From Eunapius fragilis (lineage: Eukaryota > Porifera > Demospongiae > Spongillida > Spongillidae), in assembly GCA_963681505.1 (NCBI GenBank), contig OY811977.1, positions 1,773,717-1,837,716 of the forward strand: a stretch of DNA of 64,000 nucleotides, given 5' to 3'. Every line of letters begins with the position of its first letter. The first letter of the stretch is position 1. Shown here in pieces: positions 1-64,000 of this stretch. The position numbers and the translations under genes are program-made. Below the pieces are notes generated by a model that did no database searches, had not been told where the DNA came from, and saw only the letters and a list, made by a program, of their open reading frames with translations.

Positions 1-891
1 TGTGCATGAGTACATGTGTATACATTATTATTGTCAACTAGGAACAACCAATGTAGCTCCTGTGTGTGTGTGGGTGTGTGTGTACGTATGCAGTTTTTAT
101 CTTCTGACAAGGAAAAAAAATGGGTCCAGTCAATTCTTGATTCCCAATTGATTTGTTTACATTTTGGTACAAAATGTTGGTAATTTGGTATATCTGCTGA
201 GGTTTCATCCCCCCATATAATTTTGTTGCTGCTTGTATACATATTTTATTAATGTTATTAGATAATAATACGCTCAGACAAATAAATACACATGACATAC
301 AAAGATCCAAGGGGTAGTAGTGGCAAAGCAATCTATTAAAGCTGGAACACCACTAGAGCAGTATGACGGCTCAAATGTAGTTTTTAAGATCAATGATCCA
401 TACCACAATCATAACTGATTTGTGACTATTATGCATAATTAGCTATTATAAATAGAACAGGTGTGTATTATTGTAATGTAAGTCAAATAAAAATAATATT
501 TAGTACATTTTACAGCAATTGTAAAAATTTATTCTATGAAGTATATCATTTTGCATGAACCAGTAGTTCTATGGGGCAGTCAAACAGACAGACCACCACA
601 TACATATGTCAATGACTTACACAGACTACATATCAATTAATTGATTGGGCCTATATTACAAGTTTGACATTTTATCTACGTAACAATGTTATCTAGACCT
701 TGTGTCATATACTGCTCACATGTTTAAGTCATCACTGCAAATTGCCACTTAGGACAACCTAACCATCACCAAAGCACCTATAACTGATGACAACCTGTGA
801 AGGTGACTTGCAGTCACAGACCCACAAGCACTCGATTCATGCGCTGCATTAAAGTCTGATATTATTTGCTTTGTGTTCCCCCAAGGGGGAT
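1..891. other. Non-coding flank before U2
   Basis: AT-rich DNA with a short TG-rich tract near 60-85. No ORF here looks like a gene. The phrase 'ctatggggcagtcaaa' near 570 recurs near 1917, so the outer edge of the duplicated blocks probably begins here. Confidence 0.5.
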
Positions 892-1074
892 GGGCCGCAC
901 CCAGAGGTAGTGCAATACTGGGGCAACCCGTAGGACCGGCGAAGCAAGCTTCACTCCGAGTCCCAGGTTTCAAAAATTGATGTAATATCGTCGGGACATT
1001 GTCCCGATACGAGATATTACACTCGTAAGAACAGTTATTTCTACTTGATCTTAGCCAAGAGGCCGAGAAGCGAT
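892..1074 (-). ncRNA. U2 spliceosomal RNA-like gene with altered branch-point recognition sequence
   Basis: U2 snRNA pairs with the intron branch site in the spliceosome. Read on the minus strand, the 5' end ATCGCTTCTCGGCC (from 1074) and TTGGCTAAGATCAAGT match U2 stem I almost base for base. Stem IIa (TACGAG/CTCGTA) and stem IIb (GGGAC/GTCCC) use base pairs that differ from vertebrate U2 but still pair, so they covary. The Sm site is AATTTTTGA. Stem IV (CCCAG/CTGGG) encloses TATTGCACTACCT, the loop bound by U2B''. Length is 183 nt, close to the usual 187-190. The oddity is the branch-site pairing segment. Between CAAGT and CTGTTC, where U2 normally has GTAGTA in a 7-nt spacer, this copy has the 8-nt AGAAATAA. 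It is therefore either a non-functional paralogue or a U2 variant. No second U2 copy was seen in the window. Confidence 0.88.
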
Positions 1075-1096
1075 AAATTACAAAAACTTGCCTCCG

Positions 1097-1104
1097 AATA
1101 TATA
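1097..1104 (-). promoter_or_regulatory. TATA-like box upstream of the U2 gene
   Basis: TATATATT on the minus strand lies 23-30 bp before the U2 5' end. Metazoan U2 genes are usually PSE-driven Pol II genes without TATA, so a TATA at this distance may be chance or may mark an unusual promoter. Sequence further upstream does not resemble the PSE-like block of the Y RNA genes in this window. Confidence 0.4.
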
Positions 1105-1184
1105 CCTTGGACCAGACAGCATGCTTAGGGGAAGGTATGGGTTCTGGACGGAAATAAACATCAACACAAAAACAAAAAACATGG

Positions 1185-3350
1185 CTTCTGTGGTCACCAG
1201 AAGACCACAAATTGACCCGGCAGCCAAGGGAGACGAGGGGAGATCATGTGATCCAATATGGGGCTTACAAATAGCTAAAGATATGGAAACATGAAGGGGA
1301 GAAGGTGAGAGGAGATGGAGGAAAGGATGGGGAGGAGGAAAGCGAGGGGGAAGGGATGACGAAGAGGTGATGGGGTGAATCATTCAAGCGTGGGGGAAGG
1401 GACGACAGAGAGGAGGTGAAGGAAATGATGGGGAGGAGGAAACCAAGGGGGAGGGGACGAAGGTGGCATGTGTATATTGTGAATACCGACGCACCTCTAT
1501 GAATACAATGAACAACAGGGTGTGGTTGGTGAAGTAAGGATGGCAGAAGACCACTAACCTGTCCAGTTGGTACTGATATCAGCAGTGGGCACAGGTCTGA
1601 TCAAATGTCGAGGTCTTGTGGGTCACTAACCCAAAGTTAAAAAGAAACCCAATGAACCATGATGTCATTATGTAAGAGTGTGTGGTCATGTAACATAAGA
1701 GGGTGTGGTCATGTTACGTAAGAGGGTGTGGTCATGTACTCTTAAGGTAGTGGTGACCTGTCATGGATGGAGCCATGAGGTTGTGTGATGCCTTTTTGCC
1801 TGTCTAAGCAAAAGCAAAGAGTTGGGCCTCCTCCACTGCAGACAACCATCAGCTAGCTATTCAGACCCCTGAGTGATATTCTAATATTACATGAACCCTG
1901 TGAAATATTATAGTTCTATGGGGCAGTCAAATAGACAGAAAGACTAATGTTTGCATGTGTGTGTGTGTGTTGTGTGTGTGTGTGGTTTATGTTTGCCCAC
2001 ACATACACACACACTATATGTTTGTGTGTGTGTGTGAATGGAGATTTTCATCATGCATTGCTGGTGTTCTATAACCCTTCTTCCTCCTCTCCCCCTCAGG
2101 GTGCCATGATCTACCTCACACCCTCTTACATAGTTTTTTTTAATTTTCCCCATGGGTTAGTGTTATAGTCTCAGCCAAAGTTGAAGCCCCTACTTTGTAG
2201 GGGATCGAGGGGGGTGTGTGTGTTGGACCAGTAACCCCCCACTGACAGATGTGGTGCCCTTGGCATGGTTCCTTATCATCCAATTAAAACAACATTCCAG
2301 TGCACAAAGGCTTGGTAGCCAATTGTATTACCAGCACCTGGCTTGCGGCTTGGCACAAGGTATCCATGGTGATGTGTGGAGCCTTTGCATCACGAAGAAG
2401 CAGAGCCCTCTGATTGGTGGGGATGCAAAGGAGGGAGAGAATCAGCTGCCAAAGCCTGAAGATGAATTGCCTGACTTTTGTTATGGTTGGAAAGAACATG
2501 GAGTTGATGGAGATGCTGTCACAGTGACTCAATATCACGTTAGTGATTTCAATCTTGTGTTCAGATCCACTGTACCTTCACCTCCATTACCCCATGATAA
2601 CCACACATGGCCACTCCTCCATTCACCATGGTTACTATTCCATTCACCGTGGTTACTGCTCCTCCATCATGGCCACTCGCCACTTCCCCTACATTACCTC
2701 ATAGCTATGAGGAGTTATAACAAAGTTCACTAAGCAACAACATTTGGCCAAGGAGAGGGACATTGTCTTCATGGTTGTACTGAGTTTTTGAACCAAAACA
2801 AGCGAATTTTGGTACAGGAGGTGTGGTTTTCCATTCCAGTAGTTCTGGTCCCCAGTCAGGGATGCTCCATATGGGACATGCTGGTCCATCCCTGGGTGTC
2901 TGATGATGTTCACCTGACGTCTCCCGAGATCATATTCCAGTGAAGATGTGTGTGTGTGGAGGGGGGGGAGGATGGACACTGTCTTGTTAAGTTGAGGTTG
3001 TGTGCACCTATATGTGTGTGTGCCTGTGTGGATGTGTGCCTGTGTGGACATGTGGACATGTAGACATGTTGATGTGTGGATGTGTGCCTCTGTGAACATG
3101 GATTTGTGTGTACATTGAGGGCAATGGCCTTGAAGTATGCTTTCACCTTCTGGTGGTTTAGAGATTCAATGTACGTTTGTACCATTTAAACCAGAAATGA
3201 GTACAATACCTGACCTCATAATACTCCACACAACCTTTGGCTAATGGTATCTGGGTTAAAAACTGACTGTTAATATTAGTACTTGTTTGAGGAGTTTTCT
3301 CTGAAGATGAGTGAGGCCAGGTTCAGCTCCACAGAACTTTCCCTTCGTTC
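1185..3350. repeat. Duplicated block A-F, copy 1
   Basis: Fullest copy of a long unit that recurs in region 1. Its landmarks in order are: A, beginning 'agaagaccacaaa' with GGGGAGGA-rich sequence; a CA/TG tract; B, 'gccaaagttgaag' to the 'ttgttatggttggaaa' stretch; C, repeated 'ccattcaccatggttact'; D, 'ttcactaagcaacaa'; E, 'tgggtgtctgatg'; a second TG-rich tract; and F, 'aaaccagaaatgagtacaat'. Open frames run through B, D and E in several frames but copies do not keep one shared frame, so I do not call a gene. Confidence 0.7.
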
Positions 3351-3359
3351 ACCATGACT

Positions 3360-3580
3360 GCCTTCAACATTTGTCAAATGTACATTGGTATGCCTTCACA
3401 CTGGTCAATACGCACACAACAATGTACACTGATATGACTTCACGCTAAATATAGTGTACACTTGTACAATGTACACTACACAATGGTGTGTACTTCAATA
3501 TACCCATACAACAATGTACACTAATATGCTGTAGAGTGATATATGCCTTCACGCTCTGTACAAGTGCTATGCAATCTTCT
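3360..3580. repeat. GTACAC-rich iteron array (block H)
   Basis: Degenerate tandem phrases of about 25 bp built on 'tgtacactgatatgccttc' with frequent GTGTACAC palindromes. The same array recurs near 5960-6160, 7560-7700, 10130-10520, 13730-13940, 16620-16900, 20030-20290, 22050-22300 and 23730-24060, usually a few hundred bp downstream of a Y RNA gene. Function unknown. Confidence 0.75.
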
Positions 3581-3780
3581 TAATGGCAGTCCAGAGGGAT
3601 ATTAACGCCCTCTCCTCCATCTCCAACCCCTATCTATCCCGAAAGATGGACATCATCAGTTTTAGATGACTGACTGATCTAGCATCGATTGGTATATGAA
3701 TAAAATTATCTGTTCAAACCCACAAGTGCAAGGGACGAGTGATAAACATTTATAAATACTGACGTGCTAGTATTAGTCTT

Positions 3781-3848
3781 GAGGTCCGATGGCTAGGGTT
3801 ATCTTCTTGTTGAAATCTACCCCTATCCGCTCACTTGACCTCTTGTTT
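3781..3848 (+). ncRNA. Y RNA-like gene, copy 1
   Basis: Y RNAs are small Pol III transcripts bound by the ring protein Ro60 (in RNA quality control) and implicated in DNA replication initiation. The body starts GAGGTCCGATGG and ends CACTTGACCTC followed by T-rich sequence. GAGGTC pairs with GACCTC as the outer stem, and GGCTAGGG pairs with CCCTATCC (one mismatch) as the upper stem, leaving a T-rich loop after GGGTTATC. Vertebrate Y RNAs share GGUCCGAUGG...GGGUUAUC and a 3' ACUUGAC followed by a U run; nematode sbRNAs share the UUAUC loop. TATAAATA at 3751-3758 sits exactly 30 bp before the RNA and a PSE-like block CACAAGTGCAAGGGACGA lies at 3721-3738, the layout of a type 3 Pol III gene. The terminator is interrupted (TTG then TTTTTTT). 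Predicted RNA is about 62-68 nt, nearer nematode sbRNA than vertebrate length. Confidence 0.9.
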
Positions 3849-4120
3849 TTTTCTTTTTTTTTCTCAGTTTCATAATGAAATGGAAGTACTTCCTACTTTA
3901 TTTCTATCGACCGATAACAAACACAAACCACACGTAAGTGTTCGTCCCTACGTTACGTGCTGGCAGTCTGGAGCGATTGGCACAATTTCCGTACTTAGCA
4001 ATGCAACTGTTCCTAACTGGAATGATCCTTACTGAAGTAGATTAAGACGACCAACTACACTGCTATAATCCACAAGTGCAAGGGACGAACGAAAAACACT
4101 GACACGCTAGTATTACCTCC

Positions 4121-4187
4121 GAGGTCCGATGGCTAGGGTTATCTTCTTGTTGAAAACTACCCCAATCTGCTCACTTGACCTCTTTTT
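4121..4187 (+). ncRNA. Y RNA-like gene, copy 2, promoter lacking TATA
   Basis: The RNA body is well kept, with GAGGTCCGATGGCTAGGG, GACCTC and T5. The upper 3' arm is changed to CCCCAATCTG, which weakens the upper stem. The PSE-like block is at 4071-4088, but the 10 bp that hold TATAAATA in other copies are deleted. I infer that this copy is transcriptionally weak or silent. Confidence 0.82.
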
Positions 4188-4257
4188 CTTCCATATTGAA
4201 ATAAGTCGTTAGGGCATAGCCGATCACTTCTGTATTCGTCCCTATGTTACATGCTGA

Positions 4258-5154
4258 CACACCAGAAGACCACAAAGTGACCTGGCAGCCAAGGGGGACA
4301 AGGGGAGATCATGTGATGCTGCAATGGCACTTACAAATAGCTAAAGAGATGGAAACATGAAGGGGAGAAGGTGAGAGGAGATGGTGGAAAGGATGGGGAG
4401 GAGGAAAGCAAGGGGGAGGGACGACAGAGAGGAGGTGGCCTGTATGCTTTGTGAATATGAACGTACCTCCATGAATACAATGAACAACAGGGTGTGGTTA
4501 AACATATAGTGTGTGTGTGTAGTGTATGTGTGGGCAAAAATAAACCACACACATGCAAGCATGCACCACACACACACACACATACCACATGCTGCCAAGC
4601 AAAATACTCACACACATGCAAATATACACCACAAACACACACACACACATACACACACATACATGCAAACATTAGTCCGTTCTATCTGATAACCACACAT
4701 GGCCACTCCTCCATTCACCATGGTTACTACCCCATTCACCATGGTTACTCCTCCTCCATCATGGCCCGCCACTTCCCCTCCATTACCTCATAGCAATGAG
4801 GAGTTATAACAAAGTTCACTAAGCAACAAAATTTGGCCAAGGAGAGGGACATTGTCTTCATGGTTGTACTGAGTTTTTGAACCAAAACAAGTGAATTTTG
4901 GTACAGGAGGTGTGGTTTTTCATTCCAGCAGTTCTGGTCTCCAGTCCGGCATGCTCCATATGTGACATGCTGGTCCACCCCTGGGTGTCTGATGGTGTTC
5001 ACCTGACATCTCCCGAGATCATATACCAGTGGAGATGTGTGTGTGTGGGGGGGGGGGGGCAGGATGGATGTGTGGAGATGTGGACATGTGGGTGTGTGGA
5101 TGTGTGCCTCTGTGGACATGTGGATGTGTGGATTTGTGCCTGTGTAGATGTGTG

Positions 5155-5223
<69 letters not shown>

Positions 5224-5350
5224 ATTGAGGGCAGTGTGAAGTATGCTTTCACTTTCAGGTGGTTTAGAGATTCGATGAATGTTTGTTTGGTTTCCATTTA
5301 AACCAGAAATGAGTACAATACTGGACCTCATAATACTCCACACCACCTTT
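4258..5350. repeat. Duplicated block, copy 2 (A, C-F; B missing)
   Basis: Block A (4258-4500) is joined through CA tracts directly to blocks C-F; block B is missing. A perfect (TG)n of about 65 bp lies at 5157-5221. Confidence 0.65.
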
Positions 5351-5627
5351 GGTTATAGAGTAATATGCTGTAGAGTAATATATGCCTTCACTCTCTGTAC
5401 AAGTGCTATGCAATCTTCGCAATGGCTGTCCAGAAGGAGACATGCCCAATTAACGCCCTCTCCTCCATCTCCAACCCCTATCTATCCCGAAAGATGGACA
5501 TCATCAGGTTTAGATGTGACTGATCTAGGCATCGATTGGTGTATGAATAAAATTATCTATTCAAACCCACAAGTGCAAGGGACGAGTGATAAACACTTAT
5601 AAATACTGACGCGCTAGTAATACTTCC

Positions 5628-5692
5628 GAGGTCCGATGGCTAGGGTTATCTTCTTGTTGAAATCTACCCCTATCCGCTCACTTGACCTCTTT
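5628..5692 (+). ncRNA. Y RNA-like gene, copy 3
   Basis: Body GAGGTCCGATGGCTAGGGTT to CACTTGACCTC, followed by TTTCTTTC. TATAAATA is at 5598-5605 (30 bp upstream) and the PSE-like block at 5568-5585. All conserved Y elements are present; the first T run is only three long, with longer runs from 5700. Confidence 0.88.
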
Positions 5693-6438
5693 CTTTCTCT
5701 CTTTTTTTTTTTTTTTTCCCAGCTTCATTATAAATGGAAGTACTTCTTCTTTATTTCTATCGAAAAGCTAAAACCAATAACAAACACAAACAACACGTAA
5801 GTGTTCGTCCCTACGTTACGTGATGGCAGTCTGGAGCGATTGGCACAATTTCCGTACTTAGCGATGCAACTGTTCCTAATTAACTGGAATGATACAACTG
5901 TTCCTAACTGGAGTGATCCTTACTGAAGCAGATTAGGACGACCAACGTAAAAAGTGAGTCTGCGTATACACTGCTATGCGTTCAACATTTGTCAAATTGT
6001 TATACCTTCAAACTGGTCAATATGCATGCAACAATGTACACTGCTATGACTTCAGGCTAAACATAGTGTACACTTGTAGAATGTACACACAACAATGTAC
6101 ACTGATATGCTGTAGAGTAGTATATGCCTTCACATTCTGTACAAGTGCTATGCAATCTTCTTAATGGCAGTCCAGAGGTATACATGCCCAATTAACGCCC
6201 TCTGACCCCATCTCCATCCCCTATCTATATCCCGAAAGATGGACATCATCAGGTTCAGATGACTGACTGCAATCGGGACAAGCGTTGCAACACATGTGTG
6301 ACATTATAAGTGCAAGGATTTAGGCATTGTGATTGGTATATTAAAAATTATCTGTTCAAATACACAACTGCAAGGGACGAATAAAAAACCATTTATGAAT
6401 ACTGACAGTATAACTAACGTCCACACGCATTGTTTTTA

Positions 6439-6746
6439 TATGAACAAGTAAATAAAAACATTCTCTAACGAGAAAGTTGGTGGGCATATAGGATTGACAA
6501 TGTTGGTGTAAAAAGCACGGAAACAAGTGTGACAGAAATGTTACTGGAAAATTGAAATAGGCCTATATTTAGCCCATTTTCTCAGGCGTGCGCTGCCTAA
6601 ATGTGACTGGGCTAAATATAGGCCTATTTCAATTTTCCAGTAACATTTCTGTCACACTTGTTTCCGTGCTTTTTACACCAACATTGTCAATCCTATATGC
6701 CCACCAACTTTCTCGTTAGAGAATGTTTTTATTTACTTGTTTCATA
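6439..6746. mobile_element. Foldback (MITE-like) element, family FB1 copy 1
   Basis: Two arms of about 138 bp are near-perfect reverse complements around a loop at about 6577-6607. Outer ends read TGAACAAGTAAATAAAAAC and its complement. Apart from its unique loop it codes for nothing. A related element lies at 62412-62697, which shows that this is a family and not a local inversion. The hairpin is long enough to give dsRNA if transcribed. Confidence 0.88.
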
Positions 6747-7225
6747 AGTTTTTTTTTCTTTTTTTTATTAAGAACTTGCTAGAACTTGCTAGATGGCCAT
6801 AGAACTTGCAACAAAATAGGGTATTTCTCGCTGTAGTTTCTTTCTAGATGTGATATGTGTCCAAATGACATGCTAGGATAACGTGCCGGTAAATTCTGAA
6901 GAGATTGGTACTATTTTCGTTCTTTAAAACCGTTCGTAGCTCGAGTTATACCTTCCTAAGGAAGACGACGACGACGACGACGACGACGACGAACAATTTT
7001 TTTGGGAATGGGCACGAGAAGCAGGTTCTTTGTTTGTCTGGAAGCGCATAGTTTAATGACATGAAACTAGCATGAAAACGTAGATCTTGGTGTTGTCGTT
7101 CGATTGCTGCAACGAGATAAGTGATCCGTTTCTCCGTTGTCCCTCCCGACGCGATTTAAAATTTTTAATGACATTCATCATTCCTCAATCAATCCTATAT
7201 TGAACCTGCTGACGCAGGTTCAGAT
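6747..7225. other. Unique insertion with (GAC)n run and terminal hairpin
   Basis: Sequence not shared with the flanking blocks. It includes a (GAC)n run at about 6962-6991 and a hairpin TGAACCTGC/GCAGGTTCA at 7201-7222 just before the block sequence resumes. Probably another non-autonomous insertion; no ORF of note. Confidence 0.45.
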
Positions 7226-7304
7226 AAAATTATTTGCTCAAACCCACAAGTGCAAGGGACGAACGAATAACATTTATAAATACTGACTCGCCAGTACTAT
7301 TAAC

Positions 7305-7363
7305 GAGGTCCGATGGCTAGGGTTATCTATGAACACTACCCCTATCCGCTCACTTGACCTTTT
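7305..7363 (+). ncRNA. Y RNA-like gene, copy 4 (short loop)
   Basis: GAGGTCCGATGGCTAGGGTT, a shortened apical loop (TATCTATGAACA), then CTACCCCTATCC and CACTTGACC followed at once by TTTT. TATAAATA is at 7275-7282 and the PSE-like block at 7245-7262. Size variation is confined to the loop, as expected for a selected stem-loop RNA. Confidence 0.87.
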
Positions 7364-7998
7364 ACCTTTTTTACATCCCCCGCTCCCCCAACCCCCCCCC
7401 TCTGTTTTTATCGTTACCGACCAGTAACAAACAATGTCCGTACTTTACAACTGTTCCTTAAGTTGACTAGGACGACCTAGTCTGGGGACCAACTGATGGT
7501 TGTCCCATGCAGACATCAGGTTAAGGATGACCAACGTAAAACAAAGACTGCATGAGTATACACTGTGATGCCTTCACACTAAATATAGTGTACACTTGTA
7601 CAATGTACACTACACAATGGTGTGCACTTCAATATACTCACACTACAATGTACACTGATATGCCTTCACACTGCTGTGCCTTCATACTGCTGTACAAGTG
7701 CTTAGCTATGCAATGTCCTTAATGGTTTAATGTCCTTAGCCATGCAATGTCCTTAATGGTGAAGGACATGCCTAATTAATGCCCTAGACTTCTCCATCTC
7801 CATATCCTATCTATACCAAACGTTTGACATCATCAGGTTAAGATGATTGATTGATCATGGTGAGCGTCTCTGAACAACGCGTGAACAACGCACACATGCG
7901 TGACTTAATGCAAGGGTTTATACATTATTTGTTGAAACCCACAAGTGCAAGGGACAAACTGAAACATTTATAAATACTGACGCGCTAGTATTATTTCC

Positions 7999-8064
7999 GA
8001 GGTCCGATAGCTAGGGTTATCTTCTTGTTGAAACTACCCCTATCCGCTCACTTGACCTCTTTTT
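7999..8064 (+). ncRNA. Y RNA-like gene, copy 5
   Basis: GAGGTCCGATAG (second G of the usual GATGG changed to A), then CTAGGGTTATC, CTACCCCTATCC, CACTTGACCTC and T5. TATAAATA is at 7969-7976 and the PSE-like block at 7940-7957 (GGGACAA in place of GGGACGA). Confidence 0.87.
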
Positions 8065-8137
8065 CTTCCATATTAAAGTATGTCATTAGGGCATAGCTGA
8101 TCACTTCTGTATTCGTCCCTATGTTACATGCTGACAC

Positions 8138-8662
8138 ACCAGAAGACCACAAAGTGACCTGGCAGCCAAGGGGGACAAGGGGAGATCATGTGATGCTATG
8201 GGGCTTACAAATAGCTAAAGAGATGGAAACATGAAGGGGAGAAGGTGAGAGGAGATGGAGGAAAGGATGGGGAGGAGGAAAGCAAGGGGGAGGGGACAAC
8301 AGAGAGGAGGTGGCATGTATATTTTGTGAATATCAACGTACCTCCATGAATACAATGAACAACAGGGTGTGGTTGGTGAAGTAAGGAATGGCAGAAGACC
8401 ACTAACCCATCCAGTTGGTACTGATGTCAGCAGTGGGCACACGTCTGATGTCGGGGTTTTGTGGGTGTAAGAGGATGCTCTGCAGAATGGTCTTCACCAC
8501 TGTGAGGTCAATCATGGCACCCTGAGGGGGAGAGGAGGAAGAAGGGTTATAGAACACCAGCAATGCATGATGAAAATCTCCATTCACAGCACACACAAAT
8601 ATAGTGTGTGTGTGTGTAGTGTATGTGTGTGCAAACATAAACCACACACATGCAAGCATACA

Positions 8663-8731
<69 letters not shown>

Positions 8732-9440
8732 CAAGCATTAGTCTTTCTGTCTGTCCCTCAGCCAAAGTTGAAGTCCCTACTTTGTAGGGGATCGAGGGGA
8801 GTGTGCATGTTGAACCAGTGCCCCCCACTGACAGATGTGGTAGCCTTTGGCATGGCTCCTTATCATCCAATTAAAACAACATTCCAGTACACAAAGGCTT
8901 GGTAGCCAATTGTATTACCAGCACCTGGCTTGCGGCTTGGCACAAGGTATCCATGGTGATGTGTGAAGCCTTTACATCATGAAGAAGCAGAGCCCTCTGA
9001 TTGGTGGGGATGCAAAGGAGGAAATCCACTGCCAAAGCCTGAAGATGAATTGCCTGACTTTTGTTATGGTTGGAATTGATGGAGATGCTGTCACAGTGAC
9101 TTAATATCACGTCATTGATTTGTTGTGTTCAGATCCACTTTACCTTCACCTCCATTACCTCATGATAACCACACATGGCCACTCCTCCATTCACCGTGGT
9201 TACTACTCCATTCACCGTGGTTACTCCTCCTCCATCATGGCCCGCCACTTCCCCTCCATTACCTAATAGCAATGAGGAGTTATAAACTAAGTTCACTAAT
9301 CAACGAAGTTTGGCCAAGGAGAGAGGCATTGTCTTCATGGTTGTACTGAGCTTTTGAACCAAAACAAGTGAATTTTGGTACAGTAGGTGTGGTTTTCCAT
9401 CCCAGTAGTTCTGGTCCCCAGTCCGGCATGCTCATTATAT
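8138..9440. repeat. Duplicated block, copy 3 (A-D)
   Basis: Blocks A to D in order; E and F are absent and sequence related to 23000-23100 follows at about 9440. A (CA)n of about 75 bp at 8665-8738 fills the place of the TG tract seen in copy 1. On the minus strand, block A (8342-8521) reads as an exon-like segment with a pyrimidine-rich 3' splice site and a GTACGT 5' splice site. Confidence 0.65.
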
Positions 9441-9732
9441 CTACTCTATCTACTTAACCACAATTCAATTCGTTGATGTCGTACTTAATGAATTCACGTC
9501 TAGTTACGAAAATAGAATGTGATTTTGGATAGTTTAAGAATCTATCCCGAAATTGAGACATCATCAGATACTAACTGGATCGTGAATACATGCGTGACCT
9601 TTTAATTGCAAGGATTTAGGCATTGATTGGTACATGAATACAAGCATCTGAATAAAATTATCTGTTCAAACCCACAAGTACAAGGGACGACAGAAAAAAA
9701 TTTATAAATACTGACGCGCCAGTAATGCTCCC

Positions 9733-9840
9733 GAGGTCCGATGGATAGGGTTATCTATGAATGCTACCCCTATACGGCTAGGGTTATTTACCCTACCAGG
9801 GTTATCTTCACTACCCCTATCTGCTCACTTGACCTTTTTT
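9733..9840 (+). ncRNA. Y RNA-like gene, copy 6, expanded 100-nt variant
   Basis: Starts GAGGTCCGATGGATAGGG and ends CACTTGACC plus T6. The middle is expanded by two further partial copies of the upper-stem sequence (GGCTAGGGTTATTTACCC, then AGGGTTATC...CTACCCCTATC). TATAAATA is at 9703-9710 and the PSE-like block at 9673-9690. The result is about 102 nt plus the U run, within the size range of vertebrate Y RNAs (about 84-112 nt). GGATAGGG/CCCCTAT pairs better than the usual GGCTAGGG arm. Confidence 0.85.
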
Positions 9841-10533
9841 CCCCCTACGTCTTTAGGACACATCCGATCACTTCTGTCTTTATGCAGAAGACCACAATAA
9901 CGATACCAGTATCGGGCCTGGTTTAGGTGTGGATTGTCGCTGCGACGTCGCATCGCAGGAATAGAATCCCAACCATTGCGTCGCAACGCGGGGCTGTTGC
10001 GTCATATTGTGAACCAGGCTTAAGGGAAAGGGAAAAGGTTTCCCTACGTTACGTGCTTACATCTTCAATAAGGATCACTCAGAAACAGTGGTCAATCTCT
10101 CCAGTCTCAGTAAACGTAAAAAGTGACACTGAGTATATACTGCTATGCCTTCAAAATATGGCCTTCAAAATATGTCAAATGTACACTGCGATGCCTTCAA
10201 CATTTGTCAAATGTACACTGTTATGCCGTCGCACTGGTGTACACTTCATTACGCACACAACAATATGCTCACAACAATGTACACTTTCACACTGCCACTG
10301 TTGTACAAGTGCTATGCCTTCACACTGCTGCACACACTGATATGACACTGGAGTAGAAGTCCACACTAGCAGGTGTACACTTCAATACATGCACGTACAA
10401 TGCTATGCTTTCATACTGCTGTAAAAGTGCTGGCCTTTGCACTGCCTTGCCTTAACGCTGGTGTACACTGCTATACTTACACAGCAATGTACACCGCTAT
10501 GTCCTTGCACTGCTGGGAGGAGGGAAGAGGAAG

Positions 10534-11224
10534 AGGTAGTAGAGGGGGGGAGGGAGGGGGAGGGGGGGAGGGAGGGGGAGGGAGGGGAGGGGGGGAGGGA
10601 GGGGGAGGGAGGGGGAGGGGGGGAGGGAGGGGGAGGGAGGGGAGGGGGAGGGAGGGGGAGGGAGGGGAGAGGGAGGGGAGAGGGAGAGGGAGAGGGAGAG
10701 GGAGAGGGAGAGGGAGAGGGAGAGGGAGAGGGAGAGGGAGAGGGAGAGGGAGAGGGAGAGGGAGAGGGAGAGGGAGAGGGAGAGGGAGAGGGAGAGGGAG
10801 AGGGAGGGGGAGAGGGAGAGGGAGAGGGAGAGGGAGAGGGAGAGGGAGAGGGAGAGGGAGGGAGAGGGAGAGGGAGAGGGAGAGGGAGAGGGAGAGGGAG
10901 AGGGAGGGAGAGGGAGAGGGAGAGGGAGAGGGGAGGGAGAGGGAGAGGGAGAGGGAGAGGGAGAGGGAGAGGGAGAGGGAGAGGGAGAGGGAGAGGGAGA
11001 GGGAGAGGGAGAGGGAGAGGGAGAGGGAGAGGGAGAGGGAGAGGGAGAGGGAGAGGGAGAGGGAGAGGGAGAGGGAGAGGGAGAGGGAGAGGGGGAGGGG
11101 GAGGGAAGAAGGGGGGGAGGAAGGGGGAGAGAGGGGGTTGGAGGGAGGGAGGGGAGGGAGGGGGAGGGAGGGGAGGGAGGGGAAGGGATGGGAGGGGAGG
11201 GGTGGGGGAGGGAGAAAGGGGGAG
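10534..11224. repeat. (GAGGGA)n and GGGA-rich purine tract, about 690 bp
   Basis: Almost pure purine on the plus strand, with GAGGGA 6-mers from about 10670 to 11098 flanked by GGGGGA variants. Long open frames on both strands here are artefacts of the repeat. Such tracts can form triplex or G-quadruplex DNA. The matching place in copy 2 (24060-24375) is a different, shorter GGGA/GGAA tract. Confidence 0.95.
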
Positions 11225-11403
11225 ATAATGGGGTGATACATGGGTGTTGTATTCTGTGGTCTTTTAAAAGACTCAAGTTTTTTGTTGTGCCTTGCCCTCT
11301 ATTGAGGGTTGATGAATGGTCTCAATGTGAGTGATTTGGTAACTCAGGAGTTATCATTCCCGTACTTTGACAGGTGAAGTCTTTGAAATGACTGTATTCT
11401 TAC

Positions 11404-11800
11404 CGGGATAGATTACTGGGTGGGGCGGATAGATTACTGGGTGGGGCGGATAGATTACTGGGTGGGGCGGATAGATTACTGGGTGGGGTGGATAGATTAC
11501 TGGGTGGGGCGGATAGATTACTGGGTGGGGCGGGAAGGTTGCTTTGTATGAACTCAATTTTGTGCATAGTTTTGATGTTGTATATTGTACAGAACACATG
11601 GTTACAGCACTCATACATCTACATCTGTTATATGTTTCACTTGTGTGGTCCCCACAGCATATACAAGTTACCTGCTGGGAGCTGACCAGCCAACACCTGT
11701 ATTCAAACAATGCAATTACTTACCATACTTACGGGTTCTTGGGGTTGCCAGGGTGGTTTGGGTTGCTGTGGTGAAGCATGGGTGGGGTGAAATGTGCAAA
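11404..11800 (-). CDS. Putative exons of a proline-rich 7-residue-repeat protein
   Basis: Three exon-like pieces on the minus strand. The first, 11800-11733, follows TTCCCTGCAG and is bounded by GTAAGTATGG. The second, 11696-11672, lies between GAATACAG and GTAACTTG. The third, 11541-11404, ends CCCG with a strong donor GTAAGAATAC. The third consists of six 21-bp repeats reading as HPVIYPP (or NLSAPPS in another frame). Its acceptor (CATACAAAG) is weak, and I cannot show that the pieces share a frame. Copy 2 (24557-24690) keeps the donor but has only three repeats. Treat as a candidate only. Confidence 0.25.
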
Positions 11801-12239
11801 CTGCAGGGAATGAACATGTTGCCTCTATTGGTCATTTGAGCTAATATTGTGTATGAAAGTCAGATTGCATAGCCGTTGATACAGCCCAGTACCTGGTGTT
11901 ATGTCTCCCAGCCATGTTTGAAGCCTTACCGTTGACCATTAATGGTGGTGGTGGTATTGCTTGGCACAAATATGATAACTTGGCCGTGTGTTGGGATTTG
12001 CAGTGTGTGTGTGTGGGTGGGGGGGGGGGGGGGGGGGGGGAGCTTTTATGGATCTAAACTACTCCAAGCATGTACATGTATCACACAAAAAGGAGCTCAA
12101 AATGAAGAATTGAATTTTTGAAGATGGATTTATAACCTACACTTCGGTACAGACTGTATGTGATCTATCAGAATAGAATGTCTATTTCAGAATGTGGTTG
12201 GATATCAATATTGTGGGAGGGTGATAAATATATATGAAT

Positions 12240-12489
12240 ACACTTCCCCTCCATTACCTCACAGTAATGAAGAGTTATAACTAAGTTCACTAAGCAACAA
12301 AATTTGGCCAAGGAGGGGGATATGGTTGCACTTAGTTTTTGAACCAAAACAAGTGAATTTTGGTACAGGAGGTGTGGCTTTCCATCCTAGTAGTTCTGGT
12401 CCCCAGTCCAGGATATGCTGGTCCATCCCTGGGTGTCTGATGGTGTTAACATGACGTCTCACAAGATCATATACCAGGTGGAGATGTGT

Positions 12490-12531
<42 letters not shown>

Positions 12532-13110
12532 GGGTGGGTGGGGGATGGACAAGTCTGTCGTGTTGAGTTGAGGATGTGTGCACCTGTATGTGTGTGTGCC
12601 TGTGTGGATGTGTGGACATGTGGACATGTGGATGTGTGGACATGTGGACATGTGGATGTGTGGACATGTGGACATGTGGATGTGTGGATGTGTGCCTCTG
12701 TGGACATGTAGATGTGTGGATGTGTGCCTCTGTGGACATGTGGATGTGTGGATGTGTGCCTCTGTGGACATGTGGATGTGTGGATGTGTGCCTCTGTGGA
12801 CATGTGGATGTGTGGATGTGTGCCTCTGTGGACATGTGGATGTGTGGATGTGTGCCTCTGTGGACATGTGGATGTGTGGATGTGTGCCTCTGTGGACATG
12901 TGGATGTGTGGATGTGTGCCTCTGTGGACGTGGATTTGTGCCTGTGTAGATGTGTGTGTGTGCATTGAGGGCAGTGTGAAGTGTGCGGGCAATGGCCTCG
13001 AAGCGTGGATGGTACATTTGGTTTCCACTTAAACCAGAAATGAGTGCAATACCTGACCCTATAATACACCACACAACCTTTGGCTAATGGTATCTGGGTT
13101 AAAAACTGGT
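12240..13110. repeat. Duplicated block, copy 4 (D-F) with 32-bp minisatellite
   Basis: Blocks D, E and F with an expanded TG-rich centre. At about 12600-12926 a 32-bp unit (GCCTCTGTGGACATGTGGAT plus 12 more bases) is repeated about seven to eight times, preceded by shorter TGTGGACATG units. ORFs through it are repeat artefacts. Confidence 0.75.
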
Positions 13111-13264
13111 TGAATCGGCCGAAAAGTTGGACATCATCAGGTTCAGATGAATGACTGATCGTTAGGCATCGATTGATATATGAATAAAATTATTTGTTCA
13201 CACCCACAAGTGCAAGGGACGAATGAAAAACATTTATAAATACTGACGTGCTAGTATTAGATGT

Positions 13265-13334
13265 GAGGTCCGATGGCTAGGGTTATCTTCTTGTTGAAAT
13301 CTACCCCTATCCGCTCACTTGACCTCTTCTTTTT
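13265..13334 (+). ncRNA. Y RNA-like gene, copy 7
   Basis: GAGGTCCGATGGCTAGGGTT, CTACCCCTATCC, CACTTGACCTC, then TTCTTTTT. TATAAATA is at 13235-13242 and the PSE-like block at 13205-13222. The transcribed part is identical to copies 1 and 3 over nearly its whole length. Confidence 0.89.
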
Positions 13335-13940
13335 CTTTTCCCAGTTTCATTATAAATGGACCAATAACAAACACAAACAACTTGGAAGCGTTCATCTCTA
13401 CGTTACATGCTGGTAGAGTCTGAAGCGATTGGCACAATTTCTGAAGCGATTGGCACAATTTCCGTACTTAGCAGTGCAACTGTTCCTAACTGGAGTGATA
13501 GAACTGTTCCTGTACACTTCAATATACCCACACAACAATGCATACTGATATGCCTTCCACACTGCTGTAGAAGTGATATGCCACAAGTGTTCGTTCCTAC
13601 ATTACATGCTGACTGAGCCAGAAGCAATTGGCACAATGTCTGTTGTTTACAACTGTTCCTAACACGAGTGATCCTTACTGAAATCTTCAGGAAGTAGATT
13701 AGGATGACCAACGTAAAAAGTGAGACATGCGTATACACTGCTATGCCTTCAACATTTGTCAAATGTACACTGCTATGCCTTCAACATTTGTCAAATGCAC
13801 ATTGATATGCCTTCACACTGGTCAATACGCACACAACAATGTACACTGATATGCCTTCACACTAAACATAGTGTACACCTGTACAATGTACACTACACAA
13901 TGGTGTGCACTTCAATATACTCACACCACAATGTACACTG

Positions 13941-14213
13941 ATAGAAGATAGAGTATGGCGCCGAAGGCGCCAAGTACGGCGCCGAAGGCGCCCCCGTCCA
14001 CCAAGATGGCGGTTATTAAGGAAGGGGTGAGTTATAAGTTTCAATGAAGAGTGTCGGGAGGGAGGGACGGGTGCAATTTGAGGGCGGATTCGGAGAGGGG
14101 GTGAAAAGTTGGGTCGGCGTAGCGGGCCTTCGGCCCGCGGGGCCTTCGGCCCCCCCTAAGCCCTAAGCCCTAACTTTTTCTTCTACCACTCACAGTCCTT
14201 CGGACTGTTTATA
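13941..14213. mobile_element. GC-rich insertion with five TTC/GAA-loop hairpins
   Basis: This insert splits an iteron phrase that is uninterrupted near 7650 ('acactgatatgccttcacac'), so that site shows its ends. It carries five perfect hairpins: GGCGCCGAAGGCGCC at 13957-13971 and 13978-13992, GCGGGCCTTCGGCCCGC at 14122-14138, GGGGCCTTCGGCCCC at 14139-14153, and CAGTCCTTCGGACTG at 14193-14207. As RNA, three are C(UUCG)G tetraloops. It also has three copies of CCCTAAG. Composition is unlike its surroundings. Similar hairpins occur in GC-rich organelle repeats of some lineages; origin here is unknown. Confidence 0.7.
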
Positions 14214-14510
14214 TCATGCCTTCACACTGCTGTGCCTTCATACTGCTGTACAAGTGCTTAGCTATGCAATGTCCTTAATGGGTTTAATGTCCTTGGCCAT
14301 GCAATGTCCTTAATGGCTGTCCAGAAGGATACTTGCCCAATTAATGCCCTCTTCTCCATCCTCTATCTATATCAAAGTTCGACATCATCAGGTTAAGATG
14401 ATTGACTGATCATCGTGAACATCTCTGAACAACGCATGAACAACAAACACACGCGTGACCGCAAGGGTTTAGCATCGATTGGTATATGAATAAAATTATC
14501 TGTTCACACC

Positions 14511-14552
14511 CACAAGCGCAAGGGACGAACGATAAACATTTATAAATACTGA
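14511..14552 (+). promoter_or_regulatory. Orphan Y RNA promoter (no RNA body)
   Basis: CACAAGCGCAAGGGACGA (14511-14528) and TATAAATA (14541-14548) have the normal Y promoter spacing, but the sequence switches at about 14552 to 'ggcactgaatagctag', shared with 17933-17945 and not part of a Y RNA. A recombination breakpoint removed the RNA. Confidence 0.75.
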
Positions 14553-14569
14553 GGGCACTGAATAGCTAG

Positions 14570-15850
14570 CTGATGTTTGTCTGCAGTGGAGAAGGCCCAA
14601 CTCTTTGCTTTGCTGAGACAGGCAAAAGGCATCACACAGCCTCATGGCTCCGTCCATCACAGGTCACCACTACCCAAAGAGTACATGACCACACCCTCTT
14701 ACATCGTTTGTTTTTCCCCATGAGTTAGTGTTATAGCCTCAGCCAAAGTTGAAGTCCCTACTTTGTAGGGGATTGAAGGGAGTGTGTGTGTTGGACCACC
14801 ACCCCCCTCCCCAACTGACAGATGTGGTAGCCCTTGGCATGGTTCCTTATCATCCAATTACCAGTGCACAAAGCCTTGGTAGCCAATTGCATTACCAGCA
14901 CCTGGCTGGCTTGCAGCTTGGCATGAGGTATCCATGGTGATGTTTGGAGCCTTTGCATGCGCGAAGAAGCAGAGCCCTCTGATTGGTGGGGATGCAAAGG
15001 AGGAAATCCACTGCCAAAGCCTGAAGATGAATTGCCTGACTTTTGTTATGGTTGGAAAGAATGGAGTTGATGGAGATGATGTCACAGTGACTCAATATCA
15101 CGTTAATGATTTCAATCTTGTGTTCAGATCCACTGTACCTTCACCTCCATTACCTCATGATAACCACACATGGCCACTCCTCCATTCACCATGGTTACTA
15201 CCCCATTCACTGTGGTTACTCCTCCTCCATCATGGCCACTTGCCAACCTCATAGCAATGAGGAGTTATAACTAAGTTCACTAAGCAACAAAATTGGACCA
15301 AGGAGGGGGATATGGTTGTACTTAGTTTTTGAACCAAACAAGTGAATTTTGGTACTGGAGGTGTCGTTTTCCATTCCATTAATTCTGGTCCCCAGTCCGA
15401 GATATGCTAGTCCATCCCTGGGTGTCTGATGGTGTTCACCTGACATCTGCTGAGATCATATACCATGTCAGTGGAGATTGTGTATGTGTGTGTGGGGGGG
15501 GGGGGGGGGGAGGGGGGTGGACAAGTCTGTCTTGTCAAGCTGAGGTTGTGTGCACCTATGTGTGTCTGTGCCCATGTGGATGTGTGGATTGTGCTTTTGT
15601 GGATGTGTGGATGTGTGGACATGTGTGTGTGTACATTGAGGGCAATGGCCTTGAAGTATGCTTTCACTTTCTGGTGGTTTAGAGATTCAATGTACCATTT
15701 AAACCAGAAATGAGTACAATACTGGACCTCATAATACTACACATAACCTTTGGCTAAAGGTATCTGGGTTAAAACTGACTGTTGATATTATTACTTGTTT
15801 GAGGAGCTTCTCTGAAGATGAGTGAGGCCAGATTCAGATACACTAAACTT
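14570..15850. repeat. Duplicated block, copy 5 (B-F)
   Basis: Blocks B to F in standard order, without A. The TG tract in E is replaced partly by a G run (15494-15511). Confidence 0.65.
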
Positions 15851-16264
15851 TCCCTGCGCTCACCATGGCTACCTATCCATTACCTCACAATGACCACTCC
15901 TCCTTTCATCCTGGCTACACCTCAATCACATCATGAAGTCAGCATATTGTCATAGCCATGAATGTTGTACCAAAAAGTCATTTGTAGTTTAGGAGGTGTG
16001 GTTACAAGTCTAGTAGTCCAATCCAGTGATTTATACCAATCTTCTTAATCAATGGCGGATGCGTGCTCAATTAATGCCCTCTTCTCCATCTCCATCCCCG
16101 TAAGTTTGACCTCATCAGGTTCAGATGATTGACTAATGTCGTTGAACAACGAACAGGTGCGTGATCTTACAAGTGCCCCGGATGAAAAGATTATTTGTTC
16201 AACCCACAATTGCAAGGGACGAACGAGAATCATTTATAAATATTGACGCATTAGTATTACTTGC

Positions 16265-16326
16265 GAGGTCCGATGGTTAGGATGATCTCTGAAATCTACC
16301 CCTATCCGCTCACTTGACCTCTTTTT
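16265..16326 (+). ncRNA. Y RNA-like gene, copy 8 (loop motif changed)
   Basis: GAGGTCCGATGG is followed by TTAGGATGATC in place of CTAGGGTTATC, so the conserved GGGTTATC is lost, while CACTTGACCTC and T5 are intact. TATAAATA is at 16235-16242; the PSE-like block at 16205-16222 reads CACAATTGCAAGGGACGA. Confidence 0.78.
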
Positions 16327-16383
16327 ATTTTATCGTCAATGCCATTATAAATGAAGTAGTTCTGTCTTTATCTTTATCTCGGA

Positions 16384-16412
16384 AAACTACCCCTTTCCGC
16401 TCACTGGACCTC
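16384..16412 (+). pseudogene. Y RNA 3'-half fragment
   Basis: Only the 3' arm is present (ACTACCCCTTTCCGCTCACT then GGACCTCTTC), following 'ctttatctcgg'. No 5' arm or promoter. The same fragment type recurs at 19774 and 21712. Confidence 0.7.
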
Positions 16413-17149
16413 TTCTTATTTTATTTTATTTTCACCAATTGCATTATGAATGAAGTACTTTGTCCCTATCGATCAAATGACAAACACAAACAACAACAAC
16501 ACGCAAGCGTTCGTCCCTACATATCATGCTGGCAGTCTGAGCGATTGGCACAATCTCCGTACTTTACAACTGTTTCTGATCCTCACTAAAGTAGACTACG
16601 ACAACCAACGTATAAAAAGTGAATTCAACATTTGTCAAATGAACCCTGCTATAATTATGCCTTCATACTGGTGTACACTGCTACGTACGGCTTCACACAG
16701 TTGTAGAATTGTCAAATGTACACTGTTATGCCTTCAAACTGGTGTACACTTCAACTGACACGCACGCAACAATGCACACTGATATGCCTTCACATTATTA
16801 CACTACACAATGTGTACACTTCAATACAACCGCAATGCACACTGATATGCTGTAGAGTGATATGTGCCTTCACGCTCTGTACAAGTGCTACGCAGTGTTC
16901 TTAATGGCTGTCCAGAAGGATGCTTGCCCAATTAATGCCCTCTTCTCCATCTCCATCTCCTATCTATATCAAAGATTGACATCACCATGTTAAGATGATT
17001 GACTGATCATAGTCGACATTGCATGAACAACAAAAACATGCGTGACCGCAAGGTCGATTGATATATGAATAAAATTATCTGTTCACACCCACAAGCGCAA
17101 GGGACGAACGATAAACATTTATAAATACTGACGCGTTAGTATTACTTCT

Positions 17150-17219
17150 GAGGTCCGATGGCTAGGGTTATCTTCTTGTTGAAAACTACCCCTATCCGCT
17201 CCCTTGACCTCTTCTTTTT
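17150..17219 (+). ncRNA. Y RNA-like gene, copy 9
   Basis: GAGGTCCGATGGCTAGGGTT, CTACCCCTATCC, then GCTCCCTTGACCTC (A to C in the usual CACTTGAC) and TTCTTTTTT. TATAAATA is at 17120-17127 and the PSE-like block at 17090-17107. The changed base lies in the conserved Ro60-binding lower stem region. Confidence 0.85.
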
Positions 17220-17284
17220 TTTTTTCCTCTCCCCATATTGAATTACGTCGTTTTGTGATCATTTTTATCTTCGTCCGTACGTTA

Positions 17285-18854
17285 CGTGCTGACACACCAG
17301 AAGACCACAAAGTTACCCGGCAGCTAAGGAGGACAAGGGGAGATCATGTGATGCAATATGGGGCTTACAAGCTAAAGAGATGAACAGGAAGGGGAGGAGG
17401 TGAAGGAAAGGATGGGGAGAAGAAAAGCAAGGGGAAGGGACGTCGGAGAGGAGCTGGTGTGTGTATTTTGTGAATACCAGCAACGTACCTGCATGAATAC
17501 AATGAACAACAGGGTGTGGTTGGTGAAGTAAGGAATGGCAGAAGACCACTAACCCATCCAGTTGGTACTGATATCAGCAGTGGGTGTGCAAGTCTGATCA
17601 GATGTCGAGGACTTGTGGGTGTAAGAGATGTTCTGCAGAATGGTCTTCACCTCTGTGAGATCAATCATGGCACCCTGAGGGGGAGAGGAGGAAGAAGGGT
17701 TATAGAACATCAGCAATGCATGATGAAAATCTCCATTCACAGCACGCACACACACACACACACACACCAAACATATAGTATGTGTGTATAGTGTATGTGT
17801 GTGCAAACATAAGCCACACACACACATACACACACACATATGCAAACATAAGTCTTTCTGTCTGTTTGACTGCCCATAGAACTATAATATTTCACAGAGT
17901 TCATGAAAAATTAGAATATCACTCACGGCTCCGAATAGCTAGCTGATGTTTGTCTGCAGTGGAGGAGGCCCAACTCTTTGCTTTGCTGAGACAGGCAAAA
18001 GGCATCACACAGCCTCATGGCTCCATCCATTACAGGTCATCGCTACCCGAAGAGTACATGACCACACCCTCTTACATTGTTTGTTTTTTCCCATGGTTAG
18101 TGTTATAGCCTCAGCCAAAGTTGAAGTCCCTACTTTGTAGGGAATTGGGGGGAGTGTGGTGTTGGATCCCCTCCCACCCCCCCCCCCCCACCCCCAACTG
18201 ACAGATGTGGTATCATCCAATTAAACAGCATTCCGGTGCACAAAGGCTTGGTAGCCAATTGTATTACCAGCACCTGGCTGGCTTGCAGCTTGGAATGAGG
18301 TATCCATGGTGATGTTTGAAGCCTTTGTATCACGAAGAAGCAGAGCCCTCTGATTGGTGGGGATGCAAAGGAGGAAATCCACTGCCAAAGCCTGAAGATG
18401 AATTGCCTGACTTTTGTTATGGTTGGAAAGAACATGGAGTTGATGGAGATGTCACAGTGACTCAGTATCTCGTTAATGATTTCAATTTTGTGTTCAGATT
18501 CATGGAATGTACTTCCATTACCTCAAGATAACCACACATGACCACTCCTCCATTCACCATGGTTACTACTCCATTCACCGTGGTTACTCCTCCTCCATCA
18601 TGACCTGTCACTTCCCCTCCATTACCTCATAGTAACAAGGAGTTATAACTAAGTTCACTAAGCAACAAAAATTGACCAAGGAGGGGGTAATGGTTGTACT
18701 AAGTTTATGAGCCAAACAAGTGAATTTTGGTACTGGAGGTGTGGTTTTCCTTTCAGTTAGTTCTGGTCCCCAGTCCAGGATATCCTGGTCTATCCCTGGG
18801 TGTCTGATGGTGTTCACCTGACATCTCCCGACAACATATACCAGGTCAGTGGAG

Positions 18855-18927
<73 letters not shown>

Positions 18928-19480
18928 GTTGAGGTTGTGTGCACCAATATGTGTGTGTGCCTGTGTGGAGTGTGGATGTGTGGATGTGTGGATTGTGCTT
19001 TTGTGGACACATGCCTGTGTGTGTACATTGAGGGCAATGGCCTTGAAGTGTGTTTTCACTTTCAGGTGATTTAGAGATTCAATGGATGTTTGTACCATTT
19101 AAACCAGAAATGAGTACAATACTGGACCTCATAATACTCCACACAACCTTTGGCTAAAGGTATCTGGCTTAAAAACTGACTGTTAATATTATTACTTGTT
19201 TGAGGAGCTTCTCTGAAGATGAGTGAGGCCAGATTCAGATACACCAAACTTTCCCTGCGCTCACCATGGCTACCTATCCATTACCTCACAACGACCACTC
19301 CTCCTTTCATCCTGGCTATACCTCAATCACATCAAGAAGTCAGCATATTGTCATAACCATGAATGTTGTACCAAAAAGTCATTTGCAGTTTAGGAGGTGT
19401 GGTTACAAGTCTAGTAGTCCAATCCAGTGATTTATACCAATCTTCTTAATGGCGGATACTTGCTCAATTAATGCCCTCTT
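17285..19480. repeat. Duplicated block, copy 6 (A-F)
   Basis: Complete A-F order like copy 1. On the minus strand, block A holds an exon-like segment 17674-17489 with acceptor CTCCCCCTCAG and donor GTACGT, open except for one TAG that other copies share. A (GT)n of about 67 bp is at 18858-18925. Confidence 0.65.
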
Positions 19481-19654
19481 CTCCATCTCCATCCCCGTAA
19501 GTTTGACCTCATCAGGTTCAGATGATTGACTAATGTCGTTGAACAACTAACAGGTGCGTGATCTTACAAGTGCGAAACGATTATTTGTTCAACCCACAAT
19601 TGCAAGGGTCGAACGAGAAACATTTATAAATACTGACGCGTTAGTATTACTTCT

Positions 19655-19718
19655 TAGGTCCGATGGTTAGGGTTATCTTGGAAAAACTACCCCCTATCCG
19701 CTCACTTGACCTCTTTTT
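19655..19718 (+). ncRNA. Y RNA-like gene, copy 10
   Basis: Starts TAGGTCCGATGG (first G of the outer stem replaced by T, losing one pair), then TTAGGGTTATC, CCCTATCC, CACTTGACCTC and T5. TATAAATA is at 19625-19632 and the PSE-like block at 19595-19612 (CACAATTGCAAGGGTCGA). Confidence 0.85.
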
Positions 19719-19773
19719 ATTTTATCGTCAAAACCATTATGAATGAAGTAGTTCTGTCTTTATCTTTATCTCG

Positions 19774-19808
19774 GAAAACTACCCCTTTCCGCTCACTTGA
19801 CCTCTTCT
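19774..19808 (+). pseudogene. Y RNA 3'-half fragment
   Basis: GAAAACTACCCCTTTCCGCT then CACTTGACCTC. The 5' arm is absent, so no stem can form. Confidence 0.7.
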
Positions 19809-20391
19809 TTTATTTTAATTTTCACCAATTCCATTATGAATGCAGTACTTTGTCCCTATCGACCAAATGACAAACACAAACAACAACAACACGCAAGCGT
19901 TCGTCCCTACATATCATGCTGGCAGTCTGAGCGATTGGCACAATCTCCGTACTTTACAACTGTTCCTAACCCGGGTGATCCTCACTAAAGTTTAAGTAGA
20001 CTACGACAACCTACGTAAAAAGTGAATTCAACATTTGTCAAATGAACCCTGCTATAATTATGCCTACATACTGGTGTACACTGCTACGCCTTCACACAGT
20101 TGTAGAATTGTCAAATGTACACTGTTATGCCTTCAAACTGGTGTACACTTCAACACGCACACAACAATGCACACTGATATGCCTTCACGTTATTACACTA
20201 CACAAAGTGTACACTTCAATACAACAATGCACACTGATATGCTGAGGAGTGATATGTGCCTTCACGCTCTGTACAAGTGCTACGCAGTGTTCTTAATGGC
20301 TGTCCAAAGGATATATGCCCTCTTCTCCATCTCCTATCTATCCTGAAAGTCGGATATCATCAGGTTCAGATAACTGGCTGATCGTGACTTT

Positions 20392-20781
20392 ATAAGACCA
20401 GTTGCGGCGCGAACGTTTATCGTTGGGATGGCCTTATAAGGCCATAATAACGACAAACGTGTTAGTCGTGGGCGTTAATTTCAGCGGCCATTTTGGTGGG
20501 CAAAATGTACAGGTGAGTATGGCCAAAATGGAATGGTCACGAGTTGTGTACAATCGGCAGAACAAATCGGTTCGAAAAGAATTGTGACAGGTAAACATTC
20601 AAATTTCTTACCGATAGCTAACTTTTTCGAACCGATTTGTTCTGCCGATTGTACACAACTCGTGACCATTCCATTTTGGCCCATACTCACCTGTACATTT
20701 TGCCCACCAAAATGGCCGCCGAAATTGACGCCCACGACTAACACGTTCGACGATAAACGTTCGCGCCGCAACTGGTCTATA
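20392..20781. mobile_element. Inverted-repeat (MITE-like) insertion of about 390 bp
   Basis: Arms starting AGACCAGTTGCGGCGCGAAC and ending with its complement are near-perfect inverted repeats around a short centre near 20585-20620. The left arm holds a 26-bp extra segment near 20425-20450. The uninterrupted paralogous site at about 22405-22425 ('gatcgtgactttattataag') shows that it inserted into the duplicated block. ORFs on both strands mirror each other because of the symmetry and are not genes. Confidence 0.85.
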
Positions 20782-20878
20782 CGTGCGATGTATTGGTATA
20801 TGAATATCTGTTCAAACCCACAAGGGCAAGGGTCGAATGAAAAACATTTATAAATACTGACGCGCTAGCATTACTTGT

Positions 20879-20939
20879 GAGGTCCGATGGCTAGGGTTAT
20901 CTTCCAAAAGTACCCCCCTATCCGCTCACTTGACCTTTT
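20879..20939 (+). ncRNA. Y RNA-like gene, copy 11
   Basis: GAGGTCCGATGGCTAGGGTT, a short loop (CTTCCAAAAG), then TACCCCCCTATCC, CACTTGACC and TTTT. TATAAATA is at 20849-20856; the PSE-like block at 20819-20836 reads CACAAGGGCAAGGGTCGA. Confidence 0.86.
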
Positions 20940-20959
20940 ATTTTTCATTTCCCCCTCCC

Positions 20960-21450
20960 CATCTTCTGTTCTCCTTTTGTGGATGTGTGGACATGTGCCT
21001 GTGTGTGTACATTGAGGGCAATGGCCTTGAAGTGTGTTTTCACTTTCAGGTGATTTAGAGATTCAATGTACCCTTTAAACCAGAAATGAGTACAATATTG
21101 GACCTCATAATACTCCACATAACCTTTGGCTAAAGGTATCTGGGTTAAAAACTGACTGTTAATATTATTACTTGTTTGAGGAGTTTCTCTATAGATGAGT
21201 GAGGCCAGATTCAGATACACCAAACTTTCCCTGCGCTCACCATGGCTACCTATCCATTACCTCACAATGGCCACTCCTCCTCTCATCCTGGCTACACCTC
21301 AATCACATCATGAAGTCAGCATATTGTCATAACCATGAATGTTGTACCAAAAAGTCATTTGTAGTTTAGGAGGTGTGGTTACAAGTCTAGTAGTCCAATC
21401 CAGTGATTTATACCAATCTTCTTAATGGCGGATACTTGCTCAATTAATGC
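20960..21450. repeat. Duplicated block, copy 7 (F and downstream only)
   Basis: Starts inside the TG-rich end of E and continues through F and the 'cctcaatcacatca' stretch shared with 15870-16030 and 19280-19440. Confidence 0.6.
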
Positions 21451-21570
21451 CCTCTTCTCCATCTCCATCCCCGTAAGTTTGACCTCATCAGGTTCAGATG
21501 ATTGACTAATGTCGTTGAACAACGAACAGGTGCGTGATCTTACAAGTGCGAAACGATTATTTGTTCAACC

Positions 21571-21657
21571 CACAATTGCAAGGGTCGAACGAGAAACATT
21601 TATAAATACTGACGCGTTAGTATTACTTCTCCCTATCCGCTCACTTGACCTCTTTTT
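21571..21657 (+). pseudogene. Y RNA-like gene with deleted 5' arm
   Basis: The promoter is intact (PSE-like 21571-21588, TATAAATA 21601-21608), but the body begins directly with CCCTATCCGCTCACTTGACC and T5. About 40 nt, including GGTCCGATGG, are deleted. If transcribed, the product could not form the Y stem. Confidence 0.8.
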
Positions 21658-21711
21658 ATTTTATCGTCAAAACCATTATAAATGAAGTAGTTCTGTCTTT
21701 ATCTTTATCTC

Positions 21712-21840
21712 GGAAAACTACTCCTTTCCGCTCACTTGACCTCTTTTTATTTTATCGTCAAAACCATTATAAATGAAGTAGTTCTGTCTTTATCTCTATC
21801 TCGGAAAACTACCCCTTTTCCGCTCACTTGACCACTTCTT
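21712..21840 (+). pseudogene. Two further Y RNA 3'-half fragments in tandem
   Basis: GGAAAACTACTCCTTTCCGC...TTGACCTCTTTTT near 21712-21757 and GGAAAACTACCCCTTTTCCG...TTGACCAC near 21802-21840. They sit in an about 90-bp tandem duplication. Confidence 0.65.
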
Positions 21841-22506
21841 ATTTTTTCACCAATTATGAATGAAGTACTTTGTCCCTATATCGACCAAATGACAAACAGA
21901 AACAACAATAACACGCAAGCGTTCGCGTCCCTACATATCATGCTGGCAGTCTGAGCGATTGGCACAATCTCCGTACTTTACAACTGTTCCTAACCCGAGT
22001 GATCCTCACTAAAGTAGACTACGACAACCTACGTAAAAAGTGAATTCAACATTTGTCAAATGAACCCTGCTATAATTATGCCTTCATACTGGTGTACACT
22101 GCTACGTACGCCTTCACACAGTTGTAGAATTGTCAAATGTACACTGTTATGCCTTCAAACTGGTGTACACTTCAACACGCACACAACAATGCACACTGAT
22201 ATGCCTTCACGTTATTACACTACACAAAGTGTACACTTCAATACAACAATGTACACTGATATGCTGAGGAGTGATATGTGCCTTCACGCGCTGTACAAGT
22301 GCTACGCAGTGTTCTTAATGGCTGTCCAAAGGATATATGCCCTCTTCTCCATCTCCTATCTATCCTGAAAGTCGGATATCATCAGGTTCAGAATACTGGC
22401 TGATCGTGACTTTATTATAAGTGGTATATGAATATCTGTTCAAACCCACAAGTGCAAGGGACGAATGAAAAACATTTATAAATACTGACATGCTAGCATT
22501 ACTTGT

Positions 22507-22568
22507 GAGGTCCGATGGCTAGGGTTATCTTCCAAAAGTACCCCCCTATCCGCTCACTTGACCTTTTT
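22507..22568 (+). ncRNA. Y RNA-like gene, copy 12
   Basis: GAGGTCCGATGGCTAGGGTT, a short loop like copy 11, TACCCCCCTATCC, CACTTGACC and a T run of about 19. TATAAATA is at 22477-22484 and the PSE-like block at 22447-22464. Confidence 0.87.
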
Positions 22569-23418
22569 TTTTTTTTTTTTTTCTCCCCACCATCTTCTGT
22601 CTTTGTCTCTATTGACCAATGACAAACACAGACAATACGTTACGTGCTGGCAGAGTCTGGAGCGATTGACACAATTTCCGAACTTTACAACTGTTCCTAA
22701 CTGGAGTGATACAACTGTTCCTAACTGGAGTGATCCTTATTGAAGTAGATTAGGACGACCAACGTAAAAAGGCGATTAAGCGAGTCTGAGTATACACTGA
22801 TCCATTCAACATTTTTCAAATGTCACACTGCTGCGCCTTCACACTGGTGTACACTTCAATACCTACACAACAATGCACACTGATATGCTGTAGAGTGACA
22901 CAGCAAAAAAAAAAAAAACGCGTCGAATCAATTCTTCATTTTCAATTGATTTTGTTAACAGTTTGTGGGAGGGAGGGGCTAATTGTATCTACTTAACCAC
23001 CGATTTGATGTGGAGCTAATGAATTCACGTCTAGCTACGAAAATAGAATGCGATTTTGGATAGTTTAAGAATAAGTAAGAGACCGAAACCTAGTAACTAT
23101 GATGACATCATAATTAAAAATCATGATCGCGGAAAAATCTGGGGCCCCTTGTCTACGCCCATGTGTAGAGTGATGTATGCCTTCACGCTCTGTACAAGTG
23201 ATTAATGGCTGTCCAGTAGGATACATGCCCAATTAATGCCCTCTCCTCCATCTCCCTCCCCTCTCCATCCCAAAAGTGAGACATCAGATGGCTGTCAATC
23301 GTGGGGTGACCTTATGCGTGAAGGATTTAGGCATTGATTGGTATATGGATACAATTATCTGTTCAAACCCACAAGTGCAAGGGACGAAACAAAAACATTT
23401 ATAAATACTGATGCGCCA

Positions 23419-23468
23419 GTGGTACGATGGTTAGGGTTTCTCTATCCGCTCACTTGACCTCTTTTTTT
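23419..23468 (+). pseudogene. Decayed Y RNA-like copy
   Basis: GGTACGATGG replaces GGTCCGATGG, the loop is deleted (TTAGGGTTTCTCTATCC), and TATAAATA (23400-23407) is only about 20 bp from the RNA start. CACTTGACCTC and T7 remain. Confidence 0.75.
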
Positions 23469-23589
23469 GTTTTTTTTTGTTCTCCCCATATTGAAGTACG
23501 TCGTTAAGACACAGCCCTGTCTTCGTCCCTATGTTACATGCTGACACACCAGAAGACCACATATTGACCCGTAGCCAAGGGGGAAGGGA

Positions 23590-25345
23590 GAAGGTGTCCC
23601 TGCGTTACGTGCTTACATCTTCAGTAAGGATCACTCAGTTAGAAACAGTGGTAAAATTGTGCCAATCGTTCCAGACTCAGTAAACTAGGGGATGATCAAC
23701 ATAAAAAGGGACACTGAGTATGTACTGCTGTGCCTTCAAAATATGTCAAATGTACACTGTTATGCCTTCAAACTGGTGTACACTTCAACACGCACGCAAC
23801 AATGCACATCAATACACTCACAACAATGTACACTTTCACACTGCTGTACAAGTGCTATATGTCTTCACACTGTTGCACACACTGATATGACACTGGAGTA
23901 GAAGTCCACACTAGCCGGTGTACACTTCAATACATGTACGTACAATGCTATGCTTTCATACTGCTGTAAAAGTGCTGGCCTTCACACTGCCTTGCCTTAA
24001 CGCTGATGTACACTGCTATACTTACACAGCAATGTACACCGCTATGTCCTTGCACTGCAGGGAGGAGGGGAGAGGAAAGGGGAGGGAAAGGAAAAGAGAA
24101 GAGGGAGGGAAGAGGAAGAGGTAGGGGAGGGGGAAGGGGGAGGGGGGGGAGGGGAAGGGAAGGGAGGGGAAGTGGAGGGAGGGGAAGGGGAGGGAGGGGA
24201 AGTGGAGGGAGGGGAAGGGGAGGGAGGGGATGAGGAGGGAGAGGGAAGGGAGGGAGGGGTAAGGGAGGGGAAGGGAAGGGGAGGGGAGGGGAGGGGAGGG
24301 GATGGGGAGGGGAAGGGAAAGGGAGGAGGAAGGGGAGGGGAAGGGAAGGGGGAGGGAGGGGGAAGGGGAAGATAAGAGGGCGATATATGGGTATTGTACT
24401 CTGTGGTTTGTTAAAAGACTCAAGTTTTTTGTTGTGCCTTGCCCTCTATGGAGGAGTTGATGAATGGTCTCTATTGTGAGTGATTTGGTAACTAAGGAGT
24501 TATTATCATTCCCGTACTTTGACCGGTGAAGTCTTTGAAATGACAGTATTCTGACCGGGATAGATTACTGGGTGGGGCAGATAGATTACTGGGTGGGGTG
24601 GGTAGATTACTGGGTGGGGCGGGAAGGTTGCTTTGTATGAACTCAATTTTGTGCATACAGTGTAGTTTTTGATGTTGTAATTTGTACAGAACACATGGTT
24701 ACAGCACTCATACATCTACATCTGTTATATGTTTCACTTGTGTGGCCCCCACAGCATATATAAGTTACCTGCTGGGAGCTGACCAGCCAACGCCTGTATT
24801 CAAAATATGCAATTACTTACCATACTTACGGGTTCTTGGGGTTGCCAGGGTGGGTTTGGGTTGCTATGGTGAAGCATGGGTGGGGTGAAAGGTGCAAACT
24901 GCAGGGAATGAACATGTTGCCTCTATTAGCCATTTGAGCTAATATTGTGTATAAAAGTCAGATTGCATAGCCGTTGATACAGCCCAGTACCTGGTGTTAT
25001 GTCTCCCAGCCATGTTTGAAGCCTTACCGTTGACCATTAATAATGGTGGTGGTGGTATTGCTTGGCACAAACATGATGATGAACTTGGCCGTGTGCCTTG
25101 TGAGAATATAGTTTTAGCACCTTGGGATTTGCAGTGTGTGTGTGGGGGGGGGGGGGGGGAGGAGCTTTTATGGATCTAAACTACTCCAAGCATGTACATG
25201 TATCACACAAAAAAGAGCTCAAAATGATGAATTGAATGTTTACAGGTGGATTTATAACCTACACTTCGGTACAGACTGTATGTGATCTATATTTCAGAAT
25301 GTGGTTGGATATCAATATCGTGGGAGGTGTGATAAATATGAATAC
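23590..25345. repeat. Segmental duplication, copy 2
   Basis: Collinear with 10022-12236: iterons, purine tract (24060-24375), 21-bp repeats (three copies near 24557-24625), and the 'cataccttacgggttc'-type sequence near 24815-24840. It ends shortly before exon 1 of the SAM gene, so its right part may hold that gene's promoter. Confidence 0.8.
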
Positions 25346-25432
25346 ACTTGTGTCGCTATCACATTCCACACGTGGTTACAACATCATTGTACGAGCGTTT
25401 GGGTGCGGCACTTTTGTTGTTGAAACACCGCC

Positions 25433-27173
<1,741 letters not shown>

Positions 27174-28235
27174 AGGAGGCGTGTATAGCAAAGTAGTAGT
27201 GTTTGCACACACTACACACATCAGAGAGCTGTGTGGGTGTGCCTGTGTGTACATTGTAATGCAGAAATTTATCACAGCTGTTGCATATATCATTATGGAC
27301 ACTTGTCTGTGTAACTTTTAATTTAATTTTAGGAAGAACTGAAATTGAAATGATTAAAGGTAGTGATCGCTGATGCCTGTGCCCACATATATATATAATA
27401 TATATTATAATTATTATTTATATGTGTATGGATCGAGGCAGCGAAATGAGACCTAGCGCATATTTTTTCAAGTTTTCAAATTATTTCATAGTCAAAGAGA
27501 CACCTATGTCCTCTACAACTTCTTTCTTATGCACTGGAAATTAGCCTGTCCATCATGGAGTTACAGGGTCCTGAATTTTTAATTACGCGTACATTTTTAT
27601 TGCACGCGTGGACTTTGATGCTCCTTCCTGGAAATTTTTATAATAGCGCTAGGTCCCTTTTCACTGCCTCTACCCCATATTATATTTATATTATGAGTTT
27701 TGTAAGTACATGACAGTGTAGTGTGTGATAAAATCATGTTTTCAAAAATTGTGCCCTTAGATGGATGTCATGGTTGCCATGGCTCCAGTTAGTGTGGTCT
27801 GGTTATGGGATTACACTGTTGAGTCTTTTCCACTACATGTATCTCTTCAGAGTTACTTATATGGTTACGATTAATTTGATCACTGCAATTCGGCAAGGTT
27901 TGTGGCGGAGTGCGGGGGGGGGGGGGGGGGGGGGGGGGGGGTGCAGGGGGCAGGCAAGGGAGGCATTATGAAATAATTATCAACCAATTTATTCGCATGC
28001 GCACGAGTGTGTTTGCATTCAGAATCACTGGCAGGAAAGCGAAAAGTATATGCGTACCGTCCGTAGTAAAGCCGTGCACCTTAAAGCAGTACTATCGCTA
28101 GGCACAACTAATTAATTATCCGATACATCGGACCCCCGGCCCCCTCCCACATTCTGGATTCCTGACTCGACAGTAGTGTAATCTTCAGTAATCTTTCCAG
28201 CCGTCGTGAGTTATACGTCGTCAAAAACCTGCTCC
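27174..28235. other. Intergenic region between SAM gene and 7TM gene
   Basis: Holds the SAM gene 3' end, a (TA)n-like stretch at 27388-27425, a poly-G run near 27916-27941 and the 7TM 5' region. No further gene seen. Confidence 0.6.
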
Positions 28236-29267
28236 ATGAATACTTCAAGTGGTAACACTATCTCTGCAGATGTAATATTTTCGGCAACAAATATTATCTC
28301 TGTTCCTGTGTGCCTTGTTGCGGCCATCTTGGTGCTCTGCCTCAAGCTGTATAGAACTACCGTCTATCGCTTAGCCCTCTACCAGGTGTTGGCATCATTA
28401 GACGTCGCAGCGATACAACTGTTGGAAATCATTTTTGTCAAGTATCAGGAAAACCCTTGGCCATGGCCGGACGGGAACGCCCGTCGTCTGTGCATCGCTA
28501 TGGCGTGGCTGCAATTGTACTCCTTCTGGCTGAAGATCACGTGCACCGTATGGGCGACCTTCCACCTCTTCTGTTTCGGAGTGTTCCACAAGAACATGAA
28601 GAAGCTAGAGGGGCTGTACGTCGTCTCCTCGCTCACGGTGCCGGCACTGGTTTCAGCAGTACCACTGGTGACCCACACATACGGGTTTAGCCCTGTGGAT
28701 GGTTGCTATATACCGATATACGAAAAAAATTATACTGTCGAGCTCGAAGTTTCCGTCGCTGAAAAATTTGCACTTCTTGACGCACCAGCGATGGTCATTC
28801 TTTTGCTGGCTTCGGCGGCCATGGTTGTCATGGTAATAAAGTTGTCTTACAGGGTGTGTTGGAGAAAGAGGTACGAACCGATCACAGCAGGCGGCGATCA
28901 GTTCCGGGAAGCCCTTAAACAGGTTCTCCCATTGGCGGCCTTCCCGATAATATTTTTTATATTCATAGTTCCAGTTCTCATATTTGACATCTTTTATTCA
29001 TTCATTACGCCTGTCCCTAACAGGGTATTGGTATTCGCCCAGTACATATTCATCACCTTCTGGACTCTGTCCTCAGGCGTGACTCTAATAGTACACATCT
29101 CTCTGGCTCAACTACCAGCATATTGTAGGGAGATGAAGAAGAAGAAGAAGAAGGAACAGAACAGCCAGTTTGGTACCTTTGGCCCCACTGTGAAAGAGTC
29201 TGAAACACACGCAAAGAGTGATACCAATTTTTCTCTACCAAGTGTTAGCCGTGCAACTGTTGTGTAG
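28236..29267 (+). CDS. Seven-transmembrane receptor, cAMP-receptor/secretin-like
   Basis: A 343-residue open frame without introns. I take the ATG at 28236 as start; the frame is open further upstream without an ATG. A short N-terminus with N-glycosylation sites (NTS near residue 2) precedes seven hydrophobic segments, for example SVPVCLVAAILVLCL, YRLALYQVLASLDVAAIQLL, LQLYSFWLKITCTVWATFHL, GLYVVSSLTVPALVSAVPLV, MVILLLASAAMVVMVI, LAAFPIIFFIFIVPVLI and YIFITFWTLSSGVTLIVHI. A conserved Cys before TM3 (RRLCIAM) and one in the loop before TM5 (DGCYIP) could form the usual disulphide. The lysine-rich tail (KKKKKKE) ends in ATVV, possibly a PDZ ligand. Layout resembles the cAMP-receptor-like/class B-related single-exon receptors expanded in sponges. 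Ligand unknown; plasma membrane by family. Confidence 0.82.
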   Translation: MNTSSGNTISADVIFSATNIISVPVCLVAAILVLCLKLYRTTVYRLALYQVLASLDVAAIQLLEIIFVKYQENPWPWPDGNARRLCIAMAWLQLYSFWLKITCTVWATFHLFCFGVFHKNMKKLEGLYVVSSLTVPALVSAVPLVTHTYGFSPVDGCYIPIYEKNYTVELEVSVAEKFALLDAPAMVILLLASAAMVVMVIKLSYRVCWRKRYEPITAGGDQFREALKQVLPLAAFPIIFFIFIVPVLIFDIFYSFITPVPNRVLVFAQYIFITFWTLSSGVTLIVHISLAQLPAYCREMKKKKKKEQNSQFGTFGPTVKESETHAKSDTNFSLPSVSRATVV

Positions 29268-29664
29268 CATATCAAGCTACACCTGCATGTGGAGAGAGAA
29301 TTTTTATGCGTGTGTCATTACTACTTAAGTACTAGTCCAGTGTGTATTAACATTGAGTTAAGTGTCAGCCCCATCCGTACTACAATCTCTGGGCTCCCTT
29401 ACTTCATGGCTGGGATGCATACCTCGTGTGCCCACAGTTCTTGTAAGAAGGTTCCCTGGGGCAACTGAGCACTTCCAAATATCTGCTATAATTAATCACG
29501 GCCGGAATAGTAAAGTCAAATGCACACGTAACTTAGGAAGTGCTGTGGTTGCTATGGTCTTTGGAGAGTGAGGGCATAGACTGCTGACAAACCTCTTGAA
29601 GATAGTGAAGTCACCTTTAGGAAAAATAGTACACAAATGAAAAAAAGCACTACTACGTTACAAA

Positions 29665-29877
29665 TTACGAACCTGGTCCTACATGAGAGCTACGAGGAGA
29701 AACAACGATGGCAACGCTACCATCACAACCACGCAGCTCATCGAAGGCAAACGGGAAAATAGCGTAGCAAAGGGATTTGCCACTTCCCGTAGGAAGAATG
29801 ATAAAGACATCGTTCCCTTGTATGACTCCATTGAGCTGGTTTTCACGAAGGTTTGAGTAACCTTGTAACGATGCCGT
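29665..29877 (-). pseudogene. RecQ-type helicase fragment (Walker A exon)
   Basis: A 70-codon frame between stops carries LRENQLNGVIQGNDVFIILP, then TGSGKSLCYAIFPFAF and SVAIVVSP. This is the N-terminal region of a RecQ-family helicase with motif I (PTGSGKS) and motif Ia (VVVSP-like), ATP-dependent 3'-5' DNA unwinding enzymes. It ends in a stop soon after motif Ia, and no DEAH or later motif follows. It could be a single exon of a larger gene, but the lack of donor sequence and the mobile-element flanks favour a relic. Confidence 0.6.
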
Positions 29878-29998
29878 CTAAGTCCATATTGTATCAAGTG
29901 GGCGTAATTCAAAGTCTGGAATTCAAATAATCTACGTCACTCACATTCCAACATTCTGATTGGACGCGCCAACATTCCGGCGCACAGAACAACTTTCT

Positions 29999-30071
29999 CC
30001 AGACCCTCTCTACGTAGTATTATACATTATGCGATAATGCTTACGTAAGGGTGGGTCTGGGTACGAGACTA
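29999..30071. mobile_element. Small inverted-repeat element sharing the terminus GTCTGGGTACGAGACTA
   Basis: CCAGACCCTCTCTACGTA at 29999-30016 pairs imperfectly with TACGTAAGGGTGGGTCTGG at 30042-30060, and the right end GTCTGGGTACGAGACTA (30055-30071) equals the ends of the 62740 element. Confidence 0.6.
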
Positions 30072-31049
30072 AGGTTCACATGCACTGTCATTCTGTGACA
30101 CAATATGCAGTAAATCAGCATCTATTTTCTCAGATTTGCTGTTACTAAGAACCAGTGTTTCCTTTCTTTGTGTAGCAGCACACTGTCTGAAGAGCTGTTG
30201 CCTTTTTTTGTAAAATATTCAAAGATGTAGTAGCATTAGGTTGTAATTTTTGTATATTTTTAAAGCTTTTTCCAATATACTTCTCATCTCTACCTTTTGA
30301 TGATTTTCTTTCCAATTTTGCAGGAGTTTTAGTTTGAGTTTGGTCTTGATGAACAATACAACTCAAAATGTGGCATTACAGGAATTGTGCTGTAATGTTT
30401 GAAACATTCTGAATCTTTCTTAGTAACATTTAATTGGTGAGATTCATCTGTGCCTTCTTCACTGCTACAGTGAGCAATGTTATAAGTTCTGAATTAGCAG
30501 CAGACTGAAATTGAGGGTATTCCGGGGAAGATTTCTTGCACATGTTGAAATTTTGGTTGCTCGTTGAGGACTTTCAAGATAATCACTGAATCGCACCACC
30601 TTGCTGCTTAGTAATATAGGAGGTTGCCAGTCCTCATCACTGAAAAATTGAGGGATGTATCCACCCTGCATTTTCAAGGTACTGCATAACTACTCATCAA
30701 TGTTGGTAATTATAGACCCTTCATATACTGTGCACATCTGATTTTACAACAAATGTCTGATTCAGTGCTGGTGACTTGTTTGGCTTAGGACTTTGCAATG
30801 GTAAAGTTGTTTTATGAGGGAAAGATTGGATAAGTGATTTATCTTTTTGGTAGTGCAGATCTGTACATAAAACCAGTTGATTTGCTATTAGTACTCATAA
30901 ACTGAAGTTCTTGTCCTGAATCAGTGGATGTAGTTGCGCAAGTTACTTTTATTGATGAAACTGGTGATGAAAGTGGCAGAGTTGATTTGGAATGAGTATG
31001 CACTAGGGACTCATCCTCATCATGCAAAAATGAATGAGTATCAGATGGA

Positions 31050-32045
31050 AGATTTGATGATGTAAGAAATGGTTTTAATTGAGATCCATTCACTCTCTTG
31101 GCTATTAAGATTGGAGTTGCTATTGATTTCAGAGAGTAAAATCCTTTTCCTAATGTTTAAACAATGGTGTAGGGTACTACCCACTTAGGATCCACCTTTC
31201 CACCCTTCCTTTTCTTTCTTCGCATATCTCTCATTAACACCTTATCTCCTTTTTCTAATACTCTTGCTTTGGAGTGCTTGGCATCATACTGACGTTTCTG
31301 TTTTTTCTACAGCAGTGTTGCAAATGAGAACCATAATCAATAAAAGGCTCACGTTCATTCCTACATGCATTCATGGGACATTTTAAAACGATTTGTTGCA
31401 AGTTTTTAAATTAATTTTATAGAAATGTAAACGCCCTAGATACAAACACCAGTACAATAGCTAAGAGTTTTTAAGCACCATAAACGTGTGACTATTTATG
31501 GCAGAACTAAAAAGTGCTGATATTTTAATGAAGTTTACATTTTCATTGAGAATGGTCTACTTCAATTTCTAGACACAAATTCTTGTCCATCAGGAAGTTG
31601 TACAATTACTACAACATATTTAAAACTTCATAAAAATTATTAAATTGTACAAATAGGCAAATTTTCCTAATGAGATTATTAAAATTTTAATATTCAGCCC
31701 TCAATTAGGTTATCAATTGTATGTCTCAAAATGAAAATTAATTATATTGGTCTTGATGAAATAATGAAGATTCATTGTGAGACACCCTGTATACATGTAC
31801 GATAAGTTCTTTTTTTTTTTTTTTCATATACCTGTTGTTGAAGTCAAATGATGAGTCTACATTAATCTGGATGGGTAGGACAGCTTTGCGACCAAACATG
31901 ACTTCGAAGGGAGAATAGCAGGTTGACTCATGGCAAGATGTATTATACGCAAAGACTGTGGTGTCAATAAATTCATCCCACTGATCTTTCTGATCCATAA
32001 CAGCTTTGAACAATCGCATAGACTTCGAATGCAATAACGTGCATC
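31050..32045 (-). pseudogene. Gypsy-type integrase fragment, possibly intron-bearing
   Basis: From 32045 downward: a core-domain end with QWDEFIDTTVFAYNTSCHES and SPFEVMFGRKAVLPI, then at about 31830 a donor-like CAG|GTATAT. After about 500 bp of AT-rich sequence, an acceptor-like GCTGTAG near 31310 leads to QYDAKHSKARVLEKGDKVLM and KWVVPYTIV, the integrase C-terminal (SH3-like) domain; a TAA follows PYTIV. The enzyme family joins element ends to target DNA. No LTRs or TIRs were found around it and no RT is present. It may belong to the same Ginger-like class as the integrase at 55.8-57.3 kb. Confidence 0.7.
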
Positions 32046-32488
32046 TATATACTATTAAGAAAGCATTTCTCCCAAGACAGCTGCGTTGTGTCGTATTCCA
32101 GTCTACTGCATGTACAATATTCGTACTTTTTGTGCTCAAAAATCTAGTAAGATTATATAACAGAACCACTTTGAAATGTATCTTGATATGTAGAACAATG
32201 CATATGTGTCAGCACGAAATTTCTGTGGAGAATCTCGAAAAACTTCCAGATGCGAATGAACACTTTGAATCAGACTAATAGTTGTACTTGTAAATCAAAA
32301 TCAAAAATCATGAGGATGGTATGTTACATCATGTATTTGGGTCTGGGTACCAGTCTTTCATAGAAGATGTTCGGGCGACATCATATAATGGATGGGAAGA
32401 CTGTAAACCAACAAGCCATGTCAGAGAATAGGTAAATGTCAGTTAGAAAGTGATCATGTTTTGAATCCTTCACTTTTCAATCATACAG

Positions 32489-32594
32489 ATGTTCGGTGTG
32501 TCTTGCATTATGCGATCAGGGTTGTATTGAAGAGGCCCTAAAGATGAGGGATATGGGGACTCCCCCTGTCTTTGATATTTATACTTCCCCAAAG
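32489..32594 (+). CDS. Possible cysteine-containing exon (uncertain)
   Basis: Acceptor TTTTCAATCATACAG, an open frame CSVCLALCDQGCIEEALKMR then DMGTPPVFDIYTSPK, and donor GTAAAC. Continuing without splicing reads on to RCPECR. Paired cysteines suggest a zinc-binding or RING-like piece, but the spacing fits no family I recognise. The sequence just before it (32310-32370) is duplicated at 34095-34160, upstream of the CARD-like exon. Confidence 0.3.
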
Positions 32595-32742
32595 GTAAAC
32601 AACAGATGTCCAGAGTGCAGAACAAAGGTTACCCAGTCTCTATGGCAGCAAGACACAGCACAAACTTTGGTGAATGTTCCACCCCATCCAACCAGTTTGG
32701 CAGCCACTTATGGTATTATGTTCTCATCATATTGGTACATCA

Positions 32743-34043
32743 TGCGAGGGGGTGGAGTATATTGGTACATCATGGTACATCATGTGAGGGGTGGAGTATA
32801 TTGGTACATCATGCGAGGGGGTGGAGTATATTGGTACATCATGTGAGGGGGTGGAGTATATTGGTACATCATGTGAGGGGGTGGAGTGTATTGGTACATC
32901 ATGTGAGGGGGTGGAGTGTATTGGTACATCATGTGAGGGGGTGGATATATCGGTACATCATGTGAGGGGGTGGAGTATATTGGTACATCATGTGAGGAGG
33001 TAGAGTATATTGGTACATCATGTGAGGGCTGGAGTATATTGGTACATCATGTGAGGGGGTGGAGTATATTGGTACATCTTGTGAGGGGGTGGAGTATATT
33101 GGTACATCATGTGAGGGGGTGGAGTATATTGGTACATCATGTGAGGGGGTGGAGTATATTGGTACATCATGTGAGGGGGGGAGTATATTGGTACATCATG
33201 TGAGGGGGTGGAGTATATAGGTACATCATGTGAGGGGGGTGGAGTATATAGGTACATCATGTGAGGGGATGGAGTATATTGGTACATCTTGTGAGGGGGT
33301 GGAGTATATTGGTACATCATGTGAGGGGGTGGAGTATATTGGTACATCATGTGAGGGGGTGGAGTATATAGGTACATCATGTGAGGGGATGGAGTATATT
33401 GGTACAACTTGTGAGGGGGTGGAGTATATTGGTACATCATGTGAGGGGGTGGAGTATATTAGTACATCTTGTGAGGGGGTGGAGTATATTGGTACATCAT
33501 GCGAGGGGGTGGAGTATATTAGTACATCATGTGAGGGGGTGGAGTATATTGGTACATCATGTGAGGGGGTGGAGTATATTGGTACATCATGTGAGGGGAT
33601 GAAATATATTGGTACATCATGTGAGGGGGTGGAGTATATTGGTGCATCATGTGAGGGGGTGGAGTATATAGGCACATCATGTGAGGGGGTGGAGTATATT
33701 GATCATGTGAGGGGGTGGAGTATACTGGTACATCATGTGAGGGGTGGAGTATATTGGTACATCATGTGAGGGAGTGGAGTATATTGGTGCATCATGTGAG
33801 GGGGTGGAGTATATTGGTACATCATGTGAGGAGGTGGAGTATATTGGTCCATCATGTGAGGGGGTGGAGTATATTGGTACATCATGTGAGGGGGTGGAGT
33901 ATATTGATCATGTGAGGGGGTGGAGTATATTGGTACATCATGTGAGGGGGTGGAGTATATTGGTACATCATGTGAGGGGATGGAGTATATTGGTACATCA
34001 TGTGAGGGGGTGGAGTATATTGGTACATCTTGTGAGGGAGTAA
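32743..34043. repeat. 30-bp minisatellite, about 43 units
   Basis: Unit GGTGGAGTATATTGGTACAT plus CATGTGAGGG. Because 30 is divisible by 3, all frames stay open for hundreds of bases (EYIGTSCEGV repeats). Single-base length changes between units break any long frame, so coding is unlikely. It lies between near-copies of 'gggtctgggtaccagtct' at 32340 and 34126. Confidence 0.95.
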
Positions 34044-34183
34044 AGTGCTAAGATTGTGTAAGTGTTACACGCTCCGCACATACTAAATGCCCAATAATAT
34101 GAGGATGGTATGTTATATTGTGTATTTGGGTCTGGGTACCAGTCTGTCGTAGATGATGCTCAGTTTCTATGTCTTCCCCACAG

Positions 34184-34461
34184 GGCCAAATAGAGTCTTT
34201 GTTTCAAACCATGCGGCGCTGATGGAGAAGGTCAATCCCAGTGATTAGCTGCACCCTTGTATGCCAATTAAGGGCCTTATATCAAAATCTGAGATAGAAT
34301 GCATTGATTATGCGATGCTCAGTCCACATCATAAAATGGATATTCTCCTCTCTGCTGTGCACCGAAGAATAATAGTAGACAGGAATAACTTCTACATCTT
34401 CCTGGAAGTTTTGGATGGATTTGTAGAATATAAACCATTAGTGTTGAGGATGAAAATGTGA
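34184..34461 (+). pseudogene. CARD-like exon with an in-frame stop
   Basis: After the acceptor TCTTCCCCACAG, the frame reads NHAALMEKVNPSD, then TAG, then LHPCMPIKGLISKSEIECID, KMDILLSAVHRR and FYIFLEVLDGF, ending RMKM-stop. It aligns with the intact CARD-like exon at 50053-50343: both have KMDILLSAV/RMDKLLSAV and NNFYIFLEVLD/NNFHVFLEVLD. CARDs pair with other CARDs in innate-immune and apoptosis complexes. The TAG after PSD and the stop in place of a donor suggest a broken paralogue, although the stop could lie before a downstream start (Met at PIKGL). Confidence 0.6.
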
Positions 34462-35051
34462 CTGGTGTGGGCGTATAGTTGGGTATTTATATGTATGGTG
34501 ACTTTGGATAAGTATTATCAGGGCAAATATATAGCTCAACATTAGTTTAATGCAGTTGACAAAAGCGGATTGTGCGCATGAGCCAAGATCATGCATATAA
34601 ATAGTGCAATGACACCGTTATGTGGCAGTACAAGTTAGCAAATCTCTCCAAGAGCTCCTCCTGTCACCTCAATGGGAATAGACCCCCCATCGGCATACCC
34701 TCATGTTGGTGTGATGAGGTTTTTCTGGGCATGGAACCTTTTCCCGACCCTCGCTGTGGGAGAAAGATTCCATCACACACAACTGTTACGCCCTGGATGG
34801 ACCAGACCCCTGTATATGGCCCTTCTCTGATACCTGGACCAGCCAATCATAGATAGGAAATATTAGGTGACAATAATTATTTGAGTGGGGACAATACTTT
34901 GCTGGCCCTTTTTAATCAACACCTAAGTTGCCATTGAATCACAAAGGCTTGCAGAATACAATTATTGCATTTTTATATCATCAGGGTGGGTGTGGTTTTG
35001 GGAGGATGTGGTTTTAAGAGGTATGTTCATGCATTTGATAATAACAGTGAG

Positions 35052-35429
35052 TTACCTCGGCATGTGGGAAGTACTGTGTGTGTGGTGTGACAATTGTTTT
35101 AAGGTATCCTTCACTCCACTATGCATCAAAATGTCATGGGCCTGTCTCAGAATTGAATCTGTGAAAATAGATGACTTTGCTGTGTCAGGAATTTCCCAGT
35201 CTTCCTCCACACCTCCACAGACCATCAAAAAGATCAAGCTTCCATTGGGCAAACTCCTTGCTGTGGCAAAGATGCTTGGGATACCCTTAACAGATCGAAC
35301 AAGGAAATTGTCATACTGGAGAGATCCTTCATCACGATGTCCATCATTCAGCTTGCGTTTCAGACATTTTAAAGAACTCTTGCAAAAACTTTCTAAAAGA
35401 GCTGTATTCTTCACACTCCAAGATTTCAC
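35052..35429 (-). pseudogene. Retroelement integrase zinc-binding fragment (BEL/Pao or Gypsy-like)
   Basis: A 125-codon frame ends ILRQAHDILMHSGVKDTLKQ, which has the HxxxH-G-T-L pattern at the start of a retroelement integrase H2C2 domain; BEL/Pao elements have a very similar phrase. The two expected cysteines do not follow. The rest of the frame is not recognisable. Confidence 0.4.
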
Positions 35430-35509
35430 CAGGCGTGTCGTTTTCTAAATGCTCGTAATGTGCGAATATTATTTCTTTCATCGGCGTGAATAGACGAACG
35501 TGCGCTCGG

Positions 35510-35533
35510 CCAGAGATAATATATTATCTCTGG
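35510..35533. repeat. 24-bp perfect palindrome
   Basis: CCAGAGATAATA followed by its exact complement. Probably the centre or end of a decayed small transposon. Confidence 0.7.
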
Positions 35534-38500
35534 CTCGGCGTGTTTTCTACGACTGCGTAAGTTAACTGTCCGTTCCTACATCTTGATACCTCAGTTGCTT
35601 GCATCGACTACTAGCAAATTCAAAATGACATTAAATTTGAGTCAGTTCTTGTAGATACTCCTCTGCTATTTTTCCTGGACACACAAGTCAGGTTCAAGGT
35701 AATCTTTAAGCCTGTTTGGACCCTGCTGCCATAATGGTGGAACATTGGCACAAAAACTGGGTACATTTGGGCAATGTTGATCATCAGAGTCTTCTACTTC
35801 ATCAACATCTCCTCACTGAACAGCTCATTTCAATTGACCTTAGCCTCACAAAGCTCCTGGATATCATCTTCAATTAAACATTATAATGTATAGCACTTTG
35901 ATCACATAATTGCATTCTACTCATAACTTTTCAAGCTTACTAGTACTGTTAATGTAAGCTTGTAGCATTCTATGTGCTGTTTGTTGCTGCATTTAATCGA
36001 ATAATCTTTTTATCGACTTTACCCCATCATGATAGCTAATGATTGGTCAAAACACCATTCTTCAGCATGATGTTCAAGGTTTCAAAATAGTTACAGGAAA
36101 AAGCGTGATGTTATGAAATAGAATTCCTTTCTACTTGGTCCATAAACTTGGAGCACTAGAGGTGACCTCATAGGCTCATTTGCTTGGTAAATTACATGAC
36201 ACCAAGTCTGCTTGTTACAACACTTACTGTGAATCACTCTGGTACACAAGCAATGCCACAAGTTGTTTCAACACACATGTGGTTACTGCAAAATACATTA
36301 TGGTTATCCAACACAAACAGCATGCACAAAACCATTGAACTGCAAACAACACAACAATGACTGAAGATTCTCATACAGCTATTGATTTATCAGTCAAGCA
36401 CTGTGCTACTGCCAAACAGTATGTGTTTGTGTGTGTGTTTGTGGGTGTGTGTAAGTGTGGGTGTGTGAACGTGGCTCTCAGTAAGCCATGCTTCTATCAC
36501 TTAGAGGACCTCCATGGTCCTCACCACCTCGTGAATACCTCTTAGTGGATCTCCATGGTCCTCACCACCTCATGAATACCTCTTAGAGGACCTCCATGGT
36601 CCTCACCACCTCATGACTACTTCTAAGAGGACCTCCATGGTCCTCACCACCTCATGAATCAAATAATTTATTACTAAATCCTACATGTTTGTGTTATGGC
36701 TGTAAAGAGATCACTCTCATTGGTAACAAATTCAATTGTAAAGACGATCTCTTATAAAGGAACACTATATAGATTGTGTCGAAGATCACATGTGCACACA
36801 CACATGCAAATATGGATATGTTGGCTGATAAGTGAATGGTTGCAATTAGTACTAGTGACATCAAATGAATGTATGTTTCCCTGCCACTCACTCCTTGGTG
36901 TACCCCCATTCTCAATCCATTAACCATATGCATTTGAACACAAACAATGTTTCAATAACCTTTTAAAATGGTATTTACTGTTATTACATCACAGCATTGG
37001 GGTTGATATGTACTGAAGAGGTCTGCACAGGGATGGCATGGAGGGAGGAGGAGTATAGTAATCACTAGTGTCCATTTGGTCTGTATTGGAAACATTGTTG
37101 TGTACATGTCTGTAATAGCAGTGATCATAGTGACCTAGTGGGATGAAAAGGGTCTGATGTCTGAATAAATCGGGATGAGGAGATACTGAATTAGAGACAA
37201 AATATGCAGTGATGTGCATTTCCAATTGGTGTGGTTAATTGTATTATAAAATATAGGACCTTACAACTTCACCGAAATATTGAAAGGACTAGTGTTGAAA
37301 TACCTGGCCATCCATTGGTGTAAGATGACATGCAACATTGATAGCCTACTGTGATGAAAGGAAAGGAATTCAGAAGTAAATACCATTTTTTATCGTGTTG
37401 AAAGTTGTTTGCGTGCCAATGCATTTGGTGAGTGAAATGAAAGATGGTGTTATTCCATTAATTGCATCAACAAACACAGAAAGGGAGAAGTGTGTCCAGA
37501 GGCCCAACACCATTCACACTAGGTTTCACCTCGATGGTCACATAAACTGAATAATCAAATCCCCAAAGCCCAAAATTACCCAGCACCACATCCAAATCCA
37601 GAGATCAAAATTAAACTGCCCGAAGTGCCACACAGACTATCCCATAACAGTCACCAAGTCCCCCCAAGGACACCCCCCAGCACCAATCACACTAGAACCA
37701 CATTATCCCTGCCCTCATCTCCCTCCAGCTACCCCCACTTACCCGGTGGACGGGTCTTATAGTAGTCTCCCGCGCCTATTGCACACGCCTACAATAGTAA
37801 CGCCTCCCGCAGAGTAAGAAAAAACTGTCTGCAACTGAATTAGGTACGCATGTTACAGAAAGGGTCTGTCTACATGCCTAGACCCTCCATGTTGCTGCAT
37901 GTCATTCTGGTTGTGACTCCAAACTATGCACTAAGATAAAGAGTTTAATGACGCCATTATTACGGTCCTTTTTGCAAACAATGAGTTTAATGGTTCTAAT
38001 TTTAATTATGTCCTTTTTGACGGAACAATAGTGGATGCTACAAATGATTAGCGCGCTCTCAGCTAACTGATTCCGTTTCTTCATTTTTGGCCAGGCGCAT
38101 TGGAACGGAGTCGGAGATATGGGTACGTCTGCATGTGTGAACGAGATATGAGGTTATGTATTTACTATGGGATAGCTCGTCTAACTACTACCTTTTACTA
38201 AATGCTATTAAAGCAAACGGCGTTCTGAAACATGTACTCAAGAGATGGCTGTATTGTATTCCGCTTTAAGTTTTACAAGACTTTTTTTGTGCGTCGTGCA
38301 AACGCTTCAAATACGCGCATGGCAGATGGCAGAGTGGTCCTCTCAAAATGCAGTATAATTACTTGCACTTGCAGTTTAAAAACAAAAGAAAGCTAGAAGG
38401 AAGTGCTATGTATGAGTAAACCTATAACAAGTTTTATTCTTTATGTTTTGTTAGAGAGACGGGTACAGCCCGTAACGTTCCTGCGAGCAACTGATAGACG

Positions 38501-40564
38501 TAACAATGCAATAAAAGCATATGTTCCTGTGCACATGGTAAGGGCTAAAAATCACGAACCAAGTGGCAATGGAAGAGGGGTAGAGGGGGAAGGGGGAGGG
38601 GGGGGGGGGGGGGGGGAGGGATCATATTCACAATCAACTTTCACCATAAATGGCATTGTCAGTGCAATGCTGATATGTTCAAAGCTATATGTATGTGCCT
38701 TGAGTTTGTCTATTCATCATGTGCTTATGTGGGCTTTCAATGAATTAAACCCCTCCAGCATCCAATAGACAGGACTTTTTTTTAACTGCATCAGAGATAT
38801 GTAGAGGCCATGGCCATACTCCCCCTAGGATCTTGCTGCATGTACAAGACATTTAAGTTTCGTACTTCACTCAATGATTCAGGTGTCTCATAAGTCAGGA
38901 AAATCAAAAACATATCACTATGCAGTAATACAGTCAGTTAGTAGTTGTAAAAATAGATGTATTATATTTCAGTGTGATCCAGCATGTGTTATTGTGTGTC
39001 CATTTGCTGATAGTGGCTTTGAGAATGTTACCATCACACCTTTAACTGAGACAATGTGCCCATAATATAATGATCTGTTGTTCAATGCATGCAGATGCGT
39101 TAGGTGTAGATTGTTCATCACTAAGTTCTGGCAGCTCCTCAGACAACTCAGCCTTGTTTTGGAGTGTGTTCCAAATATGAATTATACATATAGAATAGAA
39201 CACTTATAAATAATAAATGAAAATGAAAAAAAGTGTTGATGAGTTACTAGTGAGAAGGAAATGTTGCTCCATCCCCAAACCCTAGACCACATCGCCTTTC
39301 ACTCCACAGAGCCTCTCAAACGTAGGCTTTCAGATCTCAAGATTTCAAATGATAGTCTACAGTGTCCCTCTACGTAATGACTTTATGTGTATTGCACCAA
39401 TCCTATGTTGAACCTTCAGAATACAATGTGCAGAGAGAGAGTCTCAGAGCCAGATATGAACAAGTTTCGATGCCCCACTGTCACAAAAGTTAAGGTTACG
39501 CAATTGTCCTTTACCTTCACCTTGCAACGCCTTGCAGTTTATACGAGTTAAACAACACAACCCTGCACATTGTCCAACTGCTATATCAATAATGTGTCCT
39601 TAAAGCTGGTGTCTATAAGCCTTTCTTGCAATCCATGCATATGTCGATTATGAATACCAAAAAGAACACGAGTCGTGCACTCGTTTCAAAGAATATGATG
39701 TATAAAATAAGAACTCCTGACTTTAACCAAGGCTCAATAGCTTTGTCACTACAATACTCATACTTCCATGAACTCTAAATCAGCCAAAGCAGGGTGTTGT
39801 TCGAGCGACCCTATGATGGTGTAGTAGGATCCATACCCTTCCATCAACCCCCTCCCCCTCATCCTCCCCCGTCCCACTTTACCCAACCTGAATCATGAAC
39901 TTTTAGTTAGTAAAAAGAGTATAGGACTTATTTAGTAAATTGTCAGCGGCACGGTGTATGAAGAGATCCAGTGATCTGTTCAGAACACAATCATGATGTG
40001 CAGAGAGAGTCTCAGAGCCAAATACGAACAGACAGGGAAGATGAAACTGACAGCAGACTGTATAGCTAGTGACTCAGTAAATGAGCACTGGGAGAGGAGG
40101 GTTTTAAAACTGGTGTTCTTCATCTGACCTACACATGGCTGATAAAGTGTCTGCCAACAGGCTATGGCAATCAAATCCATCCTGGCTTACTGAAGGAACC
40201 AAGAAGAATGAAGCCAGTGAACGGAGGAAATAGAAGCTTTAGATGATTGATAGCCATGCCTATCTTGACACTGTGGTAAGAACGGCGGCATATATACCCA
40301 AATTGATCAAAAGAATGCAGCTCTTGGGAGGTGTGCAGGTGTGATGATGAGTTCTAAATGTTATTTGAGGGGTTTTAAGTGGAGCATGAGACAAGTTCAG
40401 AGTAGAAATAGACTAGCATAGTGCTTATTAGTGAAGTTGTACTTGTGTGGCAGGTGCATTGTTTGGTATTACCAGATGACCACATACTTGAAGTATTTGG
40501 AATTTTTAATTTCATCTGATCTTGCAGTACTAAAGTATTTTGAGTGTCTGCGAGTTTGTTTCAG
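35534..40564. other. Gene-poor 5-kb stretch
   Basis: No recognisable gene. It holds a 45-bp tandem repeat ('ctccatggtcctcaccacct', four copies, 36500-36660), a poly-G run near 38590-38616, a 37730-37810 segment with a donor-like GGTAAGTG on the minus strand in CpG-containing DNA, and a repeated phrase 'cagagagagtctcagagcca' at about 39430 and 39998. Open frames here are short and unrecognised. Confidence 0.5.
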
Positions 40565-40773
40565 CCACAGTTGATCAATTTATAAGTGACACAAAGGATG
40601 TTACCTCTAAGATCCCTAAAAAATGGAGGGATGTTGGTAATGCAGTTAGGACTGGCCTCAGGTGCACTTAATAGCATACAGCTTGAGAATACTGGTCCAA
40701 GGCAAGACATAAACCGACGTTCATTTGAGTATGTGTTCTACATATGGAAGCAACTTGCTAGTAGTCACCTGTT
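40565..40773 (+). pseudogene. Death-domain exon, frameshifted paralogue
   Basis: After TTTGTTTCAG the frame reads TVDQFISDTKDVTSKIPKKW, then RDVG. A one-base insertion near 40637 shifts the frame, after which QLGLASGALNSIQLENTG and RRSFEYVFYIWKQLASS continue the same domain. It aligns with the intact Death exon at 40985-41278 but stops before the last helix (donor-like GTAAGC at 40774). Confidence 0.75.
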
Positions 40774-40984
40774 GTAAGCTCCAGTATGTTAATGGTTTAA
40801 CACATAGGGGAAGGAGTGTCAAGTGGGACCTAAATAGAGCTCTTGTGAGACCAGTGATGAAAGGCTTTCATGAAGGCTTGCATTGTACTGCTTGATAAAA
40901 TCTCAAAGATGCATACCATATACAATTGTAAATGTAATTCTAAGGTATGAAGAGCATCTGCATTACTTAATACTTTCACTGCAG

Positions 40985-42784
40985 GTAAAGATCTACTTAT
41001 ACGTGACCTTATGAATGATGTTGCCTCGGTGATCCCTGCAAAGTGGAGAGATGTTGGAATACAGTTAGGACTGGCCTCTGGTACCCTTGATAGCATACAG
41101 TCTGAGAATGCTGGAAAGCCAGATATGAATCTACGTTCATTTGAAAATGTGTTCTACATATGGAAGCAACGTGCCACACACCCATACACATGGGAGACCA
41201 TATTTGATGCCTTAAGAGCAGCATCTGTTGGAGAGAATCACCTGGTTGAGGAACTAGAAGCAAAGTATACTGATTCAAGTATGAATTAAGTGTACATGTA
41301 TGTAACATATGTCTCTAAATTTTATCAAATTTGCTCTATCGTTCATCGTTGATTCTGCCATCAAGAACAACCATCAGGACTTGGGAACCAGTATAAGAAA
41401 GGTAACATTTGCATATAAGTAGTGGGGGGTGGAAGAATTTCCGATTTCACTTTGTACACTTTGTATCCAGTCAGTATTACATGTGTGAAGGATAAGGTGG
41501 TGAGCATGATGTATATGCTGAACCACCAAATGATGCTGTATGATTATCTAAACTATTTAGTGATGCATGCACCATTGGTATCATATAACACATATAGAAA
41601 CGACCCCTATTTTATAGTGCCCAGCATCATGCCCATTCGTGCCCACATTGATCTGACTATTGTAAGTTCTGATCAGTGCAATGTAAGGGACTTTTACATT
41701 AGCTTTCTCAGCCCGATCGTACTATTTTCATACTGCATGTACTTCTTCATCAACAGTGGATGAGTGTAATATTGTGGTCATTGGACGCACTGGTGATGGG
41801 AAATCAACGCTCTGTCATGTCATGGCACTACGTCTTGGCCTACCATCAGAAGATATGAAAATTTTCAAAAGCTCCTCTGGGGTATCCTCACACACTCATG
41901 ATCCAGAGACGTGGACAAGTAAGAATATCAGATTGATGGACACTCCAGGCTTGATGGACACAGGTGGAGTTGTACAAGATGAAGACAATATTGCAAAAAT
42001 TGTCCAACATGTATCTGCACTTGGTTATGTTAATGGTTTCATTCTGGTGGTGAACGAACAAGCCCCCCGCTTTGATGCAGGAATGCAGGATGCTGTGAAG
42101 CTTTTGGTGGACTCCTTTGGTCCTTCATGTCTGAGCAACATGGGCATTGCTTATACTCGAGCATATGGAATGGTTGCTCCTGATGAATCTAAACAACACA
42201 CCATTGAATATTCCAAAATGATTAGCACCCGAATAGGCATCCCCATATACCATCTTGCTTCATGGCAGGTGGGCTGCAAGCCTGAAGAGTTACGCAAGAT
42301 AAGCCCTAAGCTGACTGAAGATGACATTAGGGAAGGTATCATGAAGAGGGATAATACCCTGGATGAGATCATACGATGGGCTCGTGCCAAGAATCCAGTT
42401 GACACCACTGGTGCTGTCATCGGGGAATATGAGCAGAGAAAGAGAGTACGCGAGGAAGAGGATAAACGCAAAGAGGCCGACGCCCAGAGAATATATGACA
42501 ACTCGGTTATTTCTAGTGATGCAGAAACCAAAACTGAAGAGTATAAGCGTACCTCTGTACCCATCATGCACAATGTGGAAAGATCTGAGACGAAGAGGAG
42601 AGGTGGAGTAGAGGGGTTGTTTGGGGCTACAAAAACCAACCATTGGACAGAGTCAGTTCATGTTGGTAACAGAGTGACCCTTCACATGAGAGAGGTGAAG
42701 CGATCTGTTGATACCCTGGGCAGTGGGAAGAAGATCTATGGAGAGTGGACCACTGTGCGGGAATGGGAAGATCAGGTGAATTAG
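40985..42784 (+). CDS. Death domain - AIG1/GIMAP-type GTPase fusion protein
   Basis: Exon 40985-41278 (acceptor CACTGCAG, donor AA|GTATGA) encodes a Death domain: DVASVIPAKWRDVGIQLGLA, LDSIQSENAG, RSFENVFYIWKQR and WETIFDALRAASVGENHLVE. Exon 41757-42784 (acceptor CTTCATCAACAG) encodes an AIG1-type GTPase. G1 is GRTGDGKST, G3 DTPGL, then GYVNGFILVVNEQAPRF and a conserved-box-like segment. A charged coiled region follows (EQRKRVREEEDKRKEADAQR), then a C-terminal domain of strand-rich character ending in TAG. The first exon ends in phase 1 and the second begins with the missing two bases, so the join reads through (TDS-M-DECNIVVIG). Death domains assemble signalling complexes; GIMAP-type proteins are nucleotide-controlled scaffolds of immune cells. 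An N-terminal exon is missing from view; a frameshifted Death exon lies just upstream. Confidence 0.75.
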
Positions 42785-43299
42785 AAACTTTGGATGGAAC
42801 TTAACTTGGTTAATAGTTAGCATAGAAACAATTATCTCTGTAGAACCTTTAGCACTTCCCAGGAAGCGTGTGTACGAGACTTTAATGTTAGTAGAGAATT
42901 GTATATTAGCAGATTGTTTAATTAAAATTTGCTCTCTGCATGGGTACCTCCTAAGAAGGATTGCATACCACGCTTGCGGCCAAGGGATCTATCTCACGAA
43001 GTTTAAAGGGAGCCTGAAGGTAAGACAAGGACAAACTGCCAATATTTATTGTAAGTCAACTATATGTGAAGCCTGCTTCAACTTTGTGGTGTTTTGTGCA
43101 GATCTGTAATTATTCAGTGGTTTTGGGAACCAAGCCGCATACACCATCTTGAGTTTTGCATCCCCGTCCCCATGCTCTCCCCAACCCCGATGCCCCCTTG
43201 CAATTTTAATGCATTTAGCAACCTTTCCTTGCATATACAAATAACAAGCCTACCGGAAAAACTAACTCGGCATAGTGGGCATTGAAACCTGTATTCCAA
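42785..43299. other. Short intergenic stretch
   Basis: No gene recognised between the GTPase stop codon and the DUF7869 relic. Confidence 0.5.
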
Positions 43300-44640
43300 C
43301 TATGATGCCTTCCTTCTTTTTCGCACTGACATGGTATCTCTGACTTCACCTTGATTAACTTGTCTACCTCTTTTGATATCTGCTTGACAGTGTTGAGTAA
43401 TGAGTTGGTGGTCCTGTACATCAACTTTCTCACTTTCTATGATGTTTACAGTTTGATTGTCAGTATTTGGTTGTTCAGATGGATTGGGTCTAGGGCAAAC
43501 CTTGTCTCTATTTGATGCACAATGCACATGTTTTCTCCATTTAAAGATACTGTGCCCTTGTTTTCGTAAGTCCTTTTGGAAGAATAGTCGGTGGCATTTC
43601 TTTGTTGTTGAAAGCATTAACAATATCATCAATCTTGACTCCTTTTTCGAGCAAGTTCATTTCCCTACCTTCATCATATGGTGTCTGTTTCATCAACACA
43701 AGTCCTGGATTATCCTTATGAAAAGAAAGATGTGATACTTGTTTATCCCAACCAATGGAATAAACCATTGCATCCCAGTTGTAAAAGCTCCAATCACTAC
43801 AAATCTGTGGTACACATGTTACATCTTTTCTGCACCTTCTGACACATCTCACTAGTTCTTCAAGTGTATCAATGCTGTTCTGCACACGGTAATACTTTTT
43901 GAATAGCCCAAAATAGGAGTCTGGTTTGAATTTGGTGTGTCCGGGTAGCATGAATTGTATACCAATCTGATGGTGCTAACCAGTTATAACACGCCACGCC
44001 AGGTACCACATGATTGTTTTGTCTTTATTCTGTCCAACACAGTTGTCAGCTTGTAACGTTGCATACGTTTCACCCATGCCATGAAGTTTGAAGAATGCAT
44101 GCAATAAACTGACAACTGAATTAGATCCCTTTCCGATCTGTTCACACTCGTCAATCAAAAAGAAAGCCAGCCTGCATAAAGGCTCATAGCAGACACCAAA
44201 TACCGGAACTCTTTCCGATCTGTTCACACTCGTCAATCGAAAAGAAAGCCTGCCTGCATAAAGGCTCATAGCAGACACCAAATACCGGAACTTTACGAGG
44301 AGATACAAAATAGAATGTGCCTCGTTGCTGGGAACTAAATGGTATGGATACATTAACACAGAAGTCAAATGAATATTGCATTTGTGTAATTAAGTAGGGA
44401 TAACAAGATCGATTCTGTAATTCATCATTCTTAACCCCAAGTCTGCATAAAGCCTTCCATAGAAGTGTGGCATTTGCAATGTTGGTATTGTATGCCTCAC
44501 ATAATGCCTTAGCTTGAGTTTTGTGCTTTATGTAGCTTGTCTTGATGTTAATTCTTTCACCATCACTTAAGCTATGTCGTAATGACATTAATGCCTGATC
44601 ACATTCATCACACAGATCACATTTACAGGGACAGATATTT
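43300..44640 (-). pseudogene. DUF7869-type (transposon-associated) gene, broken
   Basis: On the minus strand: CDLCDECDQALMSLRHSLSD (zinc-binding pairs, 44640-44575), KHKTQAKALCEAYNTN, a middle part, then TLQADNCVGQNKDKTIMWYL-AWRVITG (near 43985-44060), TAG, and HHQIGIQFMLPGHTKFKPDS-YFGLFKKYYR (near 43900-43970). ADN..GQNKN and LPGHTKF...FG are hallmarks of the DUF7869 family, common in cnidarian and sponge genomes and thought to be transposon-derived. An exact-type 82-bp tandem duplication (44129-44210, 44211-44292) shifts the frame, a TAG follows VITG, and another shift lies near 43570. Not functional as it stands. Confidence 0.72.
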
Positions 44641-44914
44641 ATATTGTTGCAAAACTTGGGTCATAATCAAATTAACGAAACTCTATACTGCTGTTGACTT
44701 GACGCTGCTGTACTAGTACTGAGACACTGATTGGCAAGCGTTAGCACGTACTGACTAGTGTTTATAGCCTTCTTTTTGGTTGTACCATTGATGTTGGCTT
44801 AGATGGTGGGGGGGATGCTTGAATTAATGTTGCCTGGTAATATTCCTTGTACTTGACTTCTCATTGCTTTCGAGCACATAATCTTGTATGGGTCCCTTTA
44901 GATGTGATCACGCA

Positions 44915-45075
44915 GACCAGCAAAGGTGATCTGTGTGATGAATGTGATCAGGCATTAGTGTCATTACGACACAGCTTAAGTGAGGGTGAAAGAATTAACA
45001 TCAACACAAGTACATGCAGCACATAACTCAAGCTAAGGTATTATGTGAGGCTTACAATACCAACATTGCAAAATG
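44915..45075 (+). pseudogene. Inverted fragment of the DUF7869-type gene
   Basis: GATCTGTGTGATGAATGTGA and the following 130 bp repeat the N-terminal part of the gene at 44640-44460 but on the opposite strand, so the two form an inverted repeat with a spacer of about 280 bp. Confidence 0.8.
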
Positions 45076-45559
45076 AAATTTACTACAATGCTCTTATCCT
45101 TTACTGGAATGGCATTGTAAGGAATGCTTTTACTGTTACCGTGCATTTGAGGTGCTACATCACTATCTGAAAAGGATTTTTGCAATAACTTAATTGTGCA
45201 ATTAGTTACAGCACAGAATGCTGCTTTGCAAATTCGAGAACATCAATCAAGGCAGTAGTGGAAGACCTTTCTGGAACGTTCACCACGGTAAACGAATTTA
45301 GACCCATTGTAGATCATGGCCAGCATCCCTAACACCACTGCCTTCTTGGCAGCCTTTTTTAGCTGGGCCATTGCATATGCACGCTTGTGGCCAATTCTTT
45401 GTACTTCTAACCAAGCAATTATAGTTACAACACCCTCCATTGTTTAAGTACTCACCAAGCAAACTGCTGAGCTTCTAGCTACCTGGCCTGCATGAGTTAC
45501 TCTCATAATATTCATTGTCACTGTCTTCTTCATCTCGTTCATCATTCTCATGTTCTTGG

Positions 45560-45742
45560 TCATTTCATGTTCGTTGTCCCATTCTTGTTCATCACATCAT
45601 CACACTTGTGGTCATCAACCTCATCGTCATCAGTGTCATCACTATCCTCAACTTCATGATCACAACTATCATTTACACACACCACATCATCTTCACAGTC
45701 GCCACCAACCGCATCGCTTTCGTCATAAACACAGCCCTGGCC
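45560..45742 (-). CDS. Possible acidic open frame
   Basis: A 60-codon frame very rich in Asp and Glu (VYDESDAVGGDCEDDVV, then EVEDSDDTDDDEVDDH) lies upstream of the DUF7869 relic in its orientation. Acidic N-terminal stretches occur in transposon proteins. No start codon or splice sites are convincing. A repeat-derived frame is possible. Confidence 0.2.
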   Translation of the reverse strand, partial: GQGCVYDESDAVGGDCEDDVVCVNDSCDHEVEDSDDTDDDEVDDHKCDDVMNKNGTTNMK

Positions 45743-46699
45743 TCATTACTATAAAACTCAAATTCATTGGTATCCATCGGAAGGCAGGTCTGCATAGGGG
45801 TAAGACACATGCATTCAATAATCAGGAGCGATTCATTTCGCACTTACTATGGATTGGAAATTGATTACAGAAAAAGGTTTTCGAACTAAACTAAGCAGCG
45901 CGGGTTATGGAGTCACATGTCCACAGCGATACTCGATACTTCAGTAATAAAAATAGCTTCTGGATACTGCGAGCGATCAACGGGAGTATATAACTCCCTG
46001 CGTATACATGTACGTTTTACATGCATGTACGCGAATACATTTGAAGATGTGATAAGCAGTTTTTTGAAGCTTGAATCGATCGATAAAACCTATAAACGTA
46101 CATGTATTGGCCATTCATGTGTGCAAGGGGTCAAAATTGACTGTACATGTAATGGGGAAGACTTGTTAGTATACCCCTATTCAGTTTCAATTTCAAAGTT
46201 CTCTATACGTGTATGCCAATTGACATCACAATCACCATCATATCTGACCCTCACCCTTAGCCTCTCCACTACTACTTTTGATCTCGATGTATGATTAAAT
46301 CATTGGTAGAGCTCTTTATTGAAGATGGAATGAGCTCAAGGGGTCATGATGCTCCAGATTATAGAGTTAAGCCAGGAGAAAACTGTCGTGCAGGAAACCA
46401 ATCTGAGACATCAACAGTATGAAGTGGTGGTGTAGATACATGCATGTAGCCATTAATTGCACTTACTCAAGCATATGCAAAAGGGGTCAAGCGTCCTATC
46501 AGAAAAATGATCTGTGAAATTAAAGTGGGATGCCTTGCTTGTGTGTATCTCAAGGACGTGGCAGTGGATTGCACCAAGAGCCATATAAAGACCACTTACC
46601 TAATGTTTGAGTGTGTATAATACACCATCAAATAGTGTCTCTCATACTAGTTACACTAGCAGTGAAGAAAGGAGTGTGTTTATGCTATGTTATTCACAT

Positions 46700-46812
46700 T
46701 ATAGCAATCAAAGTGTTTAATCAATCAAGATCGTACAGCACGTCATTAAATATCCTCAGGTGTAAACACTGCGCATGTCCATACTAAGAGCAGCTATAGC
46801 GCATGCGCTACA
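46700..46812 (-). repeat. 3' LTR of the deleted Gypsy element
   Basis: 113 bp, matching the other LTR except for an extra 'agagcagctat'-type segment near 46785-46797 and an end mutated from TGTAGC to TATAGC on the plus strand. Confidence 0.85.
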
Positions 46813-46829
46813 CTATCCCCCCTCCTGTC

Positions 46830-48140
46830 CCTAGTCAAAAATATTCGTTACAAATCTGTCCGGCCGACTCGTCAGTTTTTTGGACTTTCGGAGAAGTGGC
46901 AATGGCTCCACTGGCGGCTGTTCCTGCTGATCATCCTGAGGCTCCACTTCATGTTGCTCCTCCTGGCACTCTGGCTCGAGATTACCCTCTTGAGGAGCAA
47001 TCACCAAGTTGTCATCTTCAGATTCCTCAGCATCGGATACATCTGATTCCTCAGCCTCAGAAAAAAACAGCTGCATCACGTGCATGGTACGGTTGTCCCT
47101 TGTTCGTATGTACTTCCCCGTGCACACGGCTTCAACCTGTCAAAATGAACAACAACTTTCTTGCGAGTGGAGTCCCTGTGTTGGATCAAGTATAACACAT
47201 TACTGAACACTTTCACAACTTTATATGGACCCTGCCAATAAGAGTGTAATTTAGCCGACTTCCCCCTAGCTGGGCACAGCAGGACAATACAACCAAACCC
47301 ATTCACCAATCACATACGGCCTTCCCGTCCGTTGCGGTCATACACCATCTTCTGACGGCGCTGCCGCCATCCTAACCGTTCTCGCACCCTCTCATACGCA
47401 GTATCCAGTCGAGCTCTCAAATCCTTGCTATATTGGTGTACCGGCTGGGGTGGAACTTCTAGAGGCAACCCAAACATGACATCCACCGGCACCGCGTCCG
47501 AAGAAAAGGAAATATGGCGTACACCCAGTGGACTCCTGCACACTTGTACGATAGGCTAGCATCACTGCTGGAATGTAGAGGTCCCAGTTTCGTTCATCCT
47601 CCCTAGATGCTAAGGACATCAAGCAAAGTACGATTAAAGCGTTCGACCAACCCATCCGATTGCGGGTGATAATAAGGCGTAGTCCTTGTCTTGTGAACTC
47701 CCAACAGCAAACACACTTCCTTAAACAGGGCGGACTCAAAGTTCCTCCCCTGATCGGTGTGCAAAACATTAGGGGCTCCAAACCTGCTGACAAAATGACT
47801 AACAAACACGTTATCAATAGTTTTTGCTTCCATTTTAGGTATTGGATAAGACTCCACCCATGTTGTAAAATAATCCCCTATAACACTAGAATGTACTTGT
47901 TCCCTCTATCCGTGAGCGGCAGAGGACCCAGGATGTCCTTGGCCACACGCTGGAATGGGCCACCAGCCAACACCTGCTGCATTGGGGCACGATTGCTTCA
48001 TGCATGGAGGCGACTTCCGTGCATGCCGCACACAATTCACAAGCTCGACACCAGTCTTCGATGTCATGGCGCACTGACCCGGCCAGTAAAAACGGGAACG
48101 GACTTTCTCCAAAGTCTTGAACATTCCAAGATGACCACAC
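46830..48140 (-). pseudogene. Gypsy integrase, frameshifted
   Basis: In order on the minus strand: H2C2 region (GMFKTLEKVRSRFYWPGQ, near 48100); core domain with VSHFVSRFGAPNVLHTDQGR, then NFESALFKEV and TTPYYHPQSDGLVERFNRTL (47620-47790); WDLYIPAVMLAYRTSVQEST (near 47570); C-terminal domain with YWQGPYKVVKVFSNVLYLIQ (near 47190); and an acidic tail ending near 46831. DQGRNFES contains the second catalytic Asp. Several frame changes separate these blocks, so it is not expressed as one protein. Confidence 0.85.
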
Positions 48141-48261
48141 TGGGATAGCTATGAAGTTGCTGCATGCAGGACAGAGCCTATCGAACTCCGAGGTACTACC
48201 AACTGAAGATGTTTATTGCAACCCTTTCCCGGAACATCTTCCCACTGACTACCAGGTGTTT

Positions 48262-48960
48262 TTACTGTGCCCCCAATTTCTGCAGAGTGTAACTGCCCTC
48301 ACTTGGCAAAGCAGCTGGTGGAGACGAGTTTTCTATCAGGAAATTATACCCTTTGAAGATCAGCATCAGATCCCTGCATCTCCTTAGGGTTCTCCAGTGG
48401 CAAAACGGAGAGGCCTGCCTCAGAATGCACATCCGATCCATGCACTGGCTAGCCAAAGCAAGTGCAGCCTCCAAAGACTCTGGTTGCTTCCTCAAAAGCC
48501 TCATCTGAGGAGAGATAACACCGTGAATAAATTGCTCACGCGCCATTTCAAGTCGTCAAACCTTGTCCGCCAGCATCCGCAATCGCCCTGAAAATTCTAA
48601 CAGGGTCTCAGGTCTCTCCTGGTGGGCTGAGTGCAGCTTGCGCTGCCATTCCAGTTCGACTCCTTTTGGCACATACTGCTACTGCAGACATTTCTTCACC
48701 TTCTCATACTCCACCCCGTCACCGCTAACAAAACCCGACTGACTCACTACCCGAATAGCGTCGTCGTCCAACAGCGTTACCAACTCCTCTCGCTTGTTAT
48801 CCGGAACCTTCGCTTCCCTGAAGTACAGTTTTTGACCCAGAGATTGAAGTCAGCGCCCTTGCTTAGCAAACTGAGCGGCGGTCTAGCGCTAAACCGAACG
48901 GCCTTCCGCTCAGCCTGCTCGGCCATGTAGCATTCGGTCAGATCCCACTTCTGACACCAG
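48262..48960 (-). pseudogene. Gypsy gag remnant
   Basis: Starts next to the 5' LTR with KWDLTECYMAEQAERKAVRF and LLSKGADFNLWVK. It continues in changed frames to MAREQFIHGVISPQMRLLRK and LEAALALASQCM, the capsid-like retrotransposon gag pattern. No CCHC zinc knuckle remains before the junction with the integrase. Confidence 0.75.
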
Positions 48961-49063
48961 TGTAGCAATCAAAGTGTTTAATCAATCAAGATCGTACAGC
49001 ACGTCATTAAATATCCTCAGGTGTAAACACTGCGCATGTCCATACTACAGCGCATGCTCTACA
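48961..49063 (-). repeat. 5' LTR of the deleted Gypsy element
   Basis: 103 bp, TGTAGC...TCTACA on the plus strand, followed inward by the PBS-like site. Confidence 0.85.
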
Positions 49064-49466
49064 ATATCAAACTTCTGCTCCACGATATAATGTCATAAGT
49101 TGCAGATGGCGCACGAACTCGCGAATTTTGCGTAACTTGAATTTTGTGCCGGTGTCGGAGCAGATTATGTCCCTCCGCGGATTTATCTCCCCAGACAGAA
49201 TCTGCTAACGGATTTTGTTCCCCATGCACGGACATAATCAGCTAGCAGAAATTGTCCCCCTAACTTAGTCAGGCGGGCCCTACTACCGTGTTTGGTCGGG
49301 CCCGCGGGACTGAGTTACAAAATAAAATTAAAGTGGCTGGGTTATTTTTACAAACAATTTTCAAAATGCTTTCTAAAAAAGCTAAAAAAGTTGTAATCAG
49401 ATCAGTTTGAAATTACTTTTTTATTTTTGAGTACAGTATGTTTTGCCATTTACTGGACGGCGCACT

Positions 49467-49567
49467 GATTCCCAACAGCTGCGGATGGATTACATCACCG
49501 ATGCACGGAAAGGCGGTGATGTAATCCATCCGCAGCTGTTGGGAATCTGGGTCTGGGTACGAGACTA
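49467..49567. mobile_element. Hairpin element ending in GTCTGGGTACGAGACTA
   Basis: Perfect 34-bp arms (GATTCCCAACAGCTGCGGAT... at 49467-49500 and the complement at 49514-49547) around a 13-nt loop are followed by the terminus GTCTGGGTACGAGACTA (49551-49567) also seen at 30055 and 62740. Confidence 0.75.
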
Positions 49568-50052
49568 GGCCGGCATGATGTTTATCGCGCTCTCCAATCT
49601 CTCATGCAAAGAAATTCAGGACCGCGCTAATGCCTGCCGCAAGCGGCCGCCCAACCCATAAACAAAAAAAGGCGCGCACAAAACCTATTTGTGTTTACGA
49701 CCTCCTAGAGGGCCGTTCTTCGCGGATCCAGCTTTATGCGAAAAGGTACAGTATATGGATTTTCCTCTTTGTAAGGATGACCTGGCTAAGCCAGTCTTAT
49801 TTACGCTATGCACCAAGGCCTGAGTAAAGACAGAGGGGCGGAGTGTGTGTAACCAATGCCTCTTTGCAGATTTACAGCAAACGTGTTTGCATCTGTATGA
49901 TGGATTCTCAGACATGGCAAACTGCTAATGAAGATGGCAGTAAGAGCAGTGCATGAAGGAGGGGGGGAGGGAGCAGGAAGCGGGAGAAAGAATGTGGGAA
50001 GAATAAGAAATATACTCATTGCTAAAGGGCATAGAATTTAATTTGTCTCCAG

Positions 50053-53000
50053 GACCAACGGAAGGAAGTGTCTTCGGGAATTATTGCGCAGTCTTAAGGA
50101 GAAGTGTTCTCCCAGATGACATTGCTGCTGACCTCCTTGCCAGACATGTGATCACTGATGGTGAGAAGGCGGACATTGATGTCATGGCATGTCCCACACC
50201 TGTCAGGATGGATAAGCTCCTCAGTGCAGTGCAGAGAGGAATAAATGTGGATAAGAATAACTTCCATGTCTTTCTGGAAGTACTGGATAAAACGGATACC
50301 AGGTACAAAGCATTGGCAGGCAGAATGAAAGCTACACTGCAAGGTAATGGAGTAAGGTTTTAAGATATAGGGCCTAAGGTGTGAGGTGTAAAGGCCGGTG
50401 TAAGCGCGTTTTAGGGACCCCTATTATCGGGGACCCTGAGTCCCCATAACGCTAGCGAAATAGGGACCCCCGGACCCATATCGCTAGGGTTATGAGGACT
50501 CCTTCATCCCAATATCGCTAGCGCTTTGGAGACTCTTTAGTGTTTAGAGGACCCCTTATATTTTGACATGCAGATGAAATTAATTAATATTGCCAATACA
50601 TGAACACGCACAACAGAATAATTCAGTAATGCAAAACCCTTGCACTTATGTAAAATTAACAATCCTTGCAGTTCCAGGCAGTTATCTAAAGACGGATATT
50701 GTATTTCTTTTGCCTACATCTCTTAAAAGGAGCAGTAGTTGTTAGGAATGGTATCAGCTTCTGACTTTCAAAGCACTTTAATAGGTGATTTCTCATTGCA
50801 TCCTGTTCAAGAGCTAAATCCTGCAAATTGTCTCCTTGTGCCCAATGGTACCCAAAGGCAATAGCAAATGCTCCATAGTCCACTCCCCCTTTTTGCTACT
50901 GAATAGACTGATGTGTTTTATTCAGTGTAGAATTTTTAGTACAAAAAATTAACATAGATTTTGGCCAACTGTTTTTCTAGTAAAGGTGGGATAACTGTAC
51001 TTGCCATACTGTCCAGACGATGCAGCTTATTTTTAGAAAGAACAGTTATCGCCCAGTGGGATTCACCAGTATGATGAATTTGTGCTGCTCACACTAAGAA
51101 AAAAATTAATGATATGATTATAATAACTATTATAGTCCATGTCATACATTCTTACCATTAATGTCTTTGGTAGAGTTGAATTTCCTGTTCAAAAAGAGTA
51201 TATTGCAACCCTTTCATGTGTGGAAATGATTTTTCCAGCAATGTGCTTGTCACTAAGTAGAGTACCATTTTCCAATTCTGCTTTATCCATCAATGTCAAA
51301 TTCAGATCTTTAACCCAGATGTCACTTGAAATTTCTTTTTGTGGGATTAGTATCTGTTTTGCCTGGTCAGAAGCCTCCTTACCATCGATAGCCTGTTCCT
51401 GTTAAGAGAATATTAGTATAACATCAGCCTATAGGTGTAAGAAATCATAGGAGGTAATAGAACCACCTTCCTCTGGAATACACTTCCACATGATATAACC
51501 TCAATAAATCCTTAAAGACCTTGTATGGTTAGTACTGGAACTACTTTTTCACAAAGGATGACCTGTTCTTGTGTACAGTAAGGCAGTGTCCAATAGGATA
51601 CTGTACATGACCTTCAATGACATGCAATATGGTATGCACTTCACAAACCATTTTACAGAATGTTATGCCATCGCATTATTACTAACAACATTACATCAAA
51701 TGGAGATACACAAATACACTGATATATAAACATATGCAACTAGACTACACACAATGTACACAAAATGCTAACTATATCTACCCTACATCACTTTGACCGA
51801 TGCTACGGGCAAGGATGGCAATTGCATTAGCTCGTACCAGGTGAAGGTTCAGCCGCCCGTAGAGTTTGGTAAGAACCACTGACTTTGCCTTGGACGAGCA
51901 AGTGGCTAGTCGAGAAGCTAGCTGGGAGATAGACTCCAAAGCCTCCCTTCCCCAGGCTCCATACGACTCCACCACCAATGGTACACAGACCCAGTCCAGT
52001 TCCTTACATTTGGTGTCATTAGATGAGTGCTTTCTCAGCTCAGTGGTCAGTGGAGCTACTCCTGTTGTCACACTCACTTCCAAAAGAGTTGTAGGATTAT
52101 TATTATTATTAATATTTAACAAAACTGAACAGTACACCATTCACAAGAACAAAGAACTAACTACACTACACTACACTACACTACACTTACACACAAATGT
52201 CCTAAAGAACTACTACCCTGCTCATGATGGCCCTGGATATTGATCTAACTAGATACATGTTCATTCTGCTGTAGATATCAAACAGGGCAACAGATTTGGG
52301 GCAACCTTGGTGGATGGACAGTAAGGATGCCAGGTGTGAGAACACGTTTTGGGCCTCCTTCCCCCAATGCCCAAAGGCCTCTATGGCCAGTGGGATGCAC
52401 ACCCACCCCAGCTCCTGACACCTGGCATCATTGGTGGAATGTTATCTACATTCTGCGGCATGGGCTGCTGCCCCTGAGGAAGTACTGGCATCTCTTAAGG
52501 TGGCAGGAGTGAGGGGTGAAGTGACCGTTATATCAAAGGCAGCAGGCTTGCCTCTATCCCAACCCTGAACCAACACATCAGCTGGACGTGTGTTGATTAT
52601 GATCTCCAGATAGGCCATATCCCACTTCAACCCTTACAGGCAGGTGAGCTCGGTGGTAGAGTTCGGCAAAGGTGTCCCTAAGGTGGTTGTGATGGGTGAC
52701 CACATCTCCACCATGCAGTTAGCAATTAAACCAATGACATTATCTGTCATGTGGGCATCAGGTGATCACTATCAATCCAACATAACACTCCCCAAAGACA
52801 CACACTGTATATCACTCTCCCACCCTCCTCTTCCTCCTTGGTTAATATGTGAATCCATATAAGTACAAAGAGGGGTAGGCCATTAGGGGCAGAGGGGTAG
52901 GCCATTAGGGGCAGAGGGGTAGGCCATTAGGGGCAGAAGGGTAGGCCATTAGGGTCAGAGGGGTAGGTCGGAGTCATGCATATAGAGATACCTGACTCCT

Positions 53001-56000
53001 GCAGGAATCATATATAAAGATACATGACTACTGCAGAAATCACGCAAATCTCTATACATGACTCCTGCAGGAGTCATACATTGAGATGCATGACTTCTGC
53101 AGGAGGCATGCATTGAGAAACTTGACTCCTGCAGGAGTCATGCATACACTCCTGCAGGAGTCATGCATATGGAGGGTCAAGTATGGCAGCAGGGCAGAAG
53201 GGGCAAGAAGAAGCGGTTGATGTGTCGAGGCCTAGCCACCATCTGATAGCCACTTGGCACACTCTTCTGAATCTAGATGCATGTTCAAGACTACAGAGGG
53301 GATGGCAGAGGCCCAAGAATTTGCACGGGGGGGCAGATACTGACAACATGCGAGCTTTGTTGGCTGGTGAAGCAGAAGAAACTAGAGCTTGGTGCAGGGC
53401 ACGCACTACTGCCGACCTCTCACCTGTGAGCATGCCATCATCCAGATACCACAAATTAAGACTTAGGTCAAAGCAACCGTCATCTGCTTCTATGCTGGAA
53501 ACAAGCTTTCGAAGAACAAGAGCAAACAACATTGGACCCAGCGGGTCACCTTGCTGCACACCTGACTGTGAGCTGATTGTAACCTTGGGGTGCTACAGAA
53601 TGGAGTGTGAATCATAGCACCATGACACCCAGGGCAGCAATTCTGGAAGGAAGAGACTGCACTCATCAAGGACAGCCTGTCTGGATACCCTATTGAACGC
53701 ATTTGACATATCCACCTTGAAAACTGCAAAGTCTCCACTCTCCCAGTTATTTTCTATGCACTTTCTCAAACTGTGGACATATTTCTCTGCACCTGCCTTG
53801 AATGCTACACCAAACTGAGATGGTTGGAAAAAGGGCAAAAAACCTATCCCTCATAATTGCACAGATGCACTTACTTGTCAGTCTGCGTAGAGTTTCACCA
53901 ACAGCAATGGGTCTAACATCAGTGAGTGCACTAATTGTTATTATTTAGGGCAATCAGTCTAGCACCGGCTAAGAAGGGTGAGACAGATTTAGGGGCCTTA
54001 CCAGATGCCAAGAAATTAACAACTCCTCGTAGGGTGGCACAAATTGGTGAGTGGAGGGGAACTGAAGCTGCATCCAGCAAGTGTTGCACAGATAGTCCTG
54101 AGAGGCCTGCAGAGGTGCCTTTTGGGAAAGATCTCAGGATGTGGAGGATGTCAAAGGAAGGACTGAGTGTAACAGGTTCAGAAGACGATAGTGGAGACAG
54201 AGGAACTGGGCAGGAAGGATGCTTGTCTTGTAACAAGTGTAATGTGGTATCGGTGATTGGAGCAGTGCCATCGGACAACAAAATTCGGCGGGCTTTGCCC
54301 AGTAACCCTGCTTGGCCCAGGGAAACAGCAGAGGAGACAGTTTGTTTGGTGTTGTTAGATGTGAGGTGACCCTTTGTAGAGCTGAGGTCATTGGCCCTGT
54401 TTTTTGCCATTGCCCAGAGGGTGATCAGGTCATTGTCAAGCCAAAGCTTGCAGAGAAACTCAATAGGTGTGTGAGAGTTGGTGACTCCTTTGTGTTTAAG
54501 AGAAGGAAGGACACACTTTGAAGAGTTTCAACCATGCTTCTTCTGTGTTATGAAGGAGGATGTCTTTCAGAGTTGAAGACAATGCCCGTGCAAAGGCAGG
54601 TCTGGCTTCAGCTGGTACAAAGTGCAGTGTTGGGTGGTTCAGCTGACACACCTCTGCAAAAGTCAGAAGCTCCTGATTGGTCTGAGAGACTTGTATCAAA
54701 GGGAGTGAGTGTGAAGTGTTGATGATCTGGCTCTGTGTGCACTGTTGCAAGTGGGTAGAATGTCTGGAGTTGGCTATTAACTGGTAGCAGTGTGGGCATA
54801 CGAACAGGTTTTGCGCCAACAACCACTCTGAAGAAACAGTTCCAGGGAGAGCTCCGTTGGCATGGAGGGACATGTGGTTGCGCCACATGGATGGGGCAAC
54901 CATCGCTTGGCAGCCATCAACAATGCAGGTGGTGCGGGCAGCTGCTGTGAATTAGGTAAAGACGAAGGACTGGACAGGACCGGTGAGGGTTGCGAGCATT
55001 GGGGCTGGGACGAGCGACTCTGTGGTGACATAGGGAGGGACGATTCAGGAGAGGATGGCCGGTGAAAACGGAGGTAATGCAGTTGGAGCTGTGGTGGACG
55101 ACAGGGAATGAGACGTGGAGTGTCCAGTTAGATTCCAACTCCTCCCATAACGTCCGGGTTATTTCTCTTTGCACACGAACAACCCTTACAGCGAGCGTGG
55201 CGACTATTGCATCGGCAACATGGCATTATTATTCATGTGTATGTATTGTTATTATTATGTGAATGCAATACAAGGGTACAAGCAAAGCACAAACAAGTAT
55301 GTATACATGCACACAAATAGGCACAACAAAAAAACACAACAACTATACTAAACAAGAGGTTGCTTTGCAATCATTGTAATCACCAAGCTGGTTGCTCATA
55401 AATTGCTTTCAATATTCTACCTCTCCTTTCAACACACTCACACCACATCTGTGAAACATATACACACGTAGTCTATACTATATGCATGCATATGTATGCT
55501 GTCTTTTTAGTCATTAAAAATAATAATAACAATACATGCAATAATAGCAATCAGCCTTGCAGTTTCATGATTCACTTACTTGAACTTAACTAGATGCACT
55601 CATCTCGGTCTTTCTCTTCTCAGCACTGAAAGCATCTTTGTCTTCACATGTGTCCAAATTATCATCTGTTGTGTGGATCTTCTCACCCTTATTCTCACTA
55701 TTGCACTTATAATTTTCTTCTATTTCAGCAGCAATCTTTCCTTGGTAATAAACCTAAAAAAATTCCAATAATACTACAGTTATGCAACAACACTGAATTA
55801 AATAGTATATACCTTCATTCTTACAATGTTAAACTTAGCCTTTAGCACCTTCCTTTTGTGTTCTTCAACTCATACAAACCTTTTCCGATGCTCCTATTAA
55901 TTGTATATGGACCTAACCACTTCTCTTCTAGTTTCCCTCCTTTCTGTATCTTTTGTTTTGTATTTTCAACAAGGACCATTTCTCCATGTGATAATTCCTA

Positions 56001-59000
56001 ATATGCCTCAGATCATTAAGCATTCAAATATGTACACAAAAAAGAACGCTTATACTGTGGCACATGTTTTTTATCATAGTACTTCGTCTGATTTTCTTGT
56101 GCACTTTTTATGTTCAATACTGCCTGTGGTTTCAGATCATCCCGAACTTGCATCATATCTTTTACAAAGTTGTCTACTGAAGTAGTGTTGTCATCATTGT
56201 TGTGACAAATACGAGATATGCTAATATCCACTGGAAGACGAGCTTCTCTGTGATACAGCATGAAAAAGGGTGAGAAGCCTGTACTTCTCTGCTTGGCGAC
56301 TCGATAGCCAAAGAGGATTGAATCTAACTTTTCATCCCAGTCATTGTGATCTTTTTAAAATCAATTTAACCAGTGATCAACATAGCGTCTGATTAAATCT
56401 TTCAGTTAACATAAAATATTTAATTAAGCATGAAATTTAAGCACATTTATATACCTGAGAATGGTAGACACTGGTAATATGGGTTTTTTGTAAAAAGACC
56501 TTGTGATAATGCATTCACAAATTCCCTTCCTTGATCAGGCACAATTATGGCAGGACAACTATGGTGACAAATAACCTATTCATGTATAAACATTGCTCAT
56601 GTTAAAAAGTGTAATCAGTTAACTTACAGAAAACAGAATATCAGCAAGTGATGAAGCAGTTTTATCTTTCAGAGGAAATGCTTCAGCCCATTTTGTGTAA
56701 TAATCAGTGATTGTCAATGACCTCTGGAACTCATGTAAACGACCCACTAAATCAATACCTACTTGATACCAAGCATCATCTTTTACAGGTATGGGATGCA
56801 ATGGTGCATGTTGCTTCCGAAGCTTTGTTGCATTATTCCTTTGACAAGGGTCACAAGTTCTTACCTGTGGCATTATAACAAATTAATATTGATTCAACCT
56901 TACATATGCACACACTTCATTATACATATCTGGCCAGTATTATCGTACCGTTATTTCAGACAAGGTTTTGTCCCTTCCAAGATGAGCCAAATCATGAATA
57001 CTGCTAATTATTTGTTTTCTTTCTTCGACGTTTTCAATAACTAAGCGAGGCTTCTCTTTTCCGCTTCCACCCACATAAAATAGTCTTCCAGCATCACTTA
57101 CTTCTCTTTCTCAATTCATGTTTGTACTGCTTATCAGCATTGTCAGGGTACACTCCTCTAGCCAGATAGTTAAATAGCTCTTTAAATGGATACTTCTCCT
57201 GGCAACAATCATCGTAGCTTCATCCATTTGACACTTCAACATGTGTTTAAATCACGTGGATATAGTCGAAGTGTGAAGTATGCTCACAATTCGTTATCGC
57301 TGTTCTATAATTAAATTGATTCATGCTTTACTTATGCCATGGGGTCCCTAAAACTCTAGAAGGGTCCCTTAATCCCTAGTAATATAGGGCCTATGGGGGC
57401 CCCAAAACACTAGCGTTTTAGTCCTGGCATGGGTCCCTAAAACGCTGGGGTCCCTAAAACGCTCTTACATCGGCATACACGGATCGACTTTCTGCTGATT
57501 TATCTCCTGCAACTCAAATGAATACGGGTGAAAATTCAAATTCGGTAAACTAAAGTCTTACTGAGTTTTTACACATATTCATTTCAGTTGCAAGCATTAA
57601 ATAGATAGAAAGTTGACCCGTGTATGCCAGCATTTAGGGTATATATCTAACCTAGTATTATGATGTTATCACACGCTTGCATTGTGCTCTTATACAAATA
57701 CCCACATTTCCCTTTGCCAATGTAATGTAACTATAATAATGAAAATAATTATAATCTTATTCATCTGAAAATGGCTTACTTTTTAAGTCCCATGCAACAT
57801 TCGATGCAAATATTTTAGCAATTAAGGTTTTCGTTAAATGAGCGCTTCAAATACAAATACCAGGCTGCAAATACCAATCTTAAAATATAGTAGCTTTAAC
57901 ACAATGAAATATGAGTCAAACAGCTAGATGCATTTCCCCCTAAAACAGGACATTTATGACAACGGTCCTCAAACTTTTTAATCAATGAATTCGACATTCC
58001 GCCTGGCCAAGTGATTTGGTTATATCCAGGGTAGTTATATACCAACATTCAGCCTGATCTGTTTTCAAAAGGTCTCTGCTAGGGTCAGGAGGTCGTTTCC
58101 ATAGAGATCATCATCAGCCTTATCATTTTGTCTCTGAGCAGGTAAGGGTAACAAGCTTTAAACGCCTTCTCTCCAGAAACTATTTATACACCACCTGAGA
58201 GTAAGTATAGGTGGGTGTGACTTGGGCTACCATTATGTGTGGATATGTGCATGTGTGTATGGTGCATTATCAACCCACTGCCTTATTAGGTGTGTTGGAA
58301 CAGCCCACTGCCTCTTCCTCATCCACTGTGTTAACAAGTCTGGACCAATATGGTAGTCCTACTGGTCCAAAATTTCCATACCTGAGTATGGAAGGTTTAA
58401 CGCATTCTGAAAGAGACTTTATGATTTCAAAACTTTCAAAAGACTTTGAAGATCATATCTGGAAGTATGACGAATTCATTATACAGTATGACAAATGGAT
58501 TGCAAAGAATATAACAGTGGATCAATACAGCAATGTCTTGTTGAAATTGGATATTGTGAAATCTCCAATAGTGGATGTACCTATATTTACCAATAGCAAA
58601 CCTGAAATAGAAAAGGCCACTACACACGACAAACTGTCTATAATTGTAAGTAGATACATTAACTGGTTTCAGTATAGTCTGCTACAGAGGATAGTTAGCA
58701 ATGCTTGCAAGCGGTACGAAATCAGTAAAGAAGTAGAAGAAGAATTTACACATTATGTAGACCTATATGAGAAGGAGCTAAAAGAATACTGTAAACGTAA
58801 AATCTTTGAATGTCCAATGCCATCTTCACTTCCAATTCAGTGTGATGCCAAATATTTACGCTTGAAGCTTGGTAATAAGTTTAATGCAGGTGAATTATAT
58901 GCATATGAAATCATGGAATTTCAAGGACGATTGACACAAGTGTTAGGTCTTTATCCCGATGTTCTGGAACTGAAAGGTGTCAACGAAGGATGTGTAGAAC

Positions 59001-59367
59001 TGATTATCAGCATCTTCTCATCAGCTCGTGCTATAGTATTTCCGTTGGGCGATGCTGCACTAGAAGCACTTACTCTGCTGGGGGTTATAGAAATATATAC
59101 AGAAGGATATCGGGCTGAGATTAGCCAAGAGCCACCTCATCTTCTTAAGCAGGTAATGGTAGTTAACTGTGAATTTATTAGCCTATTAATATCACCCCTT
59201 TTCAGAGCAAAGCACCACATCAAACTGATTCCACCAAAGCACTGAAAATAGAGGTGAGGAAGTTATAATGCATTGTGAGTTAGTGGTCACACTCTGTAAG
59301 ATAAAATTTATGATTTCAGCCTGATGCTTTAGAGAGTTTTCATGTTTTAAAAAACCACTTAAATTAA
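50053..59367 (+). CDS. CARD-containing immune-type gene split by a Ginger transposon in its intron
   Basis: Exon 50053-50343 (acceptor TTTGTCTCCAG, donor CAAG|GTAATG) encodes a CARD-like death fold: VLRRSVLPDDIAADLLARHV, RMDKLLSAVQRG, NNFHVFLEVLDK. Exon 58290-59152 (acceptor GCCTTATTAG, donor GTAATG) encodes a 287-residue mostly helical region (KLSIIVSRYINWFQYSLLQR, EYCKRKIFECP, LKGVNEGCVELIISI) that recurs in sponge and cnidarian death-fold proteins but has no name I know. Exons 59206-59253 (SKAPHQTDSTKALKIE) and 59320-59367 (PDALESFHVLKNHLN-stop) finish it. The phases fit across all junctions. The first exon is not visible. The join across 8 kb is inference: the two halves could be separate genes. 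Intron 1 holds the whole 50399-57469 transposon. Confidence 0.6.
50399..50560 (+). repeat. Left terminal and subterminal repeats of the Ginger-like element
   Basis: TGTAAGCGCGTTTTAGGGAC then alternating GGGACCC and CGCTAGCG-like words. CGCTAGCG is itself palindromic. Probable transposase binding region by analogy with other DNA transposons. Confidence 0.7.
51779..52085 (-). pseudogene. 5'-truncated copy of the non-LTR element C-terminus
   Basis: RKHSSNDTKCKELDWVCVPL, then VVESYGAWGREALESISQLA and LYGRLNLHLVRANA match the last part of the larger element just upstream (52202-52402: CIPLAIEAFGHWGKEAQN). This is a second, separately inserted or duplicated 3' end. Confidence 0.7.
52869..52975. 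repeat. 22-bp minisatellite, five units
   Basis: Unit AGGGGTAGGCCATTAGGGGC plus AG, nearly identical copies, inside the non-LTR element. Confidence 0.9.
52975..53165. repeat. Palindromic minisatellite (ATGACTCCTGCAGGAGTCAT)
   Basis: Five or six diverged units of about 37 bp, each centred on the perfect 20-bp palindrome ATGACTCCTGCAGGAGTCAT, with AT-rich spacers. Confidence 0.85.
55848..57250 (-). pseudogene. Ginger-type transposase (gypsy-like integrase) with introns, decayed
   Basis: Catalyses cut-and-paste integration by family. Exon pieces on the minus strand: (1) about 57250-56949, FKELFNYLARGVYPDNADKQ, then after a one-base shift RLVIENVEERKQIISSIHDL and AHLGRDKTLSEI (the two His of H2C2), donor GTACGA; (2) 56864-56628, acceptor GCCACAG, CDPCQRNN (the two Cys), WYQVGIDLVGRL, ITDYYTKWAEAFPLKDK, donor GTAAGT; (3) 56575-56455, acceptor GAATAG, VPDQGREFVNALSQ then HITSVYHSQ in a shifted frame, donor GTATAT; (4) about 56430-56045, RFNQTL, a stop, WDEKLDSILFGYRVAKQRST, SPFFMLYHREARLP; (5) near 55985-55848, KWLGPYTINRSIGKGLYELK. 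Junctions 1-2 and 2-3 keep phase, which argues that the introns are real. Frameshifts and one stop mean it is inactive. Confidence 0.8.
57330..57469 (+). repeat. Right terminal and subterminal repeats of the Ginger-like element
   Basis: Repeated GGGTCCCTAAAACGCT words ending GCTCTTACA, the complement of the left end. Confidence 0.7.
57470..58289. other. AT-rich intronic stretch
   Basis: No gene or clear repeat seen between the transposon end and the helical-domain exon. Confidence 0.5.
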
Positions 59368-59880
59368 TTATTACTGTTAGTTAGAGAAGTCGCTTTTACT
59401 AAACAACCTGCCAAGTGATTTTAATACATTAATTAATGGGTAACCTATTCGTGCCCAGTCTTTTCACTGCTTTAATCAAGCTCGTGGCGTGTTACTTAAC
59501 CATTAAAAGAATTCAAGCAAGTGATTACAATGACTTAGGTGTGAGTATGGTCATAAGTGTGCAAGGCTTGAGGATACCGTCCCACTTCTGTAGGGTCCAA
59601 CTATGTTTTTAGTTGCACCAAAGCCCATGCACCATTTTTGAGATTAGAGCAAATAGACGGACATGTACATCTGGGAACAAGACTATGCTGACCAGCCTGT
59701 AGGTATAGGGCAGCATCATGTATGTCCAACAGGGAAGAATGTTCGCCACTGTTCATTTTAATGTTCTGGCAAGGCTTTCCATCAGTCCTTGGATACAGGA
59801 CGTATTTCCCTCTTATTCATCTTTGCATGTATAGTCTACAATTTATCTGTCCCCCTGAATCCCATGATGGAAAGCATGGG
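59368..59880. other. Intergenic stretch after the CARD gene
   Basis: Nothing recognised; the 3' end of the CARD gene probably lies here. Confidence 0.5.
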
Positions 59881-59887
59881 AAGATAC

Positions 59888-60240
59888 AGGATTTTCCAAA
59901 AGGGGGGTTGAGACCCGCGATACGAAATGCGGGAGGGGGGGTCTGCTTCAGGTCCGATATGAAAAGCGGGGGGGGGGGGGGGGGGGGTTGCTGTCCGCTT
60001 TAGGCCCGACATGAAAAGCGGGGGGGGGTGGGGGGGGGGGGGGGTGCTGTCCACTTCAGGCCCGATACAAAAAGTGGGGGAGGGGGGGGGGGGGGTGCTG
60101 TCCACTTCAGGCCCGATACAAAAAGCGGGGGAGGGGGGGGTGCTGTTTAGCAGAAAAGGGGGCAGTACCTTATATGAAAGGGGGGGTTGCAACCCCCAAA
60201 CCCCCCCCCCTCCCCTTTCTGGATCCGCCTCTGGAAAATC
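59888..60240. mobile_element. hAT-type non-autonomous element with G-run repeats
   Basis: The right end reads (complement) CAGAGGCGGATCCAGAAAGG, a hAT-like CAG..GGCGGA terminus. The interior has four about 55-bp repeats of TGCTGTCCACTTCAGGCCCG plus ATACAAAAAGCGGGG, separated by G runs. The left end is degraded (GGATTTTCC...GGAAAATCC pairs the two edges). Confidence 0.6.

Positions 60241-64000: not shown

Follow-up and report, generated by a model that had tools for sequence, protein, structure and literature searches.

Short, similar units recur over about 20 kb of a 64,000-nucleotide stretch of the genome of the freshwater sponge Eunapius fragilis (this whole stretch is the window hereafter), naturally raising the question of whether they are genes, and of what kind. 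Y RNAs partner Ro60, an RNA quality-control protein, and the original prediction read the units as about 12 dispersed Y RNA genes with type 3 Pol III promoters. The sequence comparisons below support their identification as Y RNA genes. We consider it very probable that the cluster encodes mini Y RNAs dedicated to Ro60 and multiplied by segmental duplication. Silicatein-like exons are also present in the host genome, in keeping with a siliceous sponge.

Gene inventory and promoters

Between 3781 and 23463, the + strand of the window holds 12 full-length Y RNA-like bodies and a shortened one, which amends the predicted count slightly. The motif excess over chance confirms the cluster itself. 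GGTCCGATGG (at most one mismatch) matched 15 times in the window versus 1.96 expected, with 13 of the matches within 3783-23430, all on the + strand; CACTTGAC matched 17 times versus 3.4 expected, 16 of them inside the cluster; and the PSE block (at most three mismatches) matched 16 times versus 0.00 expected. A complete body is missing from three of these 16 units, those at 6361, 14509 and 21569, of which the last keeps just a 3' part. A covariance model seeded from 11 window bodies, which match it by construction, gave 13 window matches at E<0.001, as well as three remnants with E-values of 0.31-0.6; its match at 9733 spans the first 56 nt of the body alone. A tRNA scan of the window found none. 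The features, in window coordinates, are as follows.

PSE 3719-3738 and TATAAATA 3751-3758, + strand: promoter of copy 1, in the layout common to the other intact copies
3781..3848, + strand: Y RNA-like gene 1, a T run following its 62-nt body
4121..4187, + strand: Y RNA-like body 2, without TATA box, PSE at -52, no Rfam match at E<=10
5628..5710, + strand: Y RNA-like gene 3, first T4 not before +75
6361..6380, + strand: PSE remnant with 3 mismatches, without TATAAATA and without Y body
7305..7364, + strand: Y RNA-like gene 4, short loop; matched at E<=10 by no Rfam families other than Y_RNA and nematode RF01656
7999..8064, + strand: Y RNA-like gene 5, has GGTCCGATAG
9733..9841, + strand: Y RNA-like gene 6, upper arm repeated internally, body 104 nt
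13265..13332, + strand: Y RNA-like gene 7
14509..14548, + strand: orphan promoter unit, PSE and TATAAATA, downstream Y body absent
16265..16326, + strand: Y RNA-like gene 8, with TGATC where the loop otherwise has TTATC
17150..17226, + strand: Y RNA-like gene 9, has CTCCCTTGACC
19655..19718, + strand: Y RNA-like gene 10, +1 is T, not G
20879..20940, + strand: Y RNA-like gene 11, RF00019 20.0 bits
21569..21835, + strand: promoter unit with 5'-deleted body, then two more 3'-end remnants in tandem, spacing ~91 bp
22507..22582, + strand: Y RNA-like gene 12, RF00019 21.3 bits
23419..23467, + strand: shortened Y RNA-like copy (body 23419-23463), internal deletion, TATA at -19

Measured stem to stem, the window bodies are 57-62 nt long, except for one of 104 nt and the short one of 43 nt. 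Eleven of the 12 full-length window bodies carry TATAAATA at -30, that at 4121 having none, and the PSE starts at -62 in ten, at -61 in 7999 and at -52 in 4121. The predicted layout, with TATAAATA at -30 and a PSE about 60 bp upstream in 11 of 12 copies, was therefore confirmed, the PSE lying at about -62. Body 4121, lacking the TATA box and with its PSE displaced, is probably silent, and the shortened copy at 23419 is a probable pseudogene. A type 3 Pol III promoter, likewise predicted, is well supported for these genes as sequence, because the genome's best U6 gene (U6a) shares the 10-bp PSE core and places both it and TATAAATA exactly where the copies do, at -62 and -30; the PSE identity with U6a covers just ~10 bp. 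The RNase P gene has CCCATAA 32 bp upstream of TATAAATA, an internal spacing equal to that of the Y-like copies. The second U6 gene (U6b) has a PSE-like core at -55 without TATAAATA, and the MRP gene promoter has a TATA with no matching PSE. Four PSE matches elsewhere in the genome (L031-L034) have no Y body attached.

A T4 run starts near the stem end, at most 13 nt beyond it, in all 13 window bodies; in copy C1a, outside the window, none was found within the 200 bases examined. With an external PSE and TATA and a T-run terminator, the Y-like copies have the sequence features of Pol III genes. Each copy would be an independent transcription unit with a U6-type promoter (PSE at -62, TATAAATA at -30), and the predicted products over all full copies are RNAs of 57-64 nt plus a U-tail, with one copy giving ~104 nt.

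Fold and family resemblance

In the predicted fold, the transcript would form a single hairpin. RNA folding of 18 copies gave an outer stem of at least five pairs in 17, the exception being 23419. Residue C7 was unpaired in 15 of these copies: 12 show it as a single bulge and three (4121, 7999 and C1a) within a larger internal loop. It was not unpaired in copy C7c, where a 3' insertion moves the bulge, in C1c, where U6 is bulged, or in 23419. This residue is invariant in all 16 aligned bodies. A terminal stem in which the 5' and 3' ends pair and a single C bulges out is a trait of the Y RNA/sbRNA superfamily, and the folded bodies share it. The superfamily pairing partners GGUCCGA...ACUUGACC are also present, with exceptions in C1c (GGUUCGA/AAUUUGACC), 17150 (CCUUGACC), C7c (an insertion in ACUUGACC) and 23419 (GGUACGA). 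The third trait, UUA(U/C)C at the 5' loop side, appears as TTATC in 14 of 16 bodies and as TGATC in two (16265 and C1a). Compensatory base changes were found at no pair in one structure and at one pair in the other, not clearly above shuffles; the paralogues resemble each other too closely for more than this near-absence.

The Rfam comparison, proposed with the original prediction, upheld the family ranking, while the scores fell below threshold. In four short stretches covering six copies, the top match among 4227 Rfam families was Y_RNA or the nematode sbRNA family in all four. RF00019 Y_RNA scored 16.9-21.3 bits in cluster copies against a gathering score of 38, and RF01656 (nematode) scored 15.1-16.3 bits, also below gathering; their E-values over all families ranged from 0.058 to 9.8 in these stretches. 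A gathering scan of the whole window reported U2 and no Y RNA, and those of five ~10 kb stretches at or around three loci reported no Y RNA. A whole-genome RF00019 scan, in which just 50 candidates were scored, gave nothing at E<=1.

Such scores below gathering would suit a different U6-type small RNA that shares Y motifs by chance, which we nevertheless regard as very improbable, since the Y RNA families head all 4227 in each short stretch, Ro60 is present in the genome, and the end-match to the Rfam Y_RNA consensus exceeded all 5000 shuffles for four of the six copies tested. In the same test, the C1c score was reached by 13 of 5000 shuffles and the 23419 score by one of 5000. The end-match score of copy 3781 was not reached in any of 20000 windows taken at random between 24 and 64 kb, and the exact Y pattern matched 12 times genome-wide versus 0 in the backward control. 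A search for other TATA...GGTYCGA genes was set aside: its 18 matches, compared with 11 for the backward control, include 14 known copies. The other four are on C1, C4, C12 and C7 (C7:1903779); the first three of these were read and belong to a repeat that has no relation to Y RNA.

The upper stem has the consensus GGCUAGGG/CCCUAUCC, also written GG(C/U)UAGGG / CCCUAUCC. By eye in the alignment, the upper-stem A/GUG-CAC/U motif is absent from all 16 bodies, which by this sequence feature would place them outside the vertebrate Y RNA and replication-competent sbRNA subgroup. Action of these RNAs in DNA replication is improbable: that motif is described as essential for replication in vertebrate Y RNAs and sbRNAs alike (excerpts of PMC4726728 and PMC4450293), A/GUG faces CAC/U in none of the 16, and the columns of the putative Ro60 site vary least. 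The UUAUC loop motif kept in 14 of 16 bodies would favor such a role, being needed for the in vitro replication activity of sbRNAs (PMC4450293, excerpt), as would copies 16265 and C1a, in which AUG or GUG, facing UAC, sits where stem and loop meet; the other 14 have no A/GUG there. Since the upper stem lacks GUG-CAC in the alignment, the RNAs are predicted to serve Ro60, not replication.

Duplication and the state of the copies

Two more loci hold another five full copies, bringing the genome to 17. Self-BLAST placed the copies within duplicated blocks of 75-96% identity, confirming the predicted amplification with large genomic blocks. The gene would have spread as blocks of kilobase size were duplicated, both within C7 and from there to C1, some copies being left damaged. 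The scattered copies and variable flanks might also suggest, in place of a gene cluster, a mobile repeat of Pol III gene origin, such as a SINE. A SINE origin was rejected on the low genome-wide match count: BLAST at E<=0.001 gave at least 26 matches, at least 25 of them at three loci. The copies also include the upstream promoter, a part that retroposition would leave behind, and no A-tails were noticed in a non-systematic look at the aligned flanks. The lone body fragment beyond the three loci, on C6, was considered as a retrocopy, which, if real, would have pointed to transcription; it carries DNA 3' flank along and is therefore a DNA-level fragment. A mobile repeat is thus extremely improbable.

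The same blocks could hold a single working Y RNA gene, or a few, among passively duplicated pseudogenes, alike through recency and gene conversion, and at least two damaged copies (4121 and 23419) and the remnants at 6361, 14509 and 21569 point that way. We think it rather unlikely that most copies are dead, since eleven window copies retain TATA at -30, PSE, body and T-run, and PSE, TATA and body together show 53/1163 mismatches versus 108/774 in linkers and post-body DNA. The bodies alone appear only modestly more conserved than the duplicated flanks (33/719 versus 387/5579 mismatches, p=0.017, with pairs that are not independent), and gene conversion could contribute.

Within the bodies, the Ro60-site columns, picked by us around the bulged C, are the least variable part, with 11/858 pairwise differences (1.3%) versus 283/850 (33%) in the loop; the whole lower-stem region varies by 7.5%, near the 8.9% of the upper stem.

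Ro60 and the position of the sponge RNAs

A Ro60 gene was expected in a genome with Y RNAs, and we found two in tandem, each of four exons, with open exons; their proteins are identical at 451 of 489 aligned residues. The first matches PDB 1yvp, which we take to be Xenopus Ro60, with ~637 bits over nearly its full length, and 9nen, presumably human Ro60, with 621 bits. It retains the residues aligned to 1yvp K170, R174 and H187, which we assume have a role in Y RNA binding. The match to bacterial Rsr (2nvo) reached 341 bits versus 637 to 1yvp, and by sequence the sponge protein is of the animal type. The lower stem GAGGUC-C-GA / UU-GACCUC with its bulged C is the predicted Ro60-binding site, as its conservation and the presence of two Ro60 genes suggest. 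La would be expected to bind the U-tail, and loaded Ro60 would, by analogy with other organisms, serve RNA surveillance and the stress response.

Vertebrate Y RNAs (RNY1/3/4/5; RF00019) resemble the sponge RNAs in the lower stem GGUC-C-GA / ACUUGAC with bulged C, in GGGUUAU at the 5' loop side (Rfam consensus) and in the U-tail, and likewise come from Pol III genes in a small genomic cluster with Ro60 in the same genome. However, the sponge RNAs are 57-64 nt long versus 83-112 nt in human (PMC4030889, excerpt), have a minimal loop and no GUG-CAC upper stem, and number 17 full copies, where a vertebrate species has one to four genes (PMC4726728, excerpt). Nematode sbRNAs (RF01656 ceN72-3_ceN74-2) share the lower stem and bulged C, the GGGUUAUC loop start, ACUUGACC at the 3' side and a multi-copy, tandem arrangement, whereas the sponge upper stem has no UG-CA core and RF01656 scores are low. 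The claim that a cluster of this size was unmatched has to be softened, for excerpts of PMC5745555 describe tandem sbRNA arrays in most nematodes of one study, and those of PMC4726728 and PMC4450293 give at least 18 or 19 sbRNA genes in C. elegans. CeY, the RNA that the Ro60 orthologue ROP-1 binds in the worm, also lacks the vertebrate upper-stem motif (same excerpts); compared by description, it differs in being single-copy, and the sponge RNAs keep UUAUC. Bacterial Y/Yrl RNAs with Rsr likewise pair a Ro60-family protein with a partner RNA and keep the bulged C (PMC4030889, excerpt), although the sponge protein is animal-type.

A 2009 survey gave Y RNAs as known from vertebrates and nematodes alone (PMC2770079, excerpt), a 2015 review adds two insects and amphioxus (PMC4726728, excerpt), and our literature search found none from non-bilaterian animals. 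A sponge Y RNA, if true, would place Y RNAs near the base of animals. That the Ro60 part is kept and the replication part mostly missing bears on which role is older, and a natural Y RNA with the first module and without the second would make the ancestral function directly testable. Tentatively, and with a confidence that falls somewhat short of even, we propose that Y RNAs predate bilaterians and that those of sponges show a Ro60-only state from which the GUG-CAC replication module is missing, the Ro60 role being older and the module gained later or lost here. In this sponge, both partners would in addition have increased in number, Y RNA genes to 17 full copies and Ro60 to two genes in tandem. 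The sponge copies would also supply seed sequences for Y RNAs now missed by Rfam thresholds.

Y RNA-like genes and their promoters

The cluster in the window is real, and its members are a reduced kind of Y RNA-like gene. As originally predicted, an array of about 12 genes was found, with 12 full-length bodies and one shortened copy (23419; bodies are named by window start) on the + strand and motifs far above expectation. GGTCCGATGG, allowing one mismatch, matched 15 times in the window against 1.96 expected, with 13 matches inside the predicted interval, all on the + strand, and CACTTGAC matched 17 times against 3.4 expected, 16 of them within the cluster. Our own covariance model gave 13 window matches at E<0.001, of which 11 match by construction because those bodies seeded it, and the same model returned three window remnants at E 0.31–0.6. 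Folding, which had been proposed as a check, predicted the outer stem in 12 of the 13 bodies, the short copy being the exception, with single-strand z-scores from -0.5 (short copy) to -3.5.

The conserved upstream block (PSE, 20 bp, at most three mismatches) occurred 16 times in the window against 0.00 expected. Among the 12 full-length bodies it lies at -62 in ten, -61 in one and -52 in one, and the TATA element TATAAATA lies at -30 in 11. The better of two U6 matches in the genome (118 bits) agrees with the Y-like genes in the placing of both elements, with CCCACAAGTG at -62 and TATAAATA at -30; its PSE differs outside a shared 10 bp. In the other (94 bits), CCCACAAGCG stands at -55 and TATAAATA is absent. 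In the RNase P gene, CCCATAA stands 32 bp upstream of TATAAATA. These two elements are spaced as in the Y-like genes, but each is 7 bp more distant from where the Rfam match begins. The RNase MRP gene carries TATAAAAG, and a matching PSE was not found in its promoter. Judged by these promoters of the same genome, the predicted U6-type, type 3 Pol III promoter of the Y-like genes is well supported. A near-identical repeat on C1, C4 and C12 (loci L082–L084) has TATAAATA 24 bp upstream of GGTTCGA and a TCTCGGCCCCAGACCC block close by; considered as a Y gene, it was rejected as unrelated.

Family assignment and conservation

A permissively filtered scan of four short stretches, holding six copies in all, covered 4227 Rfam families. 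Top rank went to Y_RNA (RF00019) at 22505 (21.3 bits, E 0.25), 20877 (20.0 bits, E 0.55), 7303 (16.9 bits, E 0.17) and 9731 (19.5 bits, E 0.058). For the stretch that includes 3781 and 4121, the sole match was the nematode sbRNA family RF01656 at 3777 (16.0 bits, E 1.5), and copy 4121 matched none of the 4227 families at E≤10. PMC4726728 counts CeN72 among the sbRNAs. In a longer scan (3500–24000), Y_RNA had E=3 and was outranked by low-complexity microRNA matches. The covariance-model check thus came out divided: Y_RNA or RF01656 ranked first in the four short stretches, but no match to either reached the gathering score, and a whole-genome RF00019 scan gave nothing at E≤1. When body ends of 6 of 18 copies were compared with the Rfam Y_RNA consensus, none of 5000 dinucleotide shuffles equalled the score of 3781, 7305, 16265 or 20879, while one reached that of 23419 and 13 that of C1c, a copy on C1.

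Across 12 copy pairs (gaps excluded, local alignment favouring similar flanks), mismatches were 33/719 in the body, 16/300 in the PSE, 4/144 in the TATA element, 45/322 in the linker, 63/452 immediately 3' of the body, and 209/2611 and 178/2968 in the upstream and downstream flanks; Fisher values are only descriptive because the same copies recur in several pairs, which makes the pairs non-independent. In an alignment of 12 distinct bodies, the columns we chose round the bulged C differ in 11/858 cells (1.3%) and the loop columns in 283/850 (33%), with 7.5% in the whole lower-stem region, 8.9% in the upper stem and 6.1% in the UUAUC columns. Stable bulged-C columns against a variable loop are the pattern expected if selection acts for Ro60 binding, and the repeated upper arm of copy 9733 shows that the loop side can vary freely. 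Compensatory changes between copies are almost absent, leaving folding and homology as the basis for the structure.

Copies in the genome and the surrounding window

In the genome (218.9 Mb, 24 contigs; window at C7:1773717-1837716), the PSE occurs 28 times against five for its backward control: 16 in the window, four at C1:18.408-18.413 Mb, four at C7:2.666-2.669 Mb and four at other sites, where no Y body was found. For the exact Y pattern the count is 12 (backward control 0): nine in the window, two at the C1 locus and one at the second C7 locus. One gene unit as BLAST query gave at least 26 matches at E≤0.001, at least 25 of them at the three loci and one a body fragment on C6. Five further full bodies, three at the C1 locus and two at the second C7 locus, bring the full-length copies to 17. 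Flanking blocks are duplicated at 75–96% identity within the window and to both other loci, in agreement with the proposed amplification with large genomic blocks.

Among the open-licence literature matches listed, no report of Y RNAs from sponges or other non-bilaterians appeared. A sponge Y RNA was nevertheless already predicted in general terms, since a passage of PMC4030889 proposes that organisms with Ro60 presumably express Y RNAs too. A tunicate survey (PMC5006418) found none and blamed sensitivity. Most nematodes examined in one study (PMC5745555) have sbRNAs in tandem arrays, so clustering alone is no novelty, and the claim that no Y RNA cluster of this size was known in an animal of this kind has to be toned down.

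Other features of the window are as follows.

885-1074, - strand: full-length U2 snRNA gene (150 bits)
28182-29264: open frame of 361 aa, seven-helix receptor-like by eye, with no Pfam family at E≤0.01
32729-34038: minisatellite of about 30-bp period (self-BLAST), several frames open
41687-42781: reading frame for a GTPase of the AIG1/GIMAP type (Pfam AIG1, 37.5 bits)
43544-44389, - strand: two frames with weak DUF7869 matches (25.2 and 22.8 bits, cut-off 26), possibly the remains of a transposon
53164-53592, - strand: weak match to reverse transcriptase (20.8 bits, cut-off 29.6)

U2 has 28 matches genome-wide, 26 above the gathering score, and a duplicate of the 5' end and upstream region of the window's U2 lies next to the second C7 Y RNA locus (L038:1986-2196). 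Silicateins mark siliceous sponges. The genome has 84 peptidase C1 matches, and in three of 14 loci scanned the catalytic Cys is Ser and Trp is Tyr (CGASYAF twice, CGSSYAF once). One such peptidase C1 locus searched against PDB matched silicatein alpha 6zq3 best (49.1 bits), by a narrow margin over 2vhs CATHSILICATEIN (47.2) and 5i4h cathepsin L1 (46.7); the S/Y pair, common to 6zq3, is a stronger silicatein sign than this bit margin. On these grounds the genome is very probably that of a sponge, and probably of a demosponge.

Ro60 and the proposed function

The Ro60 gene expected in the genome was found: TROVE matches fall on C13 only, as four exon pieces of two tandem genes (C13:625-632 kb; L001-L004, L085). 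Stops reported by the search are intronic under our exon model, and with four exons joined each gene keeps an open frame up to a normal terminus. Residues 10-541 of the first protein (541 aa) align with 1yvp (Xenopus Ro60) at 637 bits; 9nen (human Ro60) scores 621 bits and bacterial Rsr 2nvo 341 bits. The two sponge proteins share 451 of 489 aligned residues, the second then being incomplete, and both have DVSGSM in the C-terminal domain. K170, R174 and H187 of 1yvp, which contact Y RNA, are unchanged in the aligned sponge residues. The two genes have an intron minisatellite of unequal length. The doubling of Ro60 in tandem may be a counterpart to the Y RNA expansion.

UUAUC is present in 14 of 16 aligned bodies. 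Vertebrate Y RNAs and sbRNAs have an upper-stem GUG-CAC motif, described in passages of PMC4726728 and PMC4450293 as essential to replication, whereas none of the 16 aligned sponge bodies has it at that position; in 16265 and C1a, a C1 copy, AUG or GUG sits where stem and loop meet, facing UAC. On the best reading, Pol III would transcribe these genes, the lower stem would load Ro60 and the U-tail La, and the loaded RNAs would serve RNA surveillance and stress. From the missing upper-stem motif, we predict that the sponge RNAs would serve Ro60 without replication activity.
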